Below are positions 1 through 64,000 of a DNA stretch of 64,000 nt, piece by piece; positions within the stretch are counted from its first letter, which is position 1; the number at the start of each line of letters is the position of its first letter. Both the position numbers and the translations under genes were made by a program. The notes below the pieces were generated by a model. The model made no database searches and was not told the DNA's origin. It saw nothing but the letters and a program-made list of their open reading frames with translations. This stretch comes from Halichondria panicea (lineage: Eukaryota; Porifera; Demospongiae; Suberitida; Halichondriidae): NCBI RefSeq assembly GCF_963675165.1, contig NC_087380.1:1541803-1605802 (forward strand), in the 5' to 3' direction.

Positions 1-1
1 C

Positions 2-3000
2 ACTGATGGACTTGCTGACAGCAGACCTATTAATACCATTGCTACCAACACTTGTGACAATGGCTACACTCTCACTGGAGGGGGTTTCAGACAATGTCAG
101 AATGATGGGACCTGGAGTGGAACAGCTCCAACCTGTTAAGGTGAGTTCCACTACATCTTAACAGTTGCTTGATACAGTGAACACAGGACCCACTGAACCA
201 CCCACCACCTGTCCTGACCTCACTGTATCAGCCAATGGAATGATCAGCTACAATATGGGGACTGCTAGTCTGAGACCAGTGGGCACTGTGGCCACCTTGA
301 CTTGTGACACTGGCTACACTCTCAATGGAGTCAGCACCAGGACTTGTGGGAGTGATGGAGGGTGGAGTGGGTTTGTTCCAATATGTCAGCGTACGTGGAA
401 TGGACTTTGTACTGTTTGTTTGTTGAGTGTATTGTCTCCCATACAGCTAACTGCCGTGACTTACCCTCACTGACCAATGGGATGATTATGTACAGTGCTG
501 GATCCACTAACAACAGACCTTTCCTCTCTAGTGTTGTGTACTCCTGCAACACTGGCTACACTCTCACTGGAGATACCTTTAGGTTGTTCTGTGTGACTGG
601 AGGGAGATGGAATGGGTTAGCTCCAATTTGTCAGCGTAACCGTAAGTGTCTGTACTGTTGAATGTATAATTTTCACTATTTCAGAGTTCCACTTCACCTT
701 TCTTGATACAGTAACCACTGAACCACCCACCACCTGTCCTGACCTCACTGTACCAACCAATGGAATGATCAGCTACAATATGGGGACTGTTAGTCTGAGA
801 CCAGTGAACACTGTGGCCACCTCCACCTGTGTCATTGGCTACACTCTCAGTGGAGGTACTTTAAGGGTCTGTGTGACTGGAGGAGTTTGGAGTGGGTCAT
901 ATCCAGTGTGTCAGCGTAAGTTGAATGGACTTTGTACTGTTGTGTAGCTAGATCTTACCATGGCTGGATCTACATGCATGTATACCATAATTATGAGACT
1001 AAAATGTTTTGCGAGCATCCAACATAAGCAAATTTTGAGAGCAGTATTTGTACAACAACACACCCTTGCCAGAACGTAATAGTTGGATCACAAAGTGTCA
1101 CATTTTCTTGATTTGTCTCATTCGCAATGGTTTTACACCAGCAAAATATTCTATAGTAATACGGTATTCGTTCCAGTTCAGTGTGTTTATTGTTGAGTTT
1201 ACCTGTATTGTCTCTCATACAGCTAACTGCCTTGACTTACCCTCACTGACCAATGGGATGATTATGTACAGTGCTGGATCCAGTAACGACAGACCTTTCA
1301 GCTCTAGTGCTACACACTCCTGCAACACTGGCTACACTCTCACTGGAGGTACCACCAGGGTCTGTGTGAGTGGAGGGAGATGGAATGGGTTAGCTCCAAC
1401 TTGTCAGCGTGAGTTCTGTAACTCTTGTACAGTTTGTGTTTGTGAGTTATAGGTACATAAACCCAAGGAAGATTGCATAGGTGGAATTGCTGTTGTAATA
1501 TTTATGTTCACTATTTCAGGACCTTGTTCTGATTTACCACCACTAATGAATGGAGACATTACCTACAGTGGTGGACTTGCTGACAGTAGACCCATTGCTT
1601 TCTTCGCTTGTGACAATGGCTACACTCTCACTGGAGGGAGTTTCAGAGCTTGTCAGAATGATGGGACCTGGGATGGAACTACTCCAACCTGTCAATGTGA
1701 GTTCCACTACATCTTAACAGTTGCTTCACCTTTTCTTGATACAGTGAACACAGGACCCACTGAACCACCCACCACCTGTCCTGACCTCACTGTACCAGCT
1801 AATGGAATGATCAGCTACAATATGGGGACTGCTAGTCTGAGACTAGTGGACACTGTGGTCACCTACACTTGTGACACTGGCTACACTCTCAATAGAGACA
1901 CCACCAGGATCTGTGTGAGTGGAGGGAGATGGAGTGGGTCACCTCCAACTTGTCAATGTGAGCTCTGTAACTCTTGTACAGTTGAGTATACGCATAAACC
2001 CGTTGAAAATAGCGTATAGATCAAAATGCTGCATGGTAGATATTATAGTTATGTTGATTCTCATACCCTAATACAGTGAACACAGGACCCACTGAACCAC
2101 CCACTACATGCCCTATACTGACTGCTCTGTCCAATGGAATGATCAGCTACAATATGGGGACAATACTAGTGGACACTGTGGCCACCTACACCTGTGACAC
2201 TGGCTACACTCTCAATGGAGGCAGCACCAGGACTTGTGGGAGTGATGGAGTGTGGAGTGGAACAACTCCTATTTGTCAAGGTAATGAGTACAAACTATAG
2301 TAATCATGGATTGATGGATTGTACTGCCCCCACAGCTACCTGTCCTGACCTCACTGTACCAGCCAATGGAGTGATCATCTACAGCTCTAGTACCTCACCA
2401 CACCCTCAGGGAACAGTGGCTACGCAGAGCTGCTTGAATGGATACGTACCCTGGACCACTACCAGCACTGCTACCAGAGTGTGTAGAGCTGGCAGATTGT
2501 GGAGTGGATCCTCTTTCACTTGTCAATGTAAACTAGTGCAATGAACTCTAACAGTGTTATAATCCCCCACCCCCACAGTACCTCCTGTCTACGTCTCCAT
2601 GGGAACCACCAACTATGCTGCTATGAACTCACAGGTTGCCATAGACACCATCGGAGATACCATTGAGACAGCATTGACTTGCAGAACTGACTCAACTATT
2701 TGCTGTACAGCACAAGATAATCCCAATAGTGCCAATGGATTAGGAGATTGGCTACTACCAAATGGAACAGCTGTCACTAGGAGACTGGACATTACTGAAT
2801 CAGACACTGATCTACTGTACAGTGTTGGAGATAGAGGTGCACTCAGACTCCATCGTCGAGGGTCTGTGTCAGGCCCCACTGGCTCCTACTGCTGTGTGAT
2901 TCCTGACAATACTGGAGTAGAAGTGGCATTCTGTGTGCAGTTAGGTGAGTGGGTCTGTGTTCATTCATTAATTATATAATTTATTGTTTCAGTGACTGGA

Positions 3001-3600
3001 GTCATCACTACCTCTCCTACTCCCGCTACAAGTAAGTGGCACCAATTATTGAGATGATCGCAGCATGTATTGTGTCTGAGTTGTCTCATGCATTCCATTA
3101 CAGCCTCTACTGATGAGAGCTCTCTCTGTCAGTGTGACAACACTGGTGCTGTGGTGGGAGGAGTAGTGGCCCTGGTAGCAATGGTGGTGATTGCAGTGAC
3201 TGTAGTGATGGTGACCTACCTAGTGCTCCGGCACAAGAGAGGAGGGATAATGTGAGTTGGTTTAAAGTGGTTTGTGTCATTAGTTTAAGTAGACACACTC
3301 TGTTGTGTGTAAACAAGCTTCATACGAACTAAACAAACTGAAAGCTTTTATTGTCATAATTACTACTAATAGTAATATATATCATCTGTTCTCTCCACAC
3401 ACAGGACTGTTCCTCGAGATATCACCCTTACTGACCAGGGTCAAAGTGCAGCCGCTACCTACGAGACCGTGTCTGCCACTTACGAGGAGATTCCAGCCTC
3501 CAGAGAGGTCAAAGGTGACTACAGCTACACACAGAACAATGCCTACTTGACTGTGAGTGGGCGTGAGGCTCCTGCTGTTGGAGGAATATACGATAACTGA
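2..3600 (+). CDS. CCP/Ig-like single-pass receptor with tyrosine tail, member A (5' partial)
   Basis: This is the 3' part of a receptor gene that begins before the window. Exons read as CCP domains at 2-140, 178-390, 447-635, 712-915, 1223-1408, 1520-1696, 1745-1957, 2077-2280 and 2336-2527. They are followed by an Ig-like domain at 2579-2944, a Thr-rich stalk at 2993-3031, the membrane exon at 3104-3251 and the tail at 3405-3600. The CCP introns are phase 1 with GT/AG ends. Each CCP shows the four cysteines, GYTL and WSG signatures. The Ig-like domain has a TC..CC doublet, GDWLLPNG and SYCCVIP. The membrane helix is VVGGVVALVAMVVIAVTVVM followed by RHKRGG. The tail contains YETV, YEEI, two Tyr in DYSYT, YLTV and a C-terminal IYDN. 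In the first visible CCP the usual Gln codon after the last Cys is TAA (137-139), so this copy may be inactive or may skip that exon. Family and topology are well supported; the ligand is unknown. Confidence 0.78.
994..1170. mobile_element. MITE, TACCGTATTAC family, inside an intron
   Basis: The intron between CCP exons 4 and 5 of member A carries an element ending in TAGTAATACGGTA. Its interior (CGCAA, GTTGGATC, TTGTCTCATTCGCAA) is the reverse complement of the copies at 14835, 31246, 47387 and 59121. The left end is degenerate (ACTAAAATGTTTTGCGAG). It is non-coding. Confidence 0.6.
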
Positions 3601-3674
3601 ACTATCACATGACTCAAGTAGAAAATAATTATGTCTTGAATTTTATTTGTTAGTTTGTACAGAGCACACAGTTA

Positions 3675-3694
3675 TACGTACTTCATCAGCCCCT
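3675..3694 (+). other. Conserved 3' flank block of the receptor family
   Basis: About 75 bp after the stop of member A lies TACGTACTTCATCAGCCCCT. The same block recurs after member B (6838-6864, with a short insertion), between two duplicated leaders (7215-7234), after member F (46710-46729) and after the compact member (58443-58462). Degenerate forms lie near 41150 and 61600. It probably lies in the 3' UTR or 3' flank and was copied with the gene unit. I see no other gene in 3601-4017, which is AT-rich spacer. Confidence 0.6.
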
Positions 3695-4017
3695 CCCCTT
3701 CTCACAATGTGTTTCACCTCAAAAATTTGATGGCTTTCCATGTAATATAATAATGGGGTACCGTTTGTGTCAAAACACCATGTGTGCAGTTTATTGTCAT
3801 GAAAATGCTCTTCACTGTATCGGCCGATTTACGTGTGACGCTTTAATTGTCACGAACGGTGCCCTGCACTGCGGCCATCATAACATAAAAAAGGTGATAG
3901 AAAGTTTACTAGTAGCATGAGCCCGATTTGGTTAGGTTTTTGACACAAACGTTTTTGACACAAACGTTCTGGACGTTTTTTTCTATTTAACGTCTGTCTA
4001 AAGTTTGTGATCCCCAT

Positions 4018-4060
4018 GTGGGTGGGTAAAGATCCTTAATGAAACAACTTCCAAACAGAT
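4018..4060 (+). promoter_or_regulatory. Family upstream box, member B
   Basis: GTGGGTGGGTAAAGATCCTT followed by AATGAAACAACTTCCAAACAGA. It ends 35 bp before the ATG at 4096. Nine copies exist in the window, most of them at a similar distance from a family leader exon. It is likely a core promoter or the start of the 5' UTR; the function is inferred from position and conservation. Confidence 0.6.
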
Positions 4061-4095
4061 ATTAACCAAACACAGAGGAAGATATTGTGCATGCA

Positions 4096-6792
4096 ATGGA
4101 GACTCAAGGTGTTCAGCTGCTGCTGCTGTTGTGTGCTGTGTCCACCTGCTGGGGACAAGGTAATGTAGTGATAAGCTAGGTATCCTGAGTGTGATATCTC
4201 AACTAGCTTAGTTTACTGATAGTGGTGATACCTATGAGCTCTGTCCAATTCCTTATAATCTATGGTCTAACCATTCATAGTCTACCTGACTCTGGGATCT
4301 GGTCCTAATATCACCACTGACAATACTGAGATCTTTATCACTGACATTGGAGAGGATGGTGGTCTCCCTTCTCTCACCTGTCACACTGACCTCACTACTT
4401 GCTGTAGAAGTGTTGCTGACAACAATGGTAATGGTAGACTAGGACAGTGGGTGTATCCTGATGGGAGTGTGGTACTGAGGAATGGTTCCTCATTGACTGT
4501 TGGACAGCAGTTCTACATTATAAGGAATGATGCTCAACTCATCAGACTGGCTCGTAGAGAGACTACCAACCCTCTCATTCCAACCGGGTCCTACTGTTGT
4601 ACTGTACCAACTAATGGAGGAGAGATTACCCTCTGTGCTAACCTGGGTGAGTGCAGGGGAGTAGGGAGTACGAGTATTGGAGCACCCCTCATCTCAAGCT
4701 ACCTTACCTAGTCGCTCCTTGAACAGCTAGCTTGCATTGGTGCCACAGCTAGTTACAGGGATATAGCTACAGTAGTTTACTTGAGGTAAAGACTCAAAGG
4801 TTAGAGGTCATGAAGCACATGCGGCGCATCATCTTTAATTACTCGCGTATACTGGAAAGTTTTATTACTACCAAATTTGCTCAGAATTAATCTCAGGGAA
4901 TGTAGAATGCCACATTTTTTTGACCCCCGTATTTGTCAGTATTCACCTAGTATTCAGCCACCTCCCTCAGCACCCACCTAGTATTTGTATGTGTTATCTT
5001 ATTCATGAGTTCATGAAACCATTACAACTCTTCTATGCAGTTCCATTGTATCATGCGCTTTCCATATCAATCCCTCTTGCAGTTTCTCCAATCCCATGTT
5101 CTGATAATCTCCCGACCATCTCTAATGGAGCCATAACCTATACTGCTGGATCCACTAATAACAGATCAGTGGGTGCTACAGCTACTTACATGTGGTGCTT
5201 TATAATCCCTACACTCTGGTTGGAATGTCAGTGAGGACTTGTGGGAGTGATGGAGAGTGGAGCTCATCACTAGCTCCAGTGTGTCAGCGTAAGGAATGAC
5301 TGAATGTGTACGTTGAGTGTATACCTATTCCTATAGTGATAACCTGCTCTGACCTACCCTCATTGACAAATGGGGACACTGACTATGGTGTTGCTGGATC
5401 CACTGACAGCAGACCAGTGGACACCGTGGCCACCTACACTTGTAACCCTGGCTTCACTCTCAATGGAGACACCACCAGGACTTGTGGGAGTGATGGAGTG
5501 TGGAGTGGGTTAGCTCCAACTTGTCAGCGTAAGATTTATACGGTTTGAATGTATGTTCACTATTCATTTTCAGGACCTTGTTCTGATTTATCACCACTAA
5601 TGAATGGAGTCATTACCTACACTGGTGGACTTGTTGACAGCAGACCTATTAATACTTTTGCTACCTTTACTTGTGACAATAGCTACACTCTCACTGGAGT
5701 GATTTTTAGGGTATTTTGTCAGAATGATGGTACCTGGAGTGGAACAACTCCAACCTGTCAATGTAAGCTAGTACAATAAACAGTCTAACAGAGTTACAAT
5801 CCCCCACCCCCACAGTACCTCCGATCTACGTTTCCATGGGAACCACCAACTATGATGTTATGAACTCACAGGTTGCCATAGACACCATTGGAGATACCAC
5901 TGAGACAGCATTGACTTGCAGAACTGACTAAACTATTTGCTGTACGGGACAAGATAATCCCAATAGTGCCAAGGGATTAGGATATTGGCTACTACCGAAT
6001 GGAACAGTTGTCACTAGGAGTCCAGACATTACTGATTCAGACACAGATCTACTGTACAGTGTTGGAGCACTCAGACTCCATCGTCGAGGGTCTGTGTCAG
6101 CCCCCACTGGCTCCTACAGCTGTGTGATTCCTGCTAGGAGTGGAGAGGTCACTTTCTGTGTGCAGTTAGGTAAGTGGTTTGTTCATTAATTTAATTATCC
6201 TGTTGTTTCAGTGACTGGAGTCATTACTACCTCTCCTCCCACTACAAGTAAGTGGCGCTATTTGAGCCGAGCACAGCGTGTATTGTGTTAGGTTGGTGCT
6301 ATAACAGCTTGTCGGTTGTCTCATATAGCCTCTACTGATGACAGCTGTTTCTGTCAGTTTGACAACACTGGTGCTGTGGTGGGAGGAGTGGTGGCCCTGG
6401 TAGCAGTGGTGGCTATAGTAACTGGTGTAGTGATGGTGACCTACCTAGTGCTCCGGTACAAGAGAGGAGGGAAAATGTGAGTTTGTTTGTGTGGTTTGTG
6501 TCATTAGTTAAGTAGACACAAGCTTCCTATGGACCAACTGAACAAACTGAAAGCTTTTATTATCATAATTACTACACCTGTTCTCTCCACACACAGGACT
6601 GTTCCTCGAGATATCTCCCTTACTGACCAGGGTCAAAGTGTAAAAACTACCTACGAGACCGTCCCTGCCACTTATGAAGAGATCCCAGCCTCCGAAAAGG
6701 TCAAAGGTGACTACAGCTACACACAGAACAATGCCTACTCGACTGTGAGTGGGCGTGAGGCTCCTGCTGTTGGAGGAATATACGATAACTGA
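4096..6792 (+). pseudogene. CCP/Ig-like receptor, member B, with disabling lesions
   Basis: The signal exon 4096-4159 encodes METQGVQLLLLLCAVSTCWG. It is followed by an N-terminal Ig-like exon (4281-4646, TCHTDLTTCC, GQWVYPDGS, GSYCCTVP), CCP exons 5093-5288, 5337-5528 and 5574-5762, the juxtamembrane Ig-like exon 5816-6169, stalk 6212-6247, membrane exon 6329-6476 and tail 6597-6792 with YETV, YEEI, YSTV and YDN. Two lesions stand out. The first CCP loses frame after ATATY (two small indels near 5190-5206, ending in TGA). The membrane-proximal Ig exon has TAA at 5929-5931 where the other copies have TCA. All splice sites still look usable, so decay is recent, or these exons are skipped in some transcripts. 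The layout with two Ig-like domains flanking the CCPs is also seen in the large mosaic gene further on. The introns at 4647-5092 and elsewhere hold only AT-rich sequence and a dispersed repeat near 4873-4985. Confidence 0.75.
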
Positions 6793-6993
6793 ACTATCAC
6801 ATGACTCAAGTAGATAATAATTGTTTAGATAGCAGATATACGTACTTCATCATGATCAGCCCCTCTCCTTTTTTTCATCCGCAAAAAATTAATGTTATGG
6901 CACATAACAATTATATTATTATAATATTATGTGGAATTAGAATAAATTATGATGGGGTTTAGAAAATCGATTAACAACAGACTGGAAACTATG

Positions 6994-7035
6994 TGTGTGG
7001 GTAAAGATCATTAATGGAACAACTTACAAACAGAT
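6994..7035 (+). promoter_or_regulatory. Family upstream box, relic leader 1
   Basis: GTGTGTGGGTAAAGATCATT followed by AATGGAACAACTTACAAACAGA. It lies just before the broken leader exon at 7053. Confidence 0.55.
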
Positions 7036-7324
7036 AGAAATAAGAGCATGCAATGTAAGGTGTTCAGTTTCTGCTGCGTTTCTGTTGCTGTTGTGTGCTG
7101 TGTCTACCTGCTGGGGACAAGGTAATCTATAAGTACTAGCAGCCAGTTCCATAGAGTTCTCGTCTGTGTGTTCCTGTTCAGTACCATAATCTCAGTTGTT
7201 GAGTGATACAGATGTACGTACTTCATCAGCCCCTCTCCTTTCACCCACAAAAATGTTATGGCATAAAACAATTATATTAGTAACAAAAATAATGAAAATC
7301 GATTAACAACAGACTGGAAACTAT

Positions 7325-7368
7325 GTGTGTGGGTAAATATCATTAATGGAACAACTTACAAACAGATA
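7325..7368 (+). promoter_or_regulatory. Family upstream box, relic leader 2
   Basis: GTGTGTGGGTAAATATCATT followed by AATGGAACAACTTACAAACAGA, 12 bp before the second broken leader at 7380. Confidence 0.55.
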
Positions 7369-7828
7369 GTGTGCATGCAATGTAAGGTGTTCTGCTTCTG
7401 CTGCTGTTGCTGTTGTGTGCTGTGTCCACCTGCTGGGGACAAGGTAATCTATATATAAGTAGACATATTCTAGCAGTCAGTTCCATAGAGTTCCCGTCTG
7501 TGTGCTCCTGTTCAGTACCATAATCTCATAATTATGTTGTGAGTGTATACCTATTTCTCTACAGGTATATGTTTTGATCTAGCCACACTGACCAATCGGA
7601 TGATCTCCTACCAGCTGGAAAACATACCAGTAGCTACTGTGGCCACCTATACATCTGTACCACTGGCTTCACTCTCAATGGAGGCACCATGCACCAGGGC
7701 TTGTGGAAGTGATGGAATGTGGAATGGATCGGATCCAACTTGTCGGCGTAAGTGGAATGGACTGGTTTGTTGAGTGTATTGTCTCAGACTCTCATACAGC
7801 TAACTTTCTTGACCTACCCCCACTGATA

Positions 7829-8211
7829 GGCCCGTGTCAAATATTCACCTATTATTCAAATTTTTTATTCACACTGGATCCGCCTATTATTCAAATTGAT
7901 GACACCTATTATTCAAATCATTCAACATACACAGCAGCGAAATAAAACACCTATAAATTATATAGCACCAAAAAGTGGGATTAAGTCATTAATTTCAGCA
8001 GCGAAATAACAAACTTTAGCACACAAAACAAAATGTGGTTTCAACATTGATTTGACTAACATACTGCCATGTAAAATGTGGGCGTGTTTTGAGCTAATCG
8101 CATGTGCAACTCAATGAATATCATTAAACTATTTTCACAGTGCCTATTATTCAAATTTTAAAAAAGACTGCCTATTATAAAAAAATTATTCTGGAATATT
8201 TGGCACAGGCC
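7829..8211. mobile_element. MITE splitting a CCP exon
   Basis: A 383-bp non-coding insert with imperfect terminal inverted repeats: GGCCCGTGTCAAATATTC on the left and GAATATTTGGCACAGGCC on the right. CTATTATTCAAAT occurs four times inside. It interrupts the CCP reading frame at CTACCCCCACTGAT, and a similar CTACCCACTCACTGAT follows the right end. That suggests a target duplication of unusual length or a small rearrangement. Confidence 0.75.
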
Positions 8212-8797
8212 TACCCACTCACTGATCAACGGGATACAGTGCTGGATCCACTAACAACAGACCTTTCCTCTCTAGTGCTATGCACTCCTGCAACATTGGC
8301 TAATAGTATATAATCTCACTGGAACTAGATCTACTTTCAATGCAGGCACCAGGTTCTGTGTGAGTGGAGGAATCTGGGATCAACACCATTACAGCTGCAA
8401 CACTGGCTACATTCTCAATGGAGACAGTGGAATAGCTCACCTCCAACTTGTCAAGGTGAGGACAAAATTACACCCAGTTTCCTGTGGCCCCCCTCCCACT
8501 ATTACCAATGGATCTCCCGGACAACCAACCAGCACAATAATTGGAGGAGAGGCGACCTACACCTGTGACACTGGATTCAGTCTGCATGAGTTCTGCATGG
8601 CAACTGGAGGCTGAGCTGCTCACCGTCATTGTCAGAGTAAAGTCCCTCTCTAGTGTTGTCTCAAGTGTTGCCACGGCCACTATAGTAGTAGTTGGGCGGA
8701 TCTATGGGCGGATCTAGCAGAGCGTGTGTAGTATAAAGGATTCAAGATTCATTGTCCGACCTCCTCTGGCATTTATGTGGCTTTCATGCACACACTG

Positions 8798-8925
8798 TGA
8801 TCACCAACCTATGAATTAAATTATTTGTCACTGTTTATACTATTATATGATTTTGATATAGAATTAAGTTCTCCAGACCCTATTTTTAATCTAGGCTGCA
8901 TGGTGCGAGAGACTATAGACCTCTA
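8798..8925 (+). repeat. Upstream segment shared with the 52-kb and 62-kb leader genes
   Basis: This stretch (ATCACCAACC, GAATTAAATTATTTGT, GTTCTCCAGACCCTATTTTT, GGTGCGAGAGACT) is a diverged copy of the segments at about 52180-52300 and 62485-62600. Each lies 50-230 bp upstream of a different signal-peptide exon (9152, 52346, 62637). It is possibly a mobile promoter unit. The rest of 8641-9151 is AT-rich with no gene that I can see. Confidence 0.5.
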
Positions 8926-9151
8926 ACACTATGACATCGTAGCTTGTCCAGACGTAATATGACATTCAACTGAACTGCAATAATTATAGGATTGAATTTC
9001 ATGTGCACATTTCCTTTTCACTTCCTTATCAATGACTTCTATTAGTCTACAATTTGATATACCTGTGTGCATATGAATTTATTTTTAAAATATATATATC
9101 TAAGCAATATCATCTACAAGCTATTAGCTAGGTAATACTATTACCTGTATA

Positions 9152-9565
9152 ATGAGAATGTTCCCCTCAAGGTTATTTGTTTGCTGTCTGCTGGGAAGTG
9201 TTTCCCTAGTGTATGGACAGCAGACTTTAATAGGTGAGTTGATATAGGAAGTGCAGCTATAGCTATATGTGAGTTGATATATACAGTGCATTTAAATATA
9301 TAACAGCAAAATTTTATCCTAGATCTATAGATTTACTGGTACGGGGTCCTATAGTAGCCGGTACATATTTGGTATCAGAAAGTGTATTAATGGTGCAGTG
9401 CAACTGGGAGACCCCTCCTGGGGCTCTAGCATTAACCACACTGAGGGAGATATCATCTCATTCTCTGATATTGGATCAGGAGATGGCAATATATCAAGAC
9501 CCCTTGATCTGCTCTTTGAGTACCTATTATGGTGTAGATCTAGTGAGGTGGCAGTTTCCTAAATA
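9152..9565 (+). pseudogene. Signal-peptide exon plus truncated Ig-like exon
   Basis: ATG at 9152 starts a convincing leader (MRMFPSRLFVCCLLGSVSLV, ending YGQQTLI), spliced at 9233 in phase 1 (GTGAGT). Using the acceptor before TGCAACTGGGAGA (about 9389), the next exon reads WGSSINHTEGDIISFSDIGS and resembles the N-terminal Ig-like exons at 4281 and 28102. It then departs (LLFEYLLWCRSSEVAVS) and stops at about 9565 without the CC or YCC motifs. It may be a dead gene. Alternatively it is the 5' end of the CCP/adhesion GPCR gene downstream, since all the phases match. The region 9566-10280 shows no coding signal. Confidence 0.4.
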
Positions 9566-10280
9566 GTCAAACATCATTAATTTTAATTCATGAACAAGTT
9601 ACGCAATTAAGGTACGATCGCTCTCAAATACTGTTCAACTACTGAAATAGTTGCCGATATTTTTACTGAACGTCTCAGTCGCGAAACTTTGCAAAATCCG
9701 GAGTGGTAGAACCAAGTAAAGTGAGGAGAAGTGTTGAATGCACCCGTACTTAACACTAATTAGAGTGCCTTTCTGCTCATTGTTATCCTGAAACTCTGTG
9801 CAATTCATCGTTTGCTAGCTAGATATAGCTCAAATTGTTGTGCGCATCAGCCAATACATCTGCACAGTATAATTATAGTATAGCTATCATTAAAATAACT
9901 GAGTGTACATCTGTCCGTAGTTTTGTAGATGCTCACCACAGATATCCAGCGGGTTCTTCTGAAGCAAGTCTTTCAAAATAGCTAAAGCATGGTAAAAAGC
10001 AGAAAAAGGGTTACTTCCATGGTCATGCAGCTGCTGCATGCAACATATTCAGAGTCTATAGCTAGATAGTCTAGCTATTTCATACTAATTTATTGGCTTG
10101 TTCATTCTGTCATTGTGGAGCATGCATGCATGAACAGAGTTCTATAGCTGTCAGCTTTTATTGTAAATAATACAGTGCATCCAGCTTAGAGAGTAGATTA
10201 CCACAAATGTGTGAGTATAGTTGTAAATGTTTGGAACCTTTGGTGCATTAACACTGAAAAACTACACCTTTTTGATACAG

Positions 10281-10890
10281 TGAACACAGGACCCACTGAA
10301 CCACCCACCACCTGTCCTGACCTCACTGTACCAGCCAATGGAGTGATCAGCTACAATTTGGGGACTGCTAGTCTGAGACCAGTGGACACTGTGGCCACCT
10401 ATACCTGTGTCACTGGCTACACTCTCGATGGAGTCACCACCAGAACTTGTGGGAGTGATGGAGTGTGGAGTAGTTTTTTCGAAATTTTTTTTTTGAGTGG
10501 GAGTGGGAGTGGTAGTGGGTCACCTCCCAATAATTGTTATGGTAAGTGGAATGAACTTTGTACTGCTTATTTGTTGAGTGTATCGTCTTCCAATAACACT
10601 GAAAAACTACACCTTTATTGATACAGTGAACACAGGACCCACTGAAACACCCACCACCTGTCCTGACCTCACTGTACCAACCAATGGAGTGATCAGCTAC
10701 AATATGGGGACTGCTAATCTGAGACCAGTGGACACTGTGGCCACCTACACCTGTGTCACTGGCTACACTCTCGATGGAGACACCACCAGAACTTGTGGGA
10801 GTGATGGAGTGTGGAGTAGTTTTTCCGAAAATCTTTTTTTTTTGAGTGGGAGTGGGAGTGGTAGTGGGTCACCTCCCAATAATTGTTATG
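10281..10890 (+). CDS. Two tandem CCP exons with Ser-Gly loop insertion
   Basis: Exons 10281-10541 and 10627-10890 each encode a CCP of the VNTGPTEPPTTCPDL type with phase-1 splice sites. Both carry an insertion between the conserved Trp and the last Cys: a poly-T-encoded hydrophobic piece (SSFFEIFFL in one, SSFSENLFFL in the other) and then SGSGSGSGS, ending PPNNCYG. The two exons are a recent tandem duplication of about 345 bp. The poly-T tracts differ in length, yet both frames stay open. They may be the first domains of the adhesion GPCR gene starting at 11598 or may be orphan exons; the phases allow joining. The region 10891-11597 has no domain that I recognise. Confidence 0.55.
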
Positions 10891-11597
10891 GTAAGTGGAA
10901 TGAACTTTGTACTGCTTGTTTGTTGAGTGTATCGTCTCCCAACATAACACTGAAAAACTAACGATTTTCTACTGTTTTGATGACATCAGCAGCCGCTATC
11001 AACCGCAAGTTTAATTAAGAGTGGGTATACAGCTATCGTACACCCACTTCTGTGGCAGCAGCATATATAGGATGTTTTTTTGGTATCAAAATGTAGCCCG
11101 TAAACTTACTACAGAAATTTACAAGCTAAGCTATTAATTTTTGCAGAAAGCTTGCAGCTCAGTGTTCAAGTGAGGAACTTTAATTTAGCTGACAAGGCAA
11201 TAATTATTTATGGCTCGTTGTATTACAGGCTGCAGTATCCTTCTATTTTTTCTAAGAACTCTGAGGTCTTTCTTGCATCCTAAAATAGTTATAGCTAGAT
11301 ATACATATGTAGTCAAGCTAGATAAATTTCTTTATATCACATCTCTGAGCCATGTGGTTGTCAGCCACTTAGATATTCATACTCTGCCTCAAGTACCAGT
11401 GGAACAAAAACGTGTATTGTCATGATACGCAACCACTCGCAGAGGGTTGGACTACATGCTACTGCCATCCAAAACTAATTTCTGTATGCCATAATAAGTA
11501 TAGCTGTAAGATAGGGGAGGGGGACCGCCAACACTATGACACCGCGGCGCCACTGAATTACTTTTTTGTTTTCATGATCCCATTCTTATACCTATAG

Positions 11598-14500
11598 TTA
11601 TTGACTGTGGCGACCTCTTTGACCCCTCCAATGGAGCAGTGAACACATCCTCCGGAACAACCTTCATGATGACTGCTACCTACACCTGTAACACTGGATA
11701 CAATCTGACTGGTGATACAACCAGGACTTGTCAGGCTAATGGAACTTGGAGTGGGACTGCCGCTTGTACTCGTAAGTCTTCATTGTTTTCATGATCCCAT
11801 TATTATACCTATGTAGCTGTTGACTGTGGCTCCCTATCTGACCCTGGGAATGGAATTGTTGATGCATCCAATACCACCTTCATGAACACTGCTACCTACA
11901 ACTGTAACACTGGCTACAATCTGACTGGTGATACAACCAGGACTTGTCAGGCTAATGGAACTTGGAGTGGGACTGCCGCTTGTACTCGTAAGTTAATTGT
12001 TTTCATGATCCCATTTTTATACCTATATAGCTGTTGACTGTGGCTTCCTCTCTGACCCTGGGAATGGAATTGTTGAAGCATCTAATACCACCTTAATGAA
12101 CACTGCTACCTACAACTGTAACAATGGCTACAATCTGACTGGAGACATGACCAGGACTTGTCAAGCTAATGGAACTTGGAGTGGGACTGCTCCAACTTGT
12201 GAAAGTAGATCTATAATTATGTTGTTACATCTCTTGTTATTGTGTACCCTGTTTTATTTTCCAGTTGTTACCTGTCCAATCCTCCCTGCTCCCACCAATG
12301 GAATGGTTGATGAACCTAGAAACACCTTTGGGAGCAATGCCACCTACACCTGTGACACTGGCTACACTCTCAATGGAGACACTACCAGGACTTGTGGGAA
12401 CGATGGATCTTGGAGTGGCAGTGAACCAACTTGTAATCGTAAGTTTAGATTATATGCCTCGCAATCTCTAAGAACTCTTTCTTTTAGTTGTTGACTGTGG
12501 CCCCCTCACTGGCCCCTCCAATGGCTTGGTCACTGTAACTATTACCACATTCAGAGGCACTGCTGTGTATACATGTAACAATGGCTACAATCTGACTGGT
12601 GATATGACCAGGACTTGTCAGGCTAATGGAACTTGGACTGGGACTGTTCAAATATGTGATCGTAAGTCCTTTACCAGTAAATGAGACTCTTCGTACTTGG
12701 AAAATGAACTTGCGAATAATTATATGCATAGCTTGTTTTATAATGCCATTCTTATACTCTGTAGCTGTCAACTGTGGTGACCTCACTGACCCCACCAATG
12801 GAGCAGTGAACACATCCTCCGGAACCACTTTTAATATGAACGCTACCTACACCTGTAACACTGGCTACAATCTGATTGGAATTACGCCCAGGACTTGTCA
12901 GGCTACTAATGAAACTTGGAGTGGCAGTGAACCAACTTGTGAAAGTACGTTTTCACAAATATATCTGATCATTGCGTACACTGCTGCATTGCTATGTACA
13001 CAAACAAAGAGCAGAGTGTTCTTCATAAATACACAATCGAGTGTAAAACAACTATGGTACGTCATTGTCTTCTCTGCAGTTGTCACCTGTTCAATCCTCC
13101 CTGCTCCCACCAATGGAATGGTTGATGAACCTAGAAATACCTTTGGAAGCAATGCCACCTACACCTGTGACACTGGCTACACTCTCAATGGAGACACTAC
13201 CAGGACTTGTGGGAACGATGGATCTTGGAGTGGCAGTGAACCAACTTGTAATCATAAGTTTAGATATATATTCCTCGCAATCTCTAAGAACTCTTTCTTT
13301 TAGTTGTTGACTGTGGCCCCCTCACTGGCCCCTCCAATGGCTTGGTCACTGTAACTATTACCACATTCAGAGGCACTGCTGTGTATACATGTAACAATGG
13401 CTACAATCTGACTGGTGATATGACCAGGACTTGTCAGGCTAATGGAACTTGGACTGGGACTGTTCAAATATGTGATCGTAAGTCCTTTACCAGTAAATGC
13501 GACTCTTCGTACTTGGAAAATGCACTTGCGAATAATTATATGCATAGCTTGTTTTTATAATGCCATTCTTATACCCTGTAGCTGTCAACTGTGGTGACCT
13601 CACTGACCCCACCAATGGAGCAGTGAACACATCCTCCGGAACCACTTTTAATATGAACGCTACCTACACCTGTAACACTGGCTACAATCTGAATGGAATT
13701 ACGCCCAGAACTTGTCAGGCTACTAATGAAACTTGGAGTGGCAGTGAACCAACTTGTGAAAGTACGTTTTCACAATTATATCTGATCATTGCGTACACTG
13801 CTGCATTTGCTATGTACACAAACAAAGAGCAGAGTGTTCTTCATAAATACACAATCGAGTGTAAAACAACTATGGTACGTCATTGTCTTCTCTGCAGTTG
13901 TCACCTGTTCAATCCTCCCTGCTCCCACCAATGGAATGGTTGATGAACCTAGAAATACCTTTGGAAGCAATGCCACCTACACCTGTGACACTGGCTACAC
14001 TCTCAATGGAGACACTACCAGGACTTGTGGGAACGATGGATCTTGGAGTGGCAGTGAACCAACTTGTAATTGTAAGTTTAGATATATCATATGCCTCGCA
14101 ATCTCTAAGAACTCTTTCTTTTAGTTGTTGACTGTGGCCCCCTCACTGGCCCCTCCAATGGCTTGGTCACTGTAACTATTACCACATTCAGAGGCACTGC
14201 TGTGTATACATGTAACAATGGCTACAATCTGACTGGTGATATGACCAGGACTTGTCAGGCTAATGGAACTTGGACTGGGACTGTTCAAATATGTGATCGT
14301 AAGTCCTTTACCAGTAAATGCGACTCTTCGTACTTGGAAAATGCACTTGCGAATAATTATATGCATAGCTTGTTTTTATAATGCCATTCTTATACCCTGT
14401 AGCTGTCAACTGTGGTGACCTCACTGACCCCACCAATGGAGCAGTGAACACATCCTCCGGAACCACTTTTAATATGAACGCTACCTACACCTGTAACACT

Positions 14501-17500
14501 GGCTACAATCTGATTGGAATTACGCCCAGGACTTGTCAGGCTACTAATGAAACTTGGAGTGGCAGTGAACCAACTTGTGAAAGTACGTTTTCACAATTAT
14601 ATCTGATCATTGCGTACACTGCTGCATTAATAGTTAATTCAATCATATGAATATGTTCACTTAGAATCAATGAATGTCTGAATATCCATTGTGTCTGATT
14701 ATCGGTGCCTTGCTCTATTCAGTTAAATATTTCAGATTCTACAGCTCAGTCAGAATAGTGATTGAAAAATACGAAAATTTCAAGTCCACCATAATTATTA
14801 AAATAACCCACTAGCTATAACTGCAGCATGTATGTACCGTATTACTAACCTTGCGAATGAACCAAATCAGCAGAAAAATTAACCCTTTATGATCTAGCTA
14901 TTGCGTTCTGGCAAGAATCGTGTGTATTTACTAGTACTATAATTTAGGTTTTGCGATTTTATTGTTGCGAATTGATTAACCCTAGCATATGTTTATAGTA
15001 ATACGGTATAGATCTGTCATCCTGATTCCCTAGTTGTTGACTGTGGAGCCCCTCCCACTATTTTTGACGGCAGTAGGACACTAGCTGGTACAACATTTGG
15101 AGAGATGGCCACCTACACATGCACCACTAGTGGGTTCAGTATCTTTGGATCAGCCACCATAACTTGTCAGGCTAATGGGAGCTGGGAACCTGAGCCAGCC
15201 TGTACTATGGGTCGTGAGTTATTGTCTGAGTGTATTAGGCTGGTCTAGTTACTCTGTTCTGTGCAGCCATTGATTGTGGCCCACCTCCCTCTGTTTCTAA
15301 TGGCTCTCCTGGAGCACCCTCACCTGACACAATGCTCGATGGAATGGTGACCTACACCTGTGACACTGGGTATGAGGTCTCCACTGGAGTCACCACAGCA
15401 ACGGCTACCTGTATGGCCAATAGGGTGTGGGAGACTGTACCAACTTGTCAACGTACGTTATATAATTATGTTCAGAATTCCATTACGGCATTTATTTTTT
15501 CGATATACACTGCCACTCGTACAAAAATAGCGTAGACTATCATGTACACAATGTACTTCCTTCATGTACGTGTTCATGCATGTGTGTAAAGTACTCGCAT
15601 GCACTATTATAGTTCTTCCTGCATGCAAGCGGTAATGGCAGTGCATGAATGGTAGAGTAGTGCGAAAATTCTCTCATGGTTGAAGTGAGTTTAAAACTTT
15701 CTCAATATTCTGCTGACATATCTGAATCCGTTTTTAGTGGATAATTGATGGGAACTGATCGTCCCGACAACCTCACTCTCACAAATGACATTACTGGTGG
15801 AAAAGAGCAAATTTGCCTGAGCCTGATACTCGTAAACATTATCACATCATAATTATGTAGACTTTGAGACAATTAACTCATTGACAGTAAGGGCTTTTGC
15901 GAGCATTATAGTGAACGTACTCAATTAATGATAAAGACAATGCTCCATCCATGCATGGCTGCATATTTCACGACTATACCAGAAAACCCACTCAGCACTT
16001 GTGCTATATGTATCAGTGCTGTACACAATGGTTCATTGATTGGTTGTAACTGATGAGTTCAGAGTTCAGAGTGGACAGTTCAAATGCAATCTTTACACAG
16101 GCGAGACTGCCGGACTTTAAGATTGCATCCTCACACTCCTTCACAGTCATAGCATCTGAATTATTTTTTTTCTCTATAGGCGTAGTTTGCGAAGCTGAAC
16201 AGGATTCTGTATGGGGGCTTGTGTTCCCTACCACTTTGGCTGGCTTTTCTTATTCCCAGCAATGCCCACAAAATGGAAATGGAACAACTTTAGGTATGTA
16301 ACACCATGTGAACCAATAAATGGTCCACTGCTGCATAAAACACCTTATGAATGTTTCACCATTGAGCATATACAATCAAGCATTCCATGTGACTGTGTGT
16401 GCGTTGATGTGCACGTATAATTAATAGGAACTGCAACTCGTTTCTGTACACTGGGTGGTGTATGGGAAGCAGTTAATACAGATAACTGCACTAGGGAAGT
16501 AATCATCTCACTTAATAACACGGTAAGTCTTTGCAGTTACTATGTGCACTGTCATAAGATATACTGTAACCATTCATGACGAATTTAACGATCTTTCACC
16601 CAGCTATTTTTCTATTCTCCATGCATTCAGGCAAATGAACTATTTTCTAGAAATGCATCTCAGAACAATGCATCTCAGAACGAAGTTGACAACCTTCTTG
16701 TTTCTCTTGCGGAGGCTACTAGTGTAAATGCAACAGGAGGCTCAACCATATTCCCCCAAGACCTCAGCACTACTAATTTGATCGTCAAGTCAAGTGTGAA
16801 TTACCTCATTCAAAATGTAGAAACTGCTAGTCCCATGTCTTCTCTCAATTTCAGTGAAGTAAGCTAATTATATTAGTGAAGCACTTCCTTTTTGTTAAAT
16901 AGTTGTGTCTTGTAGGAAGTTATGAACGTTCTCAACAATGTTTTGGATGAGAGGAATACCGGAGGATGGGAAAGATTGCAAGAGGTATAATAATGGCACA
17001 GATAAAGATAATTCACTGACAATCAATTATGCTTCAGGATTCTTCTGCTGAGAGTCAGCAATTGTTGTTGAGTGCTGAGTTATATGGTCAGTATGTGTCC
17101 TCGGCACTAAGGAGTGAAGGTGTGGATACAGGCAACGTGACGGAGATCACCCTTATGAGACAGAACATCGGTATGCGTGTACTTCACCATTTGCTATAGA
17201 TATATTCGTAAAGTTGGTTTGAAGTATTATTATGATCTTTCCAGTATCATAATCAAGGAGCATTCCACACAAAGTCAATTTCTAGTCTGTTGCTATGTAT
17301 CCAGACCTGACCTTTTGTACTACGCCTTGCGCACTCGCAAATGAAGTCCAAGTTAGATAAACCACACCCACTCGTAGAGTATACATCTTAGATTCTCTTG
17401 GCTTACTCTCGTAAGCAAAAAGTACACTAACTCCGTTATTATGCCTCAAGGCGTAGCCGCACGAGGAATACAGTAAATCAAGCTGACTGTGTGTGTGTGT

Positions 17501-17770
17501 GTTCCAGCTGTAACTGCTCAACGGTTGCAATGCGACAAAAACTAACAATTTCTATAGGCTTCTAGCGACGTTCTCTTGGATTTTGATTCGTGGATTAGCA
17601 AACTAAAGCTTTTTTCTCGAGTTCTGGCTAGTTTGACTCACAGTGAAGGCTGTTGCAGTCTCTTCAAAATCTTTCATAGTACCATCTGTGCGCACACATT
17701 TTATTCAACGTTTGAGTTAGCCTTGCACTAAAGTGCTAGCTGTTTGTTAGCTACATGAATCAGGAAAGAG

Positions 17771-17810
<40 letters not shown>

Positions 17811-20800
17811 TCTGAGTAGGTGTGGTGTTATAATTATGCATTTACTACATGTCCAGTGCTAGCTGCAATGGAAGTTGACACCACTAGTTTGGATAACATT
17901 ATCTTTCCTGAAGTTGTTAAAGTCAGTGAAGAAACAGGCTCAGCTCAAACTGTGATACCAGCTACTCTTCTTGCGGAGAGAGGCGCTCTAGGTATTCTAT
18001 ACACGCTCAAGTTGGTGTTAACCATTGATTTTGTTTATCCATGTCTGTCTCAATTTCAGAGGGGGGTGTTACAGCAGTCAACATTCTGTTCTCCAACTTG
18101 GAGGATTTTCTTCCAAAAACTAACCTCGGAATGTACGTTCAGTACCTAAAGTTATGTTTTACTCAGTCTTATTGTATTGTTTATACAGGAACACAACCAG
18201 ACCAGTTTCACAGGTTATTTCTAGTCAAGTCTTCTCTAATGTGAAGTTAAATAACTTCCAGACAAAGGCAACCTTCAGATTCACCACCCAAAAGGTAATT
18301 TATTTATACAGTTTGAATTATGAGCGACACTAATTGATATGCGTGCAGTTTTCTGAAGATGAAGTAGCCGAAAATGCCAAATGTGTATTTTGGAGTGTTT
18401 CTAGGTGAGCTGTTCTTTTAATGTTTATTGTTAACAATTATTGTTATTTTGTCAGTGATGCGGCGAACAGCATGTGGTCCACGGAAGGTGTGACTACAGT
18501 AAGTGTGGATGAAGACTCGCAAATGAGAGTATATAATATTGTCTGTGAGAGCAGTCATTTCACCGCATTTGCTGTTCTAATGGATGTTACTGGAGCACTG
18601 AATGTGAGCATTATATATGCAGCGAATACTAATTTACTTGGATCAGTCTTTATAATTATAATGCTTGGTCCTTGATCTTCTGTAGGATACAACTGCAGAG
18701 ATCAGGTTTGCTCTATCGGTGGTAACTTATGTTGGTTGTTCCATCTCCATCTTCTTTCTTCTGTTGTCTATTGTCTATTTCTTGACATTGAGGTAATTAT
18801 AGGACTATAGATATAGCTTTGTTATAAAACTTTTACCATGCTGTTGATGTTTAGAAGAGAACTGCTGACCAAGGTTCATAACTTCATTCATTTTAACCTG
18901 TCAATTTCGTTGCTCCTTGGTTACGTGGTGTTCTTGTCAGGAGTAGAGACTGCTGTGGCCAACAAGGTGCATGTCACTTGAGTCTTATATGAGTATTTTA
19001 GCTTGTGCAGAGTATACTCGAACAATATGAAATGATTCGTATATCGAGGTGACCATAATTCAGAGTGGAGAATTAATAAAAAAAGTCTACTATAATTATT
19101 GATCTTTTAATTTACCATGACTTGCAGGGAGCGTGTGTGTTTGTGGCTGTTCTCCTTCACTACCTGTTCACTACTGTGTTCTTTTGGATGCTGTGTGAGG
19201 GAATTATGCTCTATCTGATGTTGGTGCTTGTCTTCAGCCAAATATCCAAAAAATGGTGGATATTCTTTATTATTGGATGGGGTAAATTATTTCGTACTGA
19301 ATGCATAATAATTATACACAATCTTAATAGCTACATGAATGTACACATAATTATATAAATACCATATATCTTCTAATTTATCGGACACTTCATATTACGG
19401 ACACTTTTTTCTGGGCAAATTTTGTTGTTCCAATACAGCGGACATGCACTCTGGTCCTTTAATTTTACTGGCCGGTAAACCAAGCAACGTATAGCTTTAT
19501 TAGATAGCTTGCATGAGGATTAGCGCTAGTGCAACTGTTCAGTCGCACATGCATGCACTGTACTATTAGCTCGCATGCAGTTGTATAATTATAGTATGCC
19601 TGTTCTGACCTCACGTGTACAATAAAGATCTGTTCCAGTTTATACCCAGACAATTTCCTGTTGTAGAAAATATATACGGTATAGTTGTATTGCAGCTATA
19701 ATTATTACTTTCTTTGCGACTGTCAATGAAATAGACCTCTCTACAAATTTACGGAGCCAGTGAATTACTTATACTCCTCAAAGCAAGGTGGAGGATTCAT
19801 CTATTTTTATATGCATGTGCGGTGAACGCCGGTGATGAATATAGCATTCTGCCGAGTGTATTGGGTATAATTATGTTTCTTGCAGTTGTTCCAGTGATAC
19901 CGGTGGCTATATCTGCTGCACTAATTCATGACCAGTATGGCACAGAAGAGTAGTAAGTTTCTATTGTAAATGGAAAGCTCGTCTCTAATTCTGATACAGC
20001 ATACAGTGTTTCTCCCAATAAATTTCCATATTTTTAACCTTTACAGCTGACAATATTGATTTGTCCCCTTTATACATTCAGTTGTTGGATTGCTGTTGGT
20101 GCCGGTGATAAAGGAGCGATATGGGCATTTGTTGTACCAATGCTACTAGTTGTTCTGGTGAGATCTCTAGCTTGCAATGCCATTTGGACTAGTGTTCTTT
20201 CAAATAACAATAGCAGTTTTTAAGAGTACATCTGTATGGAATGAACTATATAATTGTATCATGTATAATTTTATTTTGTATTATTTTAGTATACTGTATT
20301 TTAGAATGTTCTGGTAGATTGTCTTGTACTAGGTGCTAGTTGTTATATATTAGAACCTTCTAGTAGCTGTTTTGGAATTTTGTGTAACTATTCTGTTGAG
20401 ATGACTCAGAGAGGTACGTAATCATTTTTTTAAGTTGACTGAAATGTACCTTATGATGACTATATATACCTGCATATACATACAGGTGAATATATTCTTC
20501 CTCCTGGCTGCTTTGCGCAGTGTCTATAGACGAGAAAGTCAACCATGCAACGAAGTGGAAAAAAGGAATCTTTACAGTTATTCTCGTGAGTATGTCAACT
20601 CTCATGCATCATTTAGTAACATGTTGATCCCAATGTTTGTATATATGCGTGCAGACAACTCTTCAAGGCCACCTTAATTCTCCTTCCATTGCTCGGGCTG
20701 ACTTGGGTGTTTGGACTACTCTCAGTCAACAGGAGCACTATTGTGTTTGCATGGTTGTTCTCTATCTTTAACTCACTGCAAGGCCTATTCGTATTCATTT

Positions 20801-21765
20801 TCCATGTGCTCAGGAGTGAAAAGGTGCGTTGTATATATAATTTATATATATACGCAGTCAAGTAATTTAGCATTTTTACTAATTTTTAGGTCACAAACTT
20901 CATAAAGCAGTGCAGAAACAGAATCGATAGTATTGCATCAACTTCTTCGTCAGGAAAAAACAATCTCAGACTGGTATAATTATATATAGGAGCCCCTTTT
21001 ATTAAGTATAGTACAGACATTCGAGGGGCTTAATTTTCGATGTTTTCGTGGGTTAGCAATCCTACCCACGAAAATTAAGTTCATGAAAATTGTTCCAATA
21101 TGTATCTGCTATAACGTGCGAAGAGTAAAGGCGTGGCTTCTGGTAAGCATGCGTCAACCCACAAACATTGTGGAACAAAATGCTTTTAAATGCTTTAAAT
21201 TTCGTGGAAATGAAATATAAGTGCCTCAAAAATTTCGCGCTATATTATATGGTAGTAGTTTTTGGCTGCTTTATAAATATAAATATATTTAATATATATG
21301 GTAGAGGTGCTCATGCACATGCATGCATGCTTGGGAGTCCAGGTGTATTTTTTGTGCGCTTTTAATTAAGGGCCTCTATAAGCATGCATGCATGCATGTG
21401 TGTGTGTCAAATCGATACTCATTATAATTTTTTATAGCAATAATAATTATATTGATGATAATTATAGGTGCCAGACTTTGCATGAAATGCATGTATCTAT
21501 TATGCAGAGCAAGAATTCGACGAGTGGTGTTCAGCTCAAGCCAATTGCAAGTAACTCTAGATTCAGCAAACACAATCATAGTACCGTGCAAGACGAAGCC
21601 ATTAAAGTCGATGATACTGTATCTGAGTCCGGCTTAGAGATGTCATACATTGCTGAATTGCTTGAAAATGATCAAAACTGGCACACAAATGTGATCTTTA
21701 ATGATCATTGGATGAACGATGCTTCATACTCACAGGAAAACCTTGAAGCACGGCTAATTGCATAG
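11598..21765 (+). CDS. Adhesion GPCR with 14 CCP domains, HormR, GAIN/GPS and 7TM
   Basis: CCP exons: 11598-11771, 11817-11987, 12031-12204, 12265-12438, 12488-12661, 12765-12944, 13080-13253, 13304-13477, 13582-13761, 13898-14071, 14125-14298, 14403-14582, 15034-15213, 15267-15452. The hormone-receptor domain is split over 16180-16293 and 16428-16522 ([18 protein letters not shown]). GAIN: 16631-16858, 16916-16984, 17038-17170, 17857-17991, 18060-18132, 18189-18294. GPS: 18349-18404 and 18456-18603, with CVFW and [11 protein letters not shown]. 7TM: 18686-18792, 18855-18966, 19128-19281, 19886-19952, 20082-20157, 20486-20589, 20655-20823 (TM6 [16 protein letters not shown]7 [20 protein letters not shown]). 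Cytoplasmic tail: 20890-20973 and 21475-21765. The family is cleaved at the GPS before Thr and couples to G proteins. The GPS here lacks two of its four usual Cys. CCP7 has a mutated splice donor (AT at 13254). The true start may lie upstream (9152). The junction of the CCP array to HormR is phase-compatible but needs transcripts. Confidence 0.85.
12265..14582 (+). repeat. Triplicated three-CCP cassette
   Basis: A unit of about 815-821 bp holding three CCP exons and their introns occurs three times: exons starting 12265/12488/12765, 13080/13304/13582 and 13898/14125/14403. Exons and introns are nearly identical between units, so the expansion is very recent. Antisense ORFs here are by-products of the repeat. 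Confidence 0.9.
14835..15008. mobile_element. MITE, TACCGTATTAC family
   Basis: Begins TACCGTATTACTAAC and ends TTATAGTAATACGGTA, with interior TTGCGAATGAACCAAATCAG and TTGCGATTTTATTGTTGCG. It sits in the intron before CCP13 of the adhesion GPCR gene. The remainder of intron 14583-15033 is AT-rich. Confidence 0.7.
15453..16179 (+). other. Intron between CCP14 and HormR exon
   Basis: 727 bp, no domain or repeat that I can name. Both flanking splice sites are phase 1, which supports joining the CCP array to the receptor core. Confidence 0.5.
17440..17775. repeat. Dispersed repeat shared with 49270-49615
   Basis: About 330 bp (GTTCCAGCTGTAACTGCTCA, GCTTCTAGCGACGTTCTC, TTTTGATTCGTGGATTAGC, GAGTTAGCCTTGCACTAAAG) matching 49270-49615 in the same orientation, with a (GT)n run near its start. 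It lies in a GAIN intron of the GPCR and is followed by an (AT)n run at about 17773-17806. Probably an old transposon copy. Confidence 0.7.
21011..21253. mobile_element. MITE, TACCGTATAGCGCG family (degenerate)
   Basis: Shares TTCGAGGGGCTTAATTTTCG, GTGGGTTAGCAATCCTAC, AAAGGCGTGGCTTC and AATTTCGCGCTATA with the intact copy at 32824-33055. It lies in the last GPCR intron. Confidence 0.65.
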
Positions 21766-22880
21766 ATTATACTCACTGTTTTTTCACTTGCAGTGTCGCT
21801 ATAATTATATATACTATATACTAGCGGAATGAATTATTCAAGTCCATATAATTATATACTAGCTGTTTGTATAATTAAGACTTGTAGATTTAGTCACCTT
21901 TTTATTTTTGGTTCGTTTAAAACACGATGCCAGGAATTCAAGTGCACTTTATAATGAAAGAAATCTCTATGAAAAAATTATTACTGGAATCTCTATAAAA
22001 CGGAATTTGAATTGGGAACAAGCTTTTTGGTATTAATGTAATCATAGATCATGCCTATATAAAATTATTAAGCCATAACTGCTCTCCCAGTATAGCTCGG
22101 CCGGCTTTGATCATAGACATTTGTTACTTTTTACTAATTATATGGCAGACAATGTATTGTAGAGATTTCTACCATCGATGAGCCAGATAAAGAATTAACT
22201 GGACATGTACTTACACACCCAGGAATTAACTGGGAGGCATTAATAAATTATTGCCTACACACGCAGCAGACCTTATAGTACTCGACTCAACAGCGTGCAT
22301 TATTAGCTAGATATAGTATTATAGGATCATTTTATCAACCTTTAACACAAAAATCAGGGCGCGACAAGCATGCAGTCACACTTCCAAATTTACTGCACAA
22401 AACGTAAGCATAATTCATTAGTGACTTTTTGACCCTGTCCGACCTCCCCTGTTGATTGTCACCTCTCGTAGTGACACCACCCTTACACATGACTACCCCT
22501 CCCCCCCTACTCCTAAACGTTAAACTATATACTATATATAGGGCGCATCCAGGATTTTATACATGCATCCCTTAATTATGCATAACCCTGCCACATGTAA
22601 AGTTCTGTAAAGGCATTCCAGAATCGTGCAACTAGTGACTGATAATCAATGCACGAATCTTAACACAATTAATGTGTACCAGTATAATATCCATTCCAAT
22701 CTTGCGTAGAAACTTCACCCGTTGCTGCAGTGGCTATAAATTATAATGAACAGAGAGGGGAACGAATGTAAGCTCCCTAAGCGTTTATTTTATTATTTTA
22801 TACAATTCAGCATAACAGCACAGGATTTACACAATTACTAGATATAAAGTGCACCCTAAAGAATATGTACAGAAACATTT
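21766..22880. other. Spacer after the GPCR gene
   Basis: AT-rich, with no ORF or domain that I recognise. No clear AATAAA near the stop. Confidence 0.4.
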
Positions 22881-23490
22881 AAATACACTGATAGTAACAA
22901 TATCTTCTGTATATTGTGTGTACTAACAAGTTTGTTCCATAAAGTTACAGCATGTGGGAAGAATGAGTATTCATTGGTATTGATGTTTAAAGTCTATCAT
23001 GTCGTGTAAAATTTTGTACAAGTGACACATTAATTCTTGCAATTAATCTTCTTGTCTCTAGAGTTGTAATTAAGACCAGATGCTGACAGTAGTCTAGATT
23101 CCTGCTTAAGATCCCACTGTCTCAGACACACTCTCATGCAATGGCAAATCTCTGTACTTTTTCCAGGTTTTTTATATCAATTCTATATGATGGGGACTCC
23201 ATACTTTTCCATAATTATTGTGGCCTCACAAGGCTCTTATACATAGTTCAAGAGAGTGGATGGAGATGCATTGGTTGAGAACCTCTGATCAATTAGTTTC
23301 AAATGGCAGTAATATGTGGGTGCCAGGAGAGATCATCAAATAATGTGAGTCCCAGATGCTTGTAATTTGGAACCTGCATGTTGAGCAGTGAGGTCTTTTT
23401 GGAGACAAACATAAACTTGCATTTTGTCACATTACAGCGATCAATGCAGCAATCACCTCTGGACAACACTAGCTCCATACAGTCTTACAT
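22880..23490 (-). pseudogene. Relic of non-LTR retrotransposon reverse transcriptase C-terminus
   Basis: On the minus strand, broken frames read KCKFMFVSKKTSLL, VPNYKHLGLTLFDDLSWHPH, MYKSLVRPQ, DIKNLEKVQRFAIA and LRQWDLKQESRLL, in the order expected for the region after the catalytic core of jockey/CR1-like reverse transcriptases (YKYLG, DLSW..H, L..SLVRP, LE.VQ). Several stops interrupt it. No endonuclease or catalytic motif lies within reach, so it is a 5'-truncated dead copy. Confidence 0.6.
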
Positions 23491-23582
23491 TACTACAAGT
23501 TTCATGTCTCCTACAGCAGATGCAATCCAGTAGGCTCATAATTACCTAGTACATAATATACAGCTATATACACATGATAATG

Positions 23583-24687
23583 CAGGGCCGTAAGAAGATT
23601 TTTTAGGTGGGGGGGCAGAAAAAAGGAATACACCCTCTCTTTGCGACGCATGGGGTGGGTCTCAGAGATAAACAGGAGAAAGATACATAAATGAAATAAT
23701 CTGCATGTGAGAGCTATAGCAAAATAGTTTATTCGACGTGGAAGCAAAGTCACGAGCAACTGCTTCAAAGTCAGTTAGCAAACCTTGTGTATATCCGACT
23801 AGAAAAACATTTGCAATGTGAAAAATTGCTAGGATTGGCCAGGGGAACCACAAAAAAGCGTGGAAACAAGAAATCAGACGAGAGCATAACTCCAATCCGT
23901 TACAACGTCAATCACATGTACTGGTAGTTTTCCATGTTTTTCCGGTCAATATACCACGCAATTTTTACTGGTGGGGTGATGACCAATCCCTATATATTTA
24001 TTATACATCCATTTTGTGCGGGTATAATTATAATCATGATGATTTGTGATGAATTAATACATGCAGTGTTGAGCACAGGTTACTGTCTTAGGTACACACA
24101 GTCCATCCATGTGTAGTAACATGCACGGACATACTGGTGACCTGCTGTGGTGGATGGAAGCTGGTAGATGGATCTGGAACACAGTCTATATACTATGTAT
24201 TGTACATGTTCATGACGTTGTAACGGATTGGAGTTATGCTCTCGTCTGATTTCTTGTTTTCACGCTTTTTTGTGGTTCCCCTGGCCAATCCTAGCAATTT
24301 TTCACATTGCAAATGTTTTTCTAGTCGGATTCCCTTTCTTTTTCAGTACAGAATTATAAATTTACGTATCATGACATACATAAGTGGAACGTCAAGAGGC
24401 AGTACAGAAGTTCAAGAAGAGAAGACAGGACTAATCAGATATCTTCTCGAATATCTCTGGACTAATAATTATAGTAATGAGTAACTTGATATTGCTTGAT
24501 ATGTTGAATTTGTGTTAAATGACAGCCATTTTAATTAAGAGCATGATATCTAGCCAGTGCATATGCATGCCTGTCAGAGAAAGGGAGCTAGAGCTGAACA
24601 GTGTGAAGTACATAGGTGCTCTGCCCCCCAGGTTTTCAGAGTGGGGGGGGCAGTTGCCCCCCAGCCCCCCTGGCTCTCACGGCCCTG
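23583..24687. mobile_element. DNA transposon-like element with CAGGGCCG ends and TAATG target duplication
   Basis: Starts CAGGGCCGTAAG and ends CTCTCACGGCCCTG, flanked by TAATG on both sides (23578-23582 and 24688-24692). Runs of G and C follow the two ends. Inside is a long inverted repeat of about 115 bp (about 23801-23917 and 24213-24329; ATCCGACTAGAAAAACATTT against its reverse complement), probably a second element nested within. No transposase frame. Confidence 0.7.
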
Positions 24688-24737
24688 TAATGATATGCAA
24701 AGCTCTACTGCGAGATATAATTATATTACAAGTCATA

Positions 24738-24780
24738 GTGGGTTTGGTAAAGATCATTAGTGGAACAACTTCGAAACAGA
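24738..24780 (+). promoter_or_regulatory. Orphan family upstream box
   Basis: GTGGGTTTGGTAAAGATCATTAG in shortened form, then TGGAACAACTTCGAAACAGA. No leader exon follows; a fold-back element begins 20 bp later. With the membrane/tail relic at 25893 it marks a dead family member. Confidence 0.5.
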
Positions 24781-24799
24781 TAACCTGTGTCTAGGCACA

Positions 24800-25721
24800 A
24801 AAATAGGGGTTGTGATAAAACAGGGAATGAGAAATGAGGAAATGAGGAAATAAGAAATAGGAAATGAAGAAATGAGAACGAGAAATGAGAAACAAGCTGT
24901 TAGGCAGAGCATATCTATGGGCAGAGCAAGTCTGAAGACAAGCTAACATCTACTGAGCTACCTGGTGACAAGTCTCCTGGTGCTCTGCCACCATACAGAA
25001 CTTATGTTCCTCCGGTACACGGTGTGACACTCTCTACCTCTATATATCTACTTGTGTGCCATGTACGACTGGCATGGTTCAGACATCAGATCTACCTACG
25101 TAACGGTACTTACATGTACTGTCCTACAGTCCCACAGTCTCAAACAATTTACCTATGCATGGCTATACTGGCAATACATTCACCGATTTCACAATCCGGT
25201 GGGCAAGTGATAGTCAATGGACTGGACTCAATGTCAACATCTACATGTAAGTAACAGCAAAGAAACTTCCAAAACTGTTTGTCAAACCAAGTAAATTCTA
25301 ATCTGCCAGTCCTGTCGTAAAGCTGCAGGAAGTAATGACATTAGTACACTGTACTGGTATCATATCCAATCTCGCTACAGGGTGAAGAAAGCAATTCCCA
25401 TTACCATTCTCACAAACATCTGAAGCGATGGTAAAATTTAATTCTTACAATGTGTCTGACAACCTGTACTGTGTGGAGGTGCCACTATATATTTGATAAC
25501 TAAATACTTAGTCACCTACTAGCTTCTTGGCTGATATCAGTCATTACTTTTGTGCATCCATATAATAATTATTATTATAACAATGTCATAATTATTGTGA
25601 TGAAAATTAATGCCATGGTGATGATCATAACCATAAATTATTTTATTTCTCATTTCCTCATTTCCTATTTCTTATTTCCTCATTTCTCATTCCCCTGTTT
25701 TTATCACAACCCCCAAAATAG
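24800..25721. mobile_element. Fold-back element with purine-rich inverted repeats
   Basis: The left end GGGGTTGTGATAAAACAGGG, then repeated GAGAAATGAGGAAAT, is mirrored at the right end by TCATTTCCTATTTC and CCCTGTTTTTATCACAACCC. The arms are about 75 bp and the interior about 770 bp, with no coding sequence that I recognise. Confidence 0.6.
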
Positions 25722-25892
25722 CGCCGACTCAGCACATTTATAGATATTTTGCACGTGATCTCAACTTCCTTCCAACCGCCTCTGGCCTTTCTCTTTTTGC
25801 GGCCTGGAATCGAGGCTAGTGCACTTGTGCACATGTCACAACTATCTTAATTGGTACTAACAGCTTGTGGGTTGTCTCATACATTCCATTAC

Positions 25893-26050
25893 AGCCTCTA
25901 CTCTCTCTATCTCTGCCAGTGTTACAGCCTCTACTCTCTCTCTGCCAGTGTGACAACACTGGTGCTGTGGTGGGAGGAGTGGTGGCCCTGGTAGCAATGT
26001 GGTGGTGATTGCAGTTGTATTGATGACGATAACTGAACTATACATTACTC
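25893..26050 (+). pseudogene. Fused membrane/tail relic of the receptor family
   Basis: After an acceptor-like ATTACAG, the sequence repeats GCCTCTACTCTCTC twice and then matches the family membrane exon (GACAACACTGGTGCTGTGGT, GTGGCCCTGGTAGCAATG). It jumps directly into the end of the tail exon (GACGATAACTGAACTAT). The intron and most of the tail are deleted. A degenerate family 3' block follows near 26106. Confidence 0.75.
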
Positions 26051-26530
26051 AAATTCCTTCATAATGTCTCAAGTTTGTTTTGAATTGTATTTTTAGTTTA
26101 TGCAGAGCATATGCAATTATATCAGCCTTTCTCACATAACGTTTACACCACACTCTGCCTGTTTTTCCTCTATTGTAATGCAAAAAAAAGGAAAGAGGTG
26201 GAGCGTTGTCAGAAGAGGTCCGACATGATCATGTTAAATTCCGAAGTTACATTCCGAAGTTACATTCATTTTCCCATGTAGATCTATACAAAATTATGTT
26301 CCTTGATAATTAAGTGCTTTTATCAGAATGAAAAACTTGGAGATATAATAATTTAGCTTGGTATTGGGCGCGGGGTGAACTGATGAGATATTTACTTTTT
26401 GTCACTGTGTTCAACCGTTTAGAGCACAGAGACTTTTGAGTAGTCTTGTGTACAAAATAAGGCGACTTGGATTCGAAGCTAAAAGTACTCCGGAGTGTTG
26501 TTTATCATCTCAGCATCTCAGCTAGAAAGC

Positions 26531-26670
26531 ATGGATCATCAGTATGTGCCACATAAAATATCATTATGGGATATGAAACACTTTAACATCCGTGTAGGCA
26601 TAGGTACACTTTACAGTATCTATGCCTACACTGTACTGTACGCCGTGAATAAAGCTGCTCAAGATAAGTG
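26531..26670 (+). CDS. Possible first exon of an unidentified small protein
   Basis: ATG at 26531 opens MDHQYVPHKISLWDMKHFNI, then RVGIGTLYSIYAYTVLYAVN and KAAQDK, followed by a good donor (GTGAGT at 26671). It could be one membrane helix. I found no convincing second exon before 27342 and do not recognise the family. The remainder of 26051-27342 shows nothing else. Confidence 0.25.
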
Positions 26671-27342
26671 GTGAGTGTATTAGATCTAAACGCTTGTGTT
26701 CGGGGACTAGATCTATAATAATTAAAATGAATGTGTAGGTTAAAATTAATGATGGAGGACTTTGTAGACTAGTGCTGATAGTCAGAATTAGCTGTGTATC
26801 TATGTGCGTGCAATAAACTAACATTTGTGACATGAAGCTTTGTACAGTATGTTGTACTAGCTAGAGTGTGTAGACACAACCGTTGTTGGCATTCAGTGTT
26901 CCATATGTCCCTAGCTACGTTATTTCTTTACATAGGGCTAGGGTGCCGTTGTGAGTGTGGGTGTTATCACAGCGTAGCTTAGTGTTTGATGATAATGGTC
27001 CAGTAAGCATCACTGTATTGACAGATAGGAGGTGTTTGGATGGCTATAATAACTATAGGAGTCAATTAAGTTGCTATTATTTTGGTTGCCGTCTCCGTAA
27101 TAGTTCACAATATTCGAGATTACTAGAAAGTGATTTGAGCTTGCTCGAGAGCACAACAGTAGTAGATCTATATACCTGATCTATATATACACTGACATCG
27201 AAGGAAAGGTTAAAGGTCAATATCCTAACGTAAACATTGTATATGCCACATGTGACGCATGTCCCATCTCCTCTGGTGTATGTGTGTAGTCAATCAGTAC
27301 TGTGATTGTGATGCTATACACATGTTTCTATTAATGCAGCCA

Positions 27343-28014
27343 ATGGAGAGTTTGTTGACTGGTCTTCTCTTGTTGGTCTCTACTCACTATCTCCTGGTGG
27401 ATGCTCAAGGTGTGTGTGGGTGCATGTGTAGGGTTAGGTTAGAATATATAGTGCCAAATTCACAGCAAATACTAATAATCGTGCTACCTGATTTTGGCCC
27501 ACGTGGATATATAATTATGTCTGTAACGGATGTGGGTTGGGCTCCCCCCGGGGGCGCTATAAGGCAGTAAAGAAGCAAACGATGCACTTGCCTAGATGGG
27601 CGTGGCCACCTCGTACTGCAACTCTGGCAACTCTGATCTGCAAGCCAGTGCTCGTAGGCTTTTAGCTGTCTCTATGCTCTATGTGCAGCAAACAGAAGGG
27701 AGGGACAGAAGAGCCAGAGCTAGGCGACAGTAGGCAGATCAGCAGAGGTCAGCTAATTATTATATCACAAAGTAGATCTATACTGAAATAGTGTCATGCC
27801 TGCCAGTGAAATTTTGGTGCACTCCCTATATATTAAGCCTATACTGTAGCACACGGGAGAACTTTTCATTTCTTATTATCAAAAATCAGAGCTTCCCGCA
27901 AGGCGCCTGCGTATAATTATGTATACGTATGCCCTAGTATACTTGTGGTGGCCATTAATTTACTGTTAGTTTGGTGATCTACACAGACCCACACAGCGCG
28001 CCCTCCCACCCACC

Positions 28015-28101
<87 letters not shown>

Positions 28102-31100
28102 CTGATGGGGTTAGCTTTAGTCTGAGGGGAGAGAGCTACTCACACAATGACCTGGTCAATATAGAGGGTATAGGGACTGGTGATAATGGCCTCATAGCTG
28201 CCACTACATACAGGCCTTGCTGTACTGGCACTGGTAACTGGTTCTTGCCTGGAGCAAGCACAGCACTAAGCTCACAGGTAGCTCAAAGCTTCTATCAGAG
28301 CAGGAGTGCGAATGGAGAGTTGGTGTTGAATAGAGGGGACTTTGTACCTAACACAGCAGGTCTGTTCAGAGTCAATATCCCCAACACTAGTGGTGGCCTC
28401 ACTGATGTCTATATTGGCCTCTACACCAACACTGGAGGTACATATGTATGACATGCTGTACATAGTATGTGATCTAGCGGCAACTAATTAACAGAGGGCA
28501 ATAGGTGTTACATGTGTATGTGTTGTTTTGTGATTATACTTGTAGTGGCGTTGTCTCTTCATATTTAGCATGGATAGCCCACACACACCCACACACACAC
28601 AGGGGAGCCCACTGTGACTAGCCTCACATACAACGCCTCCACACTCACCTTAACCTGTTTGTCCAGTGGGGGGCCGGCCACTACTGTCGTGTGGCGTAGG
28701 AACTGCTCCCCCCTCACAATAGGCACACCCTCACAGAGCCTCACAGACAGTATTGCGGGGGCGTACACCTCCACCCTCACACTTCTCACACCAGCTAAAG
28801 ACGGTGTCTACAGCTGTACAGTGGAGAATAGGAGAGGGAGATCCAGTAGCACAGTCACTGTCGGAGGTAGGGTAGGGGTAGGGAGTGGGTAGGAGGGTAG
28901 GGAGGTGGGGGATGAAGGGTACAGTGTTTCCTGTGTATTATTGTTGTGTTTGCTTCCTTAGCTGTTACCTTTGATGTCACCATCACTCCAAGTGAAGCTA
29001 CACCCATCGCTGGTCGACTTTTGACCCTCACCTGCAGCCACAACAGTAGTGAGGACCCCGCCTCTGTCAGCTTCCAATGGTTGGACACACAGGGGACACC
29101 TATCAGTAATGACTCCACTTTGACTTTTGACACACTGAGAGAAAGTCAGCGAGAGTACTATTGTGTGGTTACCGTGGGAACTGAAGTCAGCTGTGGCGAG
29201 TATTATAGTAATGTACAAGGTGAGAGTACATGTACTATTATAGTAATAACGTACGTATATGATACTAACTAGCTGCTCCTTCGTCTAGTTCCTGTGTTTG
29301 GTGTTGGTATCAGTGATGTTTCTGGAACTGTTAGCATGGCAATAACACTCACCTGTACCTTCTCCGACTCCTCTGTTACCATGGCAATGTACTACTTCTT
29401 CAAAAGGGGTGTTTCCGTGGGTAGTAGCTCCACCCACATGTATACCATCCCCATGGCTCGGGTGTCTGATGCTGGGAATGACTACACGTGTCAGGTGGTC
29501 ATATCTCTGGATTACCTTGACCTCTCCAGTCCCCTCACTCTGAGCAGCAACCAACCAGCCACCTTATCATTGAAAAGTGAGCGGTAGTCTTGTATTGTAC
29601 CTGTAAACCATTATCCAATATAATTATATATATACAAGTTTTGTGATTAGTAGCAATTTTAACAAAACAAAGGCTATATGATTATACACGTATATGTATT
29701 ATTTAGAACACACCTAGCCAAGATTAATCTGCGTGCCGAGGCCATCCGAGTGCACCAGCATTAAAACGCGTGACTTGGCTAGGTGTGTTCTAAAGGATTT
29801 AGTGCTGTCACGTGAGCTCTAGCCTCGTGGCAGCTACATTTTAAATCAGTTGCTGGTGGCTAGCTAGCTAGCTAGACGTAATAGCAAGTTTTAGTAAGTT
29901 TGTAGATCCAGTAACTGATGCAAAGGAGAAGGAGATATGATCTAAAGCTATCTAGACTGACTGGGCATGTTCTCGACTGATTTCTCCTGCTGACCAACAG
30001 TCCCACTACTGGATATGCCTCCAGGTGATCTGGCTTACTGGATGGGAAACTTTGTGCGCAAACTAAATGGCAATGAGTATCTGGTTTGCTCTTTTGGAAC
30101 GCTATGATATTCGAAGCACCTTTGATGAAACGATTACATGGATTTGGCTTAGGTACAGGTACTTCTTTGAAGCATATTTCTCCAGACGAAAAAGCGATGC
30201 TATGGTCAAGTCAGCAATTCGGTACATTTACTACACATGAAACAAGTCGAAACAATAACATTCAACTTTCTAATACTTTTCAGCTTTGCTTGTGTACATA
30301 TTCAATCTGCTTGTATTATTATGATGACATTCAGATTCAATCTGCTTGTATTATGATTGTTTGATAAAAAGTGTGCATTAATAAACTTAAAGCACACTTA
30401 AGTGTGGATTAAGTTATTTAATCCATGGTCACCTGACTACTTTTGATTGGCTGGAGATCATGTGATCAGCACTAAATATACATAGCCTTACCCTTTTTTC
30501 AAATTTCAACCGGCCGTTAGGGTATCTTTGTGAGCCTGTAATTTGTGTTTAGAGATGTCTTAATTATCCAATGCTGCTTGTTCTGTCTATAGTCCAAGAT
30601 CCCAATGTTGCTATCAGTGTGTCCCCCTCCACCCCCTACACCAGCGGGGATGCTACTATCAGCTGTATCACCACCATTAACACGCCTGGTGTTGACGCTA
30701 TAATTAAAATGCTAAGAGTGGAGAACAGTGTAGAAACAGAGGTGGTCAGCACAACAAAGATAGCAGCAGGTCCAGTCATGGAGATCATTAGTGATTTCGT
30801 CTTCCAACGATTCTACTCCTACTCTCCTGCTAGTAGGATTGCAGACTCTGGTAGCTATGTGTGTGAGGGGACCATCACTCCTGAAGATACCGGACTAAGG
30901 TCCTTTATCACTGATGGTACTAGCAGGTCCACAGTCACAGCCATTGATGTTGTTGGTGAGTACCTTCTGCCCAATTGTGTGGATTCCAGAAAATGCTTAA
31001 GGCTATAATTATATATAGCGCTATGGCCAGGAGTTCTTTATGAACTCCTGCTGTAGCCCATGGTTTTTTGTGAAATAGGCTGTTTTTGGTCCCCCACCAG

Positions 31101-34100
31101 AACTTTGATCTGAGCACATCATATGTGATAGGGTTAATTGTCTAGAGCTACAGACTGATATTTTATTGCGATTATGACCTCCCAAAGTAGATTGCCAAAT
31201 TGTCTTTTTTTCAGAACAATACTTTTGTCTAGATACAGAATATATTGTGGGTGAAAAACCTTTGCGAATGAGCCAAATCAGCAGAAAATTTGACCTTTTG
31301 CGATCTAACTATTGCGTTCTGGCAACTAGTAATAATTTAGGTTTTGCGATTTTATTGTTGCGAATTGATCAACCCTCGCAAAGTTTGCATATATATGTTG
31401 ATACTCGTAAAACATTTTAGTAATACGGTAGGCTGTTTTTTTGTCTTTTTCTGGTGATATATACATTTCACTTCCCTGTATAGATCCAATACTGGACATT
31501 GCTGTCACCATGGTAACTGGTCGTATACTAGACATACCTCCGTACAACACCTATGTTCTCACTTGCACGGCTTCATCAAGAGTTCAAAGTACACTCACGG
31601 CCATCAACAAGACGATAGAGTGGAGTGTATTCTTTAACAGTGGAGCTGTTACCATAGTAACAGAGGGGGTGGTGACTAATGACCTCACCATGGCAACTAG
31701 TTCCAGCGTCCTGAGTATAGCAACAAGTGTGTCTGGAGAGTATGAATACAGGTGTGGTAGCCAACTAGAGCTGATGGGTGTGGCTGACAGTGTGGAGGGG
31801 GCGGGCACATCAAGTGTCACTGTGTATGGTAAGCGCACACACACTTGTACCATAGATCTATAAATTACATGGATATAAAACGACGGTAGTTTCCAGTGTT
31901 TTGGCCATCGGATGTAGCGGAAGTTTACAGTATAGTATACGATTATTCCAAATAAAAATGGCTACTCAAAGAGAGTCACTAGTTGTTCCAGCACTGAGAG
32001 CGTTAATTGAGAGAGTTTTGACGAATTTATGAATGAGAATAATGATGATGGAGGCTCTGAGATAGCCTTGAGTCATGACAAGGGATGCATTTTACATTAT
32101 AGATCTCAGAATCTAATATAGAATTATTAGTACAGTAGAACCTCGCTAATCCGGACCCCTTTAATCCGAAACCTCGCAAATCTGGACAAAATGGCAAACT
32201 GAAAAAGAGGAGGGGCTGTCAGAATAGAGTACTGCGCATGCGCAATGTAAATTGCTTAGCTGAATCAGCAATGACAAACTGCTCAAGACAATGGCCACTG
32301 CAAAGAAAACGAAGAGAGCTCACAAGACTCACTGTAGTTGAGATAAAGACTATTCTAGCTAGCAGCTTCCCTTCTGGCCACAGTAATATCATAATACATA
32401 TGTACAAAAGTAATGATATTTATAATCAATTAATAACATCTGTTAATCCGGAAATTTCATGTATTCAGATGGGGTCTGGTCCCGCTCTATTCGGATTAGC
32501 GAGGTTCTACTGTATAATTATATTGATTATAATATTACATGAATGAATGACGAGTATGCTTGGCTGTCGTAATTGTTGATATGGAGTAGAGGCTTTGAAC
32601 TCAAACGACACTTTCTCATGTCGTTCTTTTGCCGGTCAATGAATGGTTTTCCTTCTCTCTTAATCTCGCCAACTTCTTTTTTGTGACGTGTAGTCTGGCT
32701 GTAAAAAACAAAGTTAACAGTATGACATTGTGTAACACTACGAAAGAATAATCTCTAGCTACTGTACTGTACTTCAGAATTATAAATCAACCACAATATT
32801 CATTGAAGGTGAAAAACATCTAGTACCGTATAGCGCGAAATTTTCGAGGGGCTTAATTTTCGTGGATTTCGTGGGTTAGCAATCCTACACGAAAATTAAG
32901 TCCACGAAAATCGTTCTTTACCTGCTATAACGTGCAAGATTTAAAGGCGTGGCTTCCGGAAAGCAGTCATTCCGCGAACATTGTGTGCAACGAAAATACT
33001 TTTAGAGGCCAATCCACGAAATATAAGTGCCTCGAAAATTTCGCGCTATACGGTATGTTATAGTTGTGACACATGCACGAGTGCCACATGGGATATATTG
33101 GCTCAGTAGTGACTAGGCCGAGGGCCACAGGCCTCGAGGGAAAAGGCACTACTGAGCCCCAATATATCCCAGTGCACACAGTGAGCTGTGTAACAACTGA
33201 TTTGTTGCATTCCTTGTTGCATTCCTTTCCGTGTACACATCACTCCTTTTATAGGACAACTAGTTTGCAACTACTTGTGGTAGGCTGTGGAATGCACCAG
33301 ACGCATGAAAAACGTTTTCTGCCTACCACTGAATCTGTTAACAGTGTTATACTATAAAAGGGACCGTCTCAGGTTATTGGGTGGAGGTTGGGCTTTAGGT
33401 AACTTCAGCCGTACTGTGCCAGTATCAGTTCACCATTTGACCTGTGCCATATATGGCAGATATTGGTACAGTGTTTCCTTTGATCTGCCCACTCAAAATG
33501 CAACAAATTTTGTTGATTTCTAGCCACAATGAGACAACAGCAATACTAAAACTTTCTGCAAGGCATGAAGATGCCTTTAATTGTAGGCATTGAAGGCTGA
33601 TGGTCATATAAATTAAGTGACACAAAGAGACCTACTTGACGTACCTATTGTGACAATTTATCCAGAAAGTTACGGCAGATACAAAACTAAACCATATGGA
33701 AGGCACAACAATATATATTAGCTAACTGCTTGATGTAAAACAAATACAGCAATCTTCTTATAAGCCAAGATTTCGAGTCACAAAGGTTGAAACCACATTA
33801 CACAGTAAAACATCCTGATTAATCAGCTGTAAAAGCACTAAGCGAGCTAATCACGGTTACTTTAGATAGTTAGTTGCAGAGTCAGTCGTGTTTTAGTTAA
33901 ATTTGCAGCTCTTTTCATACAGCTATAGCTCTTTTTTACTCTGTCTAACTCATTGGCAGCGTGGCAATGAGTGTCCCAGAAAAAGTCCGCATACTGACCG
34001 TAGTTTCGTTTCATATCCATGTAATTTATAGTATCTATGCTTGTACCATGATGTGCTCTGACACTAAGGAATATCCATTGAAACTCTCAGGATACTCCAG

Positions 34101-35240
34101 GGTAAAAATCCCATGTACCCTAGGTACATACTTGTGGCCAGCCTAAAGCCCACCCTCCACCCTTAAAGGGCTCTCTCCAGAGGAGGTTGGACACATATCA
34201 TCATGACGCCTTAATAATAATAATGTGATAATTATAAACCTTTATAGAATTCCTTTGAGGTCAAAGGTGAGAATGTAAAAGCTTATCAGTGCAAGTAAGA
34301 GCTAGAGAACGCTAAAGAGAAACAGATTAATGGTGCTCTGACCTCCTCTGCTCATATAGATCATAATCGGAATCCTGTTAAACAAAAATTGGAAAAGTGT
34401 CAAAAAAATCTAAATACTAGTCTAGATCCATCTTGGAATCTTTTCAGCAGTGTAGGGAAGGTGAGAGGGCGGTGGGAATGCTCCTAGATACTTTTGGCTA
34501 CTTGCAGTGTCTCTGTACAGCCTACAAAACAGTGGAGCATCGAGGTGCCTAATGGTGCCTAATCGGCCATTTTAATTAGATTCTTATGAGCGCACGTGAT
34601 AAAACCTAACGGTGATGACGCGCGTCCAACCTCCTCTGGGCTCTCTCTTTTATAGGACACTATACTGTGACACATTGGATCACATTGTGAAGATCAATTC
34701 TTCAGTATCCAATCAGATTCACTAAAACTACCGGACCCCATTGGAACTGGGGTGTTAAGTTGTAAATGTGGTTTGTCAAGTGCAAGCACACCCACACAAA
34801 TGTGCACACAAAATGTGCACAGTACATGCATGGCAGGGATCAAAGCAGTTGTAAATGGGTTGGACAACAGCTTCTAATTGCTTCTAATCAATATGTGTTC
34901 ATAGTACAAGCTATATACCTGTACCATGGATATCTGCGTGTGTATTGTTACAATAACAATACACACGCAGATATCCATGGTACAACTATTACATGTACAG
35001 CTATATATATATATATACTGCCGCCCACTCCACAGGCCCCTCCTCTCCTACCACGCCCATGTCACTGACTGTATCCATGGTGAACCATCAGTCGGCTAGC
35101 TTCGAGTGGGTGGTGATGACTGTTGCCTATGACAACGAGAGTTACATAGTGACATATGGCCTCGACTCTAATGACCTCAGCATCTTCAGTGCCACTCAAC
35201 CTGGCTCCAGTGACATCAGCCTCACCAATAGTGTAAGGCA

Positions 35241-35285
<45 letters not shown>

Positions 35286-38200
35286 TGTGCGTGTGTATGT
35301 GTGTACCCACCTTGCAGGTGTACAGTATATCTGTAGGGGGTCTACAAGTGAAGACAAGGTATTATTATCGTGTGGTGTCTACCAACTCAGCAGGCAGTAC
35401 CCAATCAGAGCTGGCCACCTTCAACACCACTGGTGTTGGTGAGGGAGTGTGTTGGCTTCCTATAGCTACAACACTACATTTAACACTAACTTCTTGGTAG
35501 TGTGTGTGTATATAAATTGTACACTGCATGTACATGCATGTGCTACAGTAGCACAGTTGTGTGTATGCTTGACCACCGCTGCAATACTGCAGGTCCGACT
35601 GCTCCCCTCTCCCTGAGCTATATTATGACCACACCCACTAACCACACCTTCTCTTGGCTTCTTCCCAACGATACTGATGTTACTGTAAACCAATACACAC
35701 TCACCTGCCAAGGAACACTCCGGTACCTAATTATAATGACTGTACAATAATGTACTATAATGTGTTGTACTACTGCTGACAGGAATGGGGACCCTCTGGA
35801 TACTGTCATCATAGTAACCGTCATGACCAGTGTGAACTCTGACCTCGTCCCATGGGCCAACTACACATGCTTTGTAGTTGCTAGTGACAAAGATGGCTCC
35901 TCCCCTAGTAGCAACAAGATCAGTTTCATCACTCCTGAAACAGGTGTTTCTTTACTTGAATAACCTCCCCAACCAGCAATCACCTACACACACATCACAC
36001 ATCACGCTCACATTCCCTACCCCTCACAGCTCCTAGTGGACCCCCTGGTAACTTTTTAGTTGGTTTGAATCCTACCGGAGGGATGATACCATTCACCTGG
36101 ACTTCACCACCTTCTAACCAAAGAAATGGATTCATCATTACATACTCTCTGGAGTGTAGTGCAGGACCAACAGATACCGTTGTCACAGTGTTCCCGCCAT
36201 CTCCTAGCAACCAGTACACGGCCATCAACTACTCTGCCCTCACTACCTACACTTGTAGTGTACGAGCTAGGAACAGTAAGGGGGAGGGGCCACCAGCCAC
36301 ACTAGACGTTACCACAGGAGAGGATGGTACATATCATGCATGTGATAGGTTCGGGACATTAATTGTGTATTGCCTTTGACCCCTGTAGTTCCTGGAGCTC
36401 CTCCGATGTCGTTCACTGCCACCGCTCGTACTGACGGGACGGTGCTCTTTAATTGGAGTCCACCCCCCTTGGCACAACAAAATGGCGTCCTCACTGACTA
36501 CATTTTGACCTGTACCCCGCCACTTTCCTTCAACTATGGTCCTAACGAGGTGGGCGGGACTGGTGAAGGGTTTTCTCCTGCTACACGCTACACATGCACA
36601 CTCACTGCCAGCACAGCAATCGGAGATGGTCCATCAGCCAGCGTAACCGTAGTAACATGTAAGTATATAAGCATGCCTAAAGTTATATAGTAACTGTGGA
36701 TCCTCCCACTTCTTGTAGTTCCGTCAATACCAGCTGTGAGTGTTATCTCTCTATCAAGTACTCAGCTGGGGGTCAACTGGACCACACCCCTTAATGCACT
36801 CATCACAGAGCATATTATATATCGGGATGGAGTGGAGTTTGGCCGCTCCCAGGGGTCAGAGTTTATTATCAGTGGTCTACGCCCATACACCGAGCATAAT
36901 GTGGGGGTCAGTGCTAGTAACGAGGCAGGAGAGGGGTCAGTCAGCGAGGGACAGATTGTCAGGACACTAGAGGATTGTGAGTGCACGGGTATCAGTGTGT
37001 GTATTAGGAGCCTTTGTGGATCATAATAATTATACAGTAAGTATTTAGTGCTGCTCTAAGAAAACAAATTATCGTTAGTTTGTGGAGACTTTTATTGATC
37101 ATCATTATTACAGTAGGGTTAGCAGCTTTTCCCCCCACCATCATAACTTTGAATCACCATCCCTATTACCCTCCACAGTGGGCGTGTGTAGTGTATAGCA
37201 TTATGCTGTTACCCCTCACAGTGCCTGGGCGTGTGGAGTGTGCCCCTCGCTGGGTGTCTAGCTCCTCCACTTTTGTCACTGTACGTTGGGCCCCCCCCAC
37301 TCAAGAGAACGGCATCACCCTCGCCTACCACATCCGATTGGTCCGTTATGGCAACTCTGACTCCACCCCCCTGGCCGAGGCTAACATGACTAGCTCTGAT
37401 AGAGAGGTGACACTAACCCCCCGTGATGACTTGGTAGGGGGTGTGCCCTACACTGTCCAGGTAGTAGCTGAGAATAGCATCGGACGTAGTACTGAGATAT
37501 GCCAATCCATTGACTTCATTGCTCAACTTGGTGAGTGGAGATTGATAGCTACTAAATTTTTGAAATTGGTTGATCCAAATTATAGTCATGGCTATAGTCT
37601 TTGCGAAATGCCTCATTTTAAGCATGGCTATGGCCTTTTTGTTTTGGTAAAGTTTGATGTCCCCCCCACAGAGCCCCCGTCCCCCTCTAGCCTGGGGGTC
37701 TCACGTACTGTTGATACTATAACACTGTCCTGGGATGTGCCTACTCTACTGGAGGCTAGAGGCTATGTTAGCTACACAGTGACCTTTGGACCCAGCGTGG
37801 GGGCCCGCAGGAGACGACAGACACCTGATGAATGTAGCCTGTCACCTTGTAATGTCCCCGTGGAGAGAGGGGGTGTGGTCATCAGTGGCCTAGACCCTGG
37901 AACGAACTATGACCTCACAGTTACACCATCCAATGAGGACAACATTACTGGAGTGGCTGCCACGGCAACAGCTCCAAGTAAGTCTTAATAATGTCTCCTG
38001 TGCCGGTAAATACAATGTGCAGGATGGTGGTATTTTGCACACTATACTATAGACGGCAGTCTTACTATTATACCTGTGTTCCTTGCCCGGCCCCCTACAG
38101 CATTGTTGTGTGCCCACTATTGGCATACATGTACATGTACTATACAGTTTGTAGTCGTGAGCCTAAACCCCGGCAATGAAGAAAGTTAGACTGGCGGCAA

Positions 38201-41075
38201 CAGCCCCTCGCGTGTGTAGTGCGAGGGACTGGCAAACTGCCTATCAGTCACTCGTCTCAGTTGCAACGAGCATTGAAGCCTATCAGATTGCTCAACGTCA
38301 TATTAGCCCTGTAATTGTAACCGCACTTACACTTCAGGGGATTCAGTACATTCCATGGTAGCTAAATCTCATACCAAAATTTAACCACATTATCTATAAT
38401 GATATTCATGTTTGGTAGTGTCATAATTATGATCTATACACTTCCGCTGAGACGAGTGACTTATAGGCAGTTGGCCAGTCGCTCTATTGCCGCCAGTCTA
38501 GAAGAAAGTTAACATATAATTTGTTATATCTCATAGCTACAGTGAATACACAACCCACAAATCCCCCACCCACCTGTTCTGACCTGATTGCTCTGACCAA
38601 TGGAATGATCAGTTACAACATGGGACCTGCTAGTAGTCCGAGACCAGTGAACACTGTGGCCACCTACACCTGTGACACTGGCTACACTCTTGATGGAGGC
38701 ACTACCAGGACTTGTGGGAGTTCTGGAGTGTGGAGTGGGTCAGCTCCAACGTGTCAGCGTAAGTAGAATGAACTCTGTACTGTTTGTGTACGTCGAGTGT
38801 ATCTATTCCCATGCAGCAATCTGCTCTGACTCACCCTCTCTGCCTAATGGAGTCATTTCCTATAATGGTGGATCCACTGACATCAGACCTATCAACACCA
38901 TAGCTACACACAGCTGCAACACTGGCTACACTCTCAATGGAGACAGTGTCAGAGTGTGTCAGAATGATAGAACATGGAATGGCTCACCTCCAACTTGTCA
39001 AGGTGAGGACAAAATTTATAGTAGTTAGTTGATCCCTGTTTACAGTTTCCTGTGGCCCCCCTCCCTCTATTACCAATGGGTCTCCTGAGACACCTACCAG
39101 CACAATAATTGGAGGAGAGGCGACCTATATCTGTGACACTGGATTAATTCTGATTGGCTCTGATACCATCACATGTTTGAGTACTGGAAACTGGAGCAGC
39201 TCACCATCTTGCCAGAGTAAATAGCACTTTCTGCATTTATAATTATGATTATGATTATTATGACCCCCATGCATAGTCCCTCCCCCTGTGTACTTGTCCC
39301 TCTCCTCCACGAACTACTTGTCTGGGCTCTCTGAGATCCCCCTGTCCTCTGTGGGAGAGGGGAGTGGCCTCGTCTGTCATACTGACCGTGCTGGCTGCTG
39401 TGAGGGTGGCACTGGAGATTGGTACTATCCTAACGGCTCTATTGTTATGGAGGATGGAGTGTTGTATGTTAGCAGAGGTCAGATGAGTGTCAGTCTGATG
39501 ATGAGTGGAACAGCTACTGCTGCTGGTGGCCTCTACTGCTGTGTGGTGCCTACCAGTGGAGGGATGAGCACAGCGTGTATTGTGTTAGGTTAGTGCTAAC
39601 AACAATCATTGTCTCATGCAGTCCATGCATCCATTACAGCCTCTACTAAAGAGAGATTTCTCTGTCAGTGTGACAGCACTGGTGCTGTGGTGGGAGGAGT
39701 GATGGCCCTGGTAGCAATGGTGGTGATTGCAGTGACTGTAGTGATGGTGACCTACCTAGTGCTCCGGTACAAGAGAGGAGGGAAAATGTGAGGTGCTTTG
39801 TGTGGTTTTGTGTACGTTAGGTTAAGTCAGAGATTGAAGAGAGAGGGATATAAAACTTGATGACATGTACATACAATCCGTGTTGCCCAAAATGGGCGTG
39901 GCACATTAATTGTCTTTACTGCAAGTTCTATGTAAATCATGTAAAATACTTTGTGGGACTGTATCTCTAGACTTGCTGCTACATATAGAACAAAGTTGAT
40001 ATTAATTTAAATGCAAGAGTGGACTGTTGGGAAGTGCAACAGCTCCTCAGCTAAGATAGCTTGTTCGATCACTTCAACTTTTTTGACCTCTTGTACTTGT
40101 CCTGGAGCAAAAGTTTGCAAAATTGTACACTAAAAATCGATTATACTTTCAGTATCAGAGCGACCTAGCCTTTGAGACAGGCACCATACCTAAAATACAT
40201 AGCTAACATTAAAACCCATCACTGAACTATCTTATGAAAACCACCTTGCTTTCTGCTACAGTCCCACAAAGGCTAGTATAGCCAATAAACCAGGGAATCT
40301 GGCGTTTTGGATTTTATTGCCATCAAATATATTTTAAAACAATCTGTGGCTAGTCAATTATATGATCATAATTCTTCAAGTGAGTCATCCAGCTTCCCAT
40401 GGGCCTGTTTTGTTTTATTTACAAATTAAACCGGCAAGGCGGAGTGCCTAAACTTTTTACTCTGTTTTACATTGAGCACATAAGCTCACGTGATCTAGTT
40501 TCATATCCCCTTCTTTTCAATCTCTGGTTAAGTATAGACATACTTTGCAGTGGCGGATCCAGACAGGTTCCATGGGTTCCATGGAACCCCCCTTTCACAC
40601 AAGAACACACTGGAGATCAACTTACTAGCTACCAACTCAGCTTGAATGATGTGATCTGTATAGTTACTAGGCTGATGTCATGCAATTGATATGTGGGCAG
40701 GGCTCTCCAACTCTGTAATGTGCATGCTGATTGCTCAGGAAAAGGAAAAGTGATGACCTTTTTTTAACTGTTTTGGAACCCCCTCTCAAATTCATGGATC
40801 CGCCACTGCTTTGTTCAGTGTAAACAAGCTTCGTATGAACTAAAAAACTGAAAGCTTTTATTGCATCATTTGTTTTCTCCACACACAGGACTGTTCCTCG
40901 AGATATCCCCCTTACTGACCAGGGTCAAAGTGCAACTGCTACCTACGAGACCGACCCTGCCACTTACGAGGAGATCCCAGCCTCCAGAGAGGTCAAAGAT
41001 GACTACAGCTACTCACAGAATGATGCCTACTTGACTGTGAGTGGGAGTGAGGCTGAAGGAATATACGATAACTGA
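27343..41075 (+). CDS. Large Ig/FN3/CCP mosaic receptor of the tyrosine-tail family
   Basis: Leader 27343-27409 (MESLLTGLLLLVSTHYLLVD, AQ). N-terminal Ig-like CC domain 28102-28437 (RPCCTGTGNWFLPG). Ig domains 28603-28866, 28962-29219, 29289-29576, 30593-30955 and 31484-31828. Seven FN3 domains: 35036-35232 with 35318-35438, 35593-35722 with 35783-35943, then single exons 36030-36326, 36389-36659, 36719-36976, 37222-37530 and 37672-37977. CCPs 38543-38758, 38817-39002 and 39046-39216. Juxtamembrane Ig-like 39277-39588 (CHTDRAGCC, GDWYYPNGS, LYCCVVP). Membrane exon 39640-39787. Tail 40889-41075 with YETD, YEEI, YSYS, YLTV and IYDN. The frame is open throughout when spliced, and domain borders are phase 1. 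FN3 number 7 contains ARRRRQ, a possible proprotein-convertase site. The joins FN3-CCP (a 565-bp intron with a MITE) and Ig5-FN3 (3.2 kb full of transposons) are inferred from phase and from the absence of other starts or ends. The architecture suggests adhesion or recognition. Confidence 0.7.
28012..28100 (+). repeat. (CCCA)n/(CA)n microsatellite abutting a splice acceptor
   Basis: A run of CCCA units turns into about 80 bp of pure CA and directly forms the CACAG acceptor of the exon at 28102. Another CA-rich acceptor precedes 28603. Confidence 0.9.
29703..29793. mobile_element. Short hairpin element
   Basis: TTAGAACACACCTAGCCAAG at 29703 is perfectly mirrored by CTTGGCTAGGTGTGTTCTAA ending at 29793, with about 51 bp between. 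Confidence 0.7.
30003..30364 (+). pseudogene. Relic of QRICH1/ZMYM/Crypton-like recombinase domain
   Basis: Broken frames read DLAYWMGNFVRKLNGNEY, then (frame changed) FEAPLMKRLHGFGLGTG and ISPDEKAMLWSSQQFGTFT. In spacing and key residues (FV.K..G.EY, MK.L...G.G, S..E...LW..G..G) this resembles the domain of QRICH1, ZMYM2 and KIAA1958 proteins, which derive from Crypton tyrosine recombinases. It lies within an intron of the mosaic gene, with stops and a frameshift, so it is dead mobile DNA. Confidence 0.5.
31246..31430. mobile_element. MITE, TACCGTATTAC family
   Basis: Interior TTGCGAATGAGCCAAATCAG and TTGCGATTTTATTGTTGCG; right end ACATTTTAGTAATACGGTA. It lies just before the Ig5 exon; the left end is degenerate. 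Confidence 0.65.
32133..32512. mobile_element. Pogo/Tigger-like MITE
   Basis: CAGTAGAACCTCGCTAATCC at the left and GGATTAGCGAGGTTCTACTG at the right, with TA on both sides. The termini are typical of pogo/Tigger elements. The 380-bp interior is non-coding. Confidence 0.85.
32824..33055. mobile_element. MITE, TACCGTATAGCGCG family
   Basis: 232 bp with terminal inverted repeats TACCGTATAGCGCGAAATTT and the matching AAATTTCGCGCTATACGGTA. A second, older copy is at 21011. Confidence 0.85.
33081..33177. mobile_element. Hairpin element
   Basis: GTGCCACATGGGATATATTG ... CTCAGTAGTG is mirrored by CACTACTGAG ... CAATATATCCCAGTGCAC with a short loop. Confidence 0.65.
34165..34650. mobile_element. Element with AGAGGAGGTTGGAC inverted ends
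   Basis: GGGCTCTCTCCAGAGGAGG at the left and CCTCCTCTGGGCTCTCTC at the right. The same core (AGAGGAGGT.CGAC) is used by the nested element at 63456-63924. Confidence 0.5.
34921..34983. repeat. Perfect 63-nt palindrome
   Basis: Two exact 30-nt arms (GTACCATGGATATCTGCGTG ...) separated by CAA. It lies 50 bp before the first FN3 exon. Confidence 0.9.
38185..38506. mobile_element. Inverted-repeat element in the FN3-CCP intron
   Basis: AGACTGGCGGCAA ... ACTGCCTATCAGTCACTCGT is mirrored by ACGAGTGACTTATAGGCAGT ... TTGCCGCCAGTCT. The arms are about 60-70 bp with mismatches. Confidence 0.65.
40548..40808. mobile_element. MITE with CAGTGGCGGATCCA ends and CTTTG target duplication
   Basis: 261 bp. 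Ends are CAGTGGCGGATCCA and TGGATCCGCCACTG, flanked on both sides by CTTTG. It lies in the intron before the tail exon of the mosaic gene. The termini look hAT-like, but the target duplication is 5 bp. Confidence 0.8.
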
Positions 41076-41258
41076 ACTATCACATGACTCAAACTCATTC
41101 ATCAAAGTTAATTGTTTAGCTAGCTCATGCATAGCATGCAGATATACGTAAATCAACCCCTCCCCTTCTCACAATGTTTCTCATCTCAAAAAATTTGAGT
41201 ACTGACAAAAATATAATGTTATTTTATGATAGAATAGAACTACTGTTCCAAAATTATG

Positions 41259-41299
41259 CGGGTGGGTAAAGATTGTTAACGAAACAACATCAAACGGAT
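41259..41299 (+). promoter_or_regulatory. Orphan family upstream box
   Basis: GCGGGTGGGTAAAGATTGTT followed by AACGAAACAACATCAAACGG. No leader exon follows; a complete box and leader appear 690 bp later. Confidence 0.5.
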
Positions 41300-41568
41300 A
41301 GAAGGAAGCATATTTTCACAGGTAGATTTGCATGTTTGCGATTTCACTGTTTAACTTTGCTGGTACTACTGCTAATTCTTGCTCAAGTTGTGATCTATAA
41401 TGCACCTATCAACGTGTTGCCCCACTACCCCCCCCGGGACATACGGGGGAATTTGACTCTAATTTGACTTGAAATATTGGCCCCATACTGGCTGGGGATT
41501 TGACCTGGCTTTGCGTAGTAAACACTGCTTTTATAACTTGTTTTGATGTGTGGAACTGTTGACTGGGG

Positions 41569-41637
41569 GATATGAACACAGAATCCTTCCCCCTGGTGGG
41601 CCATAATTATATGTGGGAAGGATTCTGTGTTCATATA
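41569..41637. mobile_element. Hairpin element
   Basis: ATATGAACACAGAATCCTTC is mirrored by GAAGGATTCTGTGTTCATAT with about 28 bp between. Confidence 0.7.
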
Positions 41638-41639
41638 TA

Positions 41640-41812
41640 CCGTATAGCTAGAAATTTCTGCGGCCAAAAATTCTGTGAATTCTGCGAAATATTATCTGCA
41701 ACTTCTTATTAACCACGCTTAATTTAACAGTTGAAAGTGAAATATTATCTGCAGAAGGTCTTTTTACAGCTATTCACAGAATTTTGGGGCCGCAGAGATT
41801 TCTAGTTATACG
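41640..41812. mobile_element. MITE with TACCGTATAGCTAG-type ends
   Basis: The left end CCGTATAGCTAGAAATTTCT and GCGGCC are mirrored by GGCCGCAGAGATTTCTAG and TTATACG. The termini resemble the other TACCGTA elements in the window. Confidence 0.65.
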
Positions 41813-41944
41813 TACCTCAATGAGAGATGAGATTTAATTGAAATTTTCGAGTACACATTTTTGCGATCATTTGCAGTAATAGCAGAAATTACCATTGTTC
41901 TGTGCCGTTTTTATTCTATTTTAACGTTTGTCTTGAACTCCCTT

Positions 41945-41985
41945 TGGGTGGGTAAATATCGTTAATGGAACAACTTCCAAACAGA
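41945..41985 (+). promoter_or_regulatory. Family upstream box, member F
   Basis: GGGTGGGTAAATATCGTTAA then TGGAACAACTTCCAAACAGA, 28 bp before the ATG at 42014. Confidence 0.6.
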
Positions 41986-42013
41986 CAAACTGGAAAAGGA
42001 GAGGTTGCATGCA

Positions 42014-45000
42014 ATGGAGACTCAAGGTATTCAGCTTCTGCTACTGTTGCTGTTGTGTACTGTGTCCACTTGCTGGGGAAAAAGAAAAGGTATATTGTAG
42101 ATGATAAGCCTATTTCTAGCAGCTAGTTCTATATTGTCAGTTTTTGTCAGTCAGTATAATTATTAAAAAACCAGTAGGTTTTACATAGGATTGGCAGTGT
42201 TCAAACTGTTCTATCTCTAGCCAAATCAATAAACTGGCTGGACAGATAGTTTATTTGGCCTTCACTCTGTGTGTATGTCTCAATTTATTATTCATGTATG
42301 AATGTTTTAAATTGCAATTCCAATCCGTTATAACGTCATGAACATGTGCAACTATAGTGTTGATACATTACATTGTAGCATCACAATTGACATTTAATAC
42401 TCTAGGAATAATTATTGAGGATATGTATAATTATACTGTGTTCCAGATCCATGCATGCATCTATATATACCATCAGCTTACATCTACCACATTATCATCC
42501 ATACGTGTCACTATGCATGGATGGACTGTGTATATATATGCAGGGCCGTAGATAGCTTAGGTTTGCAGGGGTGGCAAAATAACAGCTGAAAATTTTTACT
42601 AAAAAAAAGGTCAACTGTTATTTCATATCCTCTGAGTATGGCAACTTCCAACTTGCTGTGGCACCAACCTAGACCAACTAAAACAAGGTAGCTTGAGCTA
42701 GAAAGGTATACTCCTGCTTCCAGAGGCGCAGTGGAGCTCAGAATTTTACCTAAAAAAAGGTCATCACTCGTTCTCAACAGTCAGCATGTGCATCAGATAG
42801 CCCTGCCCACATCTCAATTTCAATAAAAGCATTGGGCATGTGCAGATCAGTAATTTTGGCAGATCTAGAATGCCAGGGGGGCAGTTGCCCCCCCTGCCCC
42901 CCCCCCCCCCACTGTCTACAGCCCTGATATGCCTGTGCTCAATACTGTGTTAGGGAACATCAAATCATTATGATTATGCCCGCAAATTCCAATGTAGGGA
43001 TCGGTCATCACCCCACCTAAAATTACCAGCGAAAAATTACATGTAAATGACGGATTGGAGTTATGCTCTTGTCTGATTTCTTGTTTTCACACTTTTTGGT
43101 GTATCCCCCGACCAATCATAGCATATTGCAAATGTTTATCTAATCGGATAGAGTTTACATTTCTCCTACTTTATATACACCTATCTCACACCCTACACAT
43201 GCATTGATCACAGAACCCACCACCTGCTCTGACTTACCCTCACTGACCAATGGGATGATTACGTACAGTGCTGGATCCCCTAACAACAGACCTGTCAGCT
43301 CTAGTGCTGTGCACTTATGTAACACTGGCTACACTCTCACTGGAGGGAGTTTCACTGAAGGTACCACCAGGGTCTGTGTGAGTGGAGGGAACTGGTATGG
43401 ATCACCTCCAACTTGTCATGGTGAGTTAACTCTTGTACAGTTTGTGTGTTTGTGAGTACAATAGTAAACACAATACAAAGACTGTGTGAATCAAATTTCG
43501 GGTTGTGTGATAAGTAAAGGTAGTTATGTTGAGAATCTCACACCCTAACACATTGACCACAGAACCCACTACCTGCCCTGACTTACCCCCACTAACCAAT
43601 GGGATGATTACGTACAGTGGTGGATCTACTAACAACAGACCTCTCGAATCTGGAGCTACACACAGCTGCAACACTGGCTACACTCTCACTGGAGGTACCA
43701 CCAGGACTTGTGGGAGTGATGGAATGTGGAGTGGGTTAGCTCCAATTTGTCAGCGTAAGTGGAATGGACTCTGTAGTGTTTATTTGTTGAGTGTATATCG
43801 TCTCCCATACAGCTAACTGCCCTGACTTACCTACACTGACCAATGGGATGATTATGTACAGTGCTGGATCCACTAACAACAGACCTTTCCTCTCTAACTC
43901 TGTGCACTCCTGCAACATTGGCTACACTCTCACTGGAGGTGCTTTCACTGTACTTACCACAAGAGTCTGTGTGAGTGGAGGAAACTGGGATGGGTCAGCT
44001 CCAACTTGTCAAGGTGAGTTATGAAACAGTTTGTGTACACCCAAGGAAGACTGTATAAATCACAAGTATTGAACATTATGGTTGTTGGAGCCTGGGTGAA
44101 ACACTCGTACACACTGGCACAAGTATTGTGATTTTTTACATACGTGGTAAACGAACATGGTGGTTGTTTGTGTTCTGTTGGAATTGAATGCTATTTCATA
44201 CTGTGTGTGCATGTGTGTGTGTGTACGTGTTCTGGTTGTAAGCTTGCAAAAACGACTATATTATATCCATACTTACCACAGGACCCACTACCTGCCCTGA
44301 CTTACCCCCACTTACCAATGGAATGATTACGTACAGTGGTGGATCTACTAACAACAGACCTCTCGAATCTGGAGCTACACACAGCTGCAACACTGGCTAC
44401 ACTCTCAATGGAGGTACTGTCACCAGGGTCTGTGTGAGTGGAGGGTGGAGTGGGTCAGCTATAACTTGTCAAGGTAAGTGGAACTGAATTTGTACAGTAT
44501 ATTGTTGAATGTGTGTTCACTGTAGCAGGAACTTGTTTTGATTTCCCACCACTAATGAATGGAGTCATTGCCTACACTGGTGGACTTACTGACATCAGAC
44601 CTATTAATACTTTCGCTACCTTCACTTGTGACAATGGCTACACTCTAACTGGAGAGGGTTTCAGAGTTTGTCAGAATGGTGGTACCTGGAGTGGAACAGC
44701 TCCAACCTGTCAAGGTGAGTTCCACTACATCTTAACAGTTGCTTTACCTTTCTTGATACAGTGAACACAGGACCCACTAAACCACCCACCACCTGTCCTG
44801 ACCTCACTGTACCAGCCAATGGAATGATCAGTTACAATATGGGGACTGCTAGTCTGAGAGCAGTAGAAACTGTGGCCACTTACACCTGTGGCACTGGATA
44901 CACTCTCAATGGAGGGAGCACCACCAGGACTTGTGGAAGTGATGGAGTGTGGAGTGGGTCAGCTCCAACATGTCAGCGTAAGTAAATGGACTTGTATTAA

Positions 45001-46617
45001 TTGTTTGTTGCATGAGTGTATCGACTCCTGTGCAGTGATACCCTGTTCTGACTTACCCCCTTTGACCAACGGGATGATCACCTATAGTGCTGGTGAATCC
45101 ACTGGCATCATACTAGTGGGCAGTACAGCTACTCACTCTTGTGGCAATAGCTACTTTCTGGTCGGAGAGGCAGTGAGGACTTGTGGGAATGATGGAAGGT
45201 GGAGTGAAACAGCTCCAGTGTGTCAGAAGCGTAAGAAGAATTGAATTTGTAGTATTTATTTGTTGAATGTGTGTTCACTGTTTCAGGAACTTGCTTTAAT
45301 TTACCACCACTAATGAATGGAGTCATTACCTACACTGATGGACTTGTTGACAGCAGACCTATTAACACCATTGCTACCTTCACTTGTGACAATGGCTACA
45401 CTCTCACTGGAGGGAGTTTCAGAGCTTGTCAGAATGATGGGACCTGGAGTGGGTCAGCTCCAACCTGTCAATGTAAGCTAGTAATAATAATACTGTATAG
45501 CGGATTTGTGCAAATTATGAACCGGCCAATAAAATTTATACAGCTCAGGATAGTTACATTGAACGTATTGCAGTAGAATAAATTCTTTTCGTATGATGCT
45601 CTACAATACCAAAATGTTCACCATACGTTAATAACCTGCTCTAACAGACTAACAATCCCCCACCCCCACAGTACCTCCTGTCTACGTCTCCATCACCAAC
45701 TATGCTGCTATGAACTCACAGGTTGCCATAGACACCATCGGATATACCACTGAGACAGCATTGACTTGCAGAACCGACTCAACTATTTGCTGTACAGGAC
45801 AAGATAATCCCAATAGTGCCAATGGATTAGGAGATTGGTTGTTTCCGAATGGAACAGCTGTCGTACGAACCCAGGACATTACTGATTCAGACACTGATCT
45901 ACTGTACAGTGTTGGAGATACAGGTGCACTCAGACTCCATCGTCGAGGGTCTGTGTCAGGCCCCACTGGCTCCTACTGCTGTGTGATTCCTGACAACACT
46001 GGAGTAGATGTGACATTCTGTGTGCAGTTAGGTAAGTGGGTCTGTGTTATGTTTCTTATCCATTGAATGATGTTGAGATGAGCGCAGCATGTATTGTGGT
46101 TCTTGTCATACATTCCATTACAGCCTCTACTGATGAGAGCTTTCTCTGTCAGAGTGACAACACTGGTGCTGTGGTGGGAGGAGTGGTGGCCCTGGTAGCA
46201 GTGATTGCAGTGACTGTAGTGATGGTGACCTACCTAGTGCTCCGGTACAAGAGAGGAGGGAAAATGTGAGTTTGCCACGGTTTAAAGTGGTTTTTGTAGA
46301 GTGTTGTTAGTTTAAGTAGACACACTTTGTTGTGTGTAAACAAGCTTCATATGAACTAAACAAACTGAAAGCTTTTATTGTCATAATCACTACTAATAGT
46401 AATATCATCTGTTCTCTCTACACACAGGACTGTTCCTCAAGATATCTCCCTTACTGAGCAGGGTCAAAGTTCAGCCGCTACCTACGAGATCGTCCCTGCC
46501 ACTTATGAGGAGATCCCAGCCTCCAGAGAGGTCAAAGGTGACTACAGCTACACACAGAACAATGCCTACTCGACTGTGAATGGACGGGAGGCTCCTGCTG
46601 CTGGAGGAATACAATAA
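42014..46617 (+). CDS. CCP8/Ig-like receptor with tyrosine tail, member F
   Basis: Leader 42014-42089 (METQGIQLLLLLLLCTVSTC). Eight CCPs: 43214-43420, 43563-43754, 43813-44013, 44282-44473, 44529-44714, 44762-44977, 45036-45230 and 45287-45472. Ig-like domain 45672-46031 (TCRTDSTICC, GDWLFPNGT, SYCCVIP). Membrane exon 46124-46265 and tail 46428-46617. I see no stop or frameshift with these splice sites, so this is one of the two best complete family members. The stalk exon found in other copies is missing and the Ig exon must splice straight to the membrane exon; the phases agree. The tail keeps YEIV, YEEI, YSYT and YSTV but ends GGIQ instead of GGIYDN because of a net 2-base loss. Transposons occupy the first intron, 42090-43213. 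Confidence 0.82.
42317..43147. mobile_element. Copy of the ATCCGTTA inverted-repeat element, split by another insert
   Basis: CCAATCCGTTATAACGTCATG at the left and GACGGATTGGAGTTATGCTC ... ATTGCAAATGTTTATCTAAT at the right match the inner inverted repeats of 23801-24329. The left arm is truncated. Confidence 0.5.
42541..42926. mobile_element. Element with CAGGGCCGTAGATAG ends and ATATG target duplication
   Basis: 386 bp from CAGGGCCGTAGATAG to CTGTCTACAGCCCTG, flanked by ATATG (42536-42540 and 42927-42931). Same class as 23583-24687. It sits within the leader intron of member F and interrupts the older element at 42317-43147. Confidence 0.75.
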
Positions 46618-46923
46618 CTAAACTATCACACGATTTATTAAATGTCTCGTTTAGTTTGTATTTTTACTTGATGCAGAGCATGTAGATATTATTAAGATAT
46701 ATATTATTATACGTACTTCATCAGCCCCTCTCCTTTTCACTGCATTTTTCACCTCATGGCGTTTAGTACAACGTTATTTTACAGTTGATAAAGCAAAAAC
46801 ACTATTTTTCCCTATCAAAAGTGCATGAATTATAATTATTCATGCACCCCTGGCCCTATACATTGTTGTATATATAACTGGCCTGAAAAGTCAGATCTAA
46901 ATCATCGACATCAGCACAGGCTT

Positions 46924-46957
46924 GTGGGTGGGTAAGTATCGTTAATGGAACAAAACT
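46924..46957 (+). promoter_or_regulatory. Family upstream box, member G
   Basis: GTGGGTGGGTAAGTATCGTT then AATGGAACAAAACTG, about 28 bp before the ATG at 46986. The 3' half of the box is lost. Confidence 0.55.
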
Positions 46958-46985
46958 GTGGTGAAGACTTGGAGGTTGCATGCAA

Positions 46986-48560
46986 ATGGCTCAAGGTGTT
47001 CAGCTTCTGCTGCTGTTGTTATTGTGTGCTGTGTACACCTGCTGGGGACAAGGTACTATTTTGTTGATAAGCTATTTCTAGCATTTAGTTCCTTTAGTCT
47101 GTTAGTGTATTAAATCCTGTTCCATTTTTATAATCTCTTGTACTTACACACCTATCTTACCACTGCTTTAGCCACATGCTCTGATAATCTCCCGGCCCTC
47201 ACCAATGGATCTGTAACCTATACTAATGGACAAGCTAACAATAGGCCAGTGGGTGCTACAGCTACTTACACCTGTATTGGTGGCTACACTCTGGTTGGAG
47301 TGTCAGTAAGAACCTGTGAGAGTGATGGAGAGTGGAGCTCAGTAGCAGCTCCAGTGTGTCAGCGTAAGGAATGACTGAATGTGTAGTACCGGGGCATATT
47401 ACTAGAATGTTTTGCTGGTGAAAAAAAACTTTTGCGAATGAGCCACATCAGCAGAAAAGTTGACCCTTTGCGATCTAACTATTGCGTTCTGACAAGGATC
47501 ATGTGCATTTACTAGGTTTTGCGGATTATTGTTGCGAAGTGATCAACCATCGCAAAGTTCACAAATGTTTGATACTCGCAAAACATTCTAGCAATACGGT
47601 AACGTGTACGTTGAGTGTACCTGATCCCATAGTGATAACCTGTTCTGACCTGCCCTCACTGACTAATGGGATCATCATCTATGGTGGTGCTGGATCCAAT
47701 AACAGCAGACCAGTAGACACTGTGGCCATCTATACTTGTGAGGCTGGCTACACTCTCACTGACGTCAGCACCAGGACTTGTGGGAGTGATGGAGTGTGGA
47801 ATGGGTTTGCTTCAAATTGTTGGCGTAAAAGTGGAATGGACTTTGTAATGTTTGTTTGTTGAGTGTATCGTCTCCCTAACATAGCTAACTGCCCTGACTT
47901 ACCCTCACTGGCCAATGGGATGATTATGTACAGTGCTGGATCCAGTAACGACAGACCTTTCAGCTCTAGTGCTGTGCACACGTGCAACACTGGCTACACT
48001 CTCACTGGATATACTCTCACTGAAGGTACCACCAGTAGAGTATGTGTGAGTAGAGGGAAATGGAGTCAGTCAACTCTAACTTGTGAAGGTGATCTCTGTA
48101 ACTCTTGTACAGTTTGTGTTTATACGCATAAACCCGAATTATTGTGTGAATCAAATGTTTGGTTGTGAAGTGAACGTAGTTATGCAGAGGTGTATAGGAT
48201 GTTTTTGTGTAGGGGTATATATATGTTGTGTGTGTGGAGCTGATCGACAGATCATGGAGTAGTTCAGCTCTTACTTGTCAATGTGCACAATGCTCTAATA
48301 ACAGACTTGAGTAAATAGAACATTCAGTGTGCAGGTATATAGATATGTCCATTTGCTCTGCTTATACTGTTGTCTGTGACTGAAGTTATCACTATACCTC
48401 TGCAAGTAAGGGAACTATTATATAGATTGTTAGGTACGTAGGTCCTTGTGGGTTGTCTCATGCATTCCATCACAGCCACTATACTGACGAGAGCTCTCTC
48501 TGTCAGAGTGACAACAATCATAGTGCTGTGGTGGGAGGAGTGGTGGCCCTGGTAGCAGTG
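46986..48560 (+). pseudogene. Truncated CCP receptor, member G
   Basis: Leader 46986-47052 (MAQGVQLLLLLLLCAVYTCW). CCPs 47172-47363, 47633-47824 (ending NCWR, not CQ) and 47885-48088 (weak donor GTGATC). Remnants follow: a CCP end near 48250, a stalk at about 48374-48404 and a membrane exon from 48476. The membrane exon diverges after VALVAV into QNLLFNTDNL and a stop. There is no Ig-like exon and no tail, so no membrane-anchored signalling receptor can be made. A short secreted CCP protein is conceivable. Confidence 0.72.
47387..47601. mobile_element. MITE, TACCGTATTAC family (best ends)
   Basis: Left end TACCGGGGCATATTACTAGA ATGTTTTGC; right end GCAAAACATTCTAGCAATAC GGTA. About 215 bp, in a CCP intron. 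The duplicated copy is at 59121-59334. Confidence 0.8.
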
Positions 48561-48770
48561 CAGAATCTATTATTTAATACTGATAATTTACACCAAATTT
48601 GCTAGAATTAATCTCAGGGAATGTAATTATTCGACTACCTTCCTCAGCACCCACTTAAAAAACCTTCCTACACCTCTGGAATATTATTATTATTGCGTTA
48701 CTTCTGTATTTTAAAAATTTCAGCCATCTCACACCCTACACAGCGGACACTTATTAAATTTCTTGTATTA

Positions 48771-49165
48771 AACAGGTTATAGTGTCATTGTCGACGAGCT
48801 GATGATGGCAGCACCAAGTTCTCTAGCTCACACTCTTCACTTCATATTAATGATGATACTATAGTCTACCTAGATCTTTAATACCAAATATACCTCTTCC
48901 CTTGTTGTTCAGTCTTCAGAATAATGTTTTCTAAGCTTCAGAGAAGAGAGAAGCTTCAGCTAAGAGCCATTCCATTAATAATAAAACGGGAACTGGCTTC
49001 TAGTACACGATAGTACACGAATATAAATGTCACGAAAGTGAACGAGAATATCCATTCGTCAGAATCTAACGAACGACTGACGCATGCGCAGACAACTAGT
49101 ACCAGGCCTAGTTGTTCGCCTAACCGTTATAAAAGCGAAAACTCGGCCTGGGATCGAGGCTAGGG
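48771..49165. repeat. Inverted copy of 55325-55800
   Basis: AGTGTCATTGTCGACGAGCT, GGCAGCACCAAGTTCTCTAG, GAGAGAAGCTTCAGCTAAGA and CGTTATAAAAGCGAAAACTC occur in reverse complement at 55325-55800. The terminal part (AGTACCAGGC...GGCCTGGGATCGAGGCTAG) recurs at 56318-56402. Probably a mobile element family. No coding potential that I recognise. Confidence 0.7.
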
Positions 49166-49269
49166 CCTGGTGAACTTTCTATGTAGAAGTTGGTCGACAC
49201 GCCGAAGATTTCTTGGCGTGTTAACCGCTGCGGTCAATTGGAAGCAAAAAGAAGGAAAAGAGGTTATGC

Positions 49270-49615
49270 AAAGCAGCATACGGTAAAGCTGACTGTGTGT
49301 GTGTGTCTGTCTGTGTGTCTGTCTGTCTGTGTGTGTGTCTGTTCCAGCTGTAACTGCTCAACGGTTGCAATGCGACGAAAGCTAACAGCTTCTATAGGCT
49401 TCTAGCCACGTTCTCTTGGATTTTGATTCGTGGATTAGCAAACTAAAGCTTCTTCCTCGAGTTATGGCTAGTTTGACTCACATTGAAGGCTGTTACAGTC
49501 TCTTCAGAATCTTTTATAGCATCATCTGTCCGCACAAACTTTCTATTCAACATATGAGTTAGCCTTGCACTAAAGCGCTAGCTTTTTGTTAGCTACAATA
49601 CTCAGAAAATATCTG
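49270..49615. repeat. Dispersed repeat shared with 17440-17775
   Basis: Same order of blocks as at 17440, starting in a GT/CTGT-rich run. The flank 49168-49215 (CTGGTGAACTTTCTATGTAG, CACGCCGAAGATTTCTTGG) also recurs at 61950-61998. I see no gene from 48571 to 50050. Confidence 0.65.
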
Positions 49616-50050
49616 TTAAAACAGCTAGCTAGTAGCCATTGATCTCTTTGGACACACCCTTTAATTATTCCTGTGGATGTAATGCGCATGCGCACTAATT
49701 CCCCACGTGTGAGAAAATAATATCCAAGATCCAGATCCTCCGCAGAATCATCTTTGTCTTGAGGGCCTGGTAAGCCACAAAACACTACCATATAACAATA
49801 TAATAAAGATAACAATATGCATATACACAGGTCTAGATATTATATACACTGAACTACAGATCCTGGAAGAATCAATTTTCTTCTTTCTTGAGGTCCTGGT
49901 AAGCCACATAATACAATAAATAATAACAACAATAGATGCATGTAAATAAGTCTTTTCTTCTCAGTGACTTTATATAGATAAGCTAACTTTAATATTATAA
50001 AAACTAATATAATACTAATACTTTTGAGCGAAAGCAAAAACATGGCGAGA

Positions 50051-51713
50051 GGATCAGTGGACCAAAGTGGCCAACTTGAATTTAGCACTGTGACCACAGA
50101 ATCTGAAATTAGCTTTTGGCTATCAGCTCAGCTTTCAGTCAGTACAGTGGACCTAGGTGGCCAAGTTGAATTTAGCACTGTGACCACAGAATCTAATGCG
50201 TATGAAATTAGATTTTGACTATAAAATTATATCAGCTCAGCTTTCAGCTTTTGGCTTATCAGCTATCAGTGAACCAGATCAGATCATCACGCTGAATTTT
50301 GCATAGAAATTAACTTTTCGCGTTTTCGCAAGCAGCAAATTAAATCAGCTAAGGCTGTAGCTAGCTATCAGCTCTCTGCATGGCTATATATCTCGCTGGC
50401 CAGTCCCACATCTAGTTTGACCACGGCCAGTCCCACATCTAGTTTGACCACGCCCTCCTAATGAGGCTGCAACATTACTGCTAGGATTTTCTAATCATTA
50501 ATTTTTTTATGCATCCATGACATAATAATTACATCAAAAATCAATCCATAACTTATTAATTAATTAGTATACGTAATTACCAAGTATCGTAATCTAGGGC
50601 GACAGGTTCTTAGTGAATCTGAATAAAGTTAAGTATGGCATGAAGGGAATGCTTATTGTCACACATCAGTTTGGTGTACTTCCAACATAATGATTAATAC
50701 TCAGCTAGTTCAACCTGCAAACGTTTGTTTGTTTGATCACCTTAATTAAGGTTGTTCCTGGGATAAGGGCGTGTAAAGGGTGAATTTGCCTCACCACACT
50801 GCACGTTCCAGTCTCAATCAAGCAATACTCGACATGGGGACATGAGGAGCCTAAATCAAATCACCTATCGCTGCAGGTCACACATACATAGGTGGTTTGA
50901 TTTAGGCTCCTCCTGTCCCAACTGTCGAGTATTGCTTGATTGAGACTGTGACGTGCAGTGTGGTGGAGCAAATTCACCCTGTACACGCCCTTATTTCCCA
51001 GGAAAAACCTTAAGGTGGTCAAACAAACAACAAACATTGAACAGTTGCAGGTTGAGTATTAATCATTGTGTTGGAAGATATCTGTATACACCGAACTGAT
51101 GTGTGACAATATCCCTTCAAGATGCCATACACTTAACTTTATCCAGATTCACTAAGAACCTATCACCCTAGATTACGATACTTGGTAATACTTTATTGAG
51201 TTATGGATTGATTTTTGATATGTCATGGATGCATAAAAAATTGAAAGTCACATGGTTAGGTTAAAATCCTAGTATAGTTAATGTTAGCAGCCTCATTTTA
51301 ATTTAATTGGGGGGCGTTGCCAGACTAGATGTGGGACTGGCCATGCAGAGAGCCGATAGCTAGCAGAGGAGGTACGACATCCGCGTGTCAAAGGAAACGT
51401 TTTAGACACACATTCCTTAGGTCAAAGTTCAGCGTGATGATCTGATCTGGTTCACTGATAGCTGATAAGCCAAAAGCTGAATGCTGAGCTGATAGTCAAA
51501 ATCTAATTTCATATGCATTAGATTCTGTGGACACAGTGCTAAATTCAACTTGGCCACTTAGGTCCACTGTATACTGACTGAAAGCTGATAGCTGATAGGT
51601 GAAAGCTGAGCTGATAAGCCAAAAGCTGAAAGCTAAGCTGATAGCCAAAAGCTAATTTCAGATTCTGTGGTCACAGTGCTAAATTCAAGTTGGCCACTTT
51701 GGTCCACTGATCC
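50051..51713. repeat. 1.66-kb near-palindrome
   Basis: The left arm runs 50051-50868 from GGATCAGTGGACCAAAGTGG to CACCTAT. The right arm runs 50888-51713 from ATAGGTG to CCACTTTGGTCCACTGATCC. They are inverted copies with small indels around a 19-nt centre. Internal short repeats (CAGCTTTCAGCTTTTGGCT, ATTTAGCACTGTGACCACAG) occur in both arms. No protein domain is recognisable. Confidence 0.85.
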
Positions 51714-51749
51714 GAGAGGCATCAGCACAGCGCCAGCTTGAACACTAGT

Positions 51750-52410
51750 TTATGCTGTAAGACTATAATCCCAGAAGATCACAGAAAGAGAGAGAAGTTC
51801 CATGGGTAGTTGTACAGAAGCAAGAGCTTAGTTGTAGATATTTAGCTTCAATGATGTCTCCTACTAGATCTATACCTGAAACCAGCATTCTATATTCAAG
51901 TGGCAGTACTGCAAACAAGATTTGATTTGCATCTTTTGCTCTGAGAACTGAATCCATGCCATTGAGAACCTTGAAACTCAAACATAGCATGCCTAGTTTA
52001 AGCTCAGTCTAGGTCTTTCTAGTGACTCTGAGTAGTTGCTATAGCCTCTCTCCTTCTTGCATGTGTAGATCCATCCTGATTTAAGCACTGAGCACCGAGG
52101 ACTCTCAGTCTCAACTACATAATTTATTTGCAGAACTCTGGTTTTCACATTACTCTGGTTTTCACATTATTGTAACCACACTGTGGTCATCAACCATGAA
52201 TAATATTATTTGTGACCACTATTTACTATCACCCTCATCTTGCCCTCATGATAGGAAGTTCTCCAGACCCAATTTTTAATCGGGACTGGTGCGAGACTAG
52301 TGTTCACTAGCACTAGTGTTTTCTCTTTTGGCCTATTAACAAAAGATGTCACTAAAAGCGGCCATTGTGATACTGGTAGTTCTGCTGGTGACCTTGTCTT
52401 TGTCAAGTGG
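51750..52410 (+). repeat. Leader/upstream duplication, copy 1 (partner 62060-62694)
   Basis: From TTTATGCTGTAAGACTATAA through the leader exon the sequence is nearly identical to 62060-62694, and the genes downstream differ. An older third copy of the upstream part is at 8798-8925. Confidence 0.85.
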
Positions 52411-54803
52411 TGAGTGGTTGGTGATTGTGATGGAGAAAATGTTGTTTATGGAGAGCCCAAATTTTGTCGCCTATTTGGGAGGTAATCATATTTTTTTATC
52501 ATTGATATAAATATAAAAGCGTGAGGTTTTGTCTTCATCCTGCAGATCAGATAACAGGTGAGAACATTGGTAGCAATGTGACTGTGTACTGGTCCAAGGT
52601 GGTGCAGCCATGTGTCATTACCTCAACCAGATGGGCCGCCATATTTGGTAACCATGGTGAGTTGAAACCTGTTTTTCTCAAGTGTGTTAGTTGCATGTTT
52701 TCAGTTTGTTAAGATTTTCACTCATTCAGATGATTTAAGTGCGTCCGGTGGTACAAGAAAAGACCTTCTGTCGTTTGATACGAAATATACACTCTCCTAT
52801 TCTCAGTTTGGGCCCGGTGAGTGATCACATGACGATCACATGACAGTATGAAGTATATATCCCCTTCTTTTAGTCGAACCTTCACGGACTTACAAACTAC
52901 TATCTCCTAATCTTCAGCACAGAAACAGCCAAAGTATAATTACCCGAGGCGCGTGGGCGGCCACGGGTATAGTAGTCTGTTGGTTTGTTTGTTTGTTTGT
53001 TTGTCTGTTTGTCACGAGTGTATCTACTCACCTGGATGCCACAGCACTGCGTTTACAGCATGGATAGCCTTCACACAACAATATCTTGGTTTAAATAGTG
53101 ACAGATTGTGATGTTAAAGCTTCTTTGTCGAGCAAAAGCTAAGAAGCTTGAACAAGCTTGTGACTGGGTCTGCTTATCTGGATGCTCTAGCACTGCGTTT
53201 ACAGCATGGGTAGCCTCCACATAACAAGTCAGTACTTCTAATAGTGGCAGCTTTCGGTGTTAAAGCTTCTTTGTCTAATAAAAGCGAGCAAAATGTAGCT
53301 TGAACAGAACTTGCGCATGCGTTACTTATAACTGAAGTGATCCTGTACCAGGTCCAGAAACAATGGAACAGGGTCACTAAAGTAGAAAGCTGTATATACC
53401 AGGAACAATGGAACAGGGTCACTAAAGTAGAAAGCTTGCTTTAGCTGACTGGGATCCATACAGGACAGACCTGGAGCCATACTTCTCTGAGACTCTAGGC
53501 TTCTTTGCTGTGATCCTAATCCACAGTGCATATTATCTATAGTACTACTTGTTCTCAAATGTTTCAGCATGCCTCCAGTCTGGTTTAGTTTTATTGCTCC
53601 TGAGTTGCTGTGCAAGTCATGCATGATGATGATAACAACATCACTATAATTATGCTATATCATGTCACCAGCCGAGGGTTTGCACTTCAGTGCTCTAGTT
53701 TATTATAGGAGTTAGTTTGATTTAGATACCTGTATAAAACAGTATTGTATTGGATTACATACCTGTATTGATGTCATGTGACATACTGTGTAGACGCCCT
53801 CCTGAATACTGTACATGCTCGACAGTGGAGGAGGGAGTTACCAGGAGCTGGTGTATGACGATCAAATCAAATGGTGAGTCTTCACTTATACGATAATTAT
53901 GTGTTAAGATAATCTCCATCTTCTTCTAGGGTTGTGGATACGTCCAGTGAACTAACTGCCAAATATGGAGACATTCCTGCCATTGCCTTTTTCCATATCC
54001 CAAGGTAAATACCATTACCTTATAGTGTTCTCATAATACTGTGTTTTGTTTGACCCCTCTCCCCTTACCTGTGTGCATGTCACTGTCCCTACCCCCCTTG
54101 CAGTACTGGATACCAGAAGGTCTACTACCCTAACTTGTGTCAAGTCACTGCCAACGATACCGTCTCTCCACAGACACAGGCAAACAGTGAGTGTGTTCCT
54201 ATCTCTAGTCTCATCCCCACACCCAATATATTCGCTCTCATTAACTGCCTAGAGGCCTGTGTAGGAGGCTAAAAAAAGACTGACTTCAAAATATAATTTA
54301 TAACACATTAATTTTATTCCCCCCCCCCCACACGCACACACATTGTAGAGTTGATATCGACTCTGTTTGCTCAGGCCAATGTACGCATGACTGTGGTGGG
54401 TCATAACTATGGCAACGACTGGTGCTGTCCCGTCCTAGGCTCAGATCACATGATCTGCTACGCCAGACACACTGGCTATGGGGGCTATGGAACGTGAGCT
54501 AGTACACAGTAGTACAACTATGATCAATCTCTGTACATCACTTTGACCTAACAATTACGCCCTTTTGGTCATTTCATGCATTAATTTTGCCTCTGTTTAT
54601 CCTACTGGGCTGGCCCTGCCCAGTTGGTGTGATATACATGTAGCACAATTAATAGTTTTCAGTTAGTTAAGTACTGCATGATTACATAAGTCTGAATGCC
54701 TTACACCCCCTCTAGGTGGATGAGGGGATCACGTGTGTTGGTACTCACGGAGCAGGGACAGTACAGCACTTACGTCAGGATGGAAGATGGCAGGGTCATC
54801 TGA
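52346..54803 (+). pseudogene. Decayed calcineurin-like metallophosphoesterase gene
   Basis: Leader 52346-52409 (MSLKAAIVILVVLLVTLSLS). Phosphatase exons: 52546-52656 (DQITGENIGSNVTVYW ... RWAAIFGNH), 52730-52816 (DDLSASGGTRKDLLSFDTKY), about 52874-52933 (SNLHGLTNYYLL), 53794-53873 (LYMLDSGGGSYQELVYDDQI), 53930-54004 (IPAIAFFHIP), 54104-54186, 54349-54493 (VVGHNYGNDWCC, CYARHTGYGGYG) and 54716-54803. This order matches secreted metallophosphoesterases of the purple-acid/DCR2-like kind. Defects: no exon with the first metal motif (D.H) between leader and GD; a frame mismatch entering SNLHGL; an in-frame TGA before ILYMLDS; and GHNY in place of GH.H, which removes a metal ligand. About 850 bp of repeat-like DNA fills the intron 52934-53793. 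Activity is unlikely. Confidence 0.72.
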
Positions 54804-54901
54804 TCCATAATTATGGACTAATACATGACTGTTAGTATTTATAGCTACACTGATCAATTCTCTGGATGAAGTTCATAATTTGCAAATGATATTTCAAATA
54901 G

Positions 54902-56110
54902 TAACCGATCTTCGCCAGATACCTATAATCGGCGGCTATTGCTCGAAGCACAAGACGATTTTGCTAACTACATGGACCTACAGATGGGTAAGAAAGTAAC
55001 AGCTACCAAAAATTTAGAAAGAATAACTCGACTGGTGGTCATGAGAAGTGAGCTGCCGAATTGATCAATTGTCGTCAGTGAGACATTTATCTCCGTCTTT
55101 GCACACTTACTAAGCACTGAAACTACCAACACTAAACAATACTTCTTGGCACAACTCTAACTAGTGAGCACTACTTGCAGCAGATCGAGCCCCACCCAGC
55201 TAGGCATGACAAAAATGTTGCAAATAATGCTGATTCAGCAATAATTATGCACATACCGTATTCTAGTGTGTAATTTTCGTGGGGCAAAATATTCGTGGTT
55301 TTCGTGGTTGGAGGTCTGACCTAGCCTCGATCCCAGGCCGAGTTTTCGCTTTTATAACGGTTAGGCGAACAACTGGGCCTGGTACTAGTTGTCTGCGCAT
55401 GCGTCAGTCGTTCGTCAGATTCTGACAAATGGATATTCTTGTTCACTTTCGTGACATTTATATTTGTGTACTATCGTGTACTAGAAGTCAGTTCCCGTTT
55501 TATCATTATTTGGAATGGCTCTTAGCTGAAGCTTCTCTCTTCTCTGAAGCTTATTCTGAAGACTGAACAACAAGGGAAGAGGTATAAAGCTTTGTCAAGC
55601 TTGTTAAGGTCAGATATTTTTGTGTGGGCCCTATGGCCGGCTATGCTATCAAGTCTTGTTCATGTTTGGCAAGAATGTAGGTAGACTATAGTTTCATCAT
55701 TAATATGGTGGATCAAGTGAAGAGTGTGAGCTAGAGAACTTGGTGCTGCCATCATCAGCTCGTCGACAATGACACTATAACCGAGAAATTTAATATGTAT
55801 AGATCTACACGTATTTAAAATGTCTACTTCTCTGTACAGGAGCAATGGCTAATATCCAGCTATCTCAACAGTGCTCCTCTTGGCTATACTAACGGACGAG
55901 ACTGGACAGTTTGAGGTAAGGGTTTAACCGTCTTTGGTTTCTTTTAATATTGTCCTATACTCACAGACACAGGACTGGAGTATGACCTGCTCATTCGAGC
56001 GTTGCTGGGTAGCTCAGAGACATCAAGAGAATCTACGTTTTCTCAAGCAATGAGTTACGAGTTGGGGCCTAGAATCAGAGAAGTCCAGCAGCCTGCTAAA
56101 TCTTTTTGAA
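54902..56110 (+). other. Possible exons of an unidentified decayed gene
   Basis: Three splice-bounded pieces look coding. 54902-54987 reads NRSSPDTYNRRLLLEAQDDF, then ANYMDLQM. 55840 onward reads EQWLISSYLNSAPLGYTNGR, then DWTV and a stop. 55967 onward reads TGLEYDLLIRALLGSSETS. The phases do not join cleanly, and a stop and a missing donor suggest decay. I do not recognise the family. The interval also contains the inverted repeat 55325-55800. The rest of 56110-56631 has a copy of the GGCCTGGGATCGAGGCTAG repeat and no gene. Confidence 0.3.
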
Positions 56111-56631
56111 ACGTAATTTGAAGGCATTCAATCATCCTGAAGTTGCCCTGGGTCACTGTAATTGTGCTGCAGCACAACTGGCAACTCCCCAGGCCTTTGT
56201 GAAGCAGCTCCCTATGTGCATCTTTTGTGTACTCACTCTGTGCATTTTCTGTGTACAAATTTCTATTATTGATTTATTAAATATTTTTGCCGACCACAAA
56301 TATACAATGAAAATTTGACGCATGCGCAGACAACTAGTACCAGGCCCAGTTGTTCGCCTAACCGTTATAAAAGCGAAAACTTGGCCTGGGATCGAGGCTA
56401 GTCCCCAATGGTGTCCGTTTTATGGAGGTTCCACTGTAGTCGGGCGCCGCCGCCCTCTACCGTTGTTCTTCAAGGAGGGCGGCGACGCTCGACTAGGCAC
56501 CGGATCTGCACCGGATATGGAAACGCCCTAATTTTATATTATTTTCCTAAGCTAACCCGAACCCCTCCCCCTTCAAAATTACATCCGGTGCCGTATATGC
56601 CACCTGACGTACCTGTCTCAAGTAGCAAGCA

Positions 56632-58350
56632 ATGGAGACTCAAGGTGTTCTGCTTCTGCTTCTTTTATTGTGTGCTGTGTCCACCTGCTGGGGACAGCAA
56701 GGTAATCCTGTGATAATGATTGTATTGGTGGTAGGTGCTATTCTGGGTGAGTAGATTGCACAAGTCACCATAATTATCATGCATGTGAATCTAAATGGTT
56801 AATAGATTGTGCTGTCTCCACAGCCACCTGTCCTGACCTCACTGTACCAGCCAATGGAGTGATTATCTACAGCTCTAGTACCTCACCACGCCCTCAGGGA
56901 ACACTGGCTACACAGAGCTGCTTGAATGGATACGTACCCTCCATTACCAGCACTGCTACCAGAGTGTGTCTATCTAACAGATTGTGGACTGGAACAGCTC
57001 TCACTTGTGAAGCGGGTAATTTTATTGAGTCTAAGCTAGTTTCGATGGTAGATAGATTGTACTGCCCCCCACAGCCATCTGTCCTGACCTTATTGTACCA
57101 ACCAATGGAGTGGTCATCTACAGTCCAGCTACCACCACCAGACTAGAGGGAACCATGGCTACACAGATCTGCTTGAATGGATACGTACCCTCCACTACTA
57201 GCACTGCTACCAGAGTGTGTAGAGCTGACAGATTGTGGAGTGGAGCAGCGGTCACTTGTCAATGTAAGCTAGTACAATGAACTCTAACAGACTTACAATC
57301 CCCCACCCCCACAGTACCTCCTGTCTACGTCTCCATGGGAACCACCAACTATGCTGTTATGAACTCACAGGTTGCCATAGACACCATCGGAGATACCACT
57401 GAGACAGCATTGACTTGCAGAACTGACTCAACTATTTGCTGTACAGGACAAGATAATCCCAATAGTCCCAATGGATTAGGAGATTGGCTACTACCGAATG
57501 GAACATCTGTCACAAGGAATCAGGACATTACTGATTCAGACACTGATCTACTGTACAGAAGTCGAGATACTGGTTCACTCAGACTCCATCGTCGAGGGTC
57601 TGTGTCAGGCCCCACTGGCTCCTACTGCTGTGTGATTCCTGACAATACTGGAGTAGATGTGACATTCTGTGTGCAGTTAGGTAAGTGGGTCTGTGTTCTG
57701 ATCCATTGATTATGCTATGTTTCAGTGACTGAAGTCATCACTACCTCTCCTCCCATTACAAGTAAGTCAGTGGTACTATTATTGAGATGAGCGCAGCATG
57801 TATTGTGTTAGGTACTAACAGCGTGTGGGTTGTCTCATACAATCCATTACAGCCTCTACTGCTGAGAGCTCTCTCTGTCAGTGTGACAACACTGGTGCTG
57901 TGGTGGGAGGAGTGGTGGCCCTGGTAGCAGTGATTGCAGTGACTGTAGTGATGGTGACCTACCTAGTGCTCCGATACAAGAGAGGAGGGAAATTGTGAGT
58001 TTACCATGGTTTAAAGTGGTTTGTGTAGAGTCAGTGTCATTAGTTTAAGTAGACACACTTTGTTGTGTGTAAACAAGCTTCATACAAACTAAACAAACTG
58101 AAAGCTTTTATTGTCATAATTACTACTAATAGAAATATCATCTGTTCTCTCTACACACAGGACTGTTCCTCAAGATATCTCCCTTACTGACCAGGGTCAA
58201 AGTGCAGCCGCTACCTACGAGATCGTCCCTGCCACTTATGAGGAGATCCCAGCCTCCAGAGAGGTCAAAGGTGACTACAGCTACACACAGAACAATGCCT
58301 ACTCGACTGTGAATGGACGGGAGGCTCCCGCTGCTGGAGGAATACAATAA
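56632..58350 (+). CDS. Compact CCP2/Ig-like receptor with tyrosine tail, member I (complete)
   Basis: The shortest intact family member. Leader 56632-56701 (METQGVLLLLLLLCAVSTCW). CCPs 56824-57015 and 57075-57263 (NGYVPS..STATRVC type). Ig-like domain 57315-57680 with TCRTDSTICC, GDWLLPNGTS and GSYCCVIP. Stalk 57726-57761, membrane exon 57853-57994 (helix, then YKRGGKL) and tail 58161-58350 with YEIV, YEEI, YSYT and YSTV, ending GGIQ. All splice sites are GT/AG and the frame is open from ATG to TAA. Unlike its relatives it lacks the conserved upstream box. The sequence before the ATG is a mobile repeat, so its promoter is probably different. It is expected at the plasma membrane; ligand and partners are unknown. 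Confidence 0.87.
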
Positions 58351-58657
58351 CTGAACTATCACACGATTTATTAAATGTCTCGTTTAGTTTGTATTTTTAC
58401 TTGATGCAGAGCATGTAGATATTATTAAGATATATATTATTATACGTACTTCATCAGCCCCTCTCCTTTTCACTGCGTTTTTCACCTCATGACGTTTAGT
58501 ACAACGTTATTTTACAGTTGATAAAAGCAAAAACACTATTTTTCCCTATCAAAAGTGCATGAATTATAATCATTCATGCACCCCTGGCCCTATACATTGT
58601 TGTATATATAACTGGTCTGAAAAGTCAGATATAAATCATCGACATCAGCACAGGCTT

Positions 58658-58690
58658 GTGGGTGGGTAAGTATCGTTAATAGAACAAAAC
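58658..58690 (+). promoter_or_regulatory. Family upstream box, member J
   Basis: GTGGGTGGGTAAGTATCGTT then AATAGAACAAAAC, 29 bp before the ATG at 58720. Confidence 0.55.
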
Positions 58691-58719
58691 TATGGTGAAG
58701 ACTTGGAGGTTGCATGCAA

Positions 58720-61549
58720 ATGGCTCAAGGTGTTCAGCTTCTGCTGCTGTTGTTATTGTGTGCTGTGTACACCTGCTGGGGACAAGGTACTATTTTGTTG
58801 ATAAGCTATTTCTAGCATTTAGTTCCTTTAGTCTGTTAGTGTATTAAATCCTGTTCCATTTTTATAATCTCTTGTACTTACACACCTATCTTACCATTGC
58901 TTTAGCCACATGCTCTGATAATCTCCCGGCCCTCACCAATGGATCTGTAACCTATACTAATGGACAAGCTAACAATAGACCAGTGGGTGCTACAGCTACT
59001 TACACCTGTATTGGTGGCTACACTCTGGTTGGAGTGTCAGTAAGAACCTGTGGGAGTGATGGAGAGTGGAGCTCAGTAACAGCTCCAGTGTGTCAGCGTA
59101 AGGAATGACTGAATGTGTAGTACCGGGGCGTATTACTAGAATGTTTTGCTGGTGAAAAAAAATTTTTGCGAATGAGCCACATCAGCAGAAAAGTTGACCC
59201 TTTGCGATCTAACTATTGCGTTCTGGCAAGAATCATGTGCATTTACTAGGTTTTGCGGATTATTGTTGCGAAGGATCAACCATCGCAAAGTTCGCAAATG
59301 TTTGATACTCGCAAAACATTCTAGTAATACGGTAACGTGTACGTTGAGTGTACCTGATCCCATAGTGATAACCTGTTCTGACCTGCCCTCACTGACTAAT
59401 GGGATCATCATCTATGGTGGTGCTGGATCCAATAACAGCAGACCAGTAGACACTGTGGCCATCTATACTTGTGAGGCTGGCTACACTCTCACTGACGTCA
59501 GCACCAGGACTTGTGGGAGTGATGGAGTGTGGAATGGGTTTGCTTCAAATTGTTGGCGTAAGTGGAATGGACTTTGTACTGTTTGTTTGTTGAGTGTATC
59601 GTCTCCCTAACATAGCTAACTGCCCTGACTTACCCTCACTGGCCAATGGGATGATTATGTACAGTGCTGGATCCAGTAACGACAGACCTTTCAGCTCTAG
59701 TGCTGTGCACACGTGCAACACTGGCTACACTCTCACTGGATATACTCTCACTGAAGGTACCACCAGTAGAGTATGTGTGAGTAGAGGGAAATGGAGTCAG
59801 TCAACTCTAACTTGTGAAGGTGGGCTCTGTAACTCTTGTACAGTTTATGTTTATACGCATTATTGAAGATTGTGTGAATCAAATGTTTGGTTGTGAAGTG
59901 AACGTAGTTATGCAGAGGTGTATAGGATGTTTTTGTGTAGGGTATATAATGTTGTGTGTGTGGAGTTGATCAACAGATCATGGAGTAGTTCAGCTCTTAC
60001 TTGTCAATGTGCACAATGCTCTAATAACAGACTTGAGTAAATAGAACATTCAGTGTGCAGGTATATAGATATGTCCATTTGCTCTGCTTATACTGTTGTC
60101 TGTGACTGAAGTTATCACTACCTCTACAAGTAAGGGAACTATTATATAGATTGTTAGGTACGTAGGTCCTTGTGGGTTGTCTCATGCATTCCATCACAGC
60201 CACTATACTGACGAGAGCTCTCTCTGTCAGAGTGACAACACTCATAGTGCTGTGGTGGGAGGAGTGGTGGCCCTGGTAGCAGTGCAGAATCTATTATTTA
60301 ATACTGATAATTTACACCAAATTTGCTAGAATTAATCTCAGGGAATGTAATTATTCGACTACCTTCCTCAGCACTCACTTAAAAAACCTTCCTACACCTC
60401 TGGAATATTATTATCATTGCGTTACTTCTGTATTTTAAAAATTTCAGCCATCTCACACCCTACACAGCGGACACAGAACCCACTGATCCTCCACCCATCA
60501 CCTGCACTGTACTGACTGCTCCGACCAATGGAATGATCGGCTACAATATGGGGACAAGATCAGTGGGCACTGTGGCCACCTACACCTGTGACACTGGCTA
60601 CACTGTCAATGGAGACACCACCAGGGCTTGTGGGAGTGATGGAGTGTGGAGTGGGTCAGCTCCAACATGTGAAGGTAATGAGTACAAGCTAGTGTGTTGA
60701 TGGTTGTGTTGTCTCCACAGCCACCTGTCCTGACCTCACTGTACCAGTCAATGGAGTGCTCTAGCACCTCACCACGCCCTCAGGGAACAGTGGCTACACA
60801 GAGCTGTACTGAGGGGTTCGGACTGTCTGGTGGGATAGAGAGAATGTATCAATTTGACAGAACGTGGAGTGGAGTGATCATCACCTGCCAACAATGTAAG
60901 TTGGTATGCTAGTCATTCCACCATCAGCTCCTGTATACGTCTCCATCCTTTTACTACATTATGCTGTGTTTCAATGACTGAAGTCATCACAGTCATCACT
61001 ACCTCTCCTCCCACTGCAAGTAAGTGGCACTATTATTGAGTTATTAGGACTAGATTGATACAAATTAGCAGCTTGCAATCCATTACAGCCTCTACTGATG
61101 AGAGCTGTCTCTGTCAGTGTCCCCAGAGTGACAGCACTGGTGCTGTGGTGGGAGGAGTGGTAGCCCTGGTAGCAGTGAGTGCAGTGACTGTAGTGATGGT
61201 GACCTACCTAGTGCTCCGGTACAAGAGAGGAGGGAAAATGTGAGTTTAAGTTGTTTGTGTACATTAGTTTAAGTAGACATATTTTGTTAAAAGCTTTTAT
61301 TCATAATTTCTACTAAGTATAATCTATGTTCTCTCTTGACACAGGAGTGTTCCTCATGTTCCTCGAGATATTCCCCTTACTGACCAGGGTCAAAGTGCAG
61401 CCGCTACCTACGAGACCGTCCCTGTCACTTATGAGGAGATCCCAGCCTCCAGAGAGGTCAAAGGTGACTACAGCTACACACAGAACAATGCCTACTCGAC
61501 TGTGAGTGGGCGTGAGGTCCCTGCTGCTGGAGGAATATATGATAACTGA
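58720..61549 (+). pseudogene. CCP receptor, member J, with deleted Ig exon
   Basis: Leader 58720-58786; CCPs 58906-59097, 59366-59557, 59616-59819 (weak donor GTGGGC), 60477-60674 and 60721-60895. A stalk and truncated membrane relic lie at about 60102-60280. The final CCP lost 11 bases after NGV, giving a frameshift and TAG. The Ig-like exon is deleted except for about 20 bases (CTCCTGTATACGTCTCCAT near 60930). The stalk acceptor has changed from CAG to CAA. The membrane exon (61089-61239) and tail (61345-61549, YETV, YEEI, YSYT, YSTV, IYDN) remain intact. The tail gained HVPR near its start through a short duplication. It has two membrane exons, only one of them complete. Probably non-functional. 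Confidence 0.75.
59121..59334. mobile_element. MITE, TACCGTATTAC family, duplicated with its host segment
   Basis: Same position and sequence as 47387-47601, so it was carried along by the segmental duplication and is not an independent insertion. Confidence 0.8.
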
Positions 61550-61679
61550 ACTATCACATGACTCAAAGTATAATTGTATTGCATGTAGAGATATACTACG
61601 TTTTTCATCAGCCCACACATAAAAATTTGATGGCTTTTATATACATTTGTAGTACAACAAAATGTTTTTGACAGATTTA

Positions 61680-61721
61680 TGTGGGTAGGTAAAGATCGTT
61701 AATGAAACAACTTCCAAACAG
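61680..61721 (+). promoter_or_regulatory. Orphan family upstream box
   Basis: GTGGGTAGGTAAAGATCGTT then AATGAAACAACTTCCAAACAG. No family leader follows; the next sequence is a junction to unrelated repeat DNA. The rest of 61722-62059 has no gene. Confidence 0.55.
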
Positions 61722-62059
61722 GTTGGAGTTAGTCTCGCGCCAGAGGAGGAACGCCAGGGTCAATAGGGTCACGTTTAATGAAGGATTAAACATTCTTGTT
61801 CTGGGTTCTTGACCTTTGCTGCATATAGCAGCTTAGCGCTTCTGTTCATTATTTGCCTGCTTGGAAAGCTTACTATACCTAGATCTATCCAGTGCAGTGC
61901 AGCCATCCCCGGATGTTTTCTATTTGAACGCTAGGTCGATAACATGGGTCTGGTGAACTTCCTATGTAGAAATTGGTCTACACGCCGAAGATTTCTTGGC
62001 CCAACTTACTACAGTTTCCAGCTAGATGCAACTGACAATAATATTATAATAGCTTATTA

Positions 62060-62694
62060 TTTTATGCTGTAAGACTATAATCCCAGAAGATCACAGAAAG
62101 AGAGAGAAGTTCCATGGGTAGTTATACAGAAGCATGAGCTTAGTTGTAGATATTTAGCTTCAATGATGTCTCCTACTAGATCTATACCTAAAACCAGCAT
62201 TCTATATTCAAGTGGCAGTACTGCAAACAAGATTTGATTTGCATCTTTTGCTTTGAGAACTGAATCCATGCCATTGAGAACCTTGAAACTCAAACATAGC
62301 ATGCCTAGTTTAAGCTCAGTCTAGGTCTTTCTAGTGACTCTGAGTAGTTGCTATAGTATAGCCTCTCTCCTTCTTGCATGTGTAGATCCATCCTGATTTA
62401 AGCACTGAGCACCGAGGACTCTCAGTCTCAACTACATAATTTATTTGCAGAACTCTGGTTTTCACATTATTGTAACCACACTGTGGTCATCAACCATGAA
62501 TAATATTATTTGTGACCACTATTTACTATCACCCTCATCTTGCCCTCACGATAGGAAGTTCTCCAGACACAATTTTTAATCGGGGCTGGTGCGAGACTAG
62601 TGTTCAGTGTTTTCTCTTTTGGCCTATTAACAAAAGATGTCACTAAAAGCGGCCATTGTGATACTGGTAGTTCTGCTGGTGACCTTGTCAAGTG
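62060..62694 (+). repeat. Leader/upstream duplication, copy 2 (partner 51750-52410)
   Basis: Near-identical to copy 1, with a small deletion in the leader (6 bases fewer: TLSS, not TLSLSS). Confidence 0.85.
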
Positions 62695-63252
62695 GTGAGT
62701 GGTTGGTGACATACAGCATATCAAATGCGATAAACACTTATACATGTCGATGCAGTCTGTGTATCAAGCTTTAGAGTGTTAAAGGCGTCTCCTACACTGT
62801 ACACACACACACAATAAACATTGACACCCCACCTCCCACACACACGCTAGGAGCGGGGCTGGTTCTAAACCTGGACGAGCCCACTCAAGCAATACCGGGC
62901 AGTGTGCGACTGAACGTGAACGGATCTCGTACTATAAGCTTGGTGGGGGGAAGCTCGTACGTCATTAGTTGTCAACTCCCCTCTGGCGGCTTCCAACAAT
63001 CACAGGTACGTAAATAGGTGGAGTTTTATATCGTCAGAGTTAGTTAAAGGCACATCATTTCTGATTACGGTGTCTTACATTACACATCACCAGGAGTGTA
63101 TGAAGAGGAGTATGCGACTCCCACGCACATTCCATTCTACATCTAGGACTGATAAATGTGGGCTGGAGGTACAAACCACAACAGACCATGTGCATGATGC
63201 TGATACCACTACACCTACGCACCCACTTAAGATGCGGTTTGATAGTGACGTG
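62637..63252 (+). CDS. 5' part of an unidentified secreted or membrane protein
   Basis: Leader 62637-62694 (MSLKAAIVILVVLLVTLSS). Exon 2 at 62851-63005 reads LVLNLDEPTQAIPGSVRLNV, then SRTISLVGGSSYVISCQLPS, a beta-rich extracellular-looking segment. Exon 3, probably 63094-63252, starts ECMKRSMRLPRTFHSTSR and includes KCGLEVQTTTDHVHDAD. The phases agree and the frame is open. The domain is not recognisable and the gene runs into repeat-rich sequence without a visible end. The leader is shared with the phosphoesterase pseudogene at 52346, but the body is different. Confidence 0.5.
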
Positions 63253-63455
63253 GTATGACATACTCATACCGTAACCTGGTTTACACTACAACTGCTACAA
63301 TTGGATACTCCTCTTCATACACTCCTGACATCACATAACACTTCACTGTGGTGTACAAAGCAAATTTCTCATCAGTTTACAACAATTGTTTCCATGTACT
63401 GTAATTTTTTGTACAGAGATCGAAGGAAAATCTATGCTAACAAATGTCATAACTC

Positions 63456-63924
63456 AGAGGAGGTACGACACGCGTGCCTCGATTAGGCTAATTGCCTCTG
63501 CAATAACGTTGAGCGTGGGCGTAATTATGCCTCGATTATCTACCCACGCTCAACGTTATTGCAGAGGCAATTACAGTAGAACCTCGATTATCCGGCCCTC
63601 CATTATCCGGAACCTCGATTATCCGGCTTGGCAGTTTTCTTTTTAATCAGATTAAATAAAAAAAATGAAAAAAAATGGGCGTGTCCCTCAAATGCGCATG
63701 CGCGTTGCAGCTGTTACCATGGAGACATGCCTGCTTATCTTCTGCGCATGCGCAGACAACCATATGGCACTGCTGTTTATCAATAAAGTGGGTGGATCAA
63801 GGCGTGGTTTGTCTATTCGATTATCCGGCATATTCACTTATCCGGCCTGCTTCTGGAACCAAGGTGTCCGGATAATCGAGGTTCTACTGTAGCTTAATCG
63901 AGGCACGCGTGTCGTACCTCCTCT
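63456..63924. mobile_element. Nested inverted-repeat element
   Basis: The 30-bp ends AGAGGAGGTACGACACGCGT GCCTCGATTA and their exact mirror at 63895-63924 enclose a hairpin (63490-63571, arms ATTGCCTCTGCAATAACGTT ...) and a pogo-like element. AGAGGAGGT ends recur at 34165 and, as a single end, at about 51366. Confidence 0.8.
63574..63889. mobile_element. Pogo/Tigger-like MITE
   Basis: CAGTAGAACCTCGATTATCC at the left and GGATAATCGAGGTTCTACTG at the right, with flanking TA. TTATCCGG is repeated inside. 316 bp, non-coding. Confidence 0.85.
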
Positions 63925-64000
63925 GGTGAGGATCTACAACTGTAGTAACTACAGACAGTTTTATTCTTGCAACTGTAATGTCCAGAGCTATTCTTGCAAC

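Follow-up and report, generated by a model that had tools for sequence, protein, structure and literature searches.

The receptor genes in the window, a stretch of 64,000 nucleotides, probably encode paired receptors, in which a single ectodomain family is joined to opposing tyrosine signals and is likely to serve recognition. The window corresponds to positions 1.54–1.61 Mb of contig C4, which makes up 5.9% of the 131-Mb genome, and appears to belong to a ~2.5-Mb receptor complex that occupies one end of this contig. What could be described as one receptor family is read as a paired-receptor complex because receptor tyrosine phosphatases (RPTPs) carry the same ectodomain and loci with the Ig-like CC domain (IgC) have other tyrosine tails. 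At the sequence level, the two signalling ends, a tyrosine docking tail and a phosphatase, are predicted to oppose each other.

Six loci of the window (A–F) encode phosphotyrosine-type tails. Six full tail exons (domain matches starting at 3388, 6580, 40872, 46411, 58144 and 61340) and six full transmembrane (TM) exons were identified, along with three TM fragments at 25943, 48501 and 60225. The tails are 85–90% identical to the first one, and the TM exons 81–93%; searching the whole genome for the tail gave the copies of the window E-values of ≤7.3e-33, except that of C (2.7e-28), far beyond chance. Open copies of the IgC are located at 2566, 4277, 39270, 45659 and 57302, while the copy at 5803–6171 is interrupted by a stop, and a weak relative is located at 28137. 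The earlier note counted at least eight loci sharing all parts; this number falls to six with a tail, of which only four (A, C, D and E) combine it with an intact membrane-proximal IgC and membrane helix, B being frame-broken, F lacking the IgC and the remaining copies being relics. Open reading frames and splice sites were seen in genes A, D and E and, for gene C, in its 3′ part. A leader of the METQGV..LLLLCAVSTCWGQ type is present at 4096 (B), ~7380 (relic) and 56632 (E), and its MAQGVQ form at 46986 (relic) and 58720 (F); no leader of gene D was found in the scanned stretch 42300–43230. One CCP of gene C matched PF00084 (4.2e-11), and the other CCPs of the window were recognised by a local profile. 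Support for an Ig fold of the IgC is weak: two AF2 predictions had low confidence, and Foldseek returned no match with E <0.001, its best-ranked hits including bacterial surface domains as well as Ig chains.

Table 1. Receptor genes and relics of the window (window coordinates).
Feature	Position	Strand	Remarks
Gene A, nine CCP exons	5..2527	+	First exon begins before the window
Gene A, leader-like stretch	Just upstream of the window		L070
Gene A, IgC exon	2579..2944	+	Acceptor CCCCCACAG directly before, donor GTGAGT directly after the exon
Gene A, membrane exon	3104..3251	+	
Gene A, tail exon to stop	3405..3600	+	YETV, YEEI, YSYT, YLTV, YDN
Gene B	4096..6792	+	Disrupted
Gene B, 5′ parts	4096; 4277-4648; 5097-5758		Leader; N-terminal IgC; CCPs, first CCP split over two frames
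Gene B, 3′ parts	5803-6171; 6352; 6597-6792		IgC with in-frame TAA; TM; tail
Relic	7380..8587	+	Leader-like stretch, degenerate CCP pieces
Relic membrane-exon fragment	25943..25999	+	
Gene C	27343..41075	+	Candidate leader at 27343, different from the METQGV type
Gene C, Ig-like and FN3 exons	~28.1-38.0 kb	+	Putatively members of the same gene
Gene C, 3′ parts	38575-39212; 39277-39588; 39652-39787; 40889-41075	+	CCPs; IgC; TM; tail
Gene D	43214..46617	+	Eight CCP exons
Gene D, 3′ parts	45672-46031; 46124-46265; 46428-46617	+	IgC; TM; tail
Relic D2	46986..48560	+	Leader, three CCPs, TM fragment; without tail
Gene E	56632..58350	+	Complete; after splicing one open frame between Met and stop codon; introns of GT-AG type
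Gene E, 5′ parts	56632-56701; 56824-57015; 57075-57263		Leader; CCP; CCP
Gene E, 3′ parts	57315-57680; 57853-57994; 58161-58350		IgC; TM; tail
Gene F	58720..61549	+	Leader; CCPs 58911-59815; TM fragment 60225-60284
Gene F, 3′ parts	60503-60888; 61118-61239; ~61345-61549		CCPs; TM; tail; without IgC

The variability of the ectodomains described previously was confirmed, with two CCPs in E, an N-terminal IgC and three CCPs in B, five CCPs in F, eight in D, nine in A, and Ig, FN3 and three CCPs in C. The dead copies are likewise real and comprise B, the relic at 7.4–8.6 kb, the isolated piece of a TM exon at 25943, and D2, the last of which lies in a 2.7-kb duplication (46073–48750 versus 57782–60474, 96.8% identity). 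The extent assigned to the family (1–61549) is fair overall, except that ~10.3–20.9 kb resembles a different gene. This segment is apparently a separate gene with a CCP array and a secretin-family 7TM domain.

The genome contains 43 matches to the window-type tail (tail 1), the last of them (E 0.6) at chance level, and 39 are on C4; together with the decayed copies they bear out the pattern of constant signalling ends, variable ectodomains and many copies, and within this genome a single conserved housekeeping gene is ruled out. Two IgC searches gave at least 183 separate matches on C4, some of them fragmentary, at least 169 of which are below 2.7 Mb (for clustering and linkage counts, C4 matches ≤330 bp apart on one strand were merged). 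Among the IgC matches listed, a same-strand IgC is found ≤3 kb upstream of 37 of the 39 tail-1 matches on C4, of 14 of the 15 tail-2 matches in the 0.96–1.01 Mb group (a far tail-2 match at C4:3.81 Mb being omitted) and of 24 of the 35 RPTP I-sets on C4, and no opposite-strand IgC lies within this distance upstream for any of these three classes. Full linkage of tail 3 to the IgC was rejected, because just 8 of its 47 C4 matches have an IgC ≤3 kb upstream among those listed. Since 11 of the 35 RPTP I-sets likewise lack a close upstream IgC among the matches listed, some receptors of the complex may carry different ectodomains, or IgCs beyond these matches. The first same-strand effector ≤8 kb downstream of 142 C4 IgCs was tail 1 in 36 cases and a PTP piece in at least 37, leaving at most 69 with neither, an upper bound since one IgC list and the PTP matches listed were used. 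An opposite-strand effector followed none of the 142 IgCs, and a neighbour's tail was located ≤2.5 kb upstream of 12. The IgC loci L076, L077 and L080, read downstream, lead to other TM segments and tyrosine tails. Thus the tail-1 and RPTP classes are clustered in one complex, and the receptor classes mostly occupy separate blocks along C4. A tunicate origin of these fester-like genes was rejected, as a nuclear fragment of mitochondrial cox1 in this genome reads YYWFGKITGYSYNEVYGKIHFW, a sequence of the non-bilaterian type; a sponge is the likely source, in line with the size of the genome and its chromosome-like contigs.

At ~0.33–0.48 Mb of C4 the same CCP and IgC ectodomain is joined to RPTPs. 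In the locus L058/L074, read in one gene, the TM is followed by a PTP domain (PF00102, 1.5e-28) with the active site HCSAGVGRTG (HCX5R). The RPTP loci carry a Cys-less I-set (Pfam 2.5e-13), for which 42 matches were found: 37 at ≥74% identity, 35 on C4 and eight at 100%. Tail-1 and RPTP loci share 85–94% DNA identity in blocks covering the IgC, and the adjacent CCPs match too. When rows of the IgC tree were compared (tail 1, 12 of 17; RPTP, 10 of 12), identity between the classes equalled that within them up to the IgC donor and for ~60 nt more, and then dropped, ending within ~80 nt after the IgC exon. In this tree, built from 29 of 150 scored rows picked as high-identity copies with known downstream class, the RPTP-linked IgCs do not form one clade (AU p 1.4e-47), and there are five class-label changes, at least two of which are forced by starred branches. 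The labels are nevertheless more clustered than in shuffles (five changes versus a mean of 9.6), suggesting that ectodomain exchange between the classes is not free. The TM exons of both classes share an NTGxVVxGVV start (0.60 nucleotide identity over 50 nt), which may reflect an old relationship between the classes, followed by exchange of their ectodomains. Receptor tyrosine kinases were considered as a further class and rejected, because the one locus read (L081) has no CCP match and a marginal IgC match (E 0.011, small set).

Tail 1 in the window has the motif order YETV-YEEI-YSYT-YSTV. Four of its five tyrosine columns are invariant in 30 copies and the fifth is kept in 29 (permutation p 0.011), as is YEEI. 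The canonical ITAM (YxxI/L-x6-12-YxxI/L) and the hemITAM are absent from all 30 copies, while an ITIM-like motif, [ILVS]xYxx[ILV], occurs in three and is absent in 27, and an ITSM-like one occurs in three. An identity as ITAM/ITIM receptors was therefore rejected, and the choice of an SH2 protein reading the tail is a guess. Domain arrangements matching this scheme are present in the same genome, with SH2-SH2-PTP on C3, SH2-SH2-kinase on C9 and SH2-kinase on C2.

The tail is under constraint, with a dN/dS of 0.52 (0.34–0.81; 30 of the 43 matches). Point estimates were 0.42–0.80 in all module sets except the RPTP TM, whose 29 nearly invariant codons gave 1.36 (0.38–2.62); the intervals of the RPTP IgC (to 1.28), tail-1 TM (to 1.36) and I-set (to 1.97; 9 of 10 RPTP loci fitting the pattern) also cross 1. 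The sets comprised 15 tail-1 and 10 RPTP rows for the IgC, the divergent L066, L068, L067 and L061 being left out, 20 and 10 for the TM, and 13 and 11 for the last CCP. The term fast-evolving used earlier is thus not supported in the sense of positive selection. Diversifying selection, not being shown by these values, was rejected as the source of variety; shuffling and exchange of exons, together with duplication, seem to account for it instead. dS is low in the IgC, TM and tail (0.07–0.11) versus 0.53–0.55 in the last CCP; as the rows compared there may belong to CCP types that are not orthologous, this high value means old or shuffled rather than a rate.

In the proposed mechanism, the related ectodomains, which consist of CCP repeats and a putative membrane-proximal V-like Ig domain, sometimes with a second one at the N-terminus, are attached to alternative signalling ends. 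The conserved tyrosines of the short tails would be phosphorylated by a Src-type kinase and read by SH2 proteins, and the RPTPs, which in the 0.33–0.48 Mb group combine the intracellular I-set, a catalytic PTP and a second PTP-like stretch, would erase phosphotyrosine. Upon surface contact, the balance of tail-bearing and phosphatase-bearing receptors on the same or similar ligands may determine the response, which would most likely serve to recognise self and non-self or microbes. Novel specificities would arise through gain, loss and exchange of ectodomain exons, with the signalling exons nearly constant. Tail phosphorylation, the opposing output and the recognition role are inferred from these features, and the immune or allorecognition function is likewise presumptive.

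It seems unlikely that these are instead adhesion or tissue-patterning receptors acting in cell sorting, contact inhibition or development, with the tails as cell-type-specific readouts. Adhesion and guidance systems classically draw on CCP, Ig and FN3 ectodomains and on RPTPs, and dN/dS does not show positive selection, but more than 150 clustered IgC matches, dead copies, a duplication as recent as that containing D2 and ectodomain exchange would be unusual for developmental receptors. Still less probable is a mostly neutral tandem expansion, in which the cassette would have spread within a recombination-prone region by duplication and gene conversion, and tail and phosphatase genes would share ectodomains as a by-product, with no paired signalling. 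The many window relics agree with such an origin, and conversion could leave the difference in dS noted above; the open frames and splice sites, the conserved tail tyrosines, the intact PTP active site and the constrained tail argue against it.

The classes might also signal independently through microbe- or symbiont-specific ectodomains, each ligand meeting one class, which would make them related and not functionally paired. Their mostly separate blocks on C4, the wide variation in CCP number and the paucity of IgCs near tail 3 among the matches listed are consistent with this explanation, to which we give a low probability, since the IgCs of tail-1 and RPTP loci are as similar between as within classes and the neighbouring CCPs match.

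The paired-receptor interpretation has a precedent in the vertebrate KIR, LILR/PIR and SIRP receptors, which are clustered, have near-identical ectodomains and opposing signals, and undergo inter-class conversion. In these the ITIM partner recruits a phosphatase, whereas the partner described here is itself a tyrosine phosphatase; unlike in vertebrate paired receptors, the tail-1 TM lacks a charged adaptor-pairing residue. In animal RPTPs (R2A/R2B, CD45), too, a catalytic PTP and then a second PTP-like stretch come after the TM, but the present ones differ in their CCP and IgC ectodomain and in the Cys-less intracellular I-set between the membrane and the PTP. It is possible, as a tentative proposal, that a non-bilaterian, probably a sponge, possesses a chromosome-scale complex of paired recognition receptors numbering ~100 or more. 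Inhibition would fall to an RPTP with the ectodomain of its tyrosine-tailed partner, and the classes would exchange ectodomains; such a complex would be analogous to the leukocyte receptor complex but of independent origin, and would be a candidate sponge self/non-self locus. If true, paired-receptor logic would not be confined to bilaterians, and here the receptor itself would contain the phosphatase. Sponges are classical allorecognition models, and this dense clustered family with predicted opposing tyrosine signals provides a concrete locus for grafts, populations and single-cell data. No description of a CCP and IgC receptor family with tails and RPTPs was found in searches of the open-licence PMC literature.

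A 2025 review calls invertebrate allorecognition mechanisms ‘a complete mystery’, sponges, cnidarians and ascidians having no candidate proteins in common (PMC12065747). In the sponge Geodia cydonium, a receptor with an Ig-like domain (Schaecke et al. 1994, cited in PMC12018476) likewise couples its Ig-like ectodomain with tyrosine signalling; it is, however, a kinase, and the C4 kinase locus read (L081) shares no clear ectodomain with the CCP and IgC family. The Hydractinia Alr family, with 41 genes in the allorecognition complex, is similarly a large clustered IgSF family of a non-bilaterian with V-like Ig domains, but V-set and I-set domains are described in the accessible text (PMC11999971) rather than the CCP-based ectodomains and RPTP class found here; ITAM/ITIM motifs of candidate Alr allorecognition genes are cited in PMC12065747. 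According to the 2025 review, the fuhc locus of Botryllus schlosseri encodes the fester family and fester co-receptors (FcoR; 53 loci), which resemble the present genes as clustered type I receptors whose ectodomains combine Ig and sushi (CCP) domains and whose cytoplasmic parts have tyrosine motifs, among them core YxxI/L/V; an activating/inhibitory balance was proposed for these receptors, and uncle fester resembles a duplicate of fester exons 6–11 with an unrelated 5′ half (PMC12065747). Membership in the FcoR family was rejected, since its architecture of one V-type Ig, one sushi and two C2 Ig domains is unmatched by 2–9 CCPs with a distinct CC-type IgC, and the hemITAM is missing from all 30 tails. 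Canonical ITIM/hemITAM motifs, and SH2 domains in many loci, are described for FcoR, (PMC12065747), in contrast to the mostly non-ITIM/ITAM tails of the present genes. Unlike FcoR, the present family includes phosphatases with the same ectodomain, whereas CD45-like RPTPs appear in the available part of PMC12065747 as separate expressed signalling proteins.

The window lies at C4:1541803-1605802 in a genome of 131.5 Mb, C4 being the contig that holds it. A local HMM scan in six frames recovered full-length tail and membrane exons, six of each, together with about 50 sushi (CCP) matches and the membrane-proximal Ig-like CC domain (IgC), of which five copies are open and one is interrupted by an in-frame stop; every listed module match is on the + strand. 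The scan thus bears out the receptor anatomy described in the earlier note, and the eight loci proposed there come down to six full tail exons. Phase 1-1 and GT-AG sites fit the CCP exons. Gene E is complete, its Met, signal peptide (METQGVLLLLLLLCAVSTCWGQQ), two CCPs, IgC, membrane helix, tail and stop forming one open spliced frame; frames are also open in genes D and A, from the first exons placed, and in the 3' part of gene C. A 2.7-kb duplication of 96.8% identity (46073-48750 versus 57782-60474) holds the end of gene D and the relic behind it.

Window receptors, the phosphatase architecture and further tails
Feature	Location or locus	Strand	Modules or motifs	Basis
Gene A		+	9 CCP	local HMM scan
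Gene B		+	N-terminal IgC, 3 CCP, broken	local HMM scan
Gene C		+	Ig, FN3, 3 CCP	local HMM scan
Gene D		+	8 CCP	local HMM scan
Gene E		+	2 CCP	local HMM scan
Gene F		+	5 CCP, without IgC	local HMM scan
Relics	window ~7.4-8.6 kb, 25.9 kb, 47-48.6 kb	+		local HMM scan
Receptor tyrosine phosphatase (RPTP)	C4:331-482 kb (L058 + L074)		cysteine-free I-set between membrane helix and PTP domain	
Tail 2	L076		YEAP, YEDV, YAPT	
Tail 3	L077		YEEL, YEVV, YQLS, YAPT	
Tail 4	L080		YEEI	

Inside the cluster, 10313-20865 is probably a separate gene for a CCP-bearing adhesion-type GPCR, in which a CCP exon array, with ~0.8 kb internal repeats 98% identical at 12262-14628, is followed by a secretin-family 7TM match (PF00002, 2.6e-15, 19080-19358). 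A 93% identical repeat pair (51746-52424 and 62058-62709), with no sign of receptor modules, is possibly a mobile element.

The short phosphotyrosine-type tail of the window genes (tail 1) gave 43 matches genome-wide in the tail query search, the weakest at chance level; 39 are on C4, grouped at 0.27-0.32, 1.10-1.145, 1.54-1.67 and 2.92 Mb with a few outliers. C4 also accounts for 142 of the best 150 of 301 candidates for the IgC query and 137 of the best 150 of 280 for a second, distant one. Merged, the two lists give at least 183 separate C4 matches, some of them fragments, at least 169 lying below 2.7 Mb. Among the best 150 of 4112 candidates in the CCP search, CCP-dense clusters were also seen at C9:5.62-5.68 Mb, C2:6.45-6.48 Mb, C15:3.86 Mb and C1:11.15 Mb.

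The gene E query matches thirteen membrane-proximal IgC copies at C4 0.33-0.48 Mb with 60-91% identity (10 of them 85-91%). At the six loci read there, both the membrane exon that follows IgC and the cytoplasmic part differ from those of the tail-1 genes: a proline-rich stretch precedes an Ig I-set domain that lacks both core cysteines (Ig_3 2.5e-13, I-set 2.3e-11). In L058/L074, the only gene followed further, the I-set leads into a receptor tyrosine phosphatase D1 domain (HCSAGVGRTG; PF00102, 1.5e-28) and then a second PTP-like stretch. We know of no other animal with a cysteine-free I-set placed between membrane helix and PTP domain. The I-set query gave 42 matches, 37 of them at least 74% identical (35 on C4, two on C1) and eight at 100%. 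PF00102 has at least 54 matches spanning the catalytic part on C4, at least 49 below 2.7 Mb, with IgC linkage seen for only some.

Among the matches listed, the first same-strand effector within 8 kb downstream of the 142 C4 IgCs is tail 1 in 36 cases, a PTP piece in 37 and neither in 69; the opposite-strand control gave 0 of 142, and a neighbour's tail lies within 2.5 kb upstream in 12. Five small regions were read downstream of IgCs without an assigned effector. In three of them (L076, L077 and L080) a membrane helix and tyrosine tail of another kind follow; the other two, L078 and L079, continue into further ectodomain, as does L075. Matches to tail 2 number 18 (16 on C4, 15 of these at 0.96-1.01 Mb); those to tail 3 number 51 (47 on C4), and some of the tail-3 matches are fragments of a single exon. 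The two look related in sequence, sharing YE[DE][VL]SKL and C[PA]AYAPT.

Seen from the effector side, 37 of 39 tail-1, 14 of 15 tail-2 and 24 of 35 I-set matches have an IgC of the merged list no more than 3 kb upstream on their own strand; none of these classes, nor tail 3, has a listed IgC there on the opposite strand. Because of these counts, tails 1 and 2 and most I-set phosphatases are part of IgC receptors. Gene F is one of the two tail-1 exceptions. Membership is not supported for most tail-3 genes, only 8 of 47 having a listed upstream IgC, and the pairing of tail 1 with RPTPs is unaffected, since it does not depend on tail 3. At C4:0.54-0.79 Mb, 27 tail-3 matches without a listed IgC within 3 kb upstream lie among RPTP I-set matches; these genes may join the same kind of tail to an ectodomain of a different type.

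Four tail-1 loci (A, D, E and L044) were compared with five RPTP loci by BLASTN, 20 pairs in all. The block that contains IgC shows 85-94% identity, often extends over adjoining CCP exons and introns, and stops 3-78 nt beyond the IgC donor. When 12 tail-1 loci are aligned with 10 RPTP loci, the two classes match at 0.86-0.98 over the IgC exon (0.62-0.84 in its last 40 nt), close to within-class identity throughout the exon and for the first ~60 nt of the intron. Between-class identity then sinks to 0.08-0.30 by 85-185 nt, recovers to 0.60 where the membrane exon begins, because both classes open with NTGxVVxGVV, and drops once more to 0.13-0.38; within-class identity beyond the junction is mostly 0.7-1.0. 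Given this common start, ectodomain exchange between classes of old common descent would be as likely as a recent swap. In a tree of 29 IgC exons (17 tail-1, 12 RPTP), the RPTP IgCs do not form one clade (five label changes, at least two forced by starred branches; AU p 1.4e-47), which indicates that the same IgC lineages came to stand on both classes more than once. The labels are nevertheless more clustered than in shuffles (five changes versus a mean of ~9.6; 1 to 2 of 500 as low).

Mean dS is 0.53-0.55 for the CCP adjoining IgC, 0.08-0.11 for IgC, 0.07 for the tail-1 membrane exon, 0.11 for tail 1, 0.013 for the RPTP I-set and 0.007 for the RPTP membrane exon; the signalling ends are young or homogenised, and the ectodomains older or shuffled. 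The dN/dS values do not demonstrate positive selection in tail 1 (0.52, 0.34-0.81), IgC of the two classes (0.53, 0.35-0.78; 0.80, 0.53-1.28), the tail-1 membrane exon (0.67), CCP (0.65-0.66), I-set (0.42) or the nearly invariant RPTP membrane exon (1.36, 0.38-2.62). Across 30 tails, conservation is higher in the tyrosine columns than in the others (four of five invariant, the fifth in 29; p 0.011). YEEI, a Src-family SH2 ligand, is retained in 29, an ITIM occurs in three, and no canonical ITAM or hemITAM was found.

Possible partners are encoded, judged by adjacency of matches rather than gene models: SH2 beside a kinase in Src-type order (C2, 7.25 Mb), SH2-SH2-kinase in Syk-type order (C9, 5.255-5.259 Mb) and SH2-SH2-PTP in SHP-type order (C3, 8.404-8.406 Mb). 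Tandem kinase-domain clusters lie at C10:1.70-1.94 Mb, C15:4.00-4.03 Mb and C4:2.52-2.76 Mb; many C10 and C15 kinases are within one open frame of ~560-640 aa, and L081, the one locus read in the C4 cluster, has an ectodomain different from IgC receptors. Dozens of kinase-like matches (PF07714, ~126-132 bits) are spread over 2 Mb at C1:15.5-17.4 Mb. C1 also bears a short cox1-like nuclear fragment (L069, C1:5279027-5282218), in which TGA stands twice for Trp under the mitochondrial code; we take it to be of non-bilaterian type. Along with the genome size and the chromosome-scale contigs, this fragment is in keeping with a sponge and speaks against a tunicate.

The best-supported reading is a paired-receptor complex, in which members of one ectodomain family would be coupled to predicted tyrosine docking tails in some receptors and to tyrosine phosphatases in others, and contact would thereby shift the phosphotyrosine balance. 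The family may instead serve adhesion and development or unpaired pattern recognition, or may have expanded neutrally. For such a paired complex, the likeliest use would be to recognise self, kin or microbes, given the copy number, clustering, decay and exchange seen in the family.

A search of the open-licence PMC literature found no description of the C4 family. The Hydractinia complex holds 41 Alr genes (PMC11999971). The nearest in design is Botryllus fester/FcoR, with Ig and sushi domains, ITIM, hemITAM and YxxI/L/V tails, and a polymorphic locus (PMC12065747). Unlike these two systems, as far as the cited portions of both papers describe them, the C4 family also carries its ectodomain on a phosphatase.
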